Source of the DNA: an uncultured Lachnospiraceae bacterium
GTDB lineage: Bacteria > Bacillota > Clostridia > Lachnospirales > Lachnospiraceae
Assembly (NCBI GenBank): GCA_946407725.1
Contig: CAMJPM010000011.1
Span: forward strand, 1 to 48,700
Length of the DNA: 48,700 nt
Direction of reading: 5' to 3'
The position numbers were made by a program, and so were the translations under genes. A model generated the notes under the pieces. The model saw nothing but the letters and a program-made list of their open reading frames with translations, did no database searches and had not been told where the DNA came from. Of the stretch, positions 1 to 48,700 are shown one piece after another. Positions within the stretch are counted from its first letter, which is position 1, and every line of letters begins with the position of its first letter.

Positions 1-99
1 CGGTAGAGTTTATACCAAGAGGCAGTTGTGGGACAGAATGATAAAAAATATCTCGATATATAACTGATTAAGCTATATTTGTATAGTTGATGTTTGAGA

Positions 100-128
100 G
101 TTATATCAGAGGAGTTTTTTACTATAAT
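100..128 (+). promoter_or_regulatory. Candidate promoter in front of a gene-free stretch
   Basis: A perfect -10 hexamer TATAAT lies at 123-128. A weak -35 (GTTATA) lies at 100-105 with a 17-nt spacer. The sequence TTTTTTACTATAAT around the -10 recurs exactly in front of the large amidase gene (10228-10241). Transcription would start near 135 and run through the tandem hairpin repeats to the terminator at 433-480. Confidence 0.4.
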
Positions 129-255
129 TATTCAAGCTGTCACCAGTTGCATACAGTAGCCCTGAGCTTTCTACCGTACGCAGCAGGTAAACAGCAACTT
201 GAAGGAAAAGTGCCTAAAATAGGGCACTTCCACTTCACTAATCGTTCTCAAAGAG

Positions 256-317
256 GTAAAACGTCCAGGGGACGTTTTACGGGCACGTATACGAGCACTG
301 AGTGCGAGTGTGCCCCG
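256..317 (+). repeat. Double-hairpin repeat, copy A
   Basis: Hairpin 1 has a perfect 11-bp stem (256-266 with 270-280, loop AGG). It is followed directly by GGGCAC (281-286), which can pair with GTGCCC (310-315). Inside that lies a small hairpin GCAC-TGA-GTGC (295-305). Copy B follows with a 63-nt period, and copy C lies at 47200. The compensatory differences to copy C suggest the structure is what is conserved. Open frames on both strands here are by-products of the repeat. Confidence 0.8.
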
Positions 318-320
318 CAA

Positions 321-380
321 AAAACGTCCGGGGGACGTTTTACGGGCACGTATACGAGCACTGAGTGCGAGTGTGCCCCG
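321..380 (+). repeat. Double-hairpin repeat, copy B
   Basis: Tandem copy of the preceding element. The stem AAAACGTCC (321-329) pairs with GGACGTTTT (333-341) over a GGG loop. It is followed by the same GGGCAC...GTGCCC outer arm and GCAC-TGA-GTGC inner hairpin, ending at 380. From the GGACGTTTTAC arm onward it is identical to copy A, which points to recent duplication. Confidence 0.8.
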
Positions 381-432
381 CAGAAGATTACGGCGTACTA
401 CATCTTTGGACATTCATATACGAACTATTACA

Positions 433-480
433 CCCCGGAACAGCTGTTCCGGGGTTTTCTATTCAACCCCGGGGTTTTTT
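433..480 (+). terminator. Strong intrinsic terminator with a second overlapping hairpin
   Basis: CCCCGGAACA (433-442) pairs perfectly with TGTTCCGGGG (445-454) and is followed by TTTT. Just downstream AACCCCGG (465-472) can instead pair with CCGGGGTT (449-456), and that hairpin is followed by T6 (475-480). The two hairpins share 449-454 and so exclude each other. No gene lies between the candidate promoter at 100-128 and this terminator. Confidence 0.75.
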
Positions 481-511
481 ATCAGTGCCCCTACTCGATT
501 TTATCCAAAAG

Positions 512-520
512 TGATATACT
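512..520 (+). promoter_or_regulatory. Extended -10 promoter for the PfkB-like kinase gene
   Basis: TGATATACT matches the extended -10 pattern TGnTATAAT, and no convincing -35 is visible. It lies about 115 nt before the kinase start. The leader carries a short hairpin, ACAGAG (530-535) with CTCTGT (546-551). Confidence 0.4.
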
Positions 521-634
521 ATGTTGAAGGACAGAGAAAAATAAAGCTCTGTTATTTACTGCAAATGCGGATCCGGTCAGGCCCGTGCCAATTAACAGGC
601 CGGTAGAACAGGAAAGGAGAGGTATCATCGAGGT

Positions 635-1558
635 ATGAGTAAATTCATTGTAGCGGGGATAACACAGCTGGAGACCATAGTAAAGGTAAAAGAACTGCCT
701 GTACAGTTTACCCCTTATACCGGGGAGCGGGATACCATCTATATCTCCGCAGGAGGGGATGCTTTTAATGAATCCCTGGCCTTAAAGTGGCTGGGAGATG
801 AAGTGGAATTCATGACTGTTGTGGGAGAAAAGCAGGATCTCTCCATTTTCAATCCTCCGGACAGGGAAGTCACTCTTTCAACGGATTATGTACTTCCCAT
901 AATCAAGGAAACCCCCATAGAAGTACTGCTTTATGATGTGCGCCGGAAAAAACAGCACTTTGAGGATCTTAAGGATATCAGGGAAGCGAGATATGACATG
1001 TCTCTGGTGGAGCCTCTGATCGAAGGCAGTGATATGGTGGTTCTGTCCAATGTCAACTTCTGCCGTCCTTTTATCGAGCTGGCTCTGGAGCTCAATAAGA
1101 AGCTGGCTGTTAAGATACACAGCTTCAAGAGGGACAAGGAAATATACAATGAGGACTATCTGCAGAATGCGCATATCCTGTATTTTAATGATAACTCCAT
1201 AGACGAAGAGCCCTATGGCTTCATAAAAGACATGGCAGAGAAGTATGATCCAGAGATCATAATCTTCGGTCAGGGCGGCCAGGGCGTTATTATGTACGAT
1301 AAGCACAGGGACTTCACGGTGCACTATGATGCGGTGAAAAGCGGACATATCGTTAATACCGCCGGTGCGGGAAATGCGCTTTTTGCCTGCTTCCTCCACT
1401 ATTATTTAAAGACCGGGGACAGTAAGGCCGCCATACATAAGGGACTGCTTTTTACGGCAAACAAGATAGGATATATGGGTACCTCCAACGGTTTCATGAC
1501 CGAGGAACAGCTGGACGAGTGGGAGCAGCTTATATGGTATCCGAGGGGACCGCTTTGA
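635..1558 (+). CDS. PfkB/ribokinase-family carbohydrate kinase-like protein
   Basis: A 307-aa protein with the ribokinase fold. Near residues 39-54 it has the substrate-side glycine motif (AGGDAFNESLALKWLG). Near residues 241-252 it has the ATP/anion-hole motif, which here reads NTAGAGNALFACF. In active PfkB kinases the last residue of GAGD is the catalytic base aspartate; here it is Asn247. The protein may therefore be a weak or non-catalytic sugar-binding homologue, or use another base. The start is supported by AGGAAAGGAGAGG upstream. One nucleotide separates its stop from the YitT gene, so the two are translationally coupled. The substrate cannot be told from the sequence. Confidence 0.85.
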   Translation: MSKFIVAGITQLETIVKVKELPVQFTPYTGERDTIYISAGGDAFNESLALKWLGDEVEFMTVVGEKQDLSIFNPPDREVTLSTDYVLPIIKETPIEVLLYDVRRKKQHFEDLKDIREARYDMSLVEPLIEGSDMVVLSNVNFCRPFIELALELNKKLAVKIHSFKRDKEIYNEDYLQNAHILYFNDNSIDEEPYGFIKDMAEKYDPEIIIFGQGGQGVIMYDKHRDFTVHYDAVKSGHIVNTAGAGNALFACFLHYYLKTGDSKAAIHKGLLFTANKIGYMGTSNGFMTEEQLDEWEQLIWYPRGPL

Positions 1559-1559
1559 T

Positions 1560-2450
1560 ATGCTGGAAGCTGACAGCAGAGAAGAACATATAGATACAGT
1601 CAGAAATTATATGCCCTTAAGGCTGATCGCCATATCCTTTGCGTCATTCATTATGGCGGTCAACATCAATACCTTTGTGCACACCGGAGGCCTGCTTCCG
1701 GGGGGCGCCAGTGGACTTACGCTTCTTTTGCAGGAGGCAGCCCGGAAATTTTTGAATGTAAATCTGCCATATACCGTAATAAATATGGCTATAAATGCTT
1801 TTCCCATATACATAGGCTTCAGATTTATCGGAAAACGTTTTACCATGCTTTCCTGCTACGTTATCGTCCTGACAAGCGTCCTGGCGGATATACTGCCCAG
1901 TTACGCCATTACCCAGGATACGCTTCTTATCAGTATCTTCGGGGGACTGATAAACGGCTGTGCAATAAGTCTCTGCCTTTTAATGGATTCAACCAGCGGG
2001 GGCACGGATTTCATAGCTATCTATCTTTCGGAAAAAAGAGGCATAGATTCCTTCAGCATTCCACTGGTGATCAATGCCTGTATATTAATAACGGCTGGTG
2101 TTCTTTTTGGCTGGGACAAGGCACTGTATTCCATAATATTCCAGTATGCCTCTACTTCCGCAGTGAGGATCATTTACAGAAAATATCAGCAGGCCACCTT
2201 TTTTATCGTCACCAATAAGCCAAAAGAGGTCTGTGAGGCCATATCCAGGATAAGCAACCACGGAGCCACTGTTCTCGAAGGGGAGGGTTCCTATGAGCAC
2301 TGTGAGAGAAATGTTGTATATTCCGTGGTCTCCGGAGCAGAATCCGGACGTGTCATACAGGCGGTAAAAACTGCTGACAGAAAGGCTTTTGTAAACGTAC
2401 TTAAAACTGAAAGAGTTATCGGGCGCTTTTATCAGAGGCCCACGGACTAA
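1560..2450 (+). CDS. YitT family membrane protein (DUF161 plus DUF2179)
   Basis: A 296-aa integral membrane protein with several hydrophobic helices in the first 200 residues and a soluble C-terminal domain of about 80 residues (FFIVTNKPKEVCEAISRI...). This is the arrangement of the Firmicutes YitT family. The glycine-rich GGLLPGGASGLTLL stretch near residue 42 is typical. Its function is not established in the family; a transport role is often assumed. It starts one base after the kinase stop. Confidence 0.88.
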   Translation: MLEADSREEHIDTVRNYMPLRLIAISFASFIMAVNINTFVHTGGLLPGGASGLTLLLQEAARKFLNVNLPYTVINMAINAFPIYIGFRFIGKRFTMLSCYVIVLTSVLADILPSYAITQDTLLISIFGGLINGCAISLCLLMDSTSGGTDFIAIYLSEKRGIDSFSIPLVINACILITAGVLFGWDKALYSIIFQYASTSAVRIIYRKYQQATFFIVTNKPKEVCEAISRISNHGATVLEGEGSYEHCERNVVYSVVSGAESGRVIQAVKTADRKAFVNVLKTERVIGRFYQRPTD

Positions 2451-2456
2451 AGAGTT

Positions 2457-2490
2457 CCTTTGCCGTTATGGGAAGTGAGGAACGGAAAGG
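2457..2490 (+). promoter_or_regulatory. Hairpin that sequesters the ribosome binding site of the next gene
   Basis: CCTTT-g-CCGTT (2457-2467) is complementary to AACGGAAAGG (2481-2490) with one bulged base, giving a 10-bp stem. The 3' arm contains GGAAAGG, the Shine-Dalgarno sequence of the gene starting at 2499. The fold would block ribosome binding unless it is opened. Confidence 0.45.
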
Positions 2491-2498
2491 TTTAAGAT

Positions 2499-3821
2499 AT
2501 GGGAGATATAGGAAACCTTCAGCTTGGAGACATTGAAAAGAAAAAAGAAGCGATCAACAAGACAGGCGGTATTAATACAAGCAAATCAGTATTTAATACC
2601 AAGAGCAGTGACAGTGATGATAACAGCCAGACTTCCCCGTACATGAACAGGATGGAGGAGCTTGGAAATTACGGTCCCTTAATGCAGAGCCGGATACACA
2701 CCCAGAACCCCAACGATCTCGCCATGAGAAGGATGCGTCCGGAGAGCATGGCGACAGGGCAGAAAATGAAGACGGAAACTAAAGAGGTAGAGACCGAGGA
2801 GAAGAGGAACGTGATAAAAGCCCCCTCGGATCTTAAGGAATTCACCGGGAAAGCCATGGAAAAGGGTACCTTTTCCCCTAAAGCAAAGGAAGCTGCCAGA
2901 CACTTTTTCATGAGTATCCAGAACTGGGCGGGAAGCTTCAATGACGGAGGAAAGGGTTTTTACAGCAGCATGGGCATAGAAGGTGTTCTGGACTGTCTTT
3001 ATGTGGACGGCATGAACATAAGAAATTATGTGAAGGAGCAATATTTTTACAAGACCACCGGAAATCCGGCCCAGGACAAGGAGATGATGAGAAACTATGT
3101 GGCACTCCTTGCCGCCAGGGGAGAGCATGTGCTTACCCTTGTCCGTCCCAATATTAAAAATGACGAGGCGTCGGTGGAATTCAAAAACGTGGATGTGGAT
3201 CTCACAAATGTGGGAGGCGAGGCTGCCGCTAAATCAAAGAAGCTGAAGGAAAAGGGAAACCAGGTAAGAAGCAATCTTAAGAAACGTATGGAAAAGGACT
3301 ATACGGAGCAGACCGGCATGGCCTTCAGGAAGGCAATGGGCTATGATATGGACGGCTACAACCGTATAGAGGGAGCCAAAGCCGGATTAAAGGATGCAGG
3401 CGCGGACGATACAGATGAGTATAAGAGTTTTAACAAGCTTTTTGAGAGATATAACGGGGGACTGCAGAAGCTGGGCTTAAAGCCGGGACGGGACGATATA
3501 AACGCCGCGGTGGCGGAGGAATTGAAAAAACGCTGTGAGGAAGCAATAACGGCAGCGGATAATTATCTGAAGAGCAGTACAAAGAACAAAGCGGCCATAG
3601 ATGCCGTGAAAAAGGCAAAAAAAGAGCTGGAGACGGACCGGGATCTTTTGGAGAAGGCTCTGATCACAAAGCTTCAAAACAAAACAGATACGATGAAGCT
3701 GGAAGATCTGCTGGACAGTAAGGATGATGGAAAACCTGACGGAGAAGGAGAAAATGAAGGTGAAGGTCAGGGAGATGATGCCGGTGAAGACGGAGGAGAA
3801 GGCATTGACAGCGAATTTTGA
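2499..3821 (+). CDS. Unrecognised lysine-rich protein with acidic glycine-rich tail
   Basis: A 440-aa protein that I do not recognise. It has no signal peptide or membrane helix. Residues 1-110 are polar and probably disordered. Residues about 115-230 look folded (RHFFMSIQNWAGSF, GIEGVLDCLYVDGMNIRNYV). Residues about 235-405 are lysine/glutamate-rich and helical, possibly coiled coil. The last 30 residues are almost only D, E and G. The Shine-Dalgarno GGAAAGG is 8 nt upstream and lies in a hairpin. The next gene encodes a small membrane protein 40 nt downstream. The acidic tail suggests binding to a basic partner or to calcium, but this is only inference. Confidence 0.8.
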   Translation: MGDIGNLQLGDIEKKKEAINKTGGINTSKSVFNTKSSDSDDNSQTSPYMNRMEELGNYGPLMQSRIHTQNPNDLAMRRMRPESMATGQKMKTETKEVETEEKRNVIKAPSDLKEFTGKAMEKGTFSPKAKEAARHFFMSIQNWAGSFNDGGKGFYSSMGIEGVLDCLYVDGMNIRNYVKEQYFYKTTGNPAQDKEMMRNYVALLAARGEHVLTLVRPNIKNDEASVEFKNVDVDLTNVGGEAAAKSKKLKEKGNQVRSNLKKRMEKDYTEQTGMAFRKAMGYDMDGYNRIEGAKAGLKDAGADDTDEYKSFNKLFERYNGGLQKLGLKPGRDDINAAVAEELKKRCEEAITAADNYLKSSTKNKAAIDAVKKAKKELETDRDLLEKALITKLQNKTDTMKLEDLLDSKDDGKPDGEGENEGEGQGDDAGEDGGEGIDSEF

Positions 3822-3861
3822 CGGAAGAAATGACGGAGAGGAGGACTTTTAGAAAAAGACT

Positions 3862-4446
3862 ATGGAATATTTATCGGATACATCACCAATAGTGCTTGTT
3901 ATCGCACTTATTGTGGCGCTTTTTATCTGGGGAGCGGGTTATAAGCTCTACAGACTTGCGGTATTTTTTCTGGGATTTCTGGCAGGATTTATACTTTGCG
4001 GCACTGTTGTAAAGTTAGTTCCTTCGCCGCCAGTCTCGGTGATAGTAATACAGATTGCGGTGGGACTGGCCATGGGCGCGGCATCTTTCTTTATCCTGAA
4101 GCTCGGACTGTTTATTGCTGCGGGATGTGCGGTATTCTTTGTATTGAATAATCTGTTTCAGTCCCAGTCCATGGGATCTGTGGGACTGATAATAGCCTTT
4201 GCGGCGGCGGTGGTGGCGGGCTTTATAGCAACAAAGGCAGATAAGCCCGTAATAATGGTGTTTACAGGTATTCTCGGAGGCTTTGCGATTATCTCCATTC
4301 TGTATAAAATCGCGCTTATACTACCCATCGACACATCAATACTTCCTCCGGAGAGATCTCTTGTGGTGATAGCGGTAAAGGCGGTGCTGGCTCTGGCGGG
4401 AATAGGTATACAGTTCGCCGTGAACAGGGAAAAAAATAACGAATAA
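3862..4446 (+). CDS. TM198-like (DUF4203-type) multi-pass membrane protein
   Basis: A 194-aa, very hydrophobic protein with about seven predicted membrane helices. The pattern GYKLYRLAVFFLGFLAGF near residue 26 resembles the TM7S3/TM198-like domain. No catalytic or transport motif is seen. The purine-rich GAGGAGG lies about 17 nt before the ATG, further than usual. It probably forms an operon with the preceding 440-aa gene. Its function is unknown. Confidence 0.75.
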   Translation: MEYLSDTSPIVLVIALIVALFIWGAGYKLYRLAVFFLGFLAGFILCGTVVKLVPSPPVSVIVIQIAVGLAMGAASFFILKLGLFIAAGCAVFFVLNNLFQSQSMGSVGLIIAFAAAVVAGFIATKADKPVIMVFTGILGGFAIISILYKIALILPIDTSILPPERSLVVIAVKAVLALAGIGIQFAVNREKNNE

Positions 4447-4455
4447 GGAAGAGAC

Positions 4456-4481
4456 GCGAACCTTAAATGGCGTGGCTCTCA
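4456..4481 (+). repeat. Leader element, copy 1 (upstream of GH5)
   Basis: This 26-nt sequence, core GAACCTTAAATGGCGTGGCT, fills most of the gap between the membrane-protein stop and the GH5 start and ends 26 nt before that start. Three further copies at 10359, 43478 and 46199 have the same orientation and nearly the same distance to a start codon. An internal ATG (4467), preceded by AAGGAAG, opens an 11-codon frame (MAWLSALTKNR) ending at 4502. Confidence 0.8.
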
Positions 4482-4507
4482 GCATTAACAAAGAACAGGT
4501 AATAATA

Positions 4508-5470
4508 ATGAGAAAATTTGAAGGATTCATGAAGGGTGTAAATCTGGGAGGATGGATATCCCAGTTTGATAAATATGATAAGGCTCATTTTGAAAGCTTT
4601 ATTACCGCAAAGGATATAGATTATATAAAGAGCCTTGGATTTGACCATGTGAGAGTTCCGGTGGATTATAACGTGCTGGAGGATGAAGAGGGCAATATTA
4701 AGGAAGACGGTTTCCGCTACCTTTGCGATTGTCTTAATTGGTGCGGGGAGCGGGGGCTGAACATGCTGATCGACCTCCATGAGTGCTTTGGATATTCCTT
4801 TGATCCCTTAAAGAAGGATATGGACAGGTCAAAGTTCTTCTACGACGAAGAGCTGCAGAACAGGTTTTTAAGGCTCTGGAGGGAGATCGCAGAGCGTTTC
4901 GGGTCCTATCCTGACAGGGTGGCTTTTGAACCCCTGAACGAGGTGGTGCTTGAGAGCGTGGCTGACGCCTGGAATAAGGTGCTGAAACGCTATATTGAAG
5001 AGATGAGGGCGGTCACCAGGGACACATATATCATTGCCGGAGGGGTAATGTATAATAATGTCCGCACAGTACCCCTTATCGATATCCCTTTAGATGAAAA
5101 GATCGTCTATAATTTCCACTGCTACGATCCCTTTTTATTCACCCATCAGGGAGCTTACTGGGTGGAGGATATGGATCCGGACTTCAGGACAGGCTATACT
5201 GAAACTGAAGAATATTTTGAAGAGATATTTGCTCCTGCCCTTAAGAAAGCGGAGAAGGACAATGTGCCCTTATACTGCGGTGAATACGGGGTCATAGATC
5301 TGGCGGACAACCATGAAAAGCTTAAATGGCTTAAGGATATCCACTGTGCCTTTGAAAAGCACGGCATAGGACATGCATTATGGAATTATAAGGAAAAGGA
5401 TTTCGGGCTTGTGGATGAAAGCTTCGAAGATATTAGGGAGGATTTTATAAAGCTTTATGGACACACTTGA
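4508..5470 (+). CDS. Intracellular glycoside hydrolase family 5 (endoglucanase-like)
   Basis: A 320-aa TIM-barrel hydrolase with retaining GH5 residues: acid/base Glu145 in PLNEV and nucleophile Glu259 in CGEYG. The N-terminal GVNLGGW and the RVPVDY strand are also typical. There is no signal peptide, so it acts in the cytoplasm, probably on imported beta-glucan or cello-oligosaccharides. I place the start at ATG 4508; an in-frame GTG at 4472 lies inside the repeated leader element and would add 12 unrelated residues. It overlaps the downstream antiporter gene by 14 nt. The exact substrate (beta-1,4, beta-1,3 or mixed glucan) cannot be read from the sequence. Confidence 0.88.
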   Translation: MRKFEGFMKGVNLGGWISQFDKYDKAHFESFITAKDIDYIKSLGFDHVRVPVDYNVLEDEEGNIKEDGFRYLCDCLNWCGERGLNMLIDLHECFGYSFDPLKKDMDRSKFFYDEELQNRFLRLWREIAERFGSYPDRVAFEPLNEVVLESVADAWNKVLKRYIEEMRAVTRDTYIIAGGVMYNNVRTVPLIDIPLDEKIVYNFHCYDPFLFTHQGAYWVEDMDPDFRTGYTETEEYFEEIFAPALKKAEKDNVPLYCGEYGVIDLADNHEKLKWLKDIHCAFEKHGIGHALWNYKEKDFGLVDESFEDIREDFIKLYGHT

Positions 5471-6638
5471 TATTTTATGGGACCTTGCGCTGATAATCCT
5501 TTTTGCCAAGTTTTTTGCCCTTGTGGCAAGAAAATTTAACGCGCCTCAGGTGGCGGGGGAGATCATTGCCGGGATATTGATCGGCCCTACCCTCTTAAAT
5601 CTTGTACAGGATACGGATTTTCTCTCACAGATGGCAGAAGTTGGCGTGATACTGCTTATGTTCAGCGCAGGACTGGAAACGGATCTTGAACAGCTGAAGA
5701 AATCCGGGGTAAAGGCTACCCTCATTGCCTGTGCAGGTGTTTTTACGCCCCTTATTTTCGGAACCCTTATGTATATGTGCTTTTACGGCTTTGATATCAT
5801 AGGTTCCGAAGAGTTTATCAGAGCCCTGTTTATAGGCACCATTCTCACGGCCACATCCGTAAGCATCACTGTGCAGGTATTAAAGGAGCTGGGAAAGATA
5901 TCGTCGGAGCTGGGCATGACCATAATGAGCGCAGCTATAATCGACGATGTTTTAGGAATACTTGTGCTCACAGCGGTCATCGGCATAAAGGATCCGAAGA
6001 GCAATCCGGTCATGGTGGCGGGTAAGACAGTGGCGTTTTTCCTGCTGGTCATCATAGTGGGAATGATAGTTTATCAGATAATGAAGAGGATAGACGAGCG
6101 CTATCCCCACACAAGGCGTATTCCCATCATCTCCATTTCCATAGCATTTATCCTGTCCTTTGTGGCTGACAGATATTTCGGGGTCGCGGATATCACCGGG
6201 GCCTTCTGCGCCGGCGTGATCTTAAGCTCCCTAAAGGATTCGAGCTATATTGAGAGAAGGGTGGATATCAATTCATATACCTTTTTCGGGCCGGTTTTCT
6301 TTGCAAGCATAGGATTGCAGACAAACCTGCGCACACTGGATTCCACTATACTCCTGTTCTCCGTGGCCTTTGTGGTGGTGGGACTGCTTGCAAAGATCGT
6401 GGGCTGCGGACTTATGGCACAGATTTTAGGCTACAGGGGAAGGAGTGCCCTTAAGGTGGGAGTGGGCATGATGACCAGGGGTGAAGTGGCTCTCATCGTG
6501 ACCCAGAGAGGACTGAAGGCCGGGATCATCGGCAGTGAATATTTTACCTCTGTTATATTGCTCATTATCGTTAGCTCACTTCTTACGCCTCTTATTCTGA
6601 AAGCCCTGTTTGCCGGGGATGAAGTATTGACAGCTTAA
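5457..6638 (+). CDS. CPA2-family cation:proton antiporter (KefB/Na+-H+ exchanger type)
   Basis: A 393-aa protein with about 12 membrane helices. Family hallmarks include APQVAGEIIAGILIGP near residue 29, GLETD near residue 72, SAAIIDDVLGI near residue 161 (the paired aspartates expected in the ion site) and FFASIGLQTNL near residue 280. It lacks the TrkA-N/RCK regulatory domain of full-length KefB/C, so it is the short exchanger form. Its start overlaps the end of the GH5 gene, implying translational coupling. The transported ion (Na+, K+) is not determinable. Confidence 0.88.
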   Translation: MDTLDILWDLALIILFAKFFALVARKFNAPQVAGEIIAGILIGPTLLNLVQDTDFLSQMAEVGVILLMFSAGLETDLEQLKKSGVKATLIACAGVFTPLIFGTLMYMCFYGFDIIGSEEFIRALFIGTILTATSVSITVQVLKELGKISSELGMTIMSAAIIDDVLGILVLTAVIGIKDPKSNPVMVAGKTVAFFLLVIIVGMIVYQIMKRIDERYPHTRRIPIISISIAFILSFVADRYFGVADITGAFCAGVILSSLKDSSYIERRVDINSYTFFGPVFFASIGLQTNLRTLDSTILLFSVAFVVVGLLAKIVGCGLMAQILGYRGRSALKVGVGMMTRGEVALIVTQRGLKAGIIGSEYFTSVILLIIVSSLLTPLILKALFAGDEVLTA

Positions 6639-6646
6639 GGCGGAAA

Positions 6647-8374
6647 ATGCAAAATCTTTTTAGGTACTTAAAACCCTATAGAACAGAATGTCTGCTTTCT
6701 CCATTATTCAAGCTTATTGAAGCGGCATTTGAGCTGATCGTTCCCCTGGTGGTGGCATCGCTTATAGATAAGGGGATAGCCGCAAATGACGGAAGGTATG
6801 TTTTGAAAGAGGGCCTGATCCTGATCCTTTTAGGAGCCGCAGGCCTCATCTTTTCGCTTACTGCCCAGTTCTTTGCCGCCAAGGCTGCAACGGGTTTTTC
6901 GGCGCTCCTTCGGCATTCCCTTTTTGAAACCTTAAATGAAATGGACTTTTCGGAGCTTGATACCATAGGAACCGATACATTGATAACACGCATGACTTCG
7001 GATGTGACCCAGATCCAGAACGGTGTCAACATGTTTCTCCGGCTCCTTCTCCGTTCTCCCTTTATTGTCTTTGGCGCAGTGATCATGGCCTTTACGGTAG
7101 ATGTCAGATCAGCCCTTGTATTTGCCGTACTTATTCCCTGCCTTGCAATCGTGGTATTTGTCATTATGAAGGTTACGAGACCTGCATACAGGAAACTTCA
7201 GGAAAAGCTTGACCGGATCACGGGAAAGGTAAGGGAAAATCTGACCGGAGTCAGGGTTATCCGTGCTTTTCATATGGAGGACAGGGAAACAGAGGATTTT
7301 ACCGGTATGGACAGGGAATATGCCTCCGGAGTTGAGCGGATCGGAAGGATATCCTCCCTCTTAAACCCTCTTACCCTGGTGCTGGTGAATCTTTTTACTG
7401 CAGCACTTATCTATACCGGAGCTTTTCAGGTGGATAACGGCTTCATTACCCAGGGCGCACTGGTGGCGCTTATCAATTACATGTCCCAGATCCTGATAGA
7501 GCTAATAAAGCTTGCAAATCTCATAATACTTATCAGTAAGGCTGTGGCCTGTGCCGACAGGGTCGGAGAGCTGCTTACAGGGGAAAATAAGAGGAAAAAT
7601 AACACTCTGGACTTTCCTCAGAAAAAAAACGGTGTTCCCTATATTTCCTTTGAAAATGCCTCATTAAGGTATGAAGGAAGTCCGGAAGCGGCATTGGAAA
7701 ACCTTTCATTTATGATAAATAAGGGCACAGTTACCGGGATAACGGGAGGCACCGGTTCGGGAAAATCCTCCCTTGTCAATATGATTGCCGGATTTTATGC
7801 TGCGGCAGAGGGCTCGGTTAAGATAAACGGCAGGGATATTAAGGATATTGATGAAAAAGCATTAAGGGAAAGGGTCGCAATTGTTTTTCAGAAGAACACC
7901 CTTTTTTCCGGAACCATAGGGGAAAACCTGCGCTGGGGAGATCCTGAGGCAACAGACGCAGAGCTGTGGGAAGCCCTGAAGGTATCCCAGGCGGAGGAGT
8001 TCGTGCGTAAGAGGAAAGGCGGCCTTGACTATATGCTGGAGCAGGGCGGGAAAAATCTGTCCGGAGGGCAGAAGCAGAGACTGTGCATAGCCCGCGCCCT
8101 TGTTAAAAAGCCGGAGATACTGATCCTTGACGATTCGGCTTCCGCCCTGGATTTTGCCACTGATTTAAAGCTTAGGACCGCTATCCGGGAAATGGAGAAA
8201 TCCCTTACGGTTTTCATAGTTTCCCAGCGGGCAGCCTCCATAATGCATTCTGATCAGATCATAGTTCTGGATGACGGAAAAATAAGCGGTATTGGCACCC
8301 ATGCCTTTCTCCTCAGGGAAAACGGGGTTTACAGGGAGATCTATAATTCCCAGTTTCCGGGTGATGCTGAATAA
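6647..8374 (+). CDS. ABC exporter half-transporter, degenerate-site subunit
   Basis: A 575-aa protein with six membrane helices (residues about 15-300) and a nucleotide-binding domain. Walker A is GGTGSGKSS near residue 366 and the signature is LSGGQKQR near 471. Walker B ends in DD (LILDDSASALD, near 492), so the catalytic Glu is Asp. The switch His is replaced by Gln (VSQRAAS, near 525). Heterodimeric exporters of the TM287/288 and BmrCD type carry exactly these changes in one subunit. It forms a pair with the next gene, 28 nt away. The substrate, perhaps a drug, lipid or peptide, is unknown. Confidence 0.92.
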   Translation: MQNLFRYLKPYRTECLLSPLFKLIEAAFELIVPLVVASLIDKGIAANDGRYVLKEGLILILLGAAGLIFSLTAQFFAAKAATGFSALLRHSLFETLNEMDFSELDTIGTDTLITRMTSDVTQIQNGVNMFLRLLLRSPFIVFGAVIMAFTVDVRSALVFAVLIPCLAIVVFVIMKVTRPAYRKLQEKLDRITGKVRENLTGVRVIRAFHMEDRETEDFTGMDREYASGVERIGRISSLLNPLTLVLVNLFTAALIYTGAFQVDNGFITQGALVALINYMSQILIELIKLANLIILISKAVACADRVGELLTGENKRKNNTLDFPQKKNGVPYISFENASLRYEGSPEAALENLSFMINKGTVTGITGGTGSGKSSLVNMIAGFYAAAEGSVKINGRDIKDIDEKALRERVAIVFQKNTLFSGTIGENLRWGDPEATDAELWEALKVSQAEEFVRKRKGGLDYMLEQGGKNLSGGQKQRLCIARALVKKPEILILDDSASALDFATDLKLRTAIREMEKSLTVFIVSQRAASIMHSDQIIVLDDGKISGIGTHAFLLRENGVYREIYNSQFPGDAE

Positions 8375-8402
8375 ACAGTGTTAGACTTTAGAGGAATAGA
8401 AA

Positions 8403-10145
8403 GTGAACAGAGCTTTTCTAAAAAAACTGTATAAATATCTGAAGCCCTACAGGCTGTTTCTCCTGCTGTCAGTTATGATGGCCTTTATTTCCGCCCTCAT
8501 AACCCTCTATATCCCTCTCCTTACAGGAAAAGCGGTGGACTGTGTTCTGGGACCTGGGAAGGTGGATTTTGCCGGGACATTTGGGATAATGGCACGTATT
8601 GCACTGGCTGCCGTTATTTCGGCATTATCACAATATCTCATGAATATCTCAAATAATGCTATGGCCGGCAGGGTGGTAAGGGACATGCGGGATGCGGCCT
8701 TCAGTAAGATTGAAAGGCTTCCCCTTAAATATCTTGACAATCACCCCTACGGCGATCTCTTAAGCCGGGTCATATCGGATGCAGATCAGTTTTCCGACGG
8801 ACTTCTTATGGGTTTTTCCCAGTTTTTTACAGGTCTGGTCACTATTTTCGGAACCCTTTTCTTTATGCTAAGACTGGATTTTAAGCTGGGGCTCCTGGTG
8901 GTGGTCTTAACGCCCCTTTCATTTTTTGTGGCCAGGTTCATCTCTTCCCGTACCTACCGCTATTCCCGCCGTCAGGCCGAGATCAGGGGTAAGGAGACTG
9001 CGTTTGTGAACGAAATGATAAACGGTGCCAGGGTCACTAAGGCTTTTAACAGGGAAGAAAGGGTGCTGCAGGACTTTTCCGGGATAAATGAGGAGTTCCG
9101 GGAGGCTTCCCTTAAGGCCACCTTTTTTTCCAGCCTTACAAATCCCTCAACCAGATTTGTGAATAACGTGATCTATGCGGCTATCGCCATAGTGGGTGCA
9201 AACAGTGTCATGAAGGGGTTACTCACCGTGGGCGGACTTACAAGCTTCCTAAGCTATGCCAGAGAGTATACCAGGCCTTTTAACGAGATCTCGGGAGTGG
9301 TTACAGAGCTGCAGAATGCTTTTGCCTGTGCGGAAAGGCTTATGGATCTAATCGAAGAAAAGCCGGAGAAGCCGGACAGGGAAGATGCCGTTACTCTCAT
9401 AAATCCTGAAGGGAAGATCGATATTGAGAACCTTTCTTTTTCTTATTCTGACGATAAAAAACTTATAGAGGACTTTAATCTGTCGGTCAATCCCGGACAG
9501 CATATCGCCATAGCCGGACCCACCGGCTGCGGCAAGACCACGCTTATCAACCTCCTTATGCGCTTTTACGATATTAAGTACGGCTCCATAAGGGTTGACG
9601 GCGTGGATACTCTGATGGTCACCAGAAAGAGCCTCCGTGATTCCTTCGGGATGGTTTTACAGGACACCTGGCTTAAAAGCGGGACGATACGTGAAAACCT
9701 GATAATGGGGGATACCTCTGTTTCCGATGAGGAAATGATAGCGGCAGCTAAAGCCTGCCACGCCCATTCCTTTATCAGAAAGCTTCCCAAAGGCTATGAC
9801 ACTTATATTTCCGAAGACGGGGGTACCCTTTCCGCCGGGCAGAAGCAGCTCCTCTGCATTACGAGAGCCATGCTTTCAAAGCCTTCCATGCTGATATTGG
9901 ATGAAGCCACCTCTTCCATTGATACCAGGACCGAAATAAAGATCCAGGAGGCCTTTCACAGGATAATGGACGGAAAGACCGGATTCATTGTGGCCCACAG
10001 GCTTTCCACCATCAGGGAGGCGGATCTTATCCTCGTCATGAAGGACGGCAATATCATTGAACAGGGCAGTCATGAGGAACTTCTTGCCCATAAGGGCTTC
10101 TATAACGAACTTTACGAAAGCCAGTTCGCGGGGAATGCGACTTAA
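8403..10145 (+). CDS. ABC exporter half-transporter, catalytic-site subunit
   Basis: A 580-aa protein, partner of the preceding gene. It has six membrane helices followed by a nucleotide-binding domain with canonical Walker A (GPTGCGKTT, near 372), Walker B with catalytic Glu (LILDEATSSID, near 498) and switch His (VAHRLST, near 530). Its signature motif is LSAGQ instead of LSGGQ. In the dimer that motif completes the degenerate ATP site of the partner, so the two proteins are complementary. The start is GTG at 8403, with AGAGG upstream. Confidence 0.92.
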   Translation: MNRAFLKKLYKYLKPYRLFLLLSVMMAFISALITLYIPLLTGKAVDCVLGPGKVDFAGTFGIMARIALAAVISALSQYLMNISNNAMAGRVVRDMRDAAFSKIERLPLKYLDNHPYGDLLSRVISDADQFSDGLLMGFSQFFTGLVTIFGTLFFMLRLDFKLGLLVVVLTPLSFFVARFISSRTYRYSRRQAEIRGKETAFVNEMINGARVTKAFNREERVLQDFSGINEEFREASLKATFFSSLTNPSTRFVNNVIYAAIAIVGANSVMKGLLTVGGLTSFLSYAREYTRPFNEISGVVTELQNAFACAERLMDLIEEKPEKPDREDAVTLINPEGKIDIENLSFSYSDDKKLIEDFNLSVNPGQHIAIAGPTGCGKTTLINLLMRFYDIKYGSIRVDGVDTLMVTRKSLRDSFGMVLQDTWLKSGTIRENLIMGDTSVSDEEMIAAAKACHAHSFIRKLPKGYDTYISEDGGTLSAGQKQLLCITRAMLSKPSMLILDEATSSIDTRTEIKIQEAFHRIMDGKTGFIVAHRLSTIREADLILVMKDGNIIEQGSHEELLAHKGFYNELYESQFAGNAT

Positions 10146-10212
10146 GGGTGCGGCTGCTGACGTAAAGTATGCACATATCTTTGTAAGTTAACCATAATTC
10201 CATAATAAAATA

Positions 10213-10241
10213 TTCATAAAATTTTAATTTTTTACTATAAT
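10213..10241 (+). promoter_or_regulatory. Promoter of the large amidase gene
   Basis: TTCATA (10213-10218), a 17-nt AT-rich spacer and a perfect TATAAT (10236-10241) form a good housekeeping-type promoter in the 263-nt gap after the ABC genes. The predicted transcript has a leader of about 160 nt that carries leader-element copy 2. Confidence 0.6.
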
Positions 10242-10358
10242 TGGTGGAAAATAGAGAATCTTTGTGCTATATTTTGTGTGTATGTTTTTAAAACCGGTAG
10301 ACATAAAGTCAGTACAATACAGTAAAATCGTATTATCCGGTAAGGAGTAAAAGAGGAA

Positions 10359-10384
10359 GCGAACCTTAAATGGTGTGGCTCTCA
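10359..10384 (+). repeat. Leader element, copy 2 (upstream of the large amidase)
   Basis: It differs from copy 1 at one position in the 26-nt core (GGTGTGG for GGCGTGG). It ends 24 nt before the amidase ATG, with the ribosome binding site GCGAGGAG between them. An internal ATG at 10370, preceded by GAGGAAG, opens a 6-codon frame (MVWLSK). Confidence 0.8.
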
Positions 10385-10408
10385 AAGTAAAAAAGCGAGG
10401 AGAAGAAA

Positions 10409-13400
10409 ATGGGAAAACGAGGCAGGATTTGGACAGCTTTACTATTGTCGGCGGCAATGACAATGGGAAGCATAAGCACGGGCTTTGCTTCAGAGATCGG
10501 GGAAAGCGCTTCTGTTTCAGCGGATACCGTCTCTGAGGATGACTTTGCAGAGGAGGAGTCAGATAACGGGATCGATCTTTCTCTGGTGAAAGGCGACGAA
10601 AACGCGCTTGGGTCTGAGACGGATGATGATACAGGAGAAAGCTCTGACCGGGCACTTTCTGATGAGGCATTGGAGAGCTCTGTCCAGGCACTTTCTGATG
10701 AAACCGGGGAAAAATCTGACCGGACACTTTCTGATGATACTGTGGAAAGCTCTGACCGGATACTTTCAGACGATACCGTGGAAAGCTCTGTTCAGACACT
10801 TTCTGATGAGACCGGTGAAGGTTCTGCCCAGGCACTTCCGGAGGAGAACGGCGAAGTATCAGGTGATTCTGTAGAAGAGATGGTCATATCGGAGACAGTC
10901 AGCACTGATGAAGCACCCTCTGCCGAAAAAGCAGAAACCGGAGCAGGCCTTTTATCCCTGGAAGATAAGGAGGCGGAGCTGGACGAGGATTCCACCACCC
11001 ATACCTACACTACCAAAGAATACAGTAAGGAATACGACGGAAATGAGTTTACGCCGAAATACACGGTACCGGCGGGTCACATTTTGTTATCACAGAATGA
11101 TATTAAATCTCCGGTAATTAAAAAAGAAAACGAGGAGTTTCAATTCAAGCCCATTAAGTTCGTATCTGAAACCCAGATATATTATGTATATCCGGCTGAA
11201 CCGGCGAAGGATGACGACTATGACTTCGTTTTGAAGAGTACCATTACAAAGAGACCCATAACCTTCAGAAGCGGAACCTATACAAAGATTTATGACGGTA
11301 CTCCTCTTTCCCAGGATTCAGCTCCGGGAGCACAGAAGCCCAGGGCTGTAAAGGGTTCCATGGTGGGGACCGAGGAATTTGCCTTTAAGTTTGATAAAGA
11401 TGCACAGATCACGGAGCCGGGTTCGGTTAAGAATAAATTCGCTGTATCCGAAAACGGTAATTCGGCCGAACCCAATAACTACGAGGTCAGCTACGAATAC
11501 GGGGATCTGATAGTGGCCGAAAAGCGGGAAAAAGTCAACAGTCTTGCGGAGCCCGTAAATGCAAGGGCCATAATAAACAAGAAGGGTGCGGTCAAGCTCA
11601 TCTGGAAAAAGGTGACAAGCTATAAGGCTACAGGTAAGAAAGGCGGAAAGACATCATATAAGATATACAGATATAAGGATGACGGAACCTGGACCAAGCT
11701 GACAGATGGTCAAACCAAGACAAATTATCTGGATAACAGCCCGGCTGAAGGAGAGAGAATGATCTACAAGATCATCCCCGAGGGAACGGATTCCTCCGGT
11801 GAATACGGCGAAGGAGAAACACCGGCTTATGTGCGGGTTACACCGAAGATAGTTTCCGTTTCACCCTATGACGGCATCCATTATGCAAACGTGACATTTT
11901 TGGGATGTGGCTCCGATACCGATAAATACACTCTGAACCACTGGAACAACAAAAATAAGGGATCGGTGGACGAGATAGTAAATATAACAAGATACAATAC
12001 CACGCTTTCCACATATAAACTGAACTCGGGCAGGACACTTAGCTCAAACTCCTATCTGGATGCGGGAGGAGACAGCGTAACTATCTCAGGCAATAATAAG
12101 GCCACCTTTAGTTTCAAGATCAAGGCAGAGGAGACCACGGTCTATGACTACGGTAAGGCAATTGAGCTGGAGGACAGCCGTTGGTCAAAGATAGTTAAAC
12201 TTAAGATGATATCTATGTCCCCCTATCTTAAGGGAAAGAGAAAGAGCGATACGTCCTTCACGCTTGAATGGGATACCATAAAGAAGGCAACAGGCTATCT
12301 CGTGGAGTACAGCAAGGACAGCAAGTTCTCTGAACTGTATACCACAAAGAAATACTTAAACGGCAGGGAAAACGATGAATATGAAGTTAAGGATGTGGGA
12401 ACGGGAATTCCGTTCTATTGCAGGGTAACGGCATATACAAAGAAAAAGAGTGACGGCAGTGAATACGGCACAGCTCTCGGAACCTCAAATGTCATTATCC
12501 AGTACGGACGGCAGAAAGCTGTTAAAAAACTGAAGGCGGAATATTATGAAGACGGAAATCCCAGAGCTGATGCGAGACTTACCTGGGAGGATGATGAGAA
12601 TGATATCAAGGGATATTATGTACAGAGATGGAGCTATGAATACAATTCAACAACCAAGGCTTATGATAAGCTGACGGGACATGCGGTACTCCAGAACTAT
12701 ACGGCCTCAGATAATAACACCAAGAAGAGGTATGCAAACACCGAGGGAGGCAAGATCACAAACGGAGAACTTATCAAATACTCCGTACAGTCGGTAAGAC
12801 TGATGAACGACAGGTCTCTTGGTGAAAACCACGACGGTTACGTATTCAGTGAGCCTGCGGAATTCTTTTACATGAACCCCAAGGAGGTTGAGTTTAAGAA
12901 GGCCAAGTATAATGTCAAGGTGGACGCTACCCTTGAGACCTCGGTCAAGCTTAAGCCCAAAAAGCTTCCGAAGAAATTTGACGGCTATAAGGAGTCCGAG
13001 TTCAAGGAGATATTCCTCTTCAATGATGATCTTGACTATGGTTTAAGGAGTGAGAGCAGATATACCAGCTCCGAGCTCAAGAAGTATATAACTGTTAACC
13101 CTGATACAGGAAAGCTTACCGGAAAGGACATTACGAAGGGTTCAGACATATACCTGAAGGTCAGCTCTCCCAATGATCCTAACAATGTTTATGACGAGGT
13201 AAAGGTGGCTGTGCTGAAAAACGGTGAATCCTCAGGTTCAGGCGGCGGCAGTTCCTCCTCCACCCTCAGGGTCTGCATAGACGCAGGACATGGCGGAGAT
13301 GACAACGGCACCACCCATAATGATCTTGTGGAAAAAGAAGTCAATCTGAAGATCGCAAAGAAAGTGGGAAAGTATCTGGAGGATGAGGGCGCAAAGGTTT

Positions 13401-13825
13401 ACTACACCAGAACTGATGACAGCTATGTATCACTTACCAAGAGAACTGACATAGCTGCGGATAAGGACTGTGACCTCTTTGTCAGCATACATTGCAATGC
13501 TTCTGACAAAAGCTCTTCTACCAGGGGAACAGAGGTTTACTATTCCGTAAAGAGTGAGTATGCCAAGAAGTCGCTTTCAAAGAAAGTCTGCGATGCGGTG
13601 GCTGATGCCCTGGGAACTAATTCCATAGGGGCAAAGACAAGGGAGGGAAGTGACGGAGACTATTATTCCGTGATACGTACCTCCGCTGCCAAGGGAATAC
13701 CCGGAATAATCGTAGAACATGCATTTATTACAAATAAAAAGGATGCCGAAGCCCTTAAGGATGACGATCTTATCGACAAGGCTGCAAAGGCAGAGGCGAA
13801 GGCTATTTATAATAACTGGAAATAA
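10409..13825 (+). CDS. Large secreted N-acetylmuramoyl-L-alanine amidase with repeat stalk
   Basis: A 1138-aa protein with a signal peptide (residues 1-28, cleavage after TGFAS). An acidic Ser/Asp/Glu-rich region follows, with six 12-residue repeats (78-149). Next come YDG/MBG-like beta domains (about 185-365; EYDGNEF, IYDGTPL) and fibronectin-III-like modules (about 370-830). The C-terminal amidase_3 domain (953-1138) has zinc ligands in DAGHGG, VEKEVNL and SIHCN, and the catalytic Glu in VEHAF. It should cleave the MurNAc-L-Ala bond in peptidoglycan at the cell surface. No sortase signal or choline-binding repeats are seen. The lipoprotein gene follows after 2 nt. Confidence 0.92.
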   Translation: MGKRGRIWTALLLSAAMTMGSISTGFASEIGESASVSADTVSEDDFAEEESDNGIDLSLVKGDENALGSETDDDTGESSDRALSDEALESSVQALSDETGEKSDRTLSDDTVESSDRILSDDTVESSVQTLSDETGEGSAQALPEENGEVSGDSVEEMVISETVSTDEAPSAEKAETGAGLLSLEDKEAELDEDSTTHTYTTKEYSKEYDGNEFTPKYTVPAGHILLSQNDIKSPVIKKENEEFQFKPIKFVSETQIYYVYPAEPAKDDDYDFVLKSTITKRPITFRSGTYTKIYDGTPLSQDSAPGAQKPRAVKGSMVGTEEFAFKFDKDAQITEPGSVKNKFAVSENGNSAEPNNYEVSYEYGDLIVAEKREKVNSLAEPVNARAIINKKGAVKLIWKKVTSYKATGKKGGKTSYKIYRYKDDGTWTKLTDGQTKTNYLDNSPAEGERMIYKIIPEGTDSSGEYGEGETPAYVRVTPKIVSVSPYDGIHYANVTFLGCGSDTDKYTLNHWNNKNKGSVDEIVNITRYNTTLSTYKLNSGRTLSSNSYLDAGGDSVTISGNNKATFSFKIKAEETTVYDYGKAIELEDSRWSKIVKLKMISMSPYLKGKRKSDTSFTLEWDTIKKATGYLVEYSKDSKFSELYTTKKYLNGRENDEYEVKDVGTGIPFYCRVTAYTKKKSDGSEYGTALGTSNVIIQYGRQKAVKKLKAEYYEDGNPRADARLTWEDDENDIKGYYVQRWSYEYNSTTKAYDKLTGHAVLQNYTASDNNTKKRYANTEGGKITNGELIKYSVQSVRLMNDRSLGENHDGYVFSEPAEFFYMNPKEVEFKKAKYNVKVDATLETSVKLKPKKLPKKFDGYKESEFKEIFLFNDDLDYGLRSESRYTSSELKKYITVNPDTGKLTGKDITKGSDIYLKVSSPNDPNNVYDEVKVAVLKNGESSGSGGGSSSSTLRVCIDAGHGGDDNGTTHNDLVEKEVNLKIAKKVGKYLEDEGAKVYYTRTDDSYVSLTKRTDIAADKDCDLFVSIHCNASDKSSSTRGTEVYYSVKSEYAKKSLSKKVCDAVADALGTNSIGAKTREGSDGDYYSVIRTSAAKGIPGIIVEHAFITNKKDAEALKDDDLIDKAAKAEAKAIYNNWK
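10640..10855 (+). repeat. Six in-frame 36-bp repeats in the amidase gene
   Basis: Residues 78-149 consist of six 12-residue units: SSDRALSDEALE, SSVQALSDETGE, KSDRTLSDDTVE, SSDRILSDDTVE, SSVQTLSDETGE and GSAQALPEENGE. They form an acidic, serine-rich stalk. The high DNA similarity between units suggests growth by duplication, so copy number may vary between strains. Confidence 0.85.
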
Positions 13826-13827
13826 AA

Positions 13828-14508
13828 ATGAAACGTAAAGCAATAATTATCTTCCTCGCTGCGGCAGTGTTATTCACCGCCTGCAGCGGGAAGGAAAAAA
13901 ATACCGATACCGGGGGAACCGCCGGGGAAGCTTCATCAGAAACCGCAGAAATTATAGAAGCTCCTTTCAAAGAAGAGGAAATAGAGCAGAGCGAGGCTGA
14001 TAAGATCCTTAAGGAAAAGCTTAAAGGTCTTGACTGTAATGTGATTTTCAGTAAGTTTACCCGGCTCGATGAGGTTGACTGTTACCTCTATTCTGTGGTA
14101 AATAAAGATGAGGAAAAATCGGATCAGATGCTGGCGGTGAATGCGGTGTCAGGTGAGGTTATGGTCTATGACCCCGACAGCGACAGCCTGCAGAGCTTTG
14201 ACCGCTTTGAGTACTATGAGGATGACGGTAGCAGTCCTGCGAACTGGGATGCCTCTTATTACCTCTCACCCAGGACCGTAACCCTGATGCCCGCGGATGA
14301 CAATTCCTTTGAGTTTTCCGTTAAAAAGGATGATGTGAAGGAACCGGAGCTGGAAGGCATAGCCAGAGTGAGCAGTAACAATCTGAAAGAGGCTGTTTAC
14401 GAGAAAGACAAAGTTTCCTTAACCTTTGTGAATAAGGGTGATACCCTGGAAATAAAGGATAACGGAAATAAAAGCGGCTTTGCGGGTATTTACACGATGG
14501 TACAATGA
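13828..14508 (+). CDS. Hypothetical lipoprotein
   Basis: A 226-aa protein with a lipoprotein signal peptide; the lipobox LFTAC places the lipidated Cys at residue 19. A polar acidic linker follows (residues 20-55). The mature domain (about 60-226) is beta-rich (CNVIFSKFTRLDEVDCYLYSVV, LMPADDNSFEFSV) and has no family I recognise. Its ATG lies 2 nt after the amidase stop without a separate strong ribosome binding site, so the two are coupled. A role at the membrane with the amidase is possible but not shown. Confidence 0.8.
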   Translation: MKRKAIIIFLAAAVLFTACSGKEKNTDTGGTAGEASSETAEIIEAPFKEEEIEQSEADKILKEKLKGLDCNVIFSKFTRLDEVDCYLYSVVNKDEEKSDQMLAVNAVSGEVMVYDPDSDSLQSFDRFEYYEDDGSSPANWDASYYLSPRTVTLMPADDNSFEFSVKKDDVKEPELEGIARVSSNNLKEAVYEKDKVSLTFVNKGDTLEIKDNGNKSGFAGIYTMVQ

Positions 14509-14535
14509 TGGGCAGCGAAATTTAGGGAGCTTATT

Positions 14536-15543
14536 ATGAAATTATTGAAAAAACTACTTGCGGTTATTTTAACAGCAGCTGTTCTAACGGGAGCATCAAA
14601 TGCGGCGGGGTTAAATCTTGTGGAGACCCGGGCGGCTGCCGCACCCGCAGGATTAAAGGGAGTATGGTTTTCCTTCCTTGACTGGCAGAGCTATTTAAGG
14701 GGCAGGGATCAGGCAGGCTTTGACAGCGCTTTTTCCGGTGTCTGCGATGTCACTCTTTCCCATGGATTAAATGCAATTTTTGTCCATGTGAGAAGCCATA
14801 ATGACGCTGTATATCCCTCCGGGATCTATCCCTGGAGCGCACAGATGCTTAACGGAGTAAATCCCGGCTATGATCCTCTTGCGGACATGGTGCAGATAGC
14901 CCATTCAAAGGGACTTCAGATACATGCCTGGATCAATCCCTACGGCTACAGGAACGGCGCTATCTGCGGTAATGCAGCCCTTGCCACCACCGCAAACGTG
15001 GTTTCAGGTGTTCAGGAGATAGTGGCGAATTACGCCGTGGACGGTATCCATTTTGATGACTACTTCCCGCCTATCGGAAAGGCAGAGACCAATTCCATGG
15101 TGAGTCAGGTACATACTGTATGTGCCAATGCCGGTAAGGTTTTTGGTATCTCTCCCCAGGGAAATCTGGATAATCTCAGGGCTTCAAGTGCGGATGTGGA
15201 CACTTGGCTTTCAAGCGGCGGATATGTGGATTATCTTGCGCCCCAGATCTACTGGTCAGATAATTACGGTGCCGCAGGCAATGTGACCATGTATTCCAAC
15301 CGTATCGGACTTTTCACAAGCATAGATAAGGCAGGAATTTCCCTTTATGTGGGACTTGCAGGATATAAGTCAGGACAGCCTATTGCAGGTGATCCGGGCT
15401 GGAGGCTTTCCTCCACCAACCTAGCAACCCAGAGGGACAAGGCACTGGGAGCCGGGTATACAGGATATATTGTTTACCGCTATAATACACTTTTAAGCGG
15501 AGTGGCGGCTGCAGAGCTCTCTGCATTGCAGTCCAGAGGTTAA
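14536..15543 (+). CDS. Secreted glycoside hydrolase-like protein, GHL10/DUF187 (YngK) family
   Basis: A 335-aa protein with a signal peptide (residues 1-23 or longer, up to AAA near 36). The TIM-barrel core has the GHL10 motifs LKGVWFSFLDW, HGLNAIFVHVRSHNDAVYPS, IHAWINPYGYRN, VDGIHFDDYFPP and APQIYW. It matches the core length of the family. Some relatives act on peptidoglycan-derived or other amino sugars; the substrate here is unknown. It follows two other envelope genes in the same direction with a 27-nt gap. Confidence 0.88.
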   Translation: MKLLKKLLAVILTAAVLTGASNAAGLNLVETRAAAAPAGLKGVWFSFLDWQSYLRGRDQAGFDSAFSGVCDVTLSHGLNAIFVHVRSHNDAVYPSGIYPWSAQMLNGVNPGYDPLADMVQIAHSKGLQIHAWINPYGYRNGAICGNAALATTANVVSGVQEIVANYAVDGIHFDDYFPPIGKAETNSMVSQVHTVCANAGKVFGISPQGNLDNLRASSADVDTWLSSGGYVDYLAPQIYWSDNYGAAGNVTMYSNRIGLFTSIDKAGISLYVGLAGYKSGQPIAGDPGWRLSSTNLATQRDKALGAGYTGYIVYRYNTLLSGVAAAELSALQSRG

Positions 15544-15552
15544 GGTCAGAAA

Positions 15553-16164
15553 ATGAGAAAAGCTATCATAAATGAGCCCCTGATACTGGCGTCAGCTTCG
15601 CCCAGAAGAAAAGAGCTTCTGGCAAATGCGGATATCCCCTTTGAGGTGATGCCGGCAGATATAGATGAGACACTTCCCTGTGACGATCCTGCGGAAGCGG
15701 CAGAAGAGATCTCCTGCCGGAAAGCGGAGTTTGTTGCAGAAAAGCTGATGAAGGAAGAAAAAAGGGATTCCTTTGTGATCCTGTCGGCAGATACGGTAGT
15801 CTCAATTGACGGAAAGATCCTCGGGAAGCCTGAGGATGAAGAGGAAGCCTTTAATGTATTAAAGGAGCTGCAGGGCAGGGAACATGAGGTGTATACCGGT
15901 GTTACCATAGGCATAAAGCATCCGGGAAAGGGTGTACGCTACAGACTTTTCCATGAGAAAACAAGAGTAAGGCTCTATCCCGTAAGCGATGCCCAGATAA
16001 GGGACTATATCGCCACGGGAGAGCCTATGGATAAAGCGGGATCTTATGCGATACAGGGATCCTTTGCCAAATATATCAAGGGAATTAAGGGAGATTACAG
16101 CAATGTGGTAGGTCTCCCTATAGGAAGGGTATTTAAGGAACTTAATCAGTTTCTGAAAAAATAA
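15553..16164 (+). CDS. maf: Maf-family nucleoside triphosphate pyrophosphatase
   Basis: A 203-aa protein with the complete Maf signature: LASASPRRKELL at residues 12-23, DIDETLP near 37, LSADTVV with GKPEDEEEA near 75-97, and GEPMDKAGSYAIQG near 156. Maf enzymes hydrolyse non-canonical or canonical NTPs to NMP and PPi and are linked to septum formation in Bacillus. Its stop TAA overlaps the first base of the acyltransferase start (16164), so they share an operon. Confidence 0.93.
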   Translation: MRKAIINEPLILASASPRRKELLANADIPFEVMPADIDETLPCDDPAEAAEEISCRKAEFVAEKLMKEEKRDSFVILSADTVVSIDGKILGKPEDEEEAFNVLKELQGREHEVYTGVTIGIKHPGKGVRYRLFHEKTRVRLYPVSDAQIRDYIATGEPMDKAGSYAIQGSFAKYIKGIKGDYSNVVGLPIGRVFKELNQFLKK

Positions 16165-17651
16165 TGGTTTTTAATTCGATTTCTTTTGCAATCTTTTTTC
16201 CGTTTGCGGTTCTGATCTATTTCATGATCCCTGCGGATAAGGGAGTATTCAGAAAAATATGGCTGCTGATATGCAGCTATTATTTTTATATCTGTCAGGG
16301 GGCAGTCTATGCGCTGCTGCTATTAGCTGTTACACTTGTGACCTACGGAGCGGCTCTGCTCATGGGGAAAGGCGGCAGCCTGCCCGAAAGCAAATTCGCC
16401 CAATCTTCCGGGGAGGAAAACCGGTTCCGGAATAAATGGATAATGGCTGTGGCCCTTATCTTCTGTTTTGCTTTTCTCTTTTATTATAAATATTTCGATT
16501 TTTTCTGCAGGACATTTAATATTTCCACAGGCTTAAACATAATTCTGCCGGTGGGGATATCTTATTACATCTTCAAATCCGCCTCCTATATCATTGATGT
16601 ATACAGGGGTGTCTGCGCCCCTGAAAGGGATTTTGTAAAATACGCCCTTTATGTATCATTTTTCCCGGAAATACTGGCAGGCCCCATAAGCCGGGCTCCT
16701 GAAGTGATGCCCCAGTTTGATGAGATCCATGAGTTTGACTACGACAGGATAAGAAAAGGGCTGCTCCGCATGCTCTACGGCTATTTTTTAAAGCTTGTGA
16801 TCGCATCCAGGCTTGCCATCCCTGTGGATCTCTTTTATAACAGTGTCAGGGAAAGCGGAGCCATAGAGCTCCTGATCGTATCCTTTCTTTTTCCTGTTCA
16901 GATATACTGTGACTTTATGAGCTATTCGGAGATCGCTATCGGGGCCGGAGAGGTTATGGGCATCACCTTAAGTGAAAACTTCAGGCAGCCCTTCCTGGCT
17001 AAAGACCTGTCGGAGCTCTGGCGCCGGTGGCACATGTCGCTCACCAACTGGTTTCGGGACTATCTCTATATTCCTCTGGGAGGAAGCAGAAAGGGGATAA
17101 TAAGAAAATATATCAATATTATAATTGTGTTTACAATGTCCGGTCTCTGGCACGGAGCTGCCTTCACCTACATATTCTGGGGGTTCCTTACGGGTCTCTT
17201 TCAGTGCATCAGCAGTATTACAAAGGAGGCAAGGATACGCGCCGGTGCCTCCTTCCCGGTTCAGAATACCTTTACACGCCTTCTCCACGGCGTGTACATG
17301 AGGGTAATGACATACATCCTGTTTTCATTTACGGCCATCTTTTTCAGGGCAGCTACCCTCGATGAAGCATTTACTGTAATCAAAAAGATATTTACAGGAA
17401 TAAATCCGGATACGATAATGGCCTTTGATCCCCGTACCATGGGTCTTGGCACCTTAAATCTTCTGATCTCCGTGATGCTTATAATCATTCTTCTCATAGC
17501 GGATATCATGAGGGAGAAAAAGGGAGATGTTTTCGCCTGGATCTGTTCTGAGAAATGGTACCTGCGCTGGGGGGTATATTATTTCCTCACTCTTGCCATA
17601 ATTTTAAGCTCCAACATCGGTGCCGCAAAGTTTATATATTACGCGTTCTGA
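16164..17651 (+). CDS. MBOAT O-acyltransferase (AlgI/DltB-like)
   Basis: A 495-aa, strongly hydrophobic membrane protein. The MBOAT core is clear: FFPEILAGPISRAPEVMPQF near residue 169, LWRRWHMSLTNWFRDYLYIPLGG near 285, and the catalytic-type His in SGLWHGAAFTYIFWG near 328. Such enzymes carry acyl groups across the membrane onto extracellular polysaccharide or teichoic acid. The downstream SGNH protein is a usual partner. The other dlt genes (dltA, dltC) are absent here, so an AlgI-type O-acetyltransferase of a wall or capsular polymer is more likely than D-alanylation. Confidence 0.9.
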   Translation: MVFNSISFAIFFPFAVLIYFMIPADKGVFRKIWLLICSYYFYICQGAVYALLLLAVTLVTYGAALLMGKGGSLPESKFAQSSGEENRFRNKWIMAVALIFCFAFLFYYKYFDFFCRTFNISTGLNIILPVGISYYIFKSASYIIDVYRGVCAPERDFVKYALYVSFFPEILAGPISRAPEVMPQFDEIHEFDYDRIRKGLLRMLYGYFLKLVIASRLAIPVDLFYNSVRESGAIELLIVSFLFPVQIYCDFMSYSEIAIGAGEVMGITLSENFRQPFLAKDLSELWRRWHMSLTNWFRDYLYIPLGGSRKGIIRKYINIIIVFTMSGLWHGAAFTYIFWGFLTGLFQCISSITKEARIRAGASFPVQNTFTRLLHGVYMRVMTYILFSFTAIFFRAATLDEAFTVIKKIFTGINPDTIMAFDPRTMGLGTLNLLISVMLIIILLIADIMREKKGDVFAWICSEKWYLRWGVYYFLTLAIILSSNIGAAKFIYYAF

Positions 17652-17652
17652 C

Positions 17653-17757
17653 AAGTTTGAAAGTAATACTTTCAAACTTTCATCGGTGCCGCAGCAGGCA
17701 CGTCACTGATGAATGTAACAGGTCTCTGACCTGTTACATAGCATGCTTGCCTGCGGC
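17653..17757 (+). repeat. Nested hairpins between the MBOAT and SGNH genes
   Basis: The 118-nt gap holds an 11-bp hairpin (17653-17663 with 17669-17679) and then a larger fold. The outer stem is GCCGCAG (17688-17694) with CTGCGGC (17751-17757). It encloses a perfect 12-bp hairpin (17713-17724 with 17728-17739, loop TCT). There is no T-run, so it does not look like a simple terminator. The end of this structure lies 12 nt before the SGNH start, close to its ribosome binding site AAGGTG. Confidence 0.65.
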
Positions 17758-17769
17758 AAGGTGCAAATT

Positions 17770-18750
17770 ATGAATACATTTATAAGACTTTTCAGAAACT
17801 TCATACTGCTTTCAATCCCGCTGATAGTGCTCTGTATCTTTACGTATATGGATCCCATGGGCTATATGTCCGTTGAATACCCCATGTGGCGGGAGGAAAA
17901 GGATACTGTGAACAACCTTTTTTCAGAAAAGGAACCCTCTACCGTCATCATCGGGGATTCCCGGGCAAAGTCGGGGATACTGCCCACAATCATTTCAGAA
18001 GACGGGGATATATATAATATCGCCATCGGAGGAGCAACCCCGGTTGAAATGTACTATGCGGTGAAAAACTACATTAATGTCCACGGGGCTCCGGAAAACG
18101 CCGTCGTGATATTTGCGCCTTTCCATTTCTATGAAGCTGACAACTGGGACCAGACGCTGTATTACAACTACCTTACTCTCCGGGAGATAATGGAGATCGA
18201 GGCCGAGGCCATTAAATGCAGGGATGAGAAAATTATCTACAACGGCTGGATATCGGATATCATTTCATTCAAGCTCCGGCTTCCGAATAAGTATCTGGAT
18301 CAGATATATTCCGCCCGTTTTGTGAAAAACAGGGAGGAAAACATGAAAAAGTATGAGTCAGTCAGGAAGGATATGGGATTTACTTCCTTCGGCGAGGAGG
18401 AATATAACGGAAAGCTGAATTATGAGGCACATCAGACCAGGTTTAATCTGTCGCCCATGGAGGATGTATATTACAGGAAGCTTCTGGATCTCTTAAGCTC
18501 TTCAGGGGTTAACATAATTGTTGAGCAGGGACCAATCAATGAGGCTTCGGACGCTTCCATGCATGAAGAATTCATGAGGGGCTTTGAACAATACATGGAG
18601 GGAATAGAAAGCAATTATCCCGGTGTGTATGTGGAAAAGACAATTCCCGTCTATGACAATTCCTGTTTCGGTGACAGTAATCATCTGAACAGGAATGGAG
18701 CGGAGAGATTCACCAAAGAGATATTAAAGAAACATGGAAGTATTTTTTGA
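17770..18750 (+). CDS. SGNH-like (DltD/AlgJ-type) partner of the MBOAT acyltransferase
   Basis: A 326-aa protein with an N-terminal membrane anchor (residues about 7-25) and an extracytoplasmic SGNH-like domain. Ser64 lies in IIGDSRAKSG, and Asp/His lie in DSNHLN near the C-terminus. It probably completes acyl transfer from the MBOAT protein to a surface polymer. I chose ATG 17770 (AAGGTG upstream) rather than an in-frame ATG at 17743, because 17743-17757 belongs to the hairpin region and adds the unlikely sequence MLACGKVQI. Confidence 0.8.
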   Translation: MNTFIRLFRNFILLSIPLIVLCIFTYMDPMGYMSVEYPMWREEKDTVNNLFSEKEPSTVIIGDSRAKSGILPTIISEDGDIYNIAIGGATPVEMYYAVKNYINVHGAPENAVVIFAPFHFYEADNWDQTLYYNYLTLREIMEIEAEAIKCRDEKIIYNGWISDIISFKLRLPNKYLDQIYSARFVKNREENMKKYESVRKDMGFTSFGEEEYNGKLNYEAHQTRFNLSPMEDVYYRKLLDLLSSSGVNIIVEQGPINEASDASMHEEFMRGFEQYMEGIESNYPGVYVEKTIPVYDNSCFGDSNHLNRNGAERFTKEILKKHGSIF

Positions 18751-18796
18751 AGCGTGCTATACTGTTCCATTATAGTAAAATTTAACAGGAGATGAT

Positions 18797-19330
18797 GTGG
18801 AAATGCAGGAAAAAAGGGTTAGCAGAGAGATAATCGAATGGATTGTTACTATAGTCGCGGCTGTGCTGGTGGCGCTTTTCATCAATAATTTCATAATAGT
18901 AAACGCCACCGTTCCCTCCTCTTCAATGGAGGAGACAATTATGACCGGTGACAGGGTAATAGGTCTCAGGCTGGCGTACAGGAATAACGATCCGGAACGG
19001 GGAGATATCATTATTTTCAAGTTCCCGGATGATGAGAAGATCCTATATATCAAGAGGGTGATCGGAATGCCGGGGGATACTGTGGAGATTCATGACAATA
19101 ACGTATTGATCAACGGGGAAATACTGGATGAACCCTATCTCACAACCGATACAAAGGGAGATTTCGGCCCTTATACAGTTCCGGAGGACCATTATTTCAT
19201 GCTGGGAGATAACAGAAATAACTCTGCCGATTCAAGATACTGGCAGAATACCTATCTTTCCAGGGATAAGATAGTGGGAAAGGCCGTGCTCCGTTACTGG
19301 CCCAAGATTAAGAAGCTTAATGACGATTGA
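18797..19330 (+). CDS. lepB: Type I signal peptidase
   Basis: A 177-aa protein with one N-terminal membrane helix (residues about 13-36) and the Ser/Lys catalytic dyad: Ser43 in PSSSMEET and Lys86 in YIKRVIGMPGD. The conserved box GDNRNNSADSRYW is near residue 136. The length fits the short Gram-positive (Sip) type. It removes signal peptides from exported proteins. Two starts are possible: GTG 18797 (5 nt after AGGAG) and ATG 18803 (11 nt after it). Confidence 0.93.
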   Translation: MEMQEKRVSREIIEWIVTIVAAVLVALFINNFIIVNATVPSSSMEETIMTGDRVIGLRLAYRNNDPERGDIIIFKFPDDEKILYIKRVIGMPGDTVEIHDNNVLINGEILDEPYLTTDTKGDFGPYTVPEDHYFMLGDNRNNSADSRYWQNTYLSRDKIVGKAVLRYWPKIKKLNDD

Positions 19331-19376
19331 TCCTGACTATTGATAGCAGGTGTTTATAGCAAACATAAGAGTCTTT

Positions 19377-19406
19377 TTGGAAATTTCTGATTTCGTTTAC
19401 TATAAA
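19377..19406 (+). promoter_or_regulatory. Candidate promoter for the aminotransferase gene
   Basis: TTGGAA (19377-19382), an 18-nt spacer and TATAAA (19401-19406) lie in the 103-nt gap after the signal peptidase gene and about 30 nt before the aminotransferase start. Confidence 0.45.
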
Positions 19407-19433
19407 ACATGACCTTGGAAAGGCAGTTATAAC

Positions 19434-20621
19434 ATGATCGCAAAGAAAATGCAGTCCCTTGTAAATAATAATTCCGTTATCAGGCAGATGTTTGAGGAAG
19501 GACGGAATATGGCAAAGGAGTTCGGAGAGGAAAATGTCTATGATTTTTCTCTCGGAAATCCCAATGTTCCCGCACCGGATAAGGTAAGAGAAACGGCTGT
19601 TATGCTGCTTGAAAAAGAGGATCCCCTTACGATCCACGGATATATGAATAATGCGGGTTATCCGGAGGTCAGGAAAAAGGTAGCGGATTCCATTAACAGT
19701 AAATTCGGTACATCCTTTGATGAAAATAATATCATGATGACTGTGGGAGCAGCTTCGGGTCTGAACTGTGCCTTAAAGGCCATTATAGATCCCGGTGATG
19801 AGGTTCTGACCTTTGCTCCCTATTTCGTGGAGTATAAGAATTATGTGTCAAATTTTGATGGAGTGCTGAATACGGTACAGACGGATCACGAGACCTTCCA
19901 GCCGGATCTTGAAGCCCTTGAAGAGGCTGTGAGTACGAGGACAAAGGCACTTATCATTAATACTCCAAATAATCCAACGGGTGTTATTTATTCTGAGACC
20001 ACAATTAAGGGAATAGCGGACATTCTGAACAAAAAGCAGAAGCAGTACGGAACGGAGATCTTCCTTATTTCTGATGAGCCCTACAGGGAGCTGGTATATA
20101 CCGATGCGGAAGTGCCCTATGTTACAAAGTATTATGACAATACCATAGTCTGCTACTCCTTTTCAAAGACCTTATCCCTTCCCGGAGAGAGAATAGGTTA
20201 TCTTGTGATCCCGAATGAGGCCGCGGATCATGAAGACCTCTTTACGGCTGTGACCATAGCAAACAGGGTTATGGGCTGTGTCAACGCGCCGTCTCTCTTC
20301 CAGAAGGTGGTGGCGGAATGTCTTGATGAAAAGGCGGATATAGAGTTTTACGCTAAAAACAGGGATAAGATCTATAACGCCCTCCTTTCATACGGTTTCA
20401 GGTGTGTTAAGCCGGAGGGGGCTTTCTATCTCTTTATAGAGACACCGGTGGATGATAAGGAGTTTGCAGCAAAAGCAAAATCCGAGCATATTCTGGTGGT
20501 GCCGGGCTCATCCTTTGCCTTAGGCGGTTTTGTAAGGCTGTCCTACTGTGTTTCCTATGAGACCATAGTGAATTCACTGCCCGGATTTAAGAGACTGTCG
20601 GAGCATTACGAGCTGTCATAG
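19434..20621 (+). CDS. Class I/II pyridoxal-phosphate aminotransferase
   Basis: A 395-aa fold-type I PLP enzyme. Motifs: FSLGNPNVPAP near residue 38, NTPNNPTGV near 178, SDEPYRELVY near 210, and the PLP lysine in SFSKTLSLPGERIGY near 241. It resembles the aspartate/alanine-type aminotransferases that Clostridia annotate only as pyridoxal phosphate-dependent aminotransferase; the amino-acid substrate is uncertain. It precedes a HisC-like aminotransferase and glutamine synthetase, so the region is concerned with nitrogen and amino-acid metabolism. Confidence 0.9.
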   Translation: MIAKKMQSLVNNNSVIRQMFEEGRNMAKEFGEENVYDFSLGNPNVPAPDKVRETAVMLLEKEDPLTIHGYMNNAGYPEVRKKVADSINSKFGTSFDENNIMMTVGAASGLNCALKAIIDPGDEVLTFAPYFVEYKNYVSNFDGVLNTVQTDHETFQPDLEALEEAVSTRTKALIINTPNNPTGVIYSETTIKGIADILNKKQKQYGTEIFLISDEPYRELVYTDAEVPYVTKYYDNTIVCYSFSKTLSLPGERIGYLVIPNEAADHEDLFTAVTIANRVMGCVNAPSLFQKVVAECLDEKADIEFYAKNRDKIYNALLSYGFRCVKPEGAFYLFIETPVDDKEFAAKAKSEHILVVPGSSFALGGFVRLSYCVSYETIVNSLPGFKRLSEHYELS

Positions 20622-20629
20622 GATATCGA

Positions 20630-20667
20630 ATTTTCGAACGCATTTTCCGATTTTGCGTTCGGAAACC
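20630..20667 (+). terminator. Hairpin between the two aminotransferase genes
   Basis: TTTCGAACGCA pairs with TGCGTTCGGAA (one G-U pair) around a T-rich loop. No T-run follows, so it may be a weak terminator or a processing site between the two genes. Confidence 0.35.
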
Positions 20668-20706
20668 TATAAGGAACCTTTATTATATGAGAAACAGGGT
20701 AACATC

Positions 20707-21780
20707 ATGGGATATGAAGACAAAGTAAGAAAGGTAATCCCCTATACTCCCGGTGAACAGCCCCGGGGAGAGGTAATTAAACTAAATACAAATGAATGTC
20801 CCTATCCCCCGTCACCAAAGGTAATGGCGGCTGTAAGGGGGCTGGATGAAAGGGATCTCAGGAAATATCCGGATCCCCTCTGCTCAGGACTGAATTCGGC
20901 CATAGCTGAGTATTACGGACTTGAAGAGGATCAGGTATTTACGGGCGTCGGTTCGGACGACGTCCTTTCTATGTGTTTTCTGACTTTTTTTAACGGACAT
21001 GATCCCATACTTTTTCCGGATATAACATACTCTTTTTATGATGTCTGGGCATCGGTTTACGGCATTCCTTATAAATGCATCCCTTTAAGGGAGGATTTTT
21101 CCCTTGACAGCTCTGAATACAGAAAGGTGAAAAACGGGGGGATAGTGCTGGCCAATCCCAATGCTCCCACCGGGATAGCAGAGGATCTGTCCATTATAGA
21201 AGAGATAATAGAAGCAAATCCGGATTCCATGGTGATCGTGGACGAGGCTTATATTGATTTCGGGGGAGAAACGGCTCTGCCTCTTCTAAAAAAGTATGAA
21301 AACCTCATAATAGTACGTACCATGAGTAAGTCAAGAGCCCTGGCCGGCATAAGGGCAGGTTACGCTTTTGGAAATAAAAAGGCCATAAAATACTTAAACG
21401 ATGTAAAGTTTTCGGTAAACTCATATACCATGAATACAGCGGCACTTGCTGCCGCAAAGGCGGCAATAGAGGATGACGGGTACTTCAGGGAGATCACTGA
21501 AAAAGTGATCAGGAGCAGGGAGCAATTGAAAACCGGACTTAAGGATCTGGGCTTTACTTTTGGGGATTCAAAAGCAAATTTTGTCTTTGCGAGACATGAG
21601 GGTGTTTTGGATGGCGAAACTGCCGCTGATTTTGCAAAGCGGATCTTTGAGGGATTAAAAGAGAGGAATATCTTTGTAAGATATTTCAGCAGAAAAGTGA
21701 TCAATGAATACTTAAGAATCAGCGTAGGTACGGAAGAGGAAATGCGGATCCTGATCGATACCCTGAAGGAGCTGATATAA
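20707..21780 (+). CDS. hisC: Histidinol-phosphate aminotransferase-like enzyme
   Basis: A 357-aa PLP enzyme of the HisC type: LNTNECPYPPSPKV near residue 22, NPNAPTG near 151, VDEAYIDFGG near 178 and the PLP lysine in RTMSKSRALAGIRAGYA near 204. HisC converts histidinol phosphate and glutamate to imidazole acetol phosphate and 2-oxoglutarate; many homologues also act on aromatic amino acids. No other his gene is near. ATG 20707 is preferred (AGGG 8 nt upstream) over the in-frame ATG 20653, which lies at the hairpin. Confidence 0.83.
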   Translation: MGYEDKVRKVIPYTPGEQPRGEVIKLNTNECPYPPSPKVMAAVRGLDERDLRKYPDPLCSGLNSAIAEYYGLEEDQVFTGVGSDDVLSMCFLTFFNGHDPILFPDITYSFYDVWASVYGIPYKCIPLREDFSLDSSEYRKVKNGGIVLANPNAPTGIAEDLSIIEEIIEANPDSMVIVDEAYIDFGGETALPLLKKYENLIIVRTMSKSRALAGIRAGYAFGNKKAIKYLNDVKFSVNSYTMNTAALAAAKAAIEDDGYFREITEKVIRSREQLKTGLKDLGFTFGDSKANFVFARHEGVLDGETAADFAKRIFEGLKERNIFVRYFSRKVINEYLRISVGTEEEMRILIDTLKELI

Positions 21781-21807
21781 AAGGTTAAGGAGCAGCATCG
21801 GCATAAT

Positions 21808-23925
21808 ATGGAAGAAAACGACATAATAAATATTTCCGAGATCTTCGGAAAGGATGTATTTAATGACAATGTGATGCAGGAGCGTCTCCCGAAGAAGGTA
21901 TACAGGGAATTAAGAAAGACCATAGACGAGGGAAAGAGCCTGGATCCCATAACGGCGGAGGTGGTGGCCAATGCCATGAAGGACTGGGCCATAGAAAAGG
22001 GCGCCACCCATTACACCCACTGGTTCCAGCCTTTGACCGGCATCACAGCGGAAAAGCACGATTCCTTCATTTCCCCCGCGGGAAAGGGAGGGGGCGCCAT
22101 AGTTGAGTTCTCCGGAAAAGAGCTTATAAAGAGCGAGCCCGACGCCTCATCCTTCCCCTCAGGAGGAATCCGTTCCACCTTTGAAGCCAGGGGGTATACG
22201 GCCTGGGACTGTACCAGCCCTGCTTTTGTACGACATGACGCGGCAGGGGCGATACTTTGCATTCCCACAGCTTTCTGTTCATATACCGGAGAATCCCTGG
22301 ATATGAAGACACCTCTGCTCAGGTCCATAGAGGCGCTAAATACCCAGGCTTTAAGGCTTATCCGGCTCTTCGGTAATACCACATCAAAAAAGGTCATACC
22401 CTCCGTGGGAGCAGAGCAGGAATACTTCCTTGTGGACAGGGAAAAATTTTTAAAGAGAAAGGATCTCATATATACGGGGCACACCCTTTTTGGCGCAATG
22501 CCTCCCAAGGGGCAGGAGCTGGATGACCAGTATTTCGGCGCTATCAGGGAGAGGGTAGCCTCATTTATGAAGGATATAAACCGGGAATTATGGAGGCTGG
22601 GGGTCTCCGCCAAGACACAGCATAATGAAGCGGCTCCGGGACAGCATGAGCTGGCACCCATATTCTGTGACTGCAATGTGGCCGTGGACCATAACCAGCT
22701 CATAATGGAGGTCATGAAGAAGGTGGCGGAGAGACAGGGAATGATGTGCCTCTTGCATGAAAAGCCTTTTGCCGGGGTCAACGGTTCGGGAAAACACGAT
22801 AACTGGTCTCTGGTCACTGACGACGGAATAAACCTTTTTGATCCGGGAAAGACACCCCACGACAATGTCCAGTTTCTGCTGATCTTAACCTGTATCTTAA
22901 AGGCTGTGGATGAGCACTCGGATCTTTTGAGAGAATCCGCGGCCACTGTGGGGAATGATTACAGGCTGGGGGCGAACGAGGCTCCCCCAGCCATTATGTC
23001 AGTGTTCCTGGGAGAACAGCTGCAGGATGTGATAAGCCAGCTTATTTCCACAGGGATGGCCACCAGTTCCATAAAGGGAGAAAAACTGGAAACCGGAGTA
23101 AGAACCCTTCCACGGTTCACAAAGGATGCCACGGACAGGAACAGAACATCCCCCTTTGCATTTACGGGAAATAAGTTTGAATTCCGTATGGTGGGCTCCA
23201 GTGCCAGCATAGCGGAGCCCAATATAGTGCTTAATTCCATTGCGGCTGAAGCCTTTGCTGATGCCTGCGATTTCATTGAAAACAGTGAAAACTTCGATAT
23301 CGCGGTTCATGACCTTATTAAGAAGTATGCCACGGAACATGAGAGGATAATTTTCAACGGAAACGGATATGCTCCGGAATGGGTGGAAGAGGCGGAAAGC
23401 CGGGGGTTAAAGAACTTAAAGTCCATGCTGGATGCCATTCCTGCCCTGTCCGACGAAAAGTCCGTGCGTCTTTTTTCCAGGTTCGGCATATTCACCCAAG
23501 CGGAGCTGGAGAGCAGGGAGGAGATAAAGTACGAGGAATATGCCAAGGAGATCAATATAGAGGCCAGGACCATGATAGACATGGCCACCAAGTCCATTAT
23601 CCCGGCCTGCTTAAGATACGTAAAAGACCTGTCGGATACGGTGATCTCCGTGAAGAACGCAGGATACGGCAGCCGGGCAGCGGCGGAAAACCTGCGGCGT
23701 GTAACAGCCCTTACGGATGAGGCGTATTCAGCCCTTGAAAAGCTTATAGCCGATGATGAAAAAGCCCTTTCCATCCCGGAGGGCAGGGAGAGAGCTGTAT
23801 TTTGCAGGGATGTGGTAAAAAAAGACATGGAAAATTTAAGAACTCCGGTAGACAGGCTGGAAATGCTGGTGGGTAAGGATTACTGGCCTATGCCCAGCTA
23901 CGGAGATCTGCTGTTTGAGGTGTGA
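21808..23925 (+). CDS. glnN: Glutamine synthetase type III
   Basis: A 705-aa protein, the length of GSIII (about 700 residues; GSI is about 450). It has the family's N-terminal [21 protein letters not shown], the ATP/glutamate region [32 protein letters not shown] and [17 protein letters not shown]. It forms glutamine from glutamate, ammonia and ATP. The aminotransferase genes upstream fit a nitrogen-assimilation cluster. The stop lies 1 nt before the start of the secreted amidase. Confidence 0.95.
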
Positions 23926-23926
23926 G

Positions 23927-24931
23927 ATGAGTGTAAGAAAAAACGTTTTTTATGGAATTATAGCTGTATTTATAATAGCCGTTGCAGTGCTGCTGGGAGC
24001 CGGAGGGACACTTTATAAAGCCCATGCGGAGGAAAAGAAGGTTGTGACCACAGGCACTAATGTGCGCCTGAGGGAATCGGCTTCCCTGGAGGGAGAAATA
24101 CTGTATAACCTGCCATTAGGCGCGACCCTCACCGAAACTGCAAGGATCGGGGAATGGGCACTGGTTAATTTTAACGGGATGCAGGGATTTGTGAATACAC
24201 AGTTTATCGCTGATGCCGGAGCAGCAGGGAGCGCAGCGGTACTTCCGGGGCAGACCGCAGGAGCGTCCGGAGGGGCTGTTGTTACACCGCCTCCTCAGAC
24301 CGGAGGCCATATTGTATGCATTGATCCCGGTCATCAGGCAAAGGGAGACAACAGGACAGAGCCTAACGGTCCCGGCTCCGGGGTTATGAAGGCCAGAGTG
24401 ACGGGAGGCACCCACGGAAGCACTTCCGGGCTGTATGAATACCAGCTGACCCTTGCTGTGGGGGAGCTCCTAAGGAACGAGCTTGCCTCCAGGGGCTATA
24501 CGGTATATATGACAAGAACCAGTCATGATGTAAATGTAAGCAACATGGAAAGAGCACAGTATGCAACAGCTGTGGGAGCAGAGATATCCGTGAGGCTTCA
24601 CGCCAACGGTTCCACAAATCCCGGAGTTTCCGGAGCCCTCGCCCTTGCTCCCTCAGCCTCAAACCCCTACGTTCCGGGGATAGCGGCAAAAAGCCAGAGC
24701 CTTTCATCAAAGATCTTATCCGGTTATTGCGCTGCCACGGGAATGGGCAATAAGGGTGTTCAGGCAAATGACACCATGACAGGCATGAACTGGTGCACTA
24801 TGCCGGTAAGCATCATTGAAATGGGTTTTATGACCAATCCCTCCGATGACGCGAATATGGCTAATCCCGAGTTTCAGAAGAGGATGGCAAAGGGTATAGC
24901 TGACGGGATAGACGCTTATTTTGCCTCCTGA
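23927..24931 (+). CDS. Secreted SH3-domain N-acetylmuramoyl-L-alanine amidase
   Basis: A 334-aa protein with a signal peptide (about residues 1-34, ending KAHA). A bacterial SH3 domain (about 38-95; TGTNVRLRESASLEGEIL) and a Gly/Pro-rich linker follow. The amidase_3 domain (about 125-334) has the zinc motif DPGHQ, a Glu in the YEYQL region, RLHAN and the catalytic Glu in IIEMGFMTNPSDD. It should cleave peptidoglycan stems. ATG 23927 follows GAGGTG; an upstream in-frame TTG inside glnN is less likely. The SH3 domain probably binds the wall. Confidence 0.92.
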   Translation: MSVRKNVFYGIIAVFIIAVAVLLGAGGTLYKAHAEEKKVVTTGTNVRLRESASLEGEILYNLPLGATLTETARIGEWALVNFNGMQGFVNTQFIADAGAAGSAAVLPGQTAGASGGAVVTPPPQTGGHIVCIDPGHQAKGDNRTEPNGPGSGVMKARVTGGTHGSTSGLYEYQLTLAVGELLRNELASRGYTVYMTRTSHDVNVSNMERAQYATAVGAEISVRLHANGSTNPGVSGALALAPSASNPYVPGIAAKSQSLSSKILSGYCAATGMGNKGVQANDTMTGMNWCTMPVSIIEMGFMTNPSDDANMANPEFQKRMAKGIADGIDAYFAS

Positions 24932-24992
24932 TAAAAACATTTATGTTAACCTCATACAAAATCCTGTATTTAAATTTGTGCAAAATTAGGTA

Positions 24993-25021
24993 TTAACAAT
25001 CCTGCTTTTCTCGTTTATAGT
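24993..25021 (+). promoter_or_regulatory. Promoter of nrdD
   Basis: TTAACA (24993-24998), a 17-nt spacer and TATAGT (25016-25021) make a good promoter. It predicts an unusually long leader of about 220 nt before the nrdD GTG. Confidence 0.65.
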
Positions 25022-25027
25022 TATTAC

Positions 25028-25249
25028 AAGATGTGGTAGCCAAACGAAAAGCTGGACACAATATTTGGTATTGCGGCCGGGCGCTATGGTGCCCGGCTTT
25101 AATTTGGCCTTTTGTTGCTATACAGCCCCGGGTGCGTTGAATTCAGCGGACTGGAAAGCCGATGAATTGTAACGGCCTTTTTCTGGTGGGCTACCGGTGG
25201 AGATTTATGGGTTCCCACAGGAGTACGGAATTCAACAGGGAGGAATATC
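25028..25249 (+). promoter_or_regulatory. Structured nrdD leader with two terminator-like hairpins
   Basis: Hairpin 1: GCCGGGC (25076-25082) pairs with GCCCGGC (25091-25097), followed by TTTAATTT. Hairpin 2: CGTT-G-AATTCA-g-CGG (25135-25149) pairs with CCG-a-TGAATT-gt-AACG (25159-25174), followed by GCCTTTTT. The 5' arm of hairpin 2, GTTGAATTC (25136-25144), is also complementary to GAATTCAAC (25228-25236) just before the ribosome binding site. This architecture suggests attenuation or a riboswitch, but I cannot match it to a known class. Confidence 0.5.
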
Positions 25250-27418
25250 GTGAATATCATAAAGCGTAACGGCAAGGAAGTAGAGTACGACGGTGACAAG
25301 ATAATCGCGGCTGTTGACAAGGCCAATGCCCAGGTCAGGGAGAGCTTCAGACTGCTTGATTCCCAGGTGAGGGTGGTGGAGGAAAAGGTCCGCAGAAGGC
25401 TTAAGGATCTGGATCACGAAGCCGGAGTGGAGGAGATTCAGGATTACGTGATACAGGCTATTCAGGAGGAAGGGGCCTTCAGGGTAGCTACTATTTATAC
25501 AGTCTACCGTTATAAGAGGGAGCTTGTCAGAAAGAGCAACACCACCGATGACAAGATACTGACCCTTGTGGAATACGAAAATGAGGATGTAAAGGAAGAG
25601 AATTCCAATAAGAATCCCATGGTTGTATCAGTACAGCGGGACTATGTGGCAGGAGAGGTGAGCCGGGACCTGACCAACAGGATACTCCTTCCCGAGGAGG
25701 TGGTGGAGGCTCACAGACAGGGGATCATTCACTTCCACGATTCAGATTATTTCGTCCAGCATATGTATAACTGCTGTCTTGTAAATCTGGAGGACATGCT
25801 GCAGAACGGCACAGTCATTTCAGATACCATGATAGAGAAGCCCAAAAGCTTTTCCACAGCCTGTAATATAGCTACACAGTGTATTGCCCAGATCGCCAGC
25901 TCCCAGTACGGAGGACAGAGCATCACCCTGTCACATCTCGCTCCCTTTGTGGACATTTCAAGAAAGAAATTCCGCAGGGAGGTTTCGGAGGAGTTTGCTG
26001 CTGCGGGCATAGAAGCCACGGAAGAAGAGATAAACGCGGTGGCGGAAAGACGCACAAAGGAAGAGATAAAGCACGGAGTACAGACCATACAGTATCAGGT
26101 TACGACCCTTATGACCACCAATGGTCAGGCCCCCTTCATTACTGTATATATGTATCTGGATGAGGTGGAGGAAGGACAGATAAGGGATGACCTCTCCATG
26201 ATAATAGAGGAGATGCTGAAGCAGCGCATCAAAGGAGTAAAGAATGAAAAAGGAGTTTACATAACTCCGGCTTTTCCGAAACTGATCTATGTTCTGGATG
26301 AGGACAATATTAATGAAGGCTCCAGATATTGGGGGCTTACAAGACTTGCGGCCCAGTGTACCGCAAAACGCATGGTTCCGGACTATATTTCCGCAAAGAA
26401 AATGAGGGAATACAAGGGCGGGGATGTTTATCCGTGTATGGGATGCAGGAGCTTTTTAACTCCCGACCGTTTTTCTCCCGAGGGACAGAAGCACAAATAT
26501 TACGGCAGGTTTAACCAGGGCGTTGTGACCATAAACCTGGTGGATGTGGCTTGCAGCTCCGGAAGGGATATGGACAAGTTCTGGGCTATTCTGGACGAGA
26601 GACTGGAGCTTTGTCATAAGGCTCTCCGGTGCAGACATGAAAGGCTTCTGGGAACCACCTCGGATGTGGCACCTATCCTCTGGCAGTACGGAGCCATTGC
26701 AAGGCTTGATAAGGGAGAGAAGATCGATAAACTCCTCTACGGCGGTTATTCCACAATTTCTCTGGGATACGCGGGGCTGTATGAAATGTGCAAGTATATG
26801 ACGGGGCTTTCCCATACGGATCCCCAGGCCAAGCCCTTTGCACTTAAGGTAATGCAGAGGCTTAACGACAAGTGCGCAGAATGGAAAAAAGCCGAGGATA
26901 TCGACTATTCTGTATACGGAACGCCATTGGAATCCACGACCTACAAGTTCGCATCCTGCTTACAGAAGAGATTCGGGAGGATAAAGGAGGTCACTGATCA
27001 CAGCTATATCACCAACAGCTACCATGTAAGTGTCAGGGAAAAGATAGATGCTTTCACGAAGCTCCGTTTTGAATCGGATTTTCAGAAACTCTCCCCGGGT
27101 GGAGCCATAAGCTATGTGGAGGTTCCTGATATGTCTGATAATATAGACGCAGTTTTAAGCGTAATGAAGTTCATTTATGAAAACATCATGTATGCGGAGC
27201 TGAATACCAAGAGCGATTATTGCCAGGTGTGCGGGTATGACGGAGAGATAAGTGTGGTGACTGACAGCCACGGAAAGCTTATCTGGGAGTGCCCGGAATG
27301 CGGCAACCGTGACCAGTCAAAGATGAATGTGGCCAGACGTACCTGCGGCTACATAGGAACAAATTTCTGGAATCAGGGAAGAACCCAGGAAATAAAGGAA
27401 CGGGTGTTGCATTTGTAA
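25250..27418 (+). CDS. nrdD: Anaerobic ribonucleoside-triphosphate reductase (class III)
   Basis: A 722-aa protein, the usual NrdD length. It has an N-terminal ATP-cone (residues about 1-95; IKRNGKEVEYDGDKI), the catalytic barrel, a C-terminal zinc site (CQVCGY and CPECGN) and the glycyl-radical motif RRTCGYIG with the radical Gly near residue 700. It reduces NTPs to dNTPs under anoxia using formate. The activating radical-SAM enzyme NrdG, often adjacent, is not found in this window. The start is GTG 25250 after GGGAGG. Confidence 0.96.
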   Translation: MNIIKRNGKEVEYDGDKIIAAVDKANAQVRESFRLLDSQVRVVEEKVRRRLKDLDHEAGVEEIQDYVIQAIQEEGAFRVATIYTVYRYKRELVRKSNTTDDKILTLVEYENEDVKEENSNKNPMVVSVQRDYVAGEVSRDLTNRILLPEEVVEAHRQGIIHFHDSDYFVQHMYNCCLVNLEDMLQNGTVISDTMIEKPKSFSTACNIATQCIAQIASSQYGGQSITLSHLAPFVDISRKKFRREVSEEFAAAGIEATEEEINAVAERRTKEEIKHGVQTIQYQVTTLMTTNGQAPFITVYMYLDEVEEGQIRDDLSMIIEEMLKQRIKGVKNEKGVYITPAFPKLIYVLDEDNINEGSRYWGLTRLAAQCTAKRMVPDYISAKKMREYKGGDVYPCMGCRSFLTPDRFSPEGQKHKYYGRFNQGVVTINLVDVACSSGRDMDKFWAILDERLELCHKALRCRHERLLGTTSDVAPILWQYGAIARLDKGEKIDKLLYGGYSTISLGYAGLYEMCKYMTGLSHTDPQAKPFALKVMQRLNDKCAEWKKAEDIDYSVYGTPLESTTYKFASCLQKRFGRIKEVTDHSYITNSYHVSVREKIDAFTKLRFESDFQKLSPGGAISYVEVPDMSDNIDAVLSVMKFIYENIMYAELNTKSDYCQVCGYDGEISVVTDSHGKLIWECPECGNRDQSKMNVARRTCGYIGTNFWNQGRTQEIKERVLHL

Positions 27419-27432
27419 ACTGCTGATCCCCA

Positions 27433-27488
27433 AAAGCCGTTACAATTCAGCGGCCTGCCGGTCTGCTGAATTTACAACGGCTTTTTTT
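27433..27488 (+). terminator. Terminator after nrdD
   Basis: AAAGCCGTT (27433-27441) pairs with AACGGCTTT (27476-27484). Within it AATTCAGC (27444-27451) pairs with GCTGAATT (27465-27472). T7 follows. The left arm GCCGTTACAATTCA (27436-27449) is the exact reverse complement of 25163-25176 in the nrdD leader. Confidence 0.85.
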
Positions 27489-27580
27489 CTTTGACTAATC
27501 GGGCTGAAAATGATAGCATATCTTTAAGCCTGTTTATTGATATAAGCAGCCTTTTAAGTGACTAAAGGACAGGGTGCGGT

Positions 27581-30133
27581 ATGGAAAGAGGAGTTTCAGA
27601 GGATATAAAAAGCCTGCGTTCCGCCTTTGTGGGAAGGATGGAAAACGCCTTTATAGCGGAAGACGGATCCCAGCATTTTCTGGATGCCAATGAACATGCG
27701 AAAATGCTGTTTCCGGTGCTGAACGCCCTTGAACCGGGTGATCCCATGCCTGAAGATCTGCTGCCGCTTTTTTCCGGGAATGAAGACCGTGTCAGACTGA
27801 AGAACCGCCATTTTGAAAAAAAGCTTATAAGAGACGGTGACGAAGACTCTGTGGTCTGTCTTACCCTGTGCGACATAACGGAGCAGGAAAAAATCAGCAA
27901 AGAGCTGGAGAAATACAGGGAGGACACGGAGGAAACCGTGCTGAGCCAGTCCTTCTTCCGTGCAAATGTCTCCCATGAGATCAGGACACCCATGAATGCC
28001 ATAATGGGAACAGCCGATATTTTACTTCAGGAAAACGTTTCCCCAAAGGTCAGGGGGTATCTTGAAAACATAAAAGCGTCAGTAGACAACCTTTTATACA
28101 TAATAAACGATATTTTTGACATTTCAAAGATCGAGGACGGGTCATTAAAGATCAAGGAAGAGAGTTATGAGCCCATGTCCTTCCTCGATGATCTCTCCAT
28201 GATGTTTATTAAAAATATAGGGGATAAGCCGGTGGAGCTTCTGTATATGATAGATCCGGAGCTGCCCTCAAAACTCCATGGAGATGTAAAAAGGATAAAG
28301 CAGATCATAGTAAATATGGTAAATAATGCCATAGAATTTACGGATTCCGGATTTATCTGCCTTTCTATATCAATGATGGAAAAATTTGATGATACCTGTA
28401 TACTGTCCTACTCCGTATCGGACAGCGGACAGGGAATAAAGGACGAGGACAAGGGGGATCTGTTCTGTCCTTTCCAGAAGCTGAATGAGAAAAAAAGGGA
28501 TGAGAGGGAAGGCCTGGGACTGGGGCTTTCCATTTGTAAACAGCTGGTAAAGCTTATGGGGGGAGAGATAGGAGTTGAAAGCACCTACGGCTCCGGCAGC
28601 AGGTTTTATTTCACCCTGTCACAGGGAATAGTGGATGACAAGCCTGCGGCGAGCATAAAGGATAAAAACAAGAAAAACAGGGTTTATTGCTGCTTTAAGG
28701 ATACGTGGCTGGAGGAGGCTCTTATCCAGCTTTCGGAGCAATACGGGATAGAAGCCCTGTCCTGTGGCGAAGGGCTCCCGGAGAAGCTTAGGGATGATAA
28801 TGAAGCACTTTTCCTGTTTACGGACGATATCAGCAGGCTCAGCGGAGAGGATGAAAAGAGGCTTAAGGAAAACGGTGCTGAGATATGTGTGCTCCGGAAT
28901 CCCCTGTCAGATGAGTTAATTAACGAGCCAGGCAGGATCTATATAAATAAACCGGTATACAGCCTGAACTTCTGTCAGGTGATCAACTATGGCAATTCCC
29001 CTGCCAAAGGAAGTGACAGCAGGTTTGATTTTACTGCCCCTGAGGCAAGGATACTGGTGGTAGATGACAATGAGATGAATATCCAGGTGGCAAAGGGACT
29101 CCTTGCTCCGCTGAAGGCTCATGTGGATACTGCGGAAAACGGAAAAGCCGGGGTGGAATGTGTCCTTGGGGATCATTATGACCTGATTTTTATGGATCAT
29201 ATGATGCCGGTGATGGACGGAGTACAGGCGCTTGAACGTATCCGTGACATGAAAGGCGGAAGGTATTCCAGAATACCGGTAATAGCCCTTTCCGCCAATG
29301 CCACGGCGGAGGCGGAGGAGCTTTTCCACGAAAAGGGATTTTCCGACTTTGTGGCTAAGCCCATCCGTGTAAAGGAGCTCTTAAAGTGTGTCAGAAAGTG
29401 GCTGCCTAAGGACAAGATAATAGAAAATGAAGGTGTTCCGGAAGCATCCTGCAGGGAAGAAGCGGAAGAGCTTACTAATGATACCGGAACTGACGGAGCG
29501 GCAGGGGAAGAAACCCAGGAAGAAACGGTTCCAGCATATATAGAGGGACTTAATGTGGAGAAGGGCATCAGCTATTGTGGTACCCCGGCCCTTTTCTTAA
29601 AATGTCTGGTGATCTTTTACAAGATCATAGACAAAAAAACAACCGTTATCTCCAAGTGTCTGGAGGACGGTCTGGTTCGCGATCTGACTATAGAGGTTCA
29701 TGCCCTTAAAAATTCTGCCCGGATGATAGGGGCGGAAGAGCTTTCCGAGGATTTTAAGGAGCTGGAACAGATGGGCAATAATGAGGATCTTAAGGGTCTT
29801 CAGGAAAAGACCCCCGGGGTACTTGAGCTCTATCAGAGCTATAAAGCAATACTGAGGCCTTTCAGTGAGAAGGACAATAAGAATGCCCTTCTTCCCGAAA
29901 GACAGGTGTTTTTACAGGAGCTGGATAATATAAAGGAAGCCATAGACGCTTTCGATATGGATGGTGCTGATGAAGCCATGGGAAGGCTTAGGGATTTTTC
30001 TCTTCCCGGTGATTTAAATGATGCTATTCTGGAGCTTGATGCCCTTGTTTCGGATTTTGCCATGGAAGATGTTATAAAACTTGCCGATGAGCTGAAAGAA
30101 AGGGCACTCTCTATAGAAAACTGGGGTGCATGA
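27581..30133 (+). CDS. Hybrid histidine kinase with receiver and HPt domains
   Basis: An 850-aa cytoplasmic kinase without membrane helices. A PAS-like sensor region (about 20-105) is followed by HisKA with His132 (VSHEIRTPMNAI) and a HATPase domain (about 235-350; NMVNNAIEFT, GQGIKDED, GLGLGLSICKQL). A receiver domain follows (about 490-610; Asp539 in LIFMDHMMPVMDG). Near 660-770 comes an HPt domain with His707 in VHALKNSARMIG. All four phosphorelay residues are present in one chain. The tandem-receiver gene 29 nt downstream is the obvious partner. The signal is unknown and probably intracellular. Confidence 0.93.
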   Translation: MERGVSEDIKSLRSAFVGRMENAFIAEDGSQHFLDANEHAKMLFPVLNALEPGDPMPEDLLPLFSGNEDRVRLKNRHFEKKLIRDGDEDSVVCLTLCDITEQEKISKELEKYREDTEETVLSQSFFRANVSHEIRTPMNAIMGTADILLQENVSPKVRGYLENIKASVDNLLYIINDIFDISKIEDGSLKIKEESYEPMSFLDDLSMMFIKNIGDKPVELLYMIDPELPSKLHGDVKRIKQIIVNMVNNAIEFTDSGFICLSISMMEKFDDTCILSYSVSDSGQGIKDEDKGDLFCPFQKLNEKKRDEREGLGLGLSICKQLVKLMGGEIGVESTYGSGSRFYFTLSQGIVDDKPAASIKDKNKKNRVYCCFKDTWLEEALIQLSEQYGIEALSCGEGLPEKLRDDNEALFLFTDDISRLSGEDEKRLKENGAEICVLRNPLSDELINEPGRIYINKPVYSLNFCQVINYGNSPAKGSDSRFDFTAPEARILVVDDNEMNIQVAKGLLAPLKAHVDTAENGKAGVECVLGDHYDLIFMDHMMPVMDGVQALERIRDMKGGRYSRIPVIALSANATAEAEELFHEKGFSDFVAKPIRVKELLKCVRKWLPKDKIIENEGVPEASCREEAEELTNDTGTDGAAGEETQEETVPAYIEGLNVEKGISYCGTPALFLKCLVIFYKIIDKKTTVISKCLEDGLVRDLTIEVHALKNSARMIGAEELSEDFKELEQMGNNEDLKGLQEKTPGVLELYQSYKAILRPFSEKDNKNALLPERQVFLQELDNIKEAIDAFDMDGADEAMGRLRDFSLPGDLNDAILELDALVSDFAMEDVIKLADELKERALSIENWGA

Positions 30134-30162
30134 TTTTTTACCTGCCGTAAAGGAGATGGAAT

Positions 30163-30945
30163 ATGAGTGACAGCTGCGTTCTTATAGTTAGGAATATTGA
30201 GGGATATCTTATAGGCTCCCTGGAGAGAAGCCTTACGGAGAAAAAGGTCAAGGTCAGAAAGGTGGGGGCTGACGTCAATGAGATAGGACGCTTTGGGGCA
30301 AATGCCAGCGTTATTATACTCTATGTGGGTCACGGCATCCATGAAAAGACCGAGGTTATGGTGTATATAAAGGACCTGGGAATAGAGCAGGGTGTGCCCA
30401 TATTCCTTATAGACGGAGATGACGGTCTTGCGGAGATAAAGCACCTTATTCCCGAAGCTGCAATAACACAGACCTTTACACATCCGGTGGATATAAAAGA
30501 GGCCACCAATGTGATCATCAACTGTATCCTTCAGAATGACAACAAGAACAGGAGGAAAATACTGGTTGTGGACGATTCCGGACCGATGCTCAGGAACCTT
30601 CGTGAGTGGCTGGGAGAGAAATATAAGGTCATTCCGGCCAATTCCGGCGCCATGGCAATGAAATACATAAGCCGGGAGCTTCCGGATCTTATCCTCCTGG
30701 ATTATGAGATGCCGGTGGTAAACGGAAAGCAGGTACTGGAAATGATCAGGACAGAGGTGGATTTCTCGTCTATTCCGGTTATCTTTTTAACCAGCAAAAA
30801 CGATAAGGAAAGCGTGGCCTCGGTCATGGCTTTAAGGCCCCAGGGATATCTCCTTAAGACGCTTCCTCCTCATGAGATAGTTAAGACTATTGATGATTTC
30901 TTTATAAAACTGGAAAACGAAGAGAAACAGAAGAAGCTCTGGTAG
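30163..30945 (+). CDS. Tandem receiver-domain response regulator, no output domain
   Basis: A 260-aa protein. The first half (residues 1-125) resembles a receiver but lacks the phosphorylatable Asp (IILYVGHG at the equivalent strand), so it is a pseudo-receiver. The second (132-250) is complete: DD at 137-138, phospho-acceptor Asp180 in LILLDYEMP, and LTSKND. There is no DNA-binding or enzymatic domain; output must be through protein-protein contact. It follows the hybrid kinase. Its stop lies only 2 nt from the stop of the convergent OmpR-type gene. Confidence 0.88.
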   Translation: MSDSCVLIVRNIEGYLIGSLERSLTEKKVKVRKVGADVNEIGRFGANASVIILYVGHGIHEKTEVMVYIKDLGIEQGVPIFLIDGDDGLAEIKHLIPEAAITQTFTHPVDIKEATNVIINCILQNDNKNRRKILVVDDSGPMLRNLREWLGEKYKVIPANSGAMAMKYISRELPDLILLDYEMPVVNGKQVLEMIRTEVDFSSIPVIFLTSKNDKESVASVMALRPQGYLLKTLPPHEIVKTIDDFFIKLENEEKQKKLW

Positions 30946-30947
30946 CT

Positions 30948-31661
30948 TTATGCTCCGTTTGTCTCAAACTTATATCCGATGCCCCAGACAGTTGAGATCC
31001 TCCAGGCTTCATGGTCTTTAAGCTTTTCGCGGAGCCGTTTTATATGTACGTCAACTGTTCTGGTGTCGCCGATATATTCATAACCCCAGATGTGATCCAG
31101 GAGCTGCTCCCTTGTGAAGACCTGGTTTGGGGATGACGCCAGAAAATAGAGAAGCTCCAGCTCTTTGGGAGGCATATCCAGATTTTTTCCGCAATATAGA
31201 ACCGAATAATTGGTAAGATTGATAACAAGGTCCGTATATTCCACCTTCTTTATGTCCGAACCGTTTTTCTCCTGAGGTCCTGCTGCGGCCTGTGAAGTAC
31301 GGCGGAGCACTGCTTTGGCCCGGGCTATAAGCTCCTTTGAATCAAAGGGCTTTTCCATGTAGTCATCTGCTCCGAGCTCAAGTCCCAGCACCTTATCAAA
31401 AACCTCGCCCTTGGCGGAGATCATGATTATCGGTACCATGGATTTTGTGCGTATCTCCCTGCAGACCTGATATCCGTCAATGCCAGGAAGCATAAGGTCC
31501 AAAAGAATGAGATCCGGTTCATAGGAGGCAAACTCCTTTAAGGCGTTCTCACCGTCATTTACGATCTTTGTTTCAAAACACTCTTTTGTAAAATAGAGAG
31601 AGATAAGCTCTGCTATATTGTTGTCATCATCAACTATAAGGACCTTTTGTTTGTCTACCAT
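30948..31661 (-). CDS. OmpR/PhoB-family response regulator
   Basis: A 237-aa protein. The receiver domain (residues 1-120) has acidic residues DDD at 11-13, Asp55 in LILLDLMLPGIDGY and the conserved Lys in YMEKPFD. A winged-helix DNA-binding domain follows (about 140-235; LPPKELELLYFLASSPNQVFTREQLLDHIWGY and TRTVDVHIKRLREK, with an M/D variation). No histidine kinase gene is adjacent, so it is an orphan here or served from elsewhere. It is encoded downstream of mutS2 on the same strand with a 69-nt gap. Confidence 0.93.
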   Translation of the reverse strand: MVDKQKVLIVDDDNNIAELISLYFTKECFETKIVNDGENALKEFASYEPDLILLDLMLPGIDGYQVCREIRTKSMVPIIMISAKGEVFDKVLGLELGADDYMEKPFDSKELIARAKAVLRRTSQAAAGPQEKNGSDIKKVEYTDLVINLTNYSVLYCGKNLDMPPKELELLYFLASSPNQVFTREQLLDHIWGYEYIGDTRTVDVHIKRLREKLKDHEAWRISTVWGIGYKFETNGA

Positions 31662-31693
31662 TATCTTAAGATACCGTTCCTTTCTTATGTTAT

Positions 31694-31713
31694 ACCGGTA
31701 CTGTAATACCGGT
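31694..31713. repeat. Hairpin upstream of the OmpR-type regulator
   Basis: A perfect 7-bp inverted repeat ACCGGTA/TACCGGT with a 6-nt spacer lies in the gap between mutS2 and the regulator. It could be a regulator-binding site or an mRNA hairpin; there is no T-run on either side. Confidence 0.35.
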
Positions 31714-31730
31714 CCGGATTTCTGTCGGCG

Positions 31731-34145
31731 CTATTCTTTGAAAACAGCTATGGTCACGCCGGAATCCCCTTCACCGAATTCTCCCTGACGAAAGCTTTTC
31801 ACATATTTACAGTTTTTCAGATAGGATTGTACCACATTCCTTAATACCCCGGAGCCTTTGCCGTGTACGATACGTACCTGGGAAAGGTGTGACACATAGG
31901 CGTCGTCCAGATATGACGCAAGCTCCTCTCTGGCATCGTCACCATTCATTCCTATAAGATTGATCTCGGTTTTGATGGTCTTTGTATGGGATAAGCCTCC
32001 GCCGCTTACAGCGCCCTTACTGTTTCCGGAGCCGGTTCCGTAACCCTTCCGGGGACTGTTATCACTCATCAGATCAGAAAGACTGACATCATATTTGATG
32101 ATACCACATTTTACGGAAAGATGCCCGTTCTTATCCGGGAGATTCTGTACTGTTCCCTTGAGGTTAAGGGAAATGATACGCACCTCCATACCTACCTTAA
32201 TCTGTTTCCGGCTTAAATTTCCCTTTGGACGGTCTTTTTCGGGCACAGAGCTCAAGGAGGGAAGAGGAGCTTCCTCTGATATACCGGTTCTGTTTAAGGC
32301 TTCCCTTAAGGCAGTCCGGTCTTTTTCAGCAGCCTTCAGAGTATCGGAAGAGGCGTATTTCTGCATGTTTTTGATCGCACTGTCTGCGGTCGCTTTTGCT
32401 TCTTTCAGGATATTCCGGGCCTCTTCCCTGGCCTTTGACAGTATTTCATCCTTTGACTTCAGAAGCTTTTCCCTGCCCGAATCCAGTTCCTGCTGGAGTT
32501 TATCTATTTCAGCTTTTGTATCGCTTATTTCCTGCTGCTTTTTTTCAAGGGTGATGCGGTTTTCTTCAAGGTTGGAAAGGACCTTGTTAAACCGCTCGTC
32601 CTCCTCCTTCATCCTAACTCTCGCCCCTTCAATGATACCCTCCGGAAGATTAAGCCGCCGGGATATGGCGAAGGCATTGCTCATTCCGGGAACACCCGTT
32701 ATCATTTTATATGTGGGGCGAAGTGATTCCACATCAAATTCCAGACAGGCATTTTCCACCCAGGAGGTGGTGAGGGCATATTCCTTAAGTTCGGGATAGT
32801 GGGTAGTGGCCATGACACGGATATTCTTTTTATGGAGATGGTCAAGTATGGACATGGCAAGAGCCGCCCCCTCCGCAGGATCCGTACCCGCACAGATCTC
32901 GTCAAAGAGGCAGAGGCTGAAGATATCGGCATCCTTAAGAATAGATACGATATTGGTCATATGGGATGAGAAGGTGGAAAGAGACTGCTCAATGGACTGC
33001 TCATCACCTATATCGGCATATATCTCGCGGAAAAAGGACAGTTCACTTCTGTCCCCGGCGGGGATAAAAAGACCGGATAAGCCCATAAGCTGAAGCAATC
33101 CCGTGGTTTTTAAGGAAACCGTCTTTCCCCCGGTGTTGGGACCCGTGATAACAAGGAGGTTATAGGTTCTTCCAAGCTCAATATCCACCGGTACCACAGT
33201 CTTTTTATCTATCAGGGGATGCCTTGCCATACGAAGGGAAATGATCTCTCCCGTATTGAAGACAGGCCTTACCGCTTCCATTTCAAGTGCCATGTCAGCC
33301 TTTGCGAAAATAAAGTCCAGCTCCGTCATTATGGCATAGTCCGCCGTTATAATCTCCGCGTTTTCTCCCGCCGTCATGGACAGGTTTTTAAGGATGGCAA
33401 GTATCTCATCCCTTTCCTTAAGCTCCAGCTCACGGACTGAATTATTCATCTCAACCACGGACTGCGGCTCGATGAAAAGGGTGGAGCCGGTTCCGGACTG
33501 GTCGTGGACAATTCCGGGGACCTGGGACTTGTATTCGCTCTTTACAGGGATACAATAACGCTTGTCACGCATAACGATGACCCTGTCCATCAGATATTCG
33601 TACAACCGTCCGCTTATCATCTGGTTCAGGGAAGAGTGGATCCTTGACTGGGTATCCCTGATCTTCCGGCGTATGGATTTAAGTTCAGGGCTTGCGTCGT
33701 CGGCTATGGTATCGCTGTCAAGGATACAGCGCCTGATTTCGGATAACAGATGTGATACTTCCTCAAGACAGGAAAAACGGTCCTGAAGGGAATCACGGAC
33801 TTCCTCTTCTTCAGCTTCTTCAGTCTGTCCGTACTTTTTTACCTGTTTTACAGCCTCCAGAAAGGAAGCAATATCCAGAAGATCTGCTGCGGTCAGTGTG
33901 CCGTCAGCCTCCGCATGCCTTATGGAAAGTGTTATATCCCTTATCCCGGCAAAGGACACGCTTCCGTTTTTCAGGATCCGGTTCAGGGCGTCTTCAGTCT
34001 CGGTTTCCGCGCGCTCAGTATCCTCCAGCGAGCGCATGGGTTCAAGAGAGCGGCAGAGCTCCTTTCCACCGGTGGAGGAGGCGTGGGAAACCAGGATATC
34101 CAGTATCTTATCAAATTCCAGTGTGTGCAGTACCTTGTTATTCAT
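31731..34145 (-). CDS. mutS2: MutS2 ATPase/Smr-domain protein
   Basis: An 804-aa protein of standard length. MutS core with Walker A GPNTGGKTVSLKTTG near residue 335, Walker B LFDEICAGTDP near 414, a coiled-coil region (about 515-610) and a C-terminal Smr domain (about 725-804; HGKGSGVLR). The usual LDLRG of Smr reads INLIG here, so the nuclease part may be altered. MutS2 suppresses recombination in some species and rescues collided ribosomes in Bacillus. The Shine-Dalgarno sequence is weak (GGTAAG). Confidence 0.94.
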   Translation of the reverse strand: MNNKVLHTLEFDKILDILVSHASSTGGKELCRSLEPMRSLEDTERAETETEDALNRILKNGSVSFAGIRDITLSIRHAEADGTLTAADLLDIASFLEAVKQVKKYGQTEEAEEEEVRDSLQDRFSCLEEVSHLLSEIRRCILDSDTIADDASPELKSIRRKIRDTQSRIHSSLNQMISGRLYEYLMDRVIVMRDKRYCIPVKSEYKSQVPGIVHDQSGTGSTLFIEPQSVVEMNNSVRELELKERDEILAILKNLSMTAGENAEIITADYAIMTELDFIFAKADMALEMEAVRPVFNTGEIISLRMARHPLIDKKTVVPVDIELGRTYNLLVITGPNTGGKTVSLKTTGLLQLMGLSGLFIPAGDRSELSFFREIYADIGDEQSIEQSLSTFSSHMTNIVSILKDADIFSLCLFDEICAGTDPAEGAALAMSILDHLHKKNIRVMATTHYPELKEYALTTSWVENACLEFDVESLRPTYKMITGVPGMSNAFAISRRLNLPEGIIEGARVRMKEEDERFNKVLSNLEENRITLEKKQQEISDTKAEIDKLQQELDSGREKLLKSKDEILSKAREEARNILKEAKATADSAIKNMQKYASSDTLKAAEKDRTALREALNRTGISEEAPLPSLSSVPEKDRPKGNLSRKQIKVGMEVRIISLNLKGTVQNLPDKNGHLSVKCGIIKYDVSLSDLMSDNSPRKGYGTGSGNSKGAVSGGGLSHTKTIKTEINLIGMNGDDAREELASYLDDAYVSHLSQVRIVHGKGSGVLRNVVQSYLKNCKYVKSFRQGEFGEGDSGVTIAVFKE

Positions 34146-34222
34146 GGGGTTATCTTACCATTTTAGTACCTGAAAGGAAAGTCAGCGGGGTGGTCAGGGG
34201 CCAAACAGCAGCCATCATTCTT

Positions 34223-34329
34223 CTTTGGCATCATATCTATTCAGAACCCTCCGGATTCTGAATAGATACGACGCATTCGGCCAATTAAATCGCCCGTAGG
34301 GCGATGGGCTGAATGCCTAAATGCCAAGG
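34223..34329. repeat. Three-way-junction inverted-repeat region after DUF624, before mutS2
   Basis: The outer stem CTTTGGCAT (34223-34231) pairs with ATGCCAAGG (34321-34329). Arm 1 is a perfect 13-bp hairpin (34234-34246 with 34256-34268). Arm 2 is a 10-bp stem (34273-34282 with 34307-34316, one G-U) enclosing ATCGCCC-gta-GGGCGAT (34289-34305). No open frame or T-run explains it. Confidence 0.75.
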
Positions 34330-34352
34330 TTTTCATACGCTCTCAGCTCGCC

Positions 34353-34417
34353 GCTGCGGCATCCCACATCAAAGATGTGGGATAAGCGCAGCAAGTGCTT
34401 CGGGCTGTTCTGAACAG
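34353..34417. repeat. Second nested hairpin region next to DUF624
   Basis: The outer stem GCTGCG (34353-34358) with CGCAGC (34387-34392) encloses a perfect 9-bp hairpin TCCCACATC-aaa-GATGTGGGA (34362-34382). CTGTTC-t-GAACAG (34405-34417) follows at the end of the DUF624 gene. The design (perfect inner hairpin with 3-nt loop inside a GC-rich outer stem) matches the element at 17688-17757. Confidence 0.65.
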
Positions 34418-35044
34418 TTACTTAGCATCAGCCTTTTGGAAGATCCTCCAAAGATAAGCTGAAAAAATACGGGCTAAAAGGGCACAGCCTATGAACAGGA
34501 ATACACTGAAGAACAACACCATGAGGCCGCCGTTATGAAGGGAGATATCCGTTATTACTCCGAAAATGGCTATCACAAATACAGTAAACGGTATATTTCC
34601 GAGACTCAGCAAAAAAGAGTTCTTTATAAGCTGCATATTGGTCTGCTCATATCTGGAAAGCAGAGGGAAAGCATAAATAAGCGCCGAAAGATCCAGAAAC
34701 AGCAGGAACCAGAAAGGAAACTGCAGCAGCCTGTATTCAGGGGGGAGCTTAAAGAAAACCACATAGAGATCCCCTGAAAAGAAAAGACCAAAGCCCAGGA
34801 AGACCAGCCATAGTGTTACCCCCTGCCTGAAATTTTCCTTAAATGAAGACCAGAACCCGGAGATGATCTTTCCGGGATCCCCTTCTGCCATCTTTAAGGT
34901 TATGCTGTAGAGTGCCGAAAGTGCAGGCCCTATGGTAAAAACAGGGATGCAGGCTATCACGAAACAGAAGTTCAGTACTATGAGATCAAAGCATCTTGAC
35001 AGTATGATCATTACAGGATTGTCCGGATGAAATAATTTTTCCAT
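34418..35044 (-). CDS. YesL-like DUF624 membrane protein
   Basis: A 208-aa membrane protein with about five helices. The N-terminal MEKLFHPDNPVM, the DLIVLNFCFVIACIPVFTIGPALSALY segment and the EGDPGKIISGFWSSFKENF loop are the DUF624 hallmarks. YesL-like genes usually sit next to carbohydrate ABC transporters, as here, divergent from the binding-protein gene. The function is unknown. I start at 35044 because the family begins with the MxKLF motif; an upstream in-frame ATG (35083) would add 13 residues. Neither start has a clear Shine-Dalgarno sequence, and TATAAT lies only 7 nt before the ATG. Confidence 0.85.
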   Translation of the reverse strand: MEKLFHPDNPVMIILSRCFDLIVLNFCFVIACIPVFTIGPALSALYSITLKMAEGDPGKIISGFWSSFKENFRQGVTLWLVFLGFGLFFSGDLYVVFFKLPPEYRLLQFPFWFLLFLDLSALIYAFPLLSRYEQTNMQLIKNSFLLSLGNIPFTVFVIAIFGVITDISLHNGGLMVLFFSVFLFIGCALLARIFSAYLWRIFQKADAK

Positions 35045-35132
35045 AGAACATATTATACAACAGATTTCAGCGAATAATCTCATATATTAATATATTTATA
35101 ATAATTTATCTAAATTCTTTTATAAAACTATA

Positions 35133-35160
35133 TGTACAAAGTATAAAAAAGTGGTATTAT
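35133..35160 (+). promoter_or_regulatory. Promoter of the carbohydrate transport locus
   Basis: TGTACA (35133-35138), a 16-nt AT-rich spacer and TATTAT (35155-35160) precede the binding-protein gene by about 78 nt. No clear catabolite-control (cre) site was recognised. Confidence 0.5.
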
Positions 35161-35237
35161 ATAAAAATGCCGATGGTAAAACTGTCGGAACGAAATTTTT
35201 ATCAAGTGTGAAAGCACAGATAGGAGGATATCTAATT

Positions 35238-36737
35238 ATGAAAAGAAAGTTATTGTCAGTTGTCCTGTCCTGCTCTATGGCAGCGATGATGCTCGCAGGC
35301 TGCGGAGGATCTGCAGCACCTGCCGGAGATGCAGCACCTGCTGAGAGTGCACCTGCTGCTGAAGCAGCAGCACCTGCCGCTGAAGAAGCTGCACCTGCTG
35401 CTGAGGAAGCTGCACCTGCCGCTGAAGAAGCTGCACCTGCCGCTGAAGAAGCTGCACCTGCCGCTGAAGGCGGAGTTATCAACCTCTGGACGTTTACCGA
35501 TGAGGTTCCCAAGATGGTCGAGAAGTATGTAGCAGATCATCCGGATTTCCCTTATACAATAAATCCTACGATCATCGCAACCACAGAAGGTGCTTATCAG
35601 CCCGCTCTTGATGCCGCACTTCAGGCAGGCGGCGATGAGCAGCCCGACATTTACTGCGCAGAGGCTGCTTTCATCCTTAAGTATTCAAAGGGTGATATGC
35701 AGGACTATGCAATGCCTTACAAGGATCTGGGAATTGACATTGATTCTGAGATCAAGGCTTCCAATATCGCTAAATATTCAGTTGATATAGGAACAAATAC
35801 CAGCGGTGACATTGACGCTCTCGGATATCAGGCAACCGGCGGCGCTTTCATCTATCGTCGTTCAATCGCAAAGGACGTATTCGGAACCGACGATCCTGCA
35901 GAGATCTCTAAGATCATCGGCGGCGGAAGCGGATCATGGGATAAGTTCTGGGAAGCAGCAAAGACCCTTGCAGGCAAGGGCTGCGCTATAGTATCCGGTG
36001 ACGGAGACGTATGGCACGCTGTTGAGAACAGCTCCGACGCTTCATGGATTGATGAAAACGGCGCTCTTTACATCGATCCTAAGAGGGAAGCTTTCCTCGA
36101 CATCTCCAAGAACCTTACAGACAACGGTTGGTCAAACCAGACTCAGGACTGGCAGGATGCATGGTTCGCAGATATGAAGGGTGAGGGCTCAAAGCCTGTA
36201 TTTGGTTTCTTCGGACCCGCATGGCTCATCAACTACACACTTGCACCTAACTGCGGCGGCGAAAAGGCAGGCGAAGGCACCTATGGTGACTGGGCTATCT
36301 GCGATTCTCCCATCGGATTCTTCTGGGGCGGCACATGGCTTCTTGCAAACAAGAACATGGATCCTGCAAAGGTAGCAGCTGTTAAGGACATCATACAGTG
36401 GATAACCCTTGATTCTTCTGAGGACGGCCTTCAGTACAAGTGGGCAAACGGCACTCTTAACGGAGAAGGCGGCACAAAGGATTCCGTAGCATCCGGAACA
36501 GTTATGGATAAGTCTGACGGATCATTAGACTTCCTTGGCGGACAGAATATGTTCGAATACTTCGTTCCTGCTAACAGCTATGCAAACGGAAATAACATGA
36601 CCCAGTACGACGAGTCCATCAACCTTGCATGGAGAGATCAGGTTCGTGCATATGCAGCAGGCGAGAAGGACAGGGATTCTGCTATTAAGGACTTCAAGAG
36701 CACAGTTTCAGATACCCTTGGAATCGATGCACCTTAA
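35238..36737 (+). CDS. Carbohydrate ABC transporter substrate-binding lipoprotein
   Basis: A 499-aa lipoprotein. The signal peptide ends at lipobox MLAGC (lipidated Cys22). An Ala/Pro/Glu-rich linker (about 25-79) contains repeated APAAEEA units. The solute-binding domain of the family 1 type follows (VINLWTFTDEVPKMVEKYVADHPDF). It should capture cello-oligosaccharides, judging from the GH94 and GH3 genes downstream. The start at 35238 has AGGAGG upstream. Codon use is biased to GCA, CTT and AAG as in highly expressed genes. A hairpin after the gene probably raises its expression over the permeases. Confidence 0.92.
   Translation: MKRKLLSVVLSCSMAAMMLAGCGGSAAPAGDAAPAESAPAAEAAAPAAEEAAPAAEEAAPAAEEAAPAAEEAAPAAEGGVINLWTFTDEVPKMVEKYVADHPDFPYTINPTIIATTEGAYQPALDAALQAGGDEQPDIYCAEAAFILKYSKGDMQDYAMPYKDLGIDIDSEIKASNIAKYSVDIGTNTSGDIDALGYQATGGAFIYRRSIAKDVFGTDDPAEISKIIGGGSGSWDKFWEAAKTLAGKGCAIVSGDGDVWHAVENSSDASWIDENGALYIDPKREAFLDISKNLTDNGWSNQTQDWQDAWFADMKGEGSKPVFGFFGPAWLINYTLAPNCGGEKAGEGTYGDWAICDSPIGFFWGGTWLLANKNMDPAKVAAVKDIIQWITLDSSEDGLQYKWANGTLNGEGGTKDSVASGTVMDKSDGSLDFLGGQNMFEYFVPANSYANGNNMTQYDESINLAWRDQVRAYAAGEKDRDSAIKDFKSTVSDTLGIDAP
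35370..35474 (+). repeat. 21-bp in-frame repeats (APAAEEA linker)
   Basis: Four exact APAAEEA units and a final APAAEGG (residues 45-79) form the linker between lipid anchor and binding domain. The DNA units are nearly identical, so the copy number could change by slippage or recombination. Confidence 0.85.
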
Positions 36738-36756
36738 TCTTATGTAATATCTTTTT

Positions 36757-36782
36757 GTGGCGGGTGAATTATCATCCGCCAC
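36757..36782 (+). terminator. Partial terminator after the binding-protein gene
   Basis: GTGGCGG-g-TGA pairs with TCA-t-CCGCCAC around ATTA, followed only by the short AT-rich ATTTAT. Such weak hairpins are commonly found between an abundant binding protein and its permeases. Confidence 0.6.
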
Positions 36783-36825
36783 ATTTATAACTAAAACAGT
36801 ATCAGACATACTTTAGGGGGATCCC

Positions 36826-37800
36826 ATGAAGAAAAAGAGTACCTTCAGCTATGCAAGATATGGATACATTTTCAGTATTCCGTTCCTGCTTGCATTTCTT
36901 ATTTTTTCACTTTATCCTACACTCTATACGGCGGTTATAGGCTTTACCGACCTGAAGGGAATAGGCAATACCACAATCCATTTTCTTAAGGATGATCCTT
37001 TTGCGAATTACAAAGCCATTCTGGCCAGCGATACCTTCCAGATCGCTTTTAAGAACACCATCAAGCTGTGGATATGCAATTTCATTCCCCAGCTGGCACT
37101 GGCATTACTGCTTGCAGCCTGGTTTACCAACGTAAGGACAAAGATTCCCGGCGAGGGCGCTTTCAAGGTTATGTTTTACATGCCGAACATTATCACAGCC
37201 GCAACGGTTGCGATTCTGTTCTACTCTCTGTTCGGCTATCCTATGGGTCCCGTAAATGACCTTCTGGTGCGGTTCGGATTTTTGAAAGAGCCTTTTTATT
37301 TCACCAATAATAAAGAGGCATCCCAGAACATAGTAATATTCATTCAAACCTGGATGTGGTACGGCTATACCATGATCATTCTGATTTCCGGAATTTTAGG
37401 CATAAGCCCTGAGATATTTGAGGCGGCCGACGTTGACGGCGCCAATGGCTGGCAGATTTTCTGGATGATCACAATACCAAATATTAAAACAATCCTGCTC
37501 TTTACCCTTGTCACAAGCCTTATAGGCGGATTGAACATGTTCGATATCCCGAGGCTTTTCATGAACGGAGGACCTGACAACGCAACCATGACGGTGGGCG
37601 TGTTCATATATAAACAGGCCTTCAGCGGAGGATACCTGTATAACAGGGCTGCCGCTACGAGCATGATAATGTTCATGATAATAGTGGCGGTTTCATCCCT
37701 TCTTTTCTATCTGTTAAGGGATAAAGAAGAGGAGGAACTTAAAAAGATAAAGAAGCAGCAGATCAAGGCTATGAAATTAAAGATGAAGGAGGCAAAGTGA
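36826..37800 (+). CDS. Carbohydrate ABC transporter permease, MalF type
   Basis: A 324-aa permease with six membrane helices. The N-terminal YIFSIPFLLAFLIFSLYPTLYT and the cytoplasmic EAA loop EAADVDGANGWQIFWMITIPNI near residue 200 are typical. The C-terminal tail is lysine-rich (KEEEELKKIKKQQIKAMKLKMK). It pairs with the MalG-type gene, whose start overlaps its stop. No ATPase gene is in the locus. Confidence 0.93.
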   Translation: MKKKSTFSYARYGYIFSIPFLLAFLIFSLYPTLYTAVIGFTDLKGIGNTTIHFLKDDPFANYKAILASDTFQIAFKNTIKLWICNFIPQLALALLLAAWFTNVRTKIPGEGAFKVMFYMPNIITAATVAILFYSLFGYPMGPVNDLLVRFGFLKEPFYFTNNKEASQNIVIFIQTWMWYGYTMIILISGILGISPEIFEAADVDGANGWQIFWMITIPNIKTILLFTLVTSLIGGLNMFDIPRLFMNGGPDNATMTVGVFIYKQAFSGGYLYNRAAATSMIMFMIIVAVSSLLFYLLRDKEEEELKKIKKQQIKAMKLKMKEAK

Positions 37801-38636
37801 TGGCAAAGAATCAAAATGTTAAAAAGACCATAATATTTATTATATGCGTCTTTCTGGCTATCCTTAGCCTGTTTCCTTTTGTGATTATGATAGTGAACTC
37901 CACCAGATCCACTACGGAGATCCAGCAGCACGCCGTTTCCCTCATACCCTCGGTTTATTTCAGTAAGAACCTGAAGATACTGCTGGGAAAGAGCTTCAAT
38001 CCCGCTGTTGGTTTTATGAATTCCCTTATCGTATCTATAGGAACCACGGCTCTTGCAACCTACTTTTCCACCCTTACGGCATATGCGCTGGTGGTTTATG
38101 ACTGGAAGTTCAGGGACGCGTTCTTCAGCTTCATCATGGCCATAATGATGATCCCGGCGCAGATAACCATGATAGGTTTCTATCAGATGGTATATAAGAT
38201 ACATATGACGAATCACCTGTCCATGCTGATATTGCCTGCGATCGCATCGCCATCCATGGTATTCTTCATGAGGCAGTATATGAAACCGGCCCTATCCCTG
38301 GAGATTGTGCAATCTGCCAGAATAGACGGCGCTAAGGAATTCTTTATTTTTAACCACATTGTGCTTCCCATTATGAAGCCCGCTATAGCTACACAGGCTA
38401 TATTCACTTTCGTTTCCAGCTGGAACAACCTCTTCACCCCCCTGATCCTTTTAACGGATCAGAAGAAATACACGCTTCCCATAATGGTTTCGTTGCTCCG
38501 TGGTGACATATATAAGACAGAGTACGGCTCAATTTACTTAGGTCTGACTCTTACGGCCGTTCCGCTGATAGTAGCATATCTCCTGCTTTCAAAGTACATC
38601 ATAGCTGGTGTTGCCCTTGGAAGCGTGAAAGGCTGA
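37800..38636 (+). CDS. Carbohydrate ABC transporter permease, MalG type
   Basis: A 278-aa permease with six helices, the N-terminal LSLFPFVIMIVNSTRST and the EAA-type loop EIVQSARIDGAKEFFIFNHIVLPIMKPAI near residue 180. ATG 37800 overlaps the TGA of the first permease (TGATG) and has GGAGG 7 nt upstream; the GTG three bases earlier is less likely. The protein ends with the family-typical GVALGSVKG. Confidence 0.93.
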   Translation: MAKNQNVKKTIIFIICVFLAILSLFPFVIMIVNSTRSTTEIQQHAVSLIPSVYFSKNLKILLGKSFNPAVGFMNSLIVSIGTTALATYFSTLTAYALVVYDWKFRDAFFSFIMAIMMIPAQITMIGFYQMVYKIHMTNHLSMLILPAIASPSMVFFMRQYMKPALSLEIVQSARIDGAKEFFIFNHIVLPIMKPAIATQAIFTFVSSWNNLFTPLILLTDQKKYTLPIMVSLLRGDIYKTEYGSIYLGLTLTAVPLIVAYLLLSKYIIAGVALGSVKG

Positions 38637-38653
38637 AAAACGATTCTCATCAA

Positions 38654-38697
38654 TCGCCTGTGGCGACAGCTTCCCCCTTGAAAGGGGGAAGCCTTTT
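38654..38697 (+). terminator. Terminator after the permease genes, with repeat-like tail
   Basis: TCGCC-tgt-GGCGA (38654-38666) is followed by GCTTCCCCCTT (38669-38679) pairing with AAGGGGGAAGC (38682-38692) and CTTTT. From memory, very similar TCGCC/CTTCCCCCTT sequences recur in many clostridial genomes, so this may be a dispersed repeat serving as terminator. Confidence 0.75.
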
Positions 38698-38729
38698 ATT
38701 ATAAACATTTAATATAAAAAGGAGGCGGC

Positions 38730-40862
38730 ATGTTAGATAGGAAAACCTGTAGAAAAAAGGCAGAGGAACTTGTGAGTAAAATGACCATCACGGAGGCTGC
38801 ATCCCAGCTTCTTCACCAGTCGCCGGCCATTGAACGGCTGGGTATACCGGAATACAACTGGTGGAGCGAGGGACTGCACGGAGTGGCCAGAGCCGGGATT
38901 GCCACTGTTTTCCCACAGGCAATAGGAATGGCCGCATCCTTTGATGAAGCATTTCTTGGAAAAGAAGCTGACGTGATAGCCACGGAAGCCAGGGCAAAAT
39001 ACAATGCCGCCAGCAGAAGGGACGACAGGGATATATATAAGGGACTGACCTATTGGAGTCCCAACATAAATATCTTCAGGGATCCCAGATGGGGGCGGGG
39101 CCATGAGACCTATGGAGAGGATCCCCTTCTCACGGAAAAGATGGGAAATTCCTTCATCAAGGGCCTTCAGGGAGACGGAAAAAGCGGCTTTTTAAAGATA
39201 GCTGCCTGTGCCAAGCACTATGCGGTGCATTCGGGGCCGGAAGCTCTGAGACATGGCTTTGACGTATCCCCTTCCGAAAAGGATCTTAACGAGACCTACC
39301 TTCCTGCCTTTAAGGGCGCAGTAAAGGAAGCGGGAGTAGAGGCTGTGATGACGGCTTATAACAGCGTTTTCGGAGAGCCCTGCTCCGCAAATGACCGGCT
39401 CATAAACGAGATTCTGAAGAAGGAATGGGGATTTGAGGGGCATATCGTATCTGACTGCTGGGCAGTCAGGGATATCCACGAGAGCCATCATTTTACAAAA
39501 AGACCCCAGGATTCTGCGGCCATTGCGGTAAAACGGGGCTGTGACCTGAACTGCGGATGCACCTACGAGTACCTGATGATGGCTTATGATGAGGGACTCG
39601 TTACGGAAGAGGAGATCCGCACTGCAGCAATAAGGGTCTTCACCACCAGGTATCTTCTGGGAATGTTTGAAGAAAAGGATCCCTACGGCGATATTCCTTA
39701 TTCCGTGGTCAATTGCGAAGAACACCATGCCCTGGCTTTAGAAGCCGCAAGGAAATCCATGGTGCTCTTAAAAAATGACGGTATCCTTCCAATAGATAAA
39801 AACAAGATAAGCTCCGTGGCCGTGATAGGTCCCAACGCGTATAGTGCAAAGGCTCTCTATGGGAATTACAACGGAGACAGCGGAAGGTGGTGCACAAACT
39901 TAGACGGCATAAGAGCCGCTTTGGAAGATGACGTCAGGCTTTACTACAGCAAGGGATGCGATATCGTGGATGAAAAAGAAGATCCTCTGGCAAAGCCCGG
40001 GAAATACTTAAGCGAGGCTGAGGAGATAGCCTCAATAAGCGATGTTACCATACTCTGTCTGGGACTTGACGCAGATCTGGAAGGAGAAGAGGGAGACACT
40101 GGAAATGCCTTTGCATCCGGGGACAAGATGGATCTTCTTCTGACATTGCCCCAAAGGAAGCTCTGTGACAGGATCCTCTCTCTTGGAAAGCCAGTTGTTA
40201 TTGTGATAAACAGTGGAAGTGCATTGGATCTCTCTGCTTATGAAGACAAGTCATCGGCCATAATTCAGGCCTGGTACAGCGGTGAAGCAGGGGGAGAAGC
40301 CCTTGCAGATATACTTTTCGGGCGTGTGAGTCCTTCCGGAAAGCTGCCTCTCACTTTCTATTATAATGACAACGCTCTTCCTGAATTCACGGACTATCAC
40401 ATGGCAGGCCGTACTTACAAGTTCCTTAAGGATAAACCCTGGTATCCCTTTGGATACGGTCTTTCCTATACGGAGTTCGCTTATGAAAATACGGAAGCCG
40501 ATGTGACGGAAAACGGGGTCAGGATAAAGACAGACATAAAAAATACCGGTTCCTTTGACGCCAACGAGATAGCGGAGGTTTACATAAGATATGAAGAACA
40601 GGCCTTTGAAAAGCCGGTCCATCATCTGGCGGATTTCAAGTCTTTGTTAATTAAAGCCGGGTCTATGGAGACCGTTATGTTTGACCTCCCCTTATCGCGC
40701 TTTGCATCTGTCCTGGAAGACGGAAAAGAAGCCGTTCTGGATGGACAGTATACCGTGTTCATCGGAGGAACCCAGCCGGATCTGAGGAGCTTTGAACTGA
40801 CAGGCAGGAGGCCGGAAGAGATAAGGTTTGAGGTCAGGGACGGGAAAATTGAAAAGTGCTGA
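38730..40862 (+). CDS. Glycoside hydrolase family 3 beta-glucosidase/beta-xylosidase
   Basis: A 710-aa cytoplasmic GH3 enzyme with no signal peptide. The N-terminal barrel has FPQAIGMAASFD, SPNINIFRDPRWGRGHETYGEDP and the nucleophile Asp242 in VSDCWAV. The second domain has the KNDGILPI and GPNA motifs. A fibronectin-III-like C-terminal domain follows (about 590-700). The GRGHETYGEDP form occurs in both beta-glucosidases and beta-xylosidases; the cellobiose phosphorylase next to it favours glucosides. GGAGG precedes the ATG. Confidence 0.92.
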   Translation: MLDRKTCRKKAEELVSKMTITEAASQLLHQSPAIERLGIPEYNWWSEGLHGVARAGIATVFPQAIGMAASFDEAFLGKEADVIATEARAKYNAASRRDDRDIYKGLTYWSPNINIFRDPRWGRGHETYGEDPLLTEKMGNSFIKGLQGDGKSGFLKIAACAKHYAVHSGPEALRHGFDVSPSEKDLNETYLPAFKGAVKEAGVEAVMTAYNSVFGEPCSANDRLINEILKKEWGFEGHIVSDCWAVRDIHESHHFTKRPQDSAAIAVKRGCDLNCGCTYEYLMMAYDEGLVTEEEIRTAAIRVFTTRYLLGMFEEKDPYGDIPYSVVNCEEHHALALEAARKSMVLLKNDGILPIDKNKISSVAVIGPNAYSAKALYGNYNGDSGRWCTNLDGIRAALEDDVRLYYSKGCDIVDEKEDPLAKPGKYLSEAEEIASISDVTILCLGLDADLEGEEGDTGNAFASGDKMDLLLTLPQRKLCDRILSLGKPVVIVINSGSALDLSAYEDKSSAIIQAWYSGEAGGEALADILFGRVSPSGKLPLTFYYNDNALPEFTDYHMAGRTYKFLKDKPWYPFGYGLSYTEFAYENTEADVTENGVRIKTDIKNTGSFDANEIAEVYIRYEEQAFEKPVHHLADFKSLLIKAGSMETVMFDLPLSRFASVLEDGKEAVLDGQYTVFIGGTQPDLRSFELTGRRPEEIRFEVRDGKIEKC

Positions 40863-40925
40863 GGCAGGCAGTAATTAAGCCTTGACGGATAAGGTAAAAA
40901 ACGTTTAAGAGAAAGGAACAAAACC

Positions 40926-43358
40926 ATGCAATACGGACATTTTGATGACAAAGCAAAAGAGTATGTGATAACCACCCCCAGGACGCCCCTGCCCTGGATC
41001 AATTATCTTGGCAGCAGGGAGTTCTTCGGGCTTATCTCAAATACAGCGGGAGGCTATGATTTTTATAAGGATGCAAAGCTCCTCCGCCTTACCAGGTATC
41101 GTTATAACAACTGTCCTTTGGATACGGGAGGCCGTTATTATTACATAAAGGACGGCGATACCATTTTTAATCCCGGATGGCAGCCGGTAAAGACGGAGCT
41201 CGATGAATACGAATGCCGCCACGGCCTGGGATACAGCCGCATAACCGGCACAAAGAACGGTTTGGAAGCGTCCCTTTTAGCCTTTGTTCCTGTAGAGGAT
41301 ACCTGTGAAGTGAACCGGATCACCCTTACGAACAGGTCTTCTGAAAAGAAGGATATAAGTCTTTTCAGCTTCGTGGAGTTCTGCCTGTGGAATGCCGCAG
41401 ATGACAGTTCCAATTTCCAGAGGAACTTCTCCACCGGAGAGGTGGAAGTAGAGGGCGGCACTATTTACCATAAGACCGAGTACAGGGAGAGAAGGAACCA
41501 TTATGCGGTCTATTCCGTGAATAAGGAGATAGAGGGCTTTGATACCAGCAGGGATGCCTTCATTGGTGTGTATAACGGTTTTGACAAGCCGGAAGCAGTT
41601 ATAGAAGGAAAGAGCAGGAACAGTATAGCCCATGGCTGGCAGCCCATAGGAAGCCACCATCTCAAGTGTTCCCTTGCACCCGGAGAGAGCGAAAGCTTCA
41701 TCTTCGTTCTGGGATATTGCGAAAACCCGGTTAATGAGAAGTTCGTTTCTCCCGGCGTTATAAACAAGAAGCCTGCGGAGGCCCTGCTTTCAAAGTATAA
41801 GACAGATGAGCAGGTAGACGGTGCCTTTGATGAATTAAATAAGTACTGGGACAGGCTCCTCTCCGCCTATACTGTAAAAACATCAGACGAAAAGCTGAAC
41901 AGGCTGGTAAACGTCTGGAATCAGTACCAGTGCATGGTGACCTTCAATATGAGCCGAAGCGCCAGCTATTATGAGAGCGGAATGGGAAGAGGAATGGGCT
42001 TCAGGGATTCCTGCCAGGATCTTTTAGGCTTCGTGCACCTGATCCCGGAGAGGGCCAGAGAAAGGATAATTGACATTGCGAACACCCAGTTTGAGGACGG
42101 CAGTACCTATCATCAGTACCAGCCCCTTACTAAAAAGGGCAATGCCGACATAGGCGGCGGTTTCAATGACGATCCGCTTTGGCTGATAGCAGGAACCTGC
42201 GCATACTTAAGGGAGACGGGAGACTTCTCCATCCTTGATGAGAAATGCGCCTTCGACAGCGATTTTTCAAAAGCAGTACCCTTAATGGAGCATCTCCGCA
42301 GGAGCTTTAATTTCACAGATACCCATAAGGGACCCCATGGTCTGCCTCTCATTGGAAGGGCTGACTGGAATGACTGTCTGAACCTGAACTGCTTCTCGGA
42401 GGAGCCGGGTGAAAGCTTCCAGACCTTTGGCCCCAGTGAGGGACCGGTGGCAGAAAGCGTTTTTATCGCCGGAATGTTCGTTAAGTACGGCAAAGAGTAT
42501 GCAGAGCTCTGTGAGGTAAGAGGTCTTAAGGAAGAGGCACAGAAGGTCCTTTCCTCCGTTTCCGAAATGGAGAAGGCCATAGAGGGTGCCGGCTGGGACG
42601 GAGAATGGTTCCTCAGGGCCTATGATGCAAAATCAAATCCGGTGGGAAGCCATGTAAACGAAGAGGGACAGATCTACATCGAGCCCCAGGGTATGTGCAT
42701 CATGGCAGGTGTAGGTACTGAAGACGGCAAGGCTCTCAAAGCCCTGAAGAGTGTGGAGGAAAAGCTGGATACGGAGTACGGCATCGTCCTTCTGCAGCCG
42801 GCCTATACCCGCTACCATGTGGAACTGGGAGAGATCTCATCCTATCCGCCGGGGTACAAGGAAAACGCCGGAATTTTCTGTCATAATAACCCCTGGGTCG
42901 CCTGTGCGGAGACCGTTATGGGACACGGCAACAGGGCCTTTGAGATCTTCAAGAAGACCTGCCCGGTATATCTGGAAGAAAAGAGCGAGATCCACAGGAC
43001 GGAGCCCTATGCCTACTGTCAGATGGTAGCAGGATGCGACGCTCCTACATTTGGAGAGGGAAAGAACAGCTGGCTTACGGGAACAGCTGCCTGGACCTTT
43101 ACCACCATAAGCCAGTACATACTTGGAATAAAGCCTTCATTAAAGGGACTTATGGTAGATCCCTGCATACCTTCATTCCTGAAGAGCTACAGCGTAGACA
43201 GGATCTACAGAGGGGTTACTTATCATATAACCATCGAAAATCCCGATGGATCCGAGCATGGCGTAAAGTCTGTGACGGTTAACGGTAAGAGTGTGGAGGG
43301 AAATCTGATCCCGCCCGTTACGGACGCTAAAGAGGCAGAAGTTAAAGTGGTTATGTAA
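40926..43358 (+). CDS. Cellobiose phosphorylase (GH94)
   Basis: An 810-aa protein with the full cellobiose phosphorylase signature: [24 protein letters not shown] at the start, [21 protein letters not shown] with [28 protein letters not shown], and the catalytic acid Asp483 in [10 protein letters not shown]. It splits cellobiose with phosphate to glucose 1-phosphate and glucose, saving ATP. There is no signal peptide. It closely resembles the clostridial enzyme. It is 63 nt after the GH3 gene, in one transcription unit with the transporter. Confidence 0.95.
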
Positions 43359-43360
43359 AC

Positions 43361-43441
43361 CGCTTGGCATTTTGTCCGGATTTATTCCGGAATATAATTT
43401 CACGCGGGCAGATTTTCTGCCCGCAAGTTGTCTGTCAAGCG
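43361..43441 (+). repeat. Three-way-junction hairpins after the GH94 gene
   Basis: The outer stem CGCTTG (43361-43366) pairs with CAAGCG (43436-43441). It encloses TCCGGA-tttat-TCCGGA (43375-43391) and a perfect 9-bp hairpin GCGGGCAGA-ttt-TCTGCCCGC (43404-43424). The short TTGGTTTT after the outer stem could make it a terminator. Confidence 0.55.
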
Positions 43442-43477
43442 TTGGTTTTAAGTTATTGAGAACCGTCCCGTGGGGAA

Positions 43478-43503
43478 GCGAACTTTAAATGGCGTGGCTC
43501 TTG
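43478..43503 (+). repeat. Leader element, copy 3 (upstream of the LysM protein)
   Basis: It differs from copy 1 at three positions (GAACTTT for GAACCTT, and the final TTG for TCA). It ends 21 nt before ATG 43525. The GGAGG ribosome binding site lies between. The preceding GGGGAAG is 9 nt before the internal ATG 43489. Confidence 0.78.
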
Positions 43504-43524
43504 GAATTATGGAGGGAGCAAAAA

Positions 43525-44441
43525 ATGGATAAAAAAGAGATTATTCGGCAGCATTATCATTTCTGCTGACAGTATTGGTGATTGTGGCAGGCTTTTCCGT
43601 ACAGGTGCCGGCTGAAGGATTGTCCGGGACTGCATATCAGGTTCAGAAAAACGACAGTCTTTATAAGATTGCCGGGACACAGCTTGGATCCGGAGACAGA
43701 TGGACTGAAATATACGAACTGAATAAGGATGCGATAAAGGATCCGTTCATCATCTATACCGGGCAGATATTTTCGCTTCCGGCATCCGGACAGGATCTGT
43801 CTGATGCCCGGGGAATCACGGCTGATGATATTCCGGCTGCAGAGGAGAATAAACCGGACGAACAGAAAGAAGCCGACAAATATGCAGAGCAGCTTTATGA
43901 TGCGGCAAAAAAAGCAGAACCCGGTATTACCGTTGTTCTTAAAGCGCTGGAATCGGACAAGGCTCACCTTGAGGGGCTGGAACACTGTCTGAAATCAGTT
44001 GAGAGCACAAGCCGGAAGATATTGACGAATGCTCATGATATGGAGATATCACCTGAGGAAGCTTCAAAAATTATCAATGATTCCCTAAGATACACATTTG
44101 TGATCAATGATCAGGACTATGTTGAGACAACCAGACTTATTACAGATACTCTTATTGCCTGTGGCTACTCTATAGTTAAGTTTAAGAATTATTGGGCCAA
44201 AAAAGATGTGGCATATCAGGGAATAAACGCCCTGTTTAAGACTAAAGAAGGAGTGATCTTTGAACTTCAGTTTCATACCACTGTTTCCTATTACACAAAG
44301 GGAGAAAAGACCCATGGGTATTATGAGATAATGAGAAGTGAGACCGCTTCGGAGAAAGAAAAGGCCGAGGCAAGTAAAAAGCAGGATGCGGAATTTGCGC
44401 TGATCCCGGTGCCGGAGGGGGCGGAGATGCTTTCATATTAA
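43525..44441 (+). CDS. Secreted LysM protein with RelA/SpoT-like domain; reading frame broken in the signal peptide
   Basis: From ATG 43525 (GGAGG upstream) the frame stops after 14 codons. The main frame is open from 43533 to 44441. One extra A in the A6 run at 43531-43536 would join them into an export signal (MDKKRDYSAALSFLLTVLVI...), giving about 305 aa. The mature part has a LysM wall-binding domain (GTAYQVQKNDSLYKIAG) and an acidic linker. The C-terminal region has the pattern DSLRYTF, AYQGIN, FELQFHT, THGYYEIMR and IPVPEG. I read this as the RelA/SpoT-like nucleotidyltransferase fold known from alarmone synthetases and some toxins. Without the frameshift, translation could start only at TTG 43575 or later. 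Confidence 0.7.
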
Positions 44442-44465
44442 GGGAAGGAGCGGAAAGGATATTTT

Positions 44466-44651
44466 ATGGATGAAAAACCAAGATATTATAAATTTGTTTT
44501 AGGCAGCGTCATAGTCAGACGTATAGGAGACAAAATAGAAAAAAAAGGTAAAAACGGTTTGTGGGAAGATGCCGGAAACCTTGCCTGGCGCTTTTCACGT
44601 GACGACGATTCACTGATCGAGATAAGCGAAAAAGAAGTCATGTCTTCCTGA
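44466..44651 (+). CDS. Small hypothetical protein (61 aa)
   Basis: A 61-residue charged protein with no signal peptide or membrane helix, probably a small beta-rich domain (YYKFVLGSVIVRRIGD, GLWEDAGNLAWRF, DDSLIEISEKEV). GGAAAGG precedes the ATG. It starts 24 nt after the LysM/RelA-SpoT-like gene, so the two are cotranscribed. Small proteins with this WEDAG...EISEEE pattern seem, from memory, to be widespread in Lachnospiraceae and are uncharacterised. A protective partner for the upstream toxin-like domain is possible but unproven. Confidence 0.72.
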   Translation: MDEKPRYYKFVLGSVIVRRIGDKIEKKGKNGLWEDAGNLAWRFSRDDDSLIEISEKEVMSS

Positions 44652-44655
44652 AAAG

Positions 44656-44684
44656 TAGACATAAAAGGGGGTTTTTGGTAAAAT
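44656..44684 (+). promoter_or_regulatory. Promoter placed directly at the start of the HtrA-like gene
   Basis: TAGACA (44656-44661), a 17-nt spacer and TAAAAT (44679-44684) match the consensus at five of six positions each. The predicted transcription start is about 4 nt before ATG 44695, and there is no Shine-Dalgarno sequence at the right distance, so the mRNA would be almost leaderless. Confidence 0.55.
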
Positions 44685-44694
44685 ATAAAAATCT

Positions 44695-46146
44695 ATGGAC
44701 GAAAATAATTCTTCTGAATATCAGTTTATAAAAGAGACCATAAAGGATAGACCCGTCAATAAAAGGAGGGTCATTCTCCGTATCCTTATGGTCATTATCT
44801 GTGCCCTTCTTTTCGGGGCTGTTTCCGCCAGCGTTTTCCTTATGACAGTGAACCATTATATGCCCGCAGAAAAAGAGATCTCTGCGCTTCCCGTGAATAT
44901 TCCAAGGGATGATGATGTGGAAGCCGTAAGCGAGGACAGGACTGAAACCGAGGAAACAACTGAAGCCTCCACGGAGGAAGAGGCTGATATTACCGAAGCC
45001 TCCGAAGAAGCCTCTGAAGAAGCCTCTGAAGAAGCCTCTGCAGAGGCTGTATCAGAGAACGATACTGACAGTGCTTCTGCCGGGACTCCGGATGACAGTT
45101 CTGCCGAAACCGAAGCTCCCCGTAACATTTCCTATATCACGGAGCATGTTTCCCTCTCTGTTGAGGACTATAAGAGTCTCTACCGGACACTTAAAAATGT
45201 CGCAGCCGAAGCAGGCAGATCAATTGTCACCGTCACCACCATTACCAGTGATAAGGACTGGTTTGAAAACTCCTATGAAAATGCAGACAGCCTTGCAGGA
45301 CTTATTGTCGCAAATAACGGAAAGGATCTTCTGATCCTGTCTGAAATTCCCAGTATTGGTGAAGATACAGAGCTGAACGTGACCTTTGCAGACAATATCA
45401 CTCTTCCCGGTGAAGTGAAATCCACGGACAGCGATACCGGACTTGCCATAATCTCGGTTCTCTTAAGCTCCATTCCGGATGAAACAAAAGATGCCATTTC
45501 CGAGGCTGAGCTGGGCAACTCCAGAGGCACAAATGTGGTAGGCATTCCCGTGATGGCTCTCGGCAGTCCTTTAGGTATCCAGGGAAGCCAGTGTTTCGGA
45601 AGAACCACCTCAAACCAGCGTGAGATCTCCATGCCTGACAGGAATGTTCACGTTCTCAGCACGGATATTTACGGAAGCGGCAATGCAACCGGAGTGATCA
45701 CGGACTACGACGGAAAGATCCTCGGTATTATCGCCCAGAATACTGCCCTTGAGGATGCGCCTAATCTCCTTTCCGCCTATGCCATATCGGATCTCAAGGA
45801 TTTGATAGAAAAGCTTTCAAACGGGTCCTCCGAAACATATCTGGGAATTTACGGTACCGACGTCACCTCTTCCATAAACGAGGAACAGGGGGTTCCATTA
45901 GGATTTTATGTTACAAAGGTAGCCCTTGATTCCCCGGCAATGTCCGCTGGAATACAGAGCGGAGACGTAATCACCAGACTCGGGACTGTTGATATAGAGA
46001 AAGCCCGTGACTACATGGAACAGATGCTTAAATATCAGCCGGGAGATGAAGCGGTTATCACGGTGGAAAGATATTCCCAGGGTGAATTCCAGGAAATGAC
46101 TTTCGAAGTGAATTTTGACGATGCCGCAGATCACAGTGCCAGTTGA
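44695..46146 (+). CDS. Membrane-anchored HtrA-like pseudoprotease with PDZ domain
   Basis: A 483-aa protein with a cytoplasmic N-terminus (1-25), one membrane helix (about 27-50), and a Glu/Ala/Ser/Thr-rich spacer (about 60-140, with repeated EASE). A trypsin-like HtrA domain (about 145-375) and a PDZ domain (about 385-475; GFYVTKVALDSPAMSAGIQSGDVITRLG) follow. The catalytic Ser of GNSGG is Ala331 (GNATG), and no His is seen at the usual TNxHV position (LLILSEIPSI). It is therefore probably not a protease but a sensor or scaffold at the cell surface. Confidence 0.85.
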   Translation: MDENNSSEYQFIKETIKDRPVNKRRVILRILMVIICALLFGAVSASVFLMTVNHYMPAEKEISALPVNIPRDDDVEAVSEDRTETEETTEASTEEEADITEASEEASEEASEEASAEAVSENDTDSASAGTPDDSSAETEAPRNISYITEHVSLSVEDYKSLYRTLKNVAAEAGRSIVTVTTITSDKDWFENSYENADSLAGLIVANNGKDLLILSEIPSIGEDTELNVTFADNITLPGEVKSTDSDTGLAIISVLLSSIPDETKDAISEAELGNSRGTNVVGIPVMALGSPLGIQGSQCFGRTTSNQREISMPDRNVHVLSTDIYGSGNATGVITDYDGKILGIIAQNTALEDAPNLLSAYAISDLKDLIEKLSNGSSETYLGIYGTDVTSSINEEQGVPLGFYVTKVALDSPAMSAGIQSGDVITRLGTVDIEKARDYMEQMLKYQPGDEAVITVERYSQGEFQEMTFEVNFDDAADHSAS

Positions 46147-46198
46147 AGGTATCGCAATATCACAAATATTTGATGTGTGATGTCCCCCGGCGAGGGGA

Positions 46199-46224
46199 GT
46201 GAACCTTAAATAGCGTGGCTATCA
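46199..46224 (+). repeat. Leader element, copy 4 (upstream of the YhaM-like gene)
   Basis: It matches copy 1 except at three positions (GTGAACC, AAATAGC, GGCTATC). It ends 25 nt before ATG 46250. A CCCC-cggcga-GGGG hairpin (46184-46197) directly precedes it. Here the internal ATG is ATA, so the short upstream frame seen in copies 1-3 is missing. Confidence 0.75.
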
Positions 46225-46249
46225 GAATTAAAAATGAAAGGTGTATTAA

Positions 46250-47203
46250 ATGAAATATATTTCCGAACTCCGTGAAGGAGATAAAATATCCGATATATAT
46301 CTTTGCAAATACAAGGTTCAGGCTGAAACCAGAAACGGAAAGCCTTATTTCAATGTGATTCTCCAGGACAGGACGGGGACACTGGACGCAAAGGTCTGGG
46401 AGCCTAATTCAGAGGGTATCGCGGATTTTGAAACCCTGGACTATATATACGTCTTCGGGGATGTTTCCAGATACCAGGGGGCATTGCAGGCCTCTTTAAG
46501 GAGGGTAAAGGTTGCCCATGACGGGGAATATATACCATCTGACTATCTGAGGGTGAGCCCATATGATCCGGATAACATGTATACGGATCTGAAAGCAGTA
46601 ATAGAAACCGTAAAAAACCCCTATCTCAACAAGCTGTTAAAGAGCTTTTTCATCGAGGATGAGGAATTTGCCGGGATCTTTAAGACAAGATCTGCTGCCA
46701 AGACCATCCACCACAGCTTTGTTGGCGGGCTTATGCAGCATACCCTGGCGGTCACCAGACTGTGTAAATACTACACCAAGGCATATCCCGCACTGAACCA
46801 CGATCTTCTGATAACGGCATCCCTGCTGCACGATATAGGGAAAACAAGGGAACTGTCGGCTTTTCCCCAGAATGACTACACGGATGATGGACTGCTCCTG
46901 GGACATATAGTCATAGGCACGGAAATGATAGGTGCCAGGGCCCGGGAGATCCCTGATTTTCCAGAAAGGCTTTTAAGTGAGCTCCAGCACTGTATTCTGG
47001 CCCATCACGGGGAATATGAATACGGATCTCCGAAAAAGCCTGCCATAATGGAAGCCATGGCATTGAATATGGCTGACAATACGGACGCAAAAATGGAGAC
47101 CTTCAGCGAGATACTGTCAGGCGTGACAGATGAGAGAAAAGACCAGTGGCTTGGCTTCAATAAGCTATTTGAATCAAACATCCGAAAAGCCGGGGACTGG
47201 TGA
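46250..47203 (+). CDS. YhaM-like 3'-5' exoribonuclease (OB-fold plus HD domain)
   Basis: A 317-aa protein with an N-terminal OB-fold (residues about 10-90; TRNGKPYFNVILQDRTGTLDAKVW) and an HD metal-dependent domain (about 155-280). Metal ligands are in HHSFVGGLMQHTLAV, LLHDIGKT, HIVIG and HHGEYEYGSPKKP. This is the YhaM/CBF1 architecture; YhaM trims RNA and single-stranded DNA from the 3' end. Its stop codon is embedded in the first stem of hairpin-repeat copy C. Confidence 0.9.
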   Translation: MKYISELREGDKISDIYLCKYKVQAETRNGKPYFNVILQDRTGTLDAKVWEPNSEGIADFETLDYIYVFGDVSRYQGALQASLRRVKVAHDGEYIPSDYLRVSPYDPDNMYTDLKAVIETVKNPYLNKLLKSFFIEDEEFAGIFKTRSAAKTIHHSFVGGLMQHTLAVTRLCKYYTKAYPALNHDLLITASLLHDIGKTRELSAFPQNDYTDDGLLLGHIVIGTEMIGARAREIPDFPERLLSELQHCILAHHGEYEYGSPKKPAIMEAMALNMADNTDAKMETFSEILSGVTDERKDQWLGFNKLFESNIRKAGDW

Positions 47204-47261
47204 ACGCTCCGGGGGAGCGTTCACGGGCACGTTTACGAGCGCCGAGCGCGAGTGTGCCCCG
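47200..47261 (+). repeat. Double-hairpin repeat, copy C
   Basis: A perfect 11-bp stem (47200-47210 with 47214-47224, loop GGG) is followed by GGGCAC...GTGCCC arms and the inner hairpin GCGC-CGA-GCGC (47239-47249). The first stem has changed bases on both sides compared with copy A (CGTCC/GGACG to CGCTCC/GGAGCG). In the inner hairpin an A-T pair has become G-C. The stop TGA (47201-47203) of the upstream gene lies inside it. Confidence 0.8.
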
Positions 47262-47290
47262 GATAAAACAATATTTTTAAGGTACAAATT

Positions 47291-48688
47291 ATGGAGTTCC
47301 GGAAAAATGATATCATAGAGGCCGTAATAGACGGACTTGGAAACGAAGGGGAAGGCGTTGCGCATGTGGACGGCTTTCCTTTCTTTATTAAGGATACTGC
47401 AGTAGGAGACCGGGTAAAAGCTCTGGTTATGAAGGTTAAGAAAAATCTGGGCTATGCAAAGCTCCTGTCCGTGGAAGAACCGTCGGAATGCAGGACAGAG
47501 CCGGTGTGTCGGGTGTCTTCATGCTGCGGTGGCTGTACCCTTCAGCATATCACATATGAAGCGGAGCTTAAATATAAAGAGGATAAGGTGTATAACTGTC
47601 TTCTTCGCATAGGGGGTATCCCGGAAGATGTGCTTCGTGAAGCCGGGGAGCCCATAGCAGGGATGGAAGAGCCCTATAGATACAGGAACAAAGCCCAGTA
47701 TCCCATAGGAAGGGATAAGGCAGGGAAGGCTGTTGCCGGTTTTTATTCCGGCAGGACCCACCATATAGTTCCCGAGGACGACTGCGCTCTTTCCCCGGTG
47801 GAATTCAGCGGGATAGTCAGAGCTTTTCTTTCATTTCTGGATGAATACAAAGTGCCTGTATATGACGAAAATACCGGGGAGGGACTGATCCGTCATCTCC
47901 TTATAAGAAAGGGTTTTAATACCGGGGAGATCATGGTGTGTGCAGTGTCCGCTTCTGAAAGTGTTCCTCACATTGAAGTCCTGAAAGAGAGACTGGCTGA
48001 ATTCCCGGGGATCGCATCTCTCTGCCTGAACGTAAACCCTGATAAAACCAACGTGATACTGGGAGAAAAGGTGATCCTTCTCTCGGGAAAACCATATATT
48101 GAGGATGTTCTCTGCGGTTTACGCTTCAGGATCTCCGCCCTGTCGTTTTATCAGGTAAATCCTGTAATGACTGAAAAACTCTATCTGAGGGCAATGGAAT
48201 ATGCATCAATCGAGGATCGTCTGGATATCACGGAAATTTGGGATCTATGCTGTGGTATCGGAACCATAAGCCTTACCGCCGCTTCCCTTTGTCCCGGTGG
48301 ACGGGTCCACGGCGTGGAGATCGTTCCCCAGGCGGTAAAGGATGCAGAGATGAACGCTGAATTTAACGGTATCAAAAACGCGGACTTCGCCGCAGCTGAT
48401 GCCGGGGAATATATGAGCGGATATCTGCGCGGGAATCCCGATGCTAACCCGGATATAGTCTTCCTGGATCCTCCGAGAAAGGGCCTTTCCTCCGGATTGA
48501 TCGAAACAGTAGTTTCCATGTCCCCCAAAAAGATAGTGTACATTTCCTGTGATCCGGCAACCCTTGCCCGTGACCTGAAACTCTTTATCGAAGCCGGCTA
48601 CAGCCTGAAAAGATACCGCCCCTTCGATCAGTTCCCCCGCACCGGGCATGTGGAGACTGTGGTTCTGCTAACAAGGCAGAATACCTGA
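47291..48688 (+). CDS. rlmD: 23S rRNA (uracil-5-)-methyltransferase, RlmD/RumA type
   Basis: A 465-aa protein. It has an N-terminal TRAM domain (residues about 5-60), an iron-sulfur Cys cluster (CRVSSCCGGC near 74-83), a central domain, and a Rossmann methyltransferase domain. Motifs are ALSFYQVNP, SAM-binding DLCCGIGTISL near 319, FLDPPRKGLSSGL near 394 and the catalytic Cys in YISCDPATLARDL near 418. It methylates uridine in 23S rRNA (m5U1939 or 747, as in RlmD/RlmCD); which site cannot be told. The gene is complete and ends 12 nt before the window end. Confidence 0.9.
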   Translation: MEFRKNDIIEAVIDGLGNEGEGVAHVDGFPFFIKDTAVGDRVKALVMKVKKNLGYAKLLSVEEPSECRTEPVCRVSSCCGGCTLQHITYEAELKYKEDKVYNCLLRIGGIPEDVLREAGEPIAGMEEPYRYRNKAQYPIGRDKAGKAVAGFYSGRTHHIVPEDDCALSPVEFSGIVRAFLSFLDEYKVPVYDENTGEGLIRHLLIRKGFNTGEIMVCAVSASESVPHIEVLKERLAEFPGIASLCLNVNPDKTNVILGEKVILLSGKPYIEDVLCGLRFRISALSFYQVNPVMTEKLYLRAMEYASIEDRLDITEIWDLCCGIGTISLTAASLCPGGRVHGVEIVPQAVKDAEMNAEFNGIKNADFAAADAGEYMSGYLRGNPDANPDIVFLDPPRKGLSSGLIETVVSMSPKKIVYISCDPATLARDLKLFIEAGYSLKRYRPFDQFPRTGHVETVVLLTRQNT

Positions 48689-48700
48689 CAATCCTTGAAT

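Follow-up and report, generated by a model that had tools for sequence, protein, structure and literature searches.

Four short leader sequences in the window, the 48,700-nt stretch of contig CAMJPM010000011.1 (assembly GCA_946407725.1, uncultured Lachnospiraceae bacterium) that was analysed, are probably the 3' ends of a small, structured, multi-copy interspersed repeat that has landed, or has been kept, beside Shine-Dalgarno (SD) sequences. The element would spread as a single piece whose 3' end is fixed, and would enter, or be tolerated, immediately 5' of SD-like purine tracts, which may account for the constant distance to the start codon. Once inserted, it would join the 5' leader of the mRNA, either as two hairpins (full form) or, in the short form, as a tail of little structure that ends in CUCUC. 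Any effect, at most modest and general, would concern ribosome access or the processing of the mRNA, not ligand sensing. Positional selection could mimic targeting.

Leader copies in the window

The 20-nt core occurred four times on the + strand (4458-4477, 10361-10380, 43480-43499 and 46201-46220), compared to a mean expectation of 0.01, and four copies were reached in none of 100 shuffles, which confirmed that the annotated sense-direction leader copies are real. They carried 0, 1, 1 and 1 mismatches, respectively, rather than the one to three changes per copy first reported. When scored with a position matrix derived from the short copies of the genome they reached 49-55 bits; no fifth copy was found in the window above 4 bits, and shuffled windows (n = 5) peaked at 5.8 bits.

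Measured from the final base of the extended core (...GGCTCTC), the start codons behind copies 1, 2 and 4 (ATG 4508, 10409 and 46250) lay 27, 25 and 26 nt downstream, the GH5 gene start having been set at ATG 4508 and not at the listed GTG 4472. Behind copy 3, ATG 43525 has a good SD and is located 22 nt downstream (hand count); its frame stops after 14 codons, and the LysM frame is in a register other than that of this ATG. The near-constant spacing described in the initial annotation was upheld. Its gene identities (GH5, amidase, LysM, YhaM-like) agreed with Pfam, except for the RelA/SpoT part of the gene behind copy 3, for which there was no match at E 0.001.

Features in the window
Feature	Coordinates	Strand	Remarks
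Copy 1, 5'-cut 3' part of element	4453..4480	+	Before GH5 gene (ATG 4508)
GH5 cellulase family gene, after copy 1	4508..5470	+	Pfam
Copy 2, 5'-cut 3' part of element	10352..10383	+	Before Amidase_3 gene (ATG 10409)
N-acetylmuramoyl-L-alanine amidase gene (Amidase_3), after copy 2	10409..13825	+	Pfam
Copy 3, 5'-cut 3' part of element	43469..43502	+	Before SD and ATG 43525
LysM-domain open frame, after copy 3	43575..44441	+	Pfam; TTG 43575 is merely the first in-frame start
Copy 4, 3' part and remains of insert hairpin	46159..46223	+	Before OB/HD (YhaM-like) gene (ATG 46250)
OB-fold and HD domain (YhaM-like) gene, after copy 4	46250..47203	+	Pfam

The purine-rich GGAAG/GGGAG noted before the core was also real, and can be traced to the full element, where it corresponds to the 3' arm of P2 and the insert next to it. 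In copy 4 the insert hairpin is still present upstream (46159-46197, judged by eye from the full form); it is overlooked by ungapped extension owing to a 1-nt deletion. Homologues of the amidase gene behind copy 2 (53% identity) in two other genomes, G015 and G007, are preceded by fuller elements (L063 and L098).

Structure and covariation of the full element

The full element is approximately 81 nt in length and comprises a 16-bp hairpin, H1, then a short linker and a second hairpin made up of P1 (9 bp) and P2 (5 bp). The latter has an unpaired bulge on its 3' side, which reads TTNNAAT in most members, and most also have a final YTC. The core corresponds to this bulge and the 3' strand of P1. 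Double changes were observed at all 30 base pairs across 61 distinct full elements, drawn from 16 genomes. Double-change cells numbered 409 compared to 97.6 after shuffling, and the covariation score was 0.641 compared to at most 0.079 for slid partners (61 wider members in both cases); the 28 close members gave 47 such cells against 12.1. Compensatory changes above controls, the mark of a structured RNA or ssDNA family, were therefore present in the full element. Folding of five full elements as RNA gave z values of -6.2 to -9.3. The sequence of P1 varied widely among lineages, and the fixed parts were few (a short bulge, the loop and the H1 motif).

The initial annotation had named many copies, the same spacing and covarying pairs as support for a cis-acting mRNA element, and all three were found once related full-length elements were counted. 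Its view of the 26-nt piece as a riboswitch-like unit was not sustained. The covarying structure is that of the 81-nt element, the 5' half of which is missing from the window copies; these folded no better than shuffled sequences (z of -0.55, -1.18, 0.79 and 0.14), and no common secondary structure of short copies was found by RNAalifold or by a helix scan with shuffles. A small riboswitch would fit the full form as a structured 5'-leader sequence but is extremely unlikely, given that the genes examined had no common pathway, that little sequence is fixed across lineages and that the fold is missing from 5'-cut copies. Rfam also gave no relevant match: there was none in the window at the gathering threshold and nothing relevant in ten full-element loci up to E 1, the sole match (IRES_IGF2 in L209, E 0.43) being far under the family threshold and irrelevant.

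Compensatory changes also bear on a promoter or DNA operator, since a site in duplex DNA would leave them unexplained. The conserved word does lie upstream of genes, and its TTAAAT resembles a -10 box, in which an A is expected at the second position; however, that A is not kept, and for 29 of the 61 copies a frame of ≥90 codons on the same strand ends ≤90 nt before the copy, as within operons. This reading is highly improbable.

Placement beside SD sequences

Genome-wide, 54 core copies were found at ≤3 mismatches, counts that leave out copies with more than three, compared to 2 for a reversed-pattern control. Placement was scored by an ORF and SD rule, which called for a start codon with an SD-like tract 14-36 nt downstream in the sense direction. 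The rule was satisfied by 51/61 copies in this genome (G000; 40/48 short and 11/13 full) and, when applied to the opposite strand, by 0/61; random positions satisfied it in 398/6000 cases (6.6%). Placement in other genomes was 15/18 (G015), 12/14 (G007), 11/14 (UBA3762), 5/6 (UBA4316), 4/5 (RUG11784), 7/7 (G121), 5/6 (G123), 4/6 (G018, with L107, probably a chance match in coding DNA, kept as a miss), 4/4 (G341), 3/3 (G194) and 3/3 (G294). On the opposite strand there were 1/14 in UBA3762, 1/6 in UBA4316 and 0 in the other SD-type lineages. The SD centre was 12.9 nt (sd 3.0) downstream of the core in 101 copies; these data are equally compatible with anchoring to the SD and to the start codon.

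Dozens of unrelated genes are preceded by the repeat, including recA, murD and trpS, and the 20 of 61 downstream genes that were examined had no theme in common, as the initial annotation had indicated for its four. The core was found in 0 stretches of viral contigs, and matches in Kurthia (L146), Prevotella (L155), G050 (L059) and G005 (L110 and L111) were judged to be chance. SD placement is not family-wide, because related elements in G122 (3/15 SD-adjacent), G186 (0/9), G330 (1/4), G005 (1/4) and G265 (1/3) are scattered, some of them within open frames. Among diverged elements, SD adjacency was 20/21 where H1 carried GTTTTC..GAAAAC and 13/45 where it did not.

The sense orientation and narrow SD distance would also be expected of a post-transcriptional regulon, in which the linear core AAATGSCGTGGCTCTC is bound beside the SD by one protein or sRNA and this site drives the spread of the repeat. 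In three species the core stands ahead of one and the same gene (L016, L087 and L096; proteins 88-96% identical), with different 5' parts, and its divergence over 15 nt was lower than that of the GAAC arm (37/645 compared to 20/172, p = 0.011, 43 short copies), a hint of constraint on the short form. Predicted SD accessibility in G000 was 0.505 compared to 0.563 with a shuffled element (p = 0.026, 55 copies), but the difference in relatives was not significant (0.446 compared to 0.471, p = 0.14, 29 copies); SD sequestration or exposure, small in G000 and without significance in the relatives, was rejected. Such a regulon is possible but doubtful: the genes examined lack a theme, the core is paired inside P1 in full forms, P1 itself differs between lineages, and one full copy (L042) precedes a riboswitch and not a gene directly. 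This copy adjoins a TPP riboswitch, where there is a G-rich SD-like tract and no gene start.

A leader peptide (MAWL or MVWL) controlling the downstream gene, which had been suggested from the core, is exceedingly improbable. The ATG is intact in 50/61 copies, but within the core third positions are no freer than the others: departures by codon position were 15/17/18 over 14 core positions from the ATG (40/28/47 with four flank positions). Moreover, the frame ranges from 2 codons up to fusion with the gene, and the codon after the ATG is changed to CCG in many relatives' copies.

Short copies and candidate mobilising enzymes

All 48 short copies matched the full consensus over just 0-34 nt to the left of the reference position, and many copies without the 5' part start either at the P2 arm or at the insert hairpin beside it; in individual cases an older 5' part may have decayed rather than been cut. 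The copies thus have a constant 3' end and lack varying amounts of the 5' side, a retroelement-type pattern. SINE/LINE-like retrocopies are likewise 5'-truncated, with a fixed 3' end and a ragged 5' end. By a SINE-like route, a leader RNA with its own SD would be copied to DNA from the 3' end, the SD acting as microhomology, and copies would land in sense before the SDs of other genes, often cut at the hairpin apex. If so, many unrelated genes would have been re-equipped with one shared folded 5' leader. This route is unlikely; RVT_1 was present in 7/16 carriers and undetected in 9/16, so that reverse transcriptase is not a general explanation.

REP elements with RAYT combine an imperfect hairpin, preceded on its 5' side by a GTAG-type tetranucleotide, with a Y1 transposase. 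Movement of the present element by such an enzyme (RAYT/TnpA) would be in line with the GTAG or GCAG before P1 in the 28 close members, and with its bulged hairpin, four elements having folded as single-stranded DNA with z of -7.6 to -10.0. However, other linkers occur in members from G005 and in two G018 elements (L224 and L225), and Y1_Tnp was not found in the draft genomes G007 and G015, nor in 10/14 genomes (drafts that may be incomplete; G018 was common to both searches). In the loci of nine Y1 genes the element was not detected at E ≤ 1. As a general explanation the Y1 transposase was rejected, since it was undetected in most carriers tested, and a REP-like origin is very unlikely.

Comparison with known repeats

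The bulged hairpin and, in the close members, the GTAG-like linker recall REP/RAYT (compare the MITE review PMC10969869); the location differs. ERIC, IRU, RU-1 and other small mobile repeats are described in sections of PMC2229807 as elements of approximately 100-200 bp with many copies and stable stem-loops, as here; ERIC is co-transcribed, with an orientation-dependent link to mRNA stability. In the same sections ERIC, Correia and RUP have terminal inverted repeats and target-site duplication. In contrast, the terminal inverted repeats expected of a MITE were not found in the present element (the left end, GGTACTG/GGTGGTG, is not complementary to the right end, GGCTCTC), no target-site duplication was seen by eye at one clean site (L251/L254), and in most lineages examined it lies in sense before SDs. 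The pneumococcal BOX, RUP and SPRITE are also interspersed structured repeats but, in the portion of PMC3049150 cited, are over-represented between convergent genes, whereas the SD-type lineages have the present element in sense ahead of start codons; one BOX is flanked by T-box riboswitches. The beta-proteobacterial BRE, of another phylum, is similar in its length (~90 bp), in having complete as well as partial copies and in being usually intergenic, but in the part of PMC3110155 cited it occurs in both orientations, with no mention of SD placement.

Strict placement in sense just before the ribosome-binding site is unusual for a bacterial repeat; known small repeats are mostly intergenic and have no such fixed pre-gene site in the cited parts of these sources (PMC2229807, PMC3049150, PMC10969869 and PMC3110155). 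The structured repeat family gives dozens of unrelated genes similar sense 5' leaders beside the SD. If insertion is targeted, a new mechanism would recognise SD tracts; if selection keeps the position, the repeat would be a module for translation or mRNA processing in wide use. A natural comparison is available between the lineages that place the element beside SDs and those that do not.

Filled and empty sites in sister genomes

Eight orthologous pairs were compared between UBA3762 and UBA4316. A full element in L251 was opposite an empty site in L254, a 5'-cut copy in L246 opposite an empty L260, short and full copies in L242 opposite none in L252, and a decayed short copy with a full one in L248 opposite a short copy only in L259. 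L241/L257 was equally consistent with loss, L255/L258 could not be aligned, L245/L250 had unrelated upstream DNA and L247/L256 aligned well from the SD onward only. Judged from these sequences, the filled and empty pairs do not prove the direction, insertion or loss. Tandem copies share a few nucleotides, which is ambiguous as target-site duplication. A rule that new copies always lie 3' of older ones fitted L242, L248, L088, L280 and L288 but was contradicted by L084, where the intact copy is upstream and a copy without the P1 3' strand is downstream. In the sister genomes, 5'-cut copies adjoin the SD.

Core copies in the window

The initial annotation described a 26-nt leader element in four sense copies at a fixed distance from start codons. 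The window holds four copies of its 20-nt core (shuffled expectation, 0.01), located as described and on the + strand throughout, with 0 or 1 mismatches rather than the reported 1-3 changes. When the whole window was scanned with a position matrix built from the genome's short copies, no fifth copy exceeded 4 bits. The GH5, amidase, LysM and YhaM-like genes named downstream were recovered as GH5, Amidase_3, LysM and OB+HD products. As claimed, a start codon lies downstream of each copy, although behind copy 3 it opens an interrupted frame, which may represent an assembly error or a broken gene.

Coordinates of features associated with the element (SD, Shine-Dalgarno)
Feature	Sequence	Position	Strand	Observation
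Start codon behind copy 1	window	4508	+	
Start codon behind copy 2	window	10409	+	
Start codon behind copy 3	window	43525	+	stop after 14 codons
Start codon behind copy 4	window	46250	+	
Region of interrupted frame	window	43525-43575		ATG with good SD; LysM frame in other register
TPP riboswitch	locus L042	2396-2498	-	starts directly 3' of full element; its G-rich 5' strand is SD-like

Structure of the full element

Several copies ran 5' into a longer conserved unit, consisting of a 5' hairpin (H1) and a bulged hairpin (P1/P2) of which the core forms the bulge and the 3' strand of P1. A strict core search matched 4 of 117 relatives, including the window's genome (G000) and one chance match in coding DNA (G050); a looser search matched 6 of 48 genus members, chiefly G000, G007 and G015, and its two G005 matches also look like chance in coding DNA. 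Core base changes in G007 and G015 were compensated 5' (GCCACGCC with GGCGTGGC, GCCACGGC with GCCGTGGC, GCCACGTC with GACGTGGC). In GTDB contigs, YTTRAATGSCGTGGCTCTCM matched 44 stretches, 42 of them titled Lachnospiraceae (14 of these titles mention rumen or reticulum); the other two look like chance.

In an alignment of 28 full elements (H1, 16 bp; P1, 9 bp; P2, 5 bp), 94% of cells were paired and 47 showed double changes, compared to 12.1 after shuffling. The covariance model had matches at E 0.001 in 14/14 genomes tried, all picked for holding the core pattern, and some matches fell on the opposite strand of H1, which is palindromic. Applied to 60 loci from 16 genomes, chosen among those with matches, the model gave 62 matches (61 distinct) at E 2e-7; in their alignment 95.8% of cells paired and double changes occurred in 30/30 pairs (409 cells versus 97.6 shuffled). 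Such an alignment, produced by fitting to the model, is biased in the model's favour; the shuffled and slid controls were still far below, and sliding the pairing partners destroyed the signal. The covarying pairs to which the initial annotation had looked for support are present in the full elements. The full element folds stably both as RNA and as single-stranded DNA, so the covariation is silent on which form is functional.

No relevant match to the element was found in Rfam. Titles and abstract openings of the literature searched, mostly outside subscription journals, yielded no description of it, which is weak evidence of absence, and no SD-adjacent, sense-only repeat was found in the examined passages of PMC2229807, PMC3049150, PMC3110155 and PMC10969869.

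Copies across the genome

The genome (3.28 Mb, 162 contigs) held 54 core copies at ≤3 mismatches versus 2 for the reversed pattern. A second pattern added seven, and the surroundings of the 61 distinct copies were fetched. Of these, 48 were classed as short and 13 as full or almost full: a script flagged 19 with a possible P1 5' strand and 13 were retained by eye, the pairings at window 10364, L022, L045, L054, L057 and L118 being judged chance. By ungapped extension, which underestimates some short copies such as window copy 4, the match of all 48 short copies to the full consensus covered just 0-34 nt on the left side of the reference position. Seven of the 13 matched for 62, 103 or 104 nt; in the remaining six (L112 and L115, 0 nt, another sequence version; L020, 16; L011, 37; L051, 52; L034, 80 nt) the extension was halted by an indel or other version, or the copy itself was shorter.

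Placement required a start codon 14-36 nt downstream, an SD-like tetramer, and a frame that either spans 45 or more codons or continues past the contig end. This mechanical rule was satisfied in sense by 40/48 short and 11/13 full copies, by 0/61 on the opposite strand, and by 398/6000 random positions (6.6%) drawn from the fetched loci, where gene starts are abundant. The ten misses were window copy 3 (43480; interrupted frame), L010, L018, L026, L029, L049, L052, L114, L112 and L042, a full copy adjoining a TPP riboswitch. The rule is strict, since L029 was scored as a miss though a start is visible at 27 nt.

Two functions proposed for the short form were rejected. A small riboswitch was not borne out, since the window copies folded no better than shuffles. 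The putative leader peptide (MAWL or MVWL) retains its ATG in 50/61 copies, but departures by codon position numbered 15, 17 and 18 in the core (40, 28 and 47 once four flank positions are added), the frame has no set length, and many copies in relatives have CCG in place of GCG.

Twenty hand-chosen proteins downstream of the 61 copies were scanned. Curated cut-offs were passed by leuA, uridine phosphorylase, wecB, trpS, asd, murD, phosphate acetyltransferase, recA, sbcD, ammonium transporter, mutL and frr; putP-like, carbamate-kinase-like, glutamine-synthetase-like, adenylation-domain, SsuA-like and ABC-F-like proteins gave good matches below the equivalog cut-off or to a broader model only, and two obtained no family assignment. 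In agreement with the description of the four window genes as unrelated, those four and these 20 share no theme.

Distribution among lineages

Among the loci examined, rather than every match per genome, SD-adjacent placement predominated in most lineages (G015 15/18, G007 12/14, UBA4316 5/6, UBA3762 11/14, RUG11784 4/5, G018 4/6, G121 7/7, G123 5/6, G120 1/2, G294 3/3, G341 4/4, G194 3/3, RUG14855/811 1/1; core matches in this group, G018/G023 1/2, RUG12067 0/1, RGIG8400 1/1). Copies were scattered in G122 (3/15), G186 (0/9), G330 (1/4), G005 (1/4) and G265 (1/3). Two places were counted under two labels (L131 = L239, L133 = L229). Outside G000 the opposite-strand control totalled five (UBA4316 1, UBA3762 1, G122 2, G186 1). 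Of 66 diverged elements, 21 carried the H1 motif GTTTTC..GAAAAC and 20 of these were SD-adjacent, compared to 13/45 without it. Related elements at L201-L215 (G122, U.6_1) and L293-L301 (G186) were scattered relative to genes, L209 and L212 lying inside open frames. A diverged version (L219, L224; G005, G018) precedes a coaE-looking gene and follows a gene with, by eye, a polA-looking end.

At E ≤ 1e-5 the model matched 8/299 family genomes (8/298 genera; one, G280, coincides with UBA3762) and 3/392 genomes across the class, the sole match outside the family being single and weak; stricter filters above 40 genomes mean that weak members are lost from these counts. The distribution is patchy, with lineage-specific versions.

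Filled and empty sites

With twelve gene starts as query, 11 matches were found in UBA3762 (G117), 9 in UBA4316 (G118) and 0 in RUG11784 (G119). Eight orthologous pairs were aligned, three of little use. A full element lies between GCGA.. and GAAAAGAGG in L251 and is lacking in L254; the copy in L246, which starts at the P2 loop, is absent from L260; L242 has a short and a full copy, L252 neither; and L248 has a decayed short and a full copy, L259 a short copy alone. The difference between L241 and L257 may be a loss.

The gene following L093 (G015) is identical over 475 aa to that following L109 (G023), which suggests transfer or shared draft contamination; in both loci an insert hairpin unit is tandemly repeated inside the element. 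In L127 and L161 (UBA4316 and UBA3762), the core's last part is repeated right before one gene's start codon.

Insertion or selection

The element is structured and multi-copy, with a fixed 3' end and a ragged 5' end, and lies in sense near an SD in most lineages examined. It is probably inserted at, or survives solely at, SD-like purine tracts, which would account for the start-codon spacing described in the initial annotation. Y1 transposase and reverse transcriptase were each tested as the general mobilising enzyme and neither was general, with some doubt left by incomplete drafts. Two observations speak for targeting: the TPP-riboswitch case (L042) and the repeated insertions at a single SD. 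The lower divergence of the 15-nt core than of the GAAC arm (37/645 versus 20/172, p = 0.011) favours selection on the short form, and so does the occurrence of the core before one and the same gene in each of three species (L016, L087, L096), unless these were independent insertions. Targeting and selection can each be partly right. The predicted effect of the element on SD accessibility was small.
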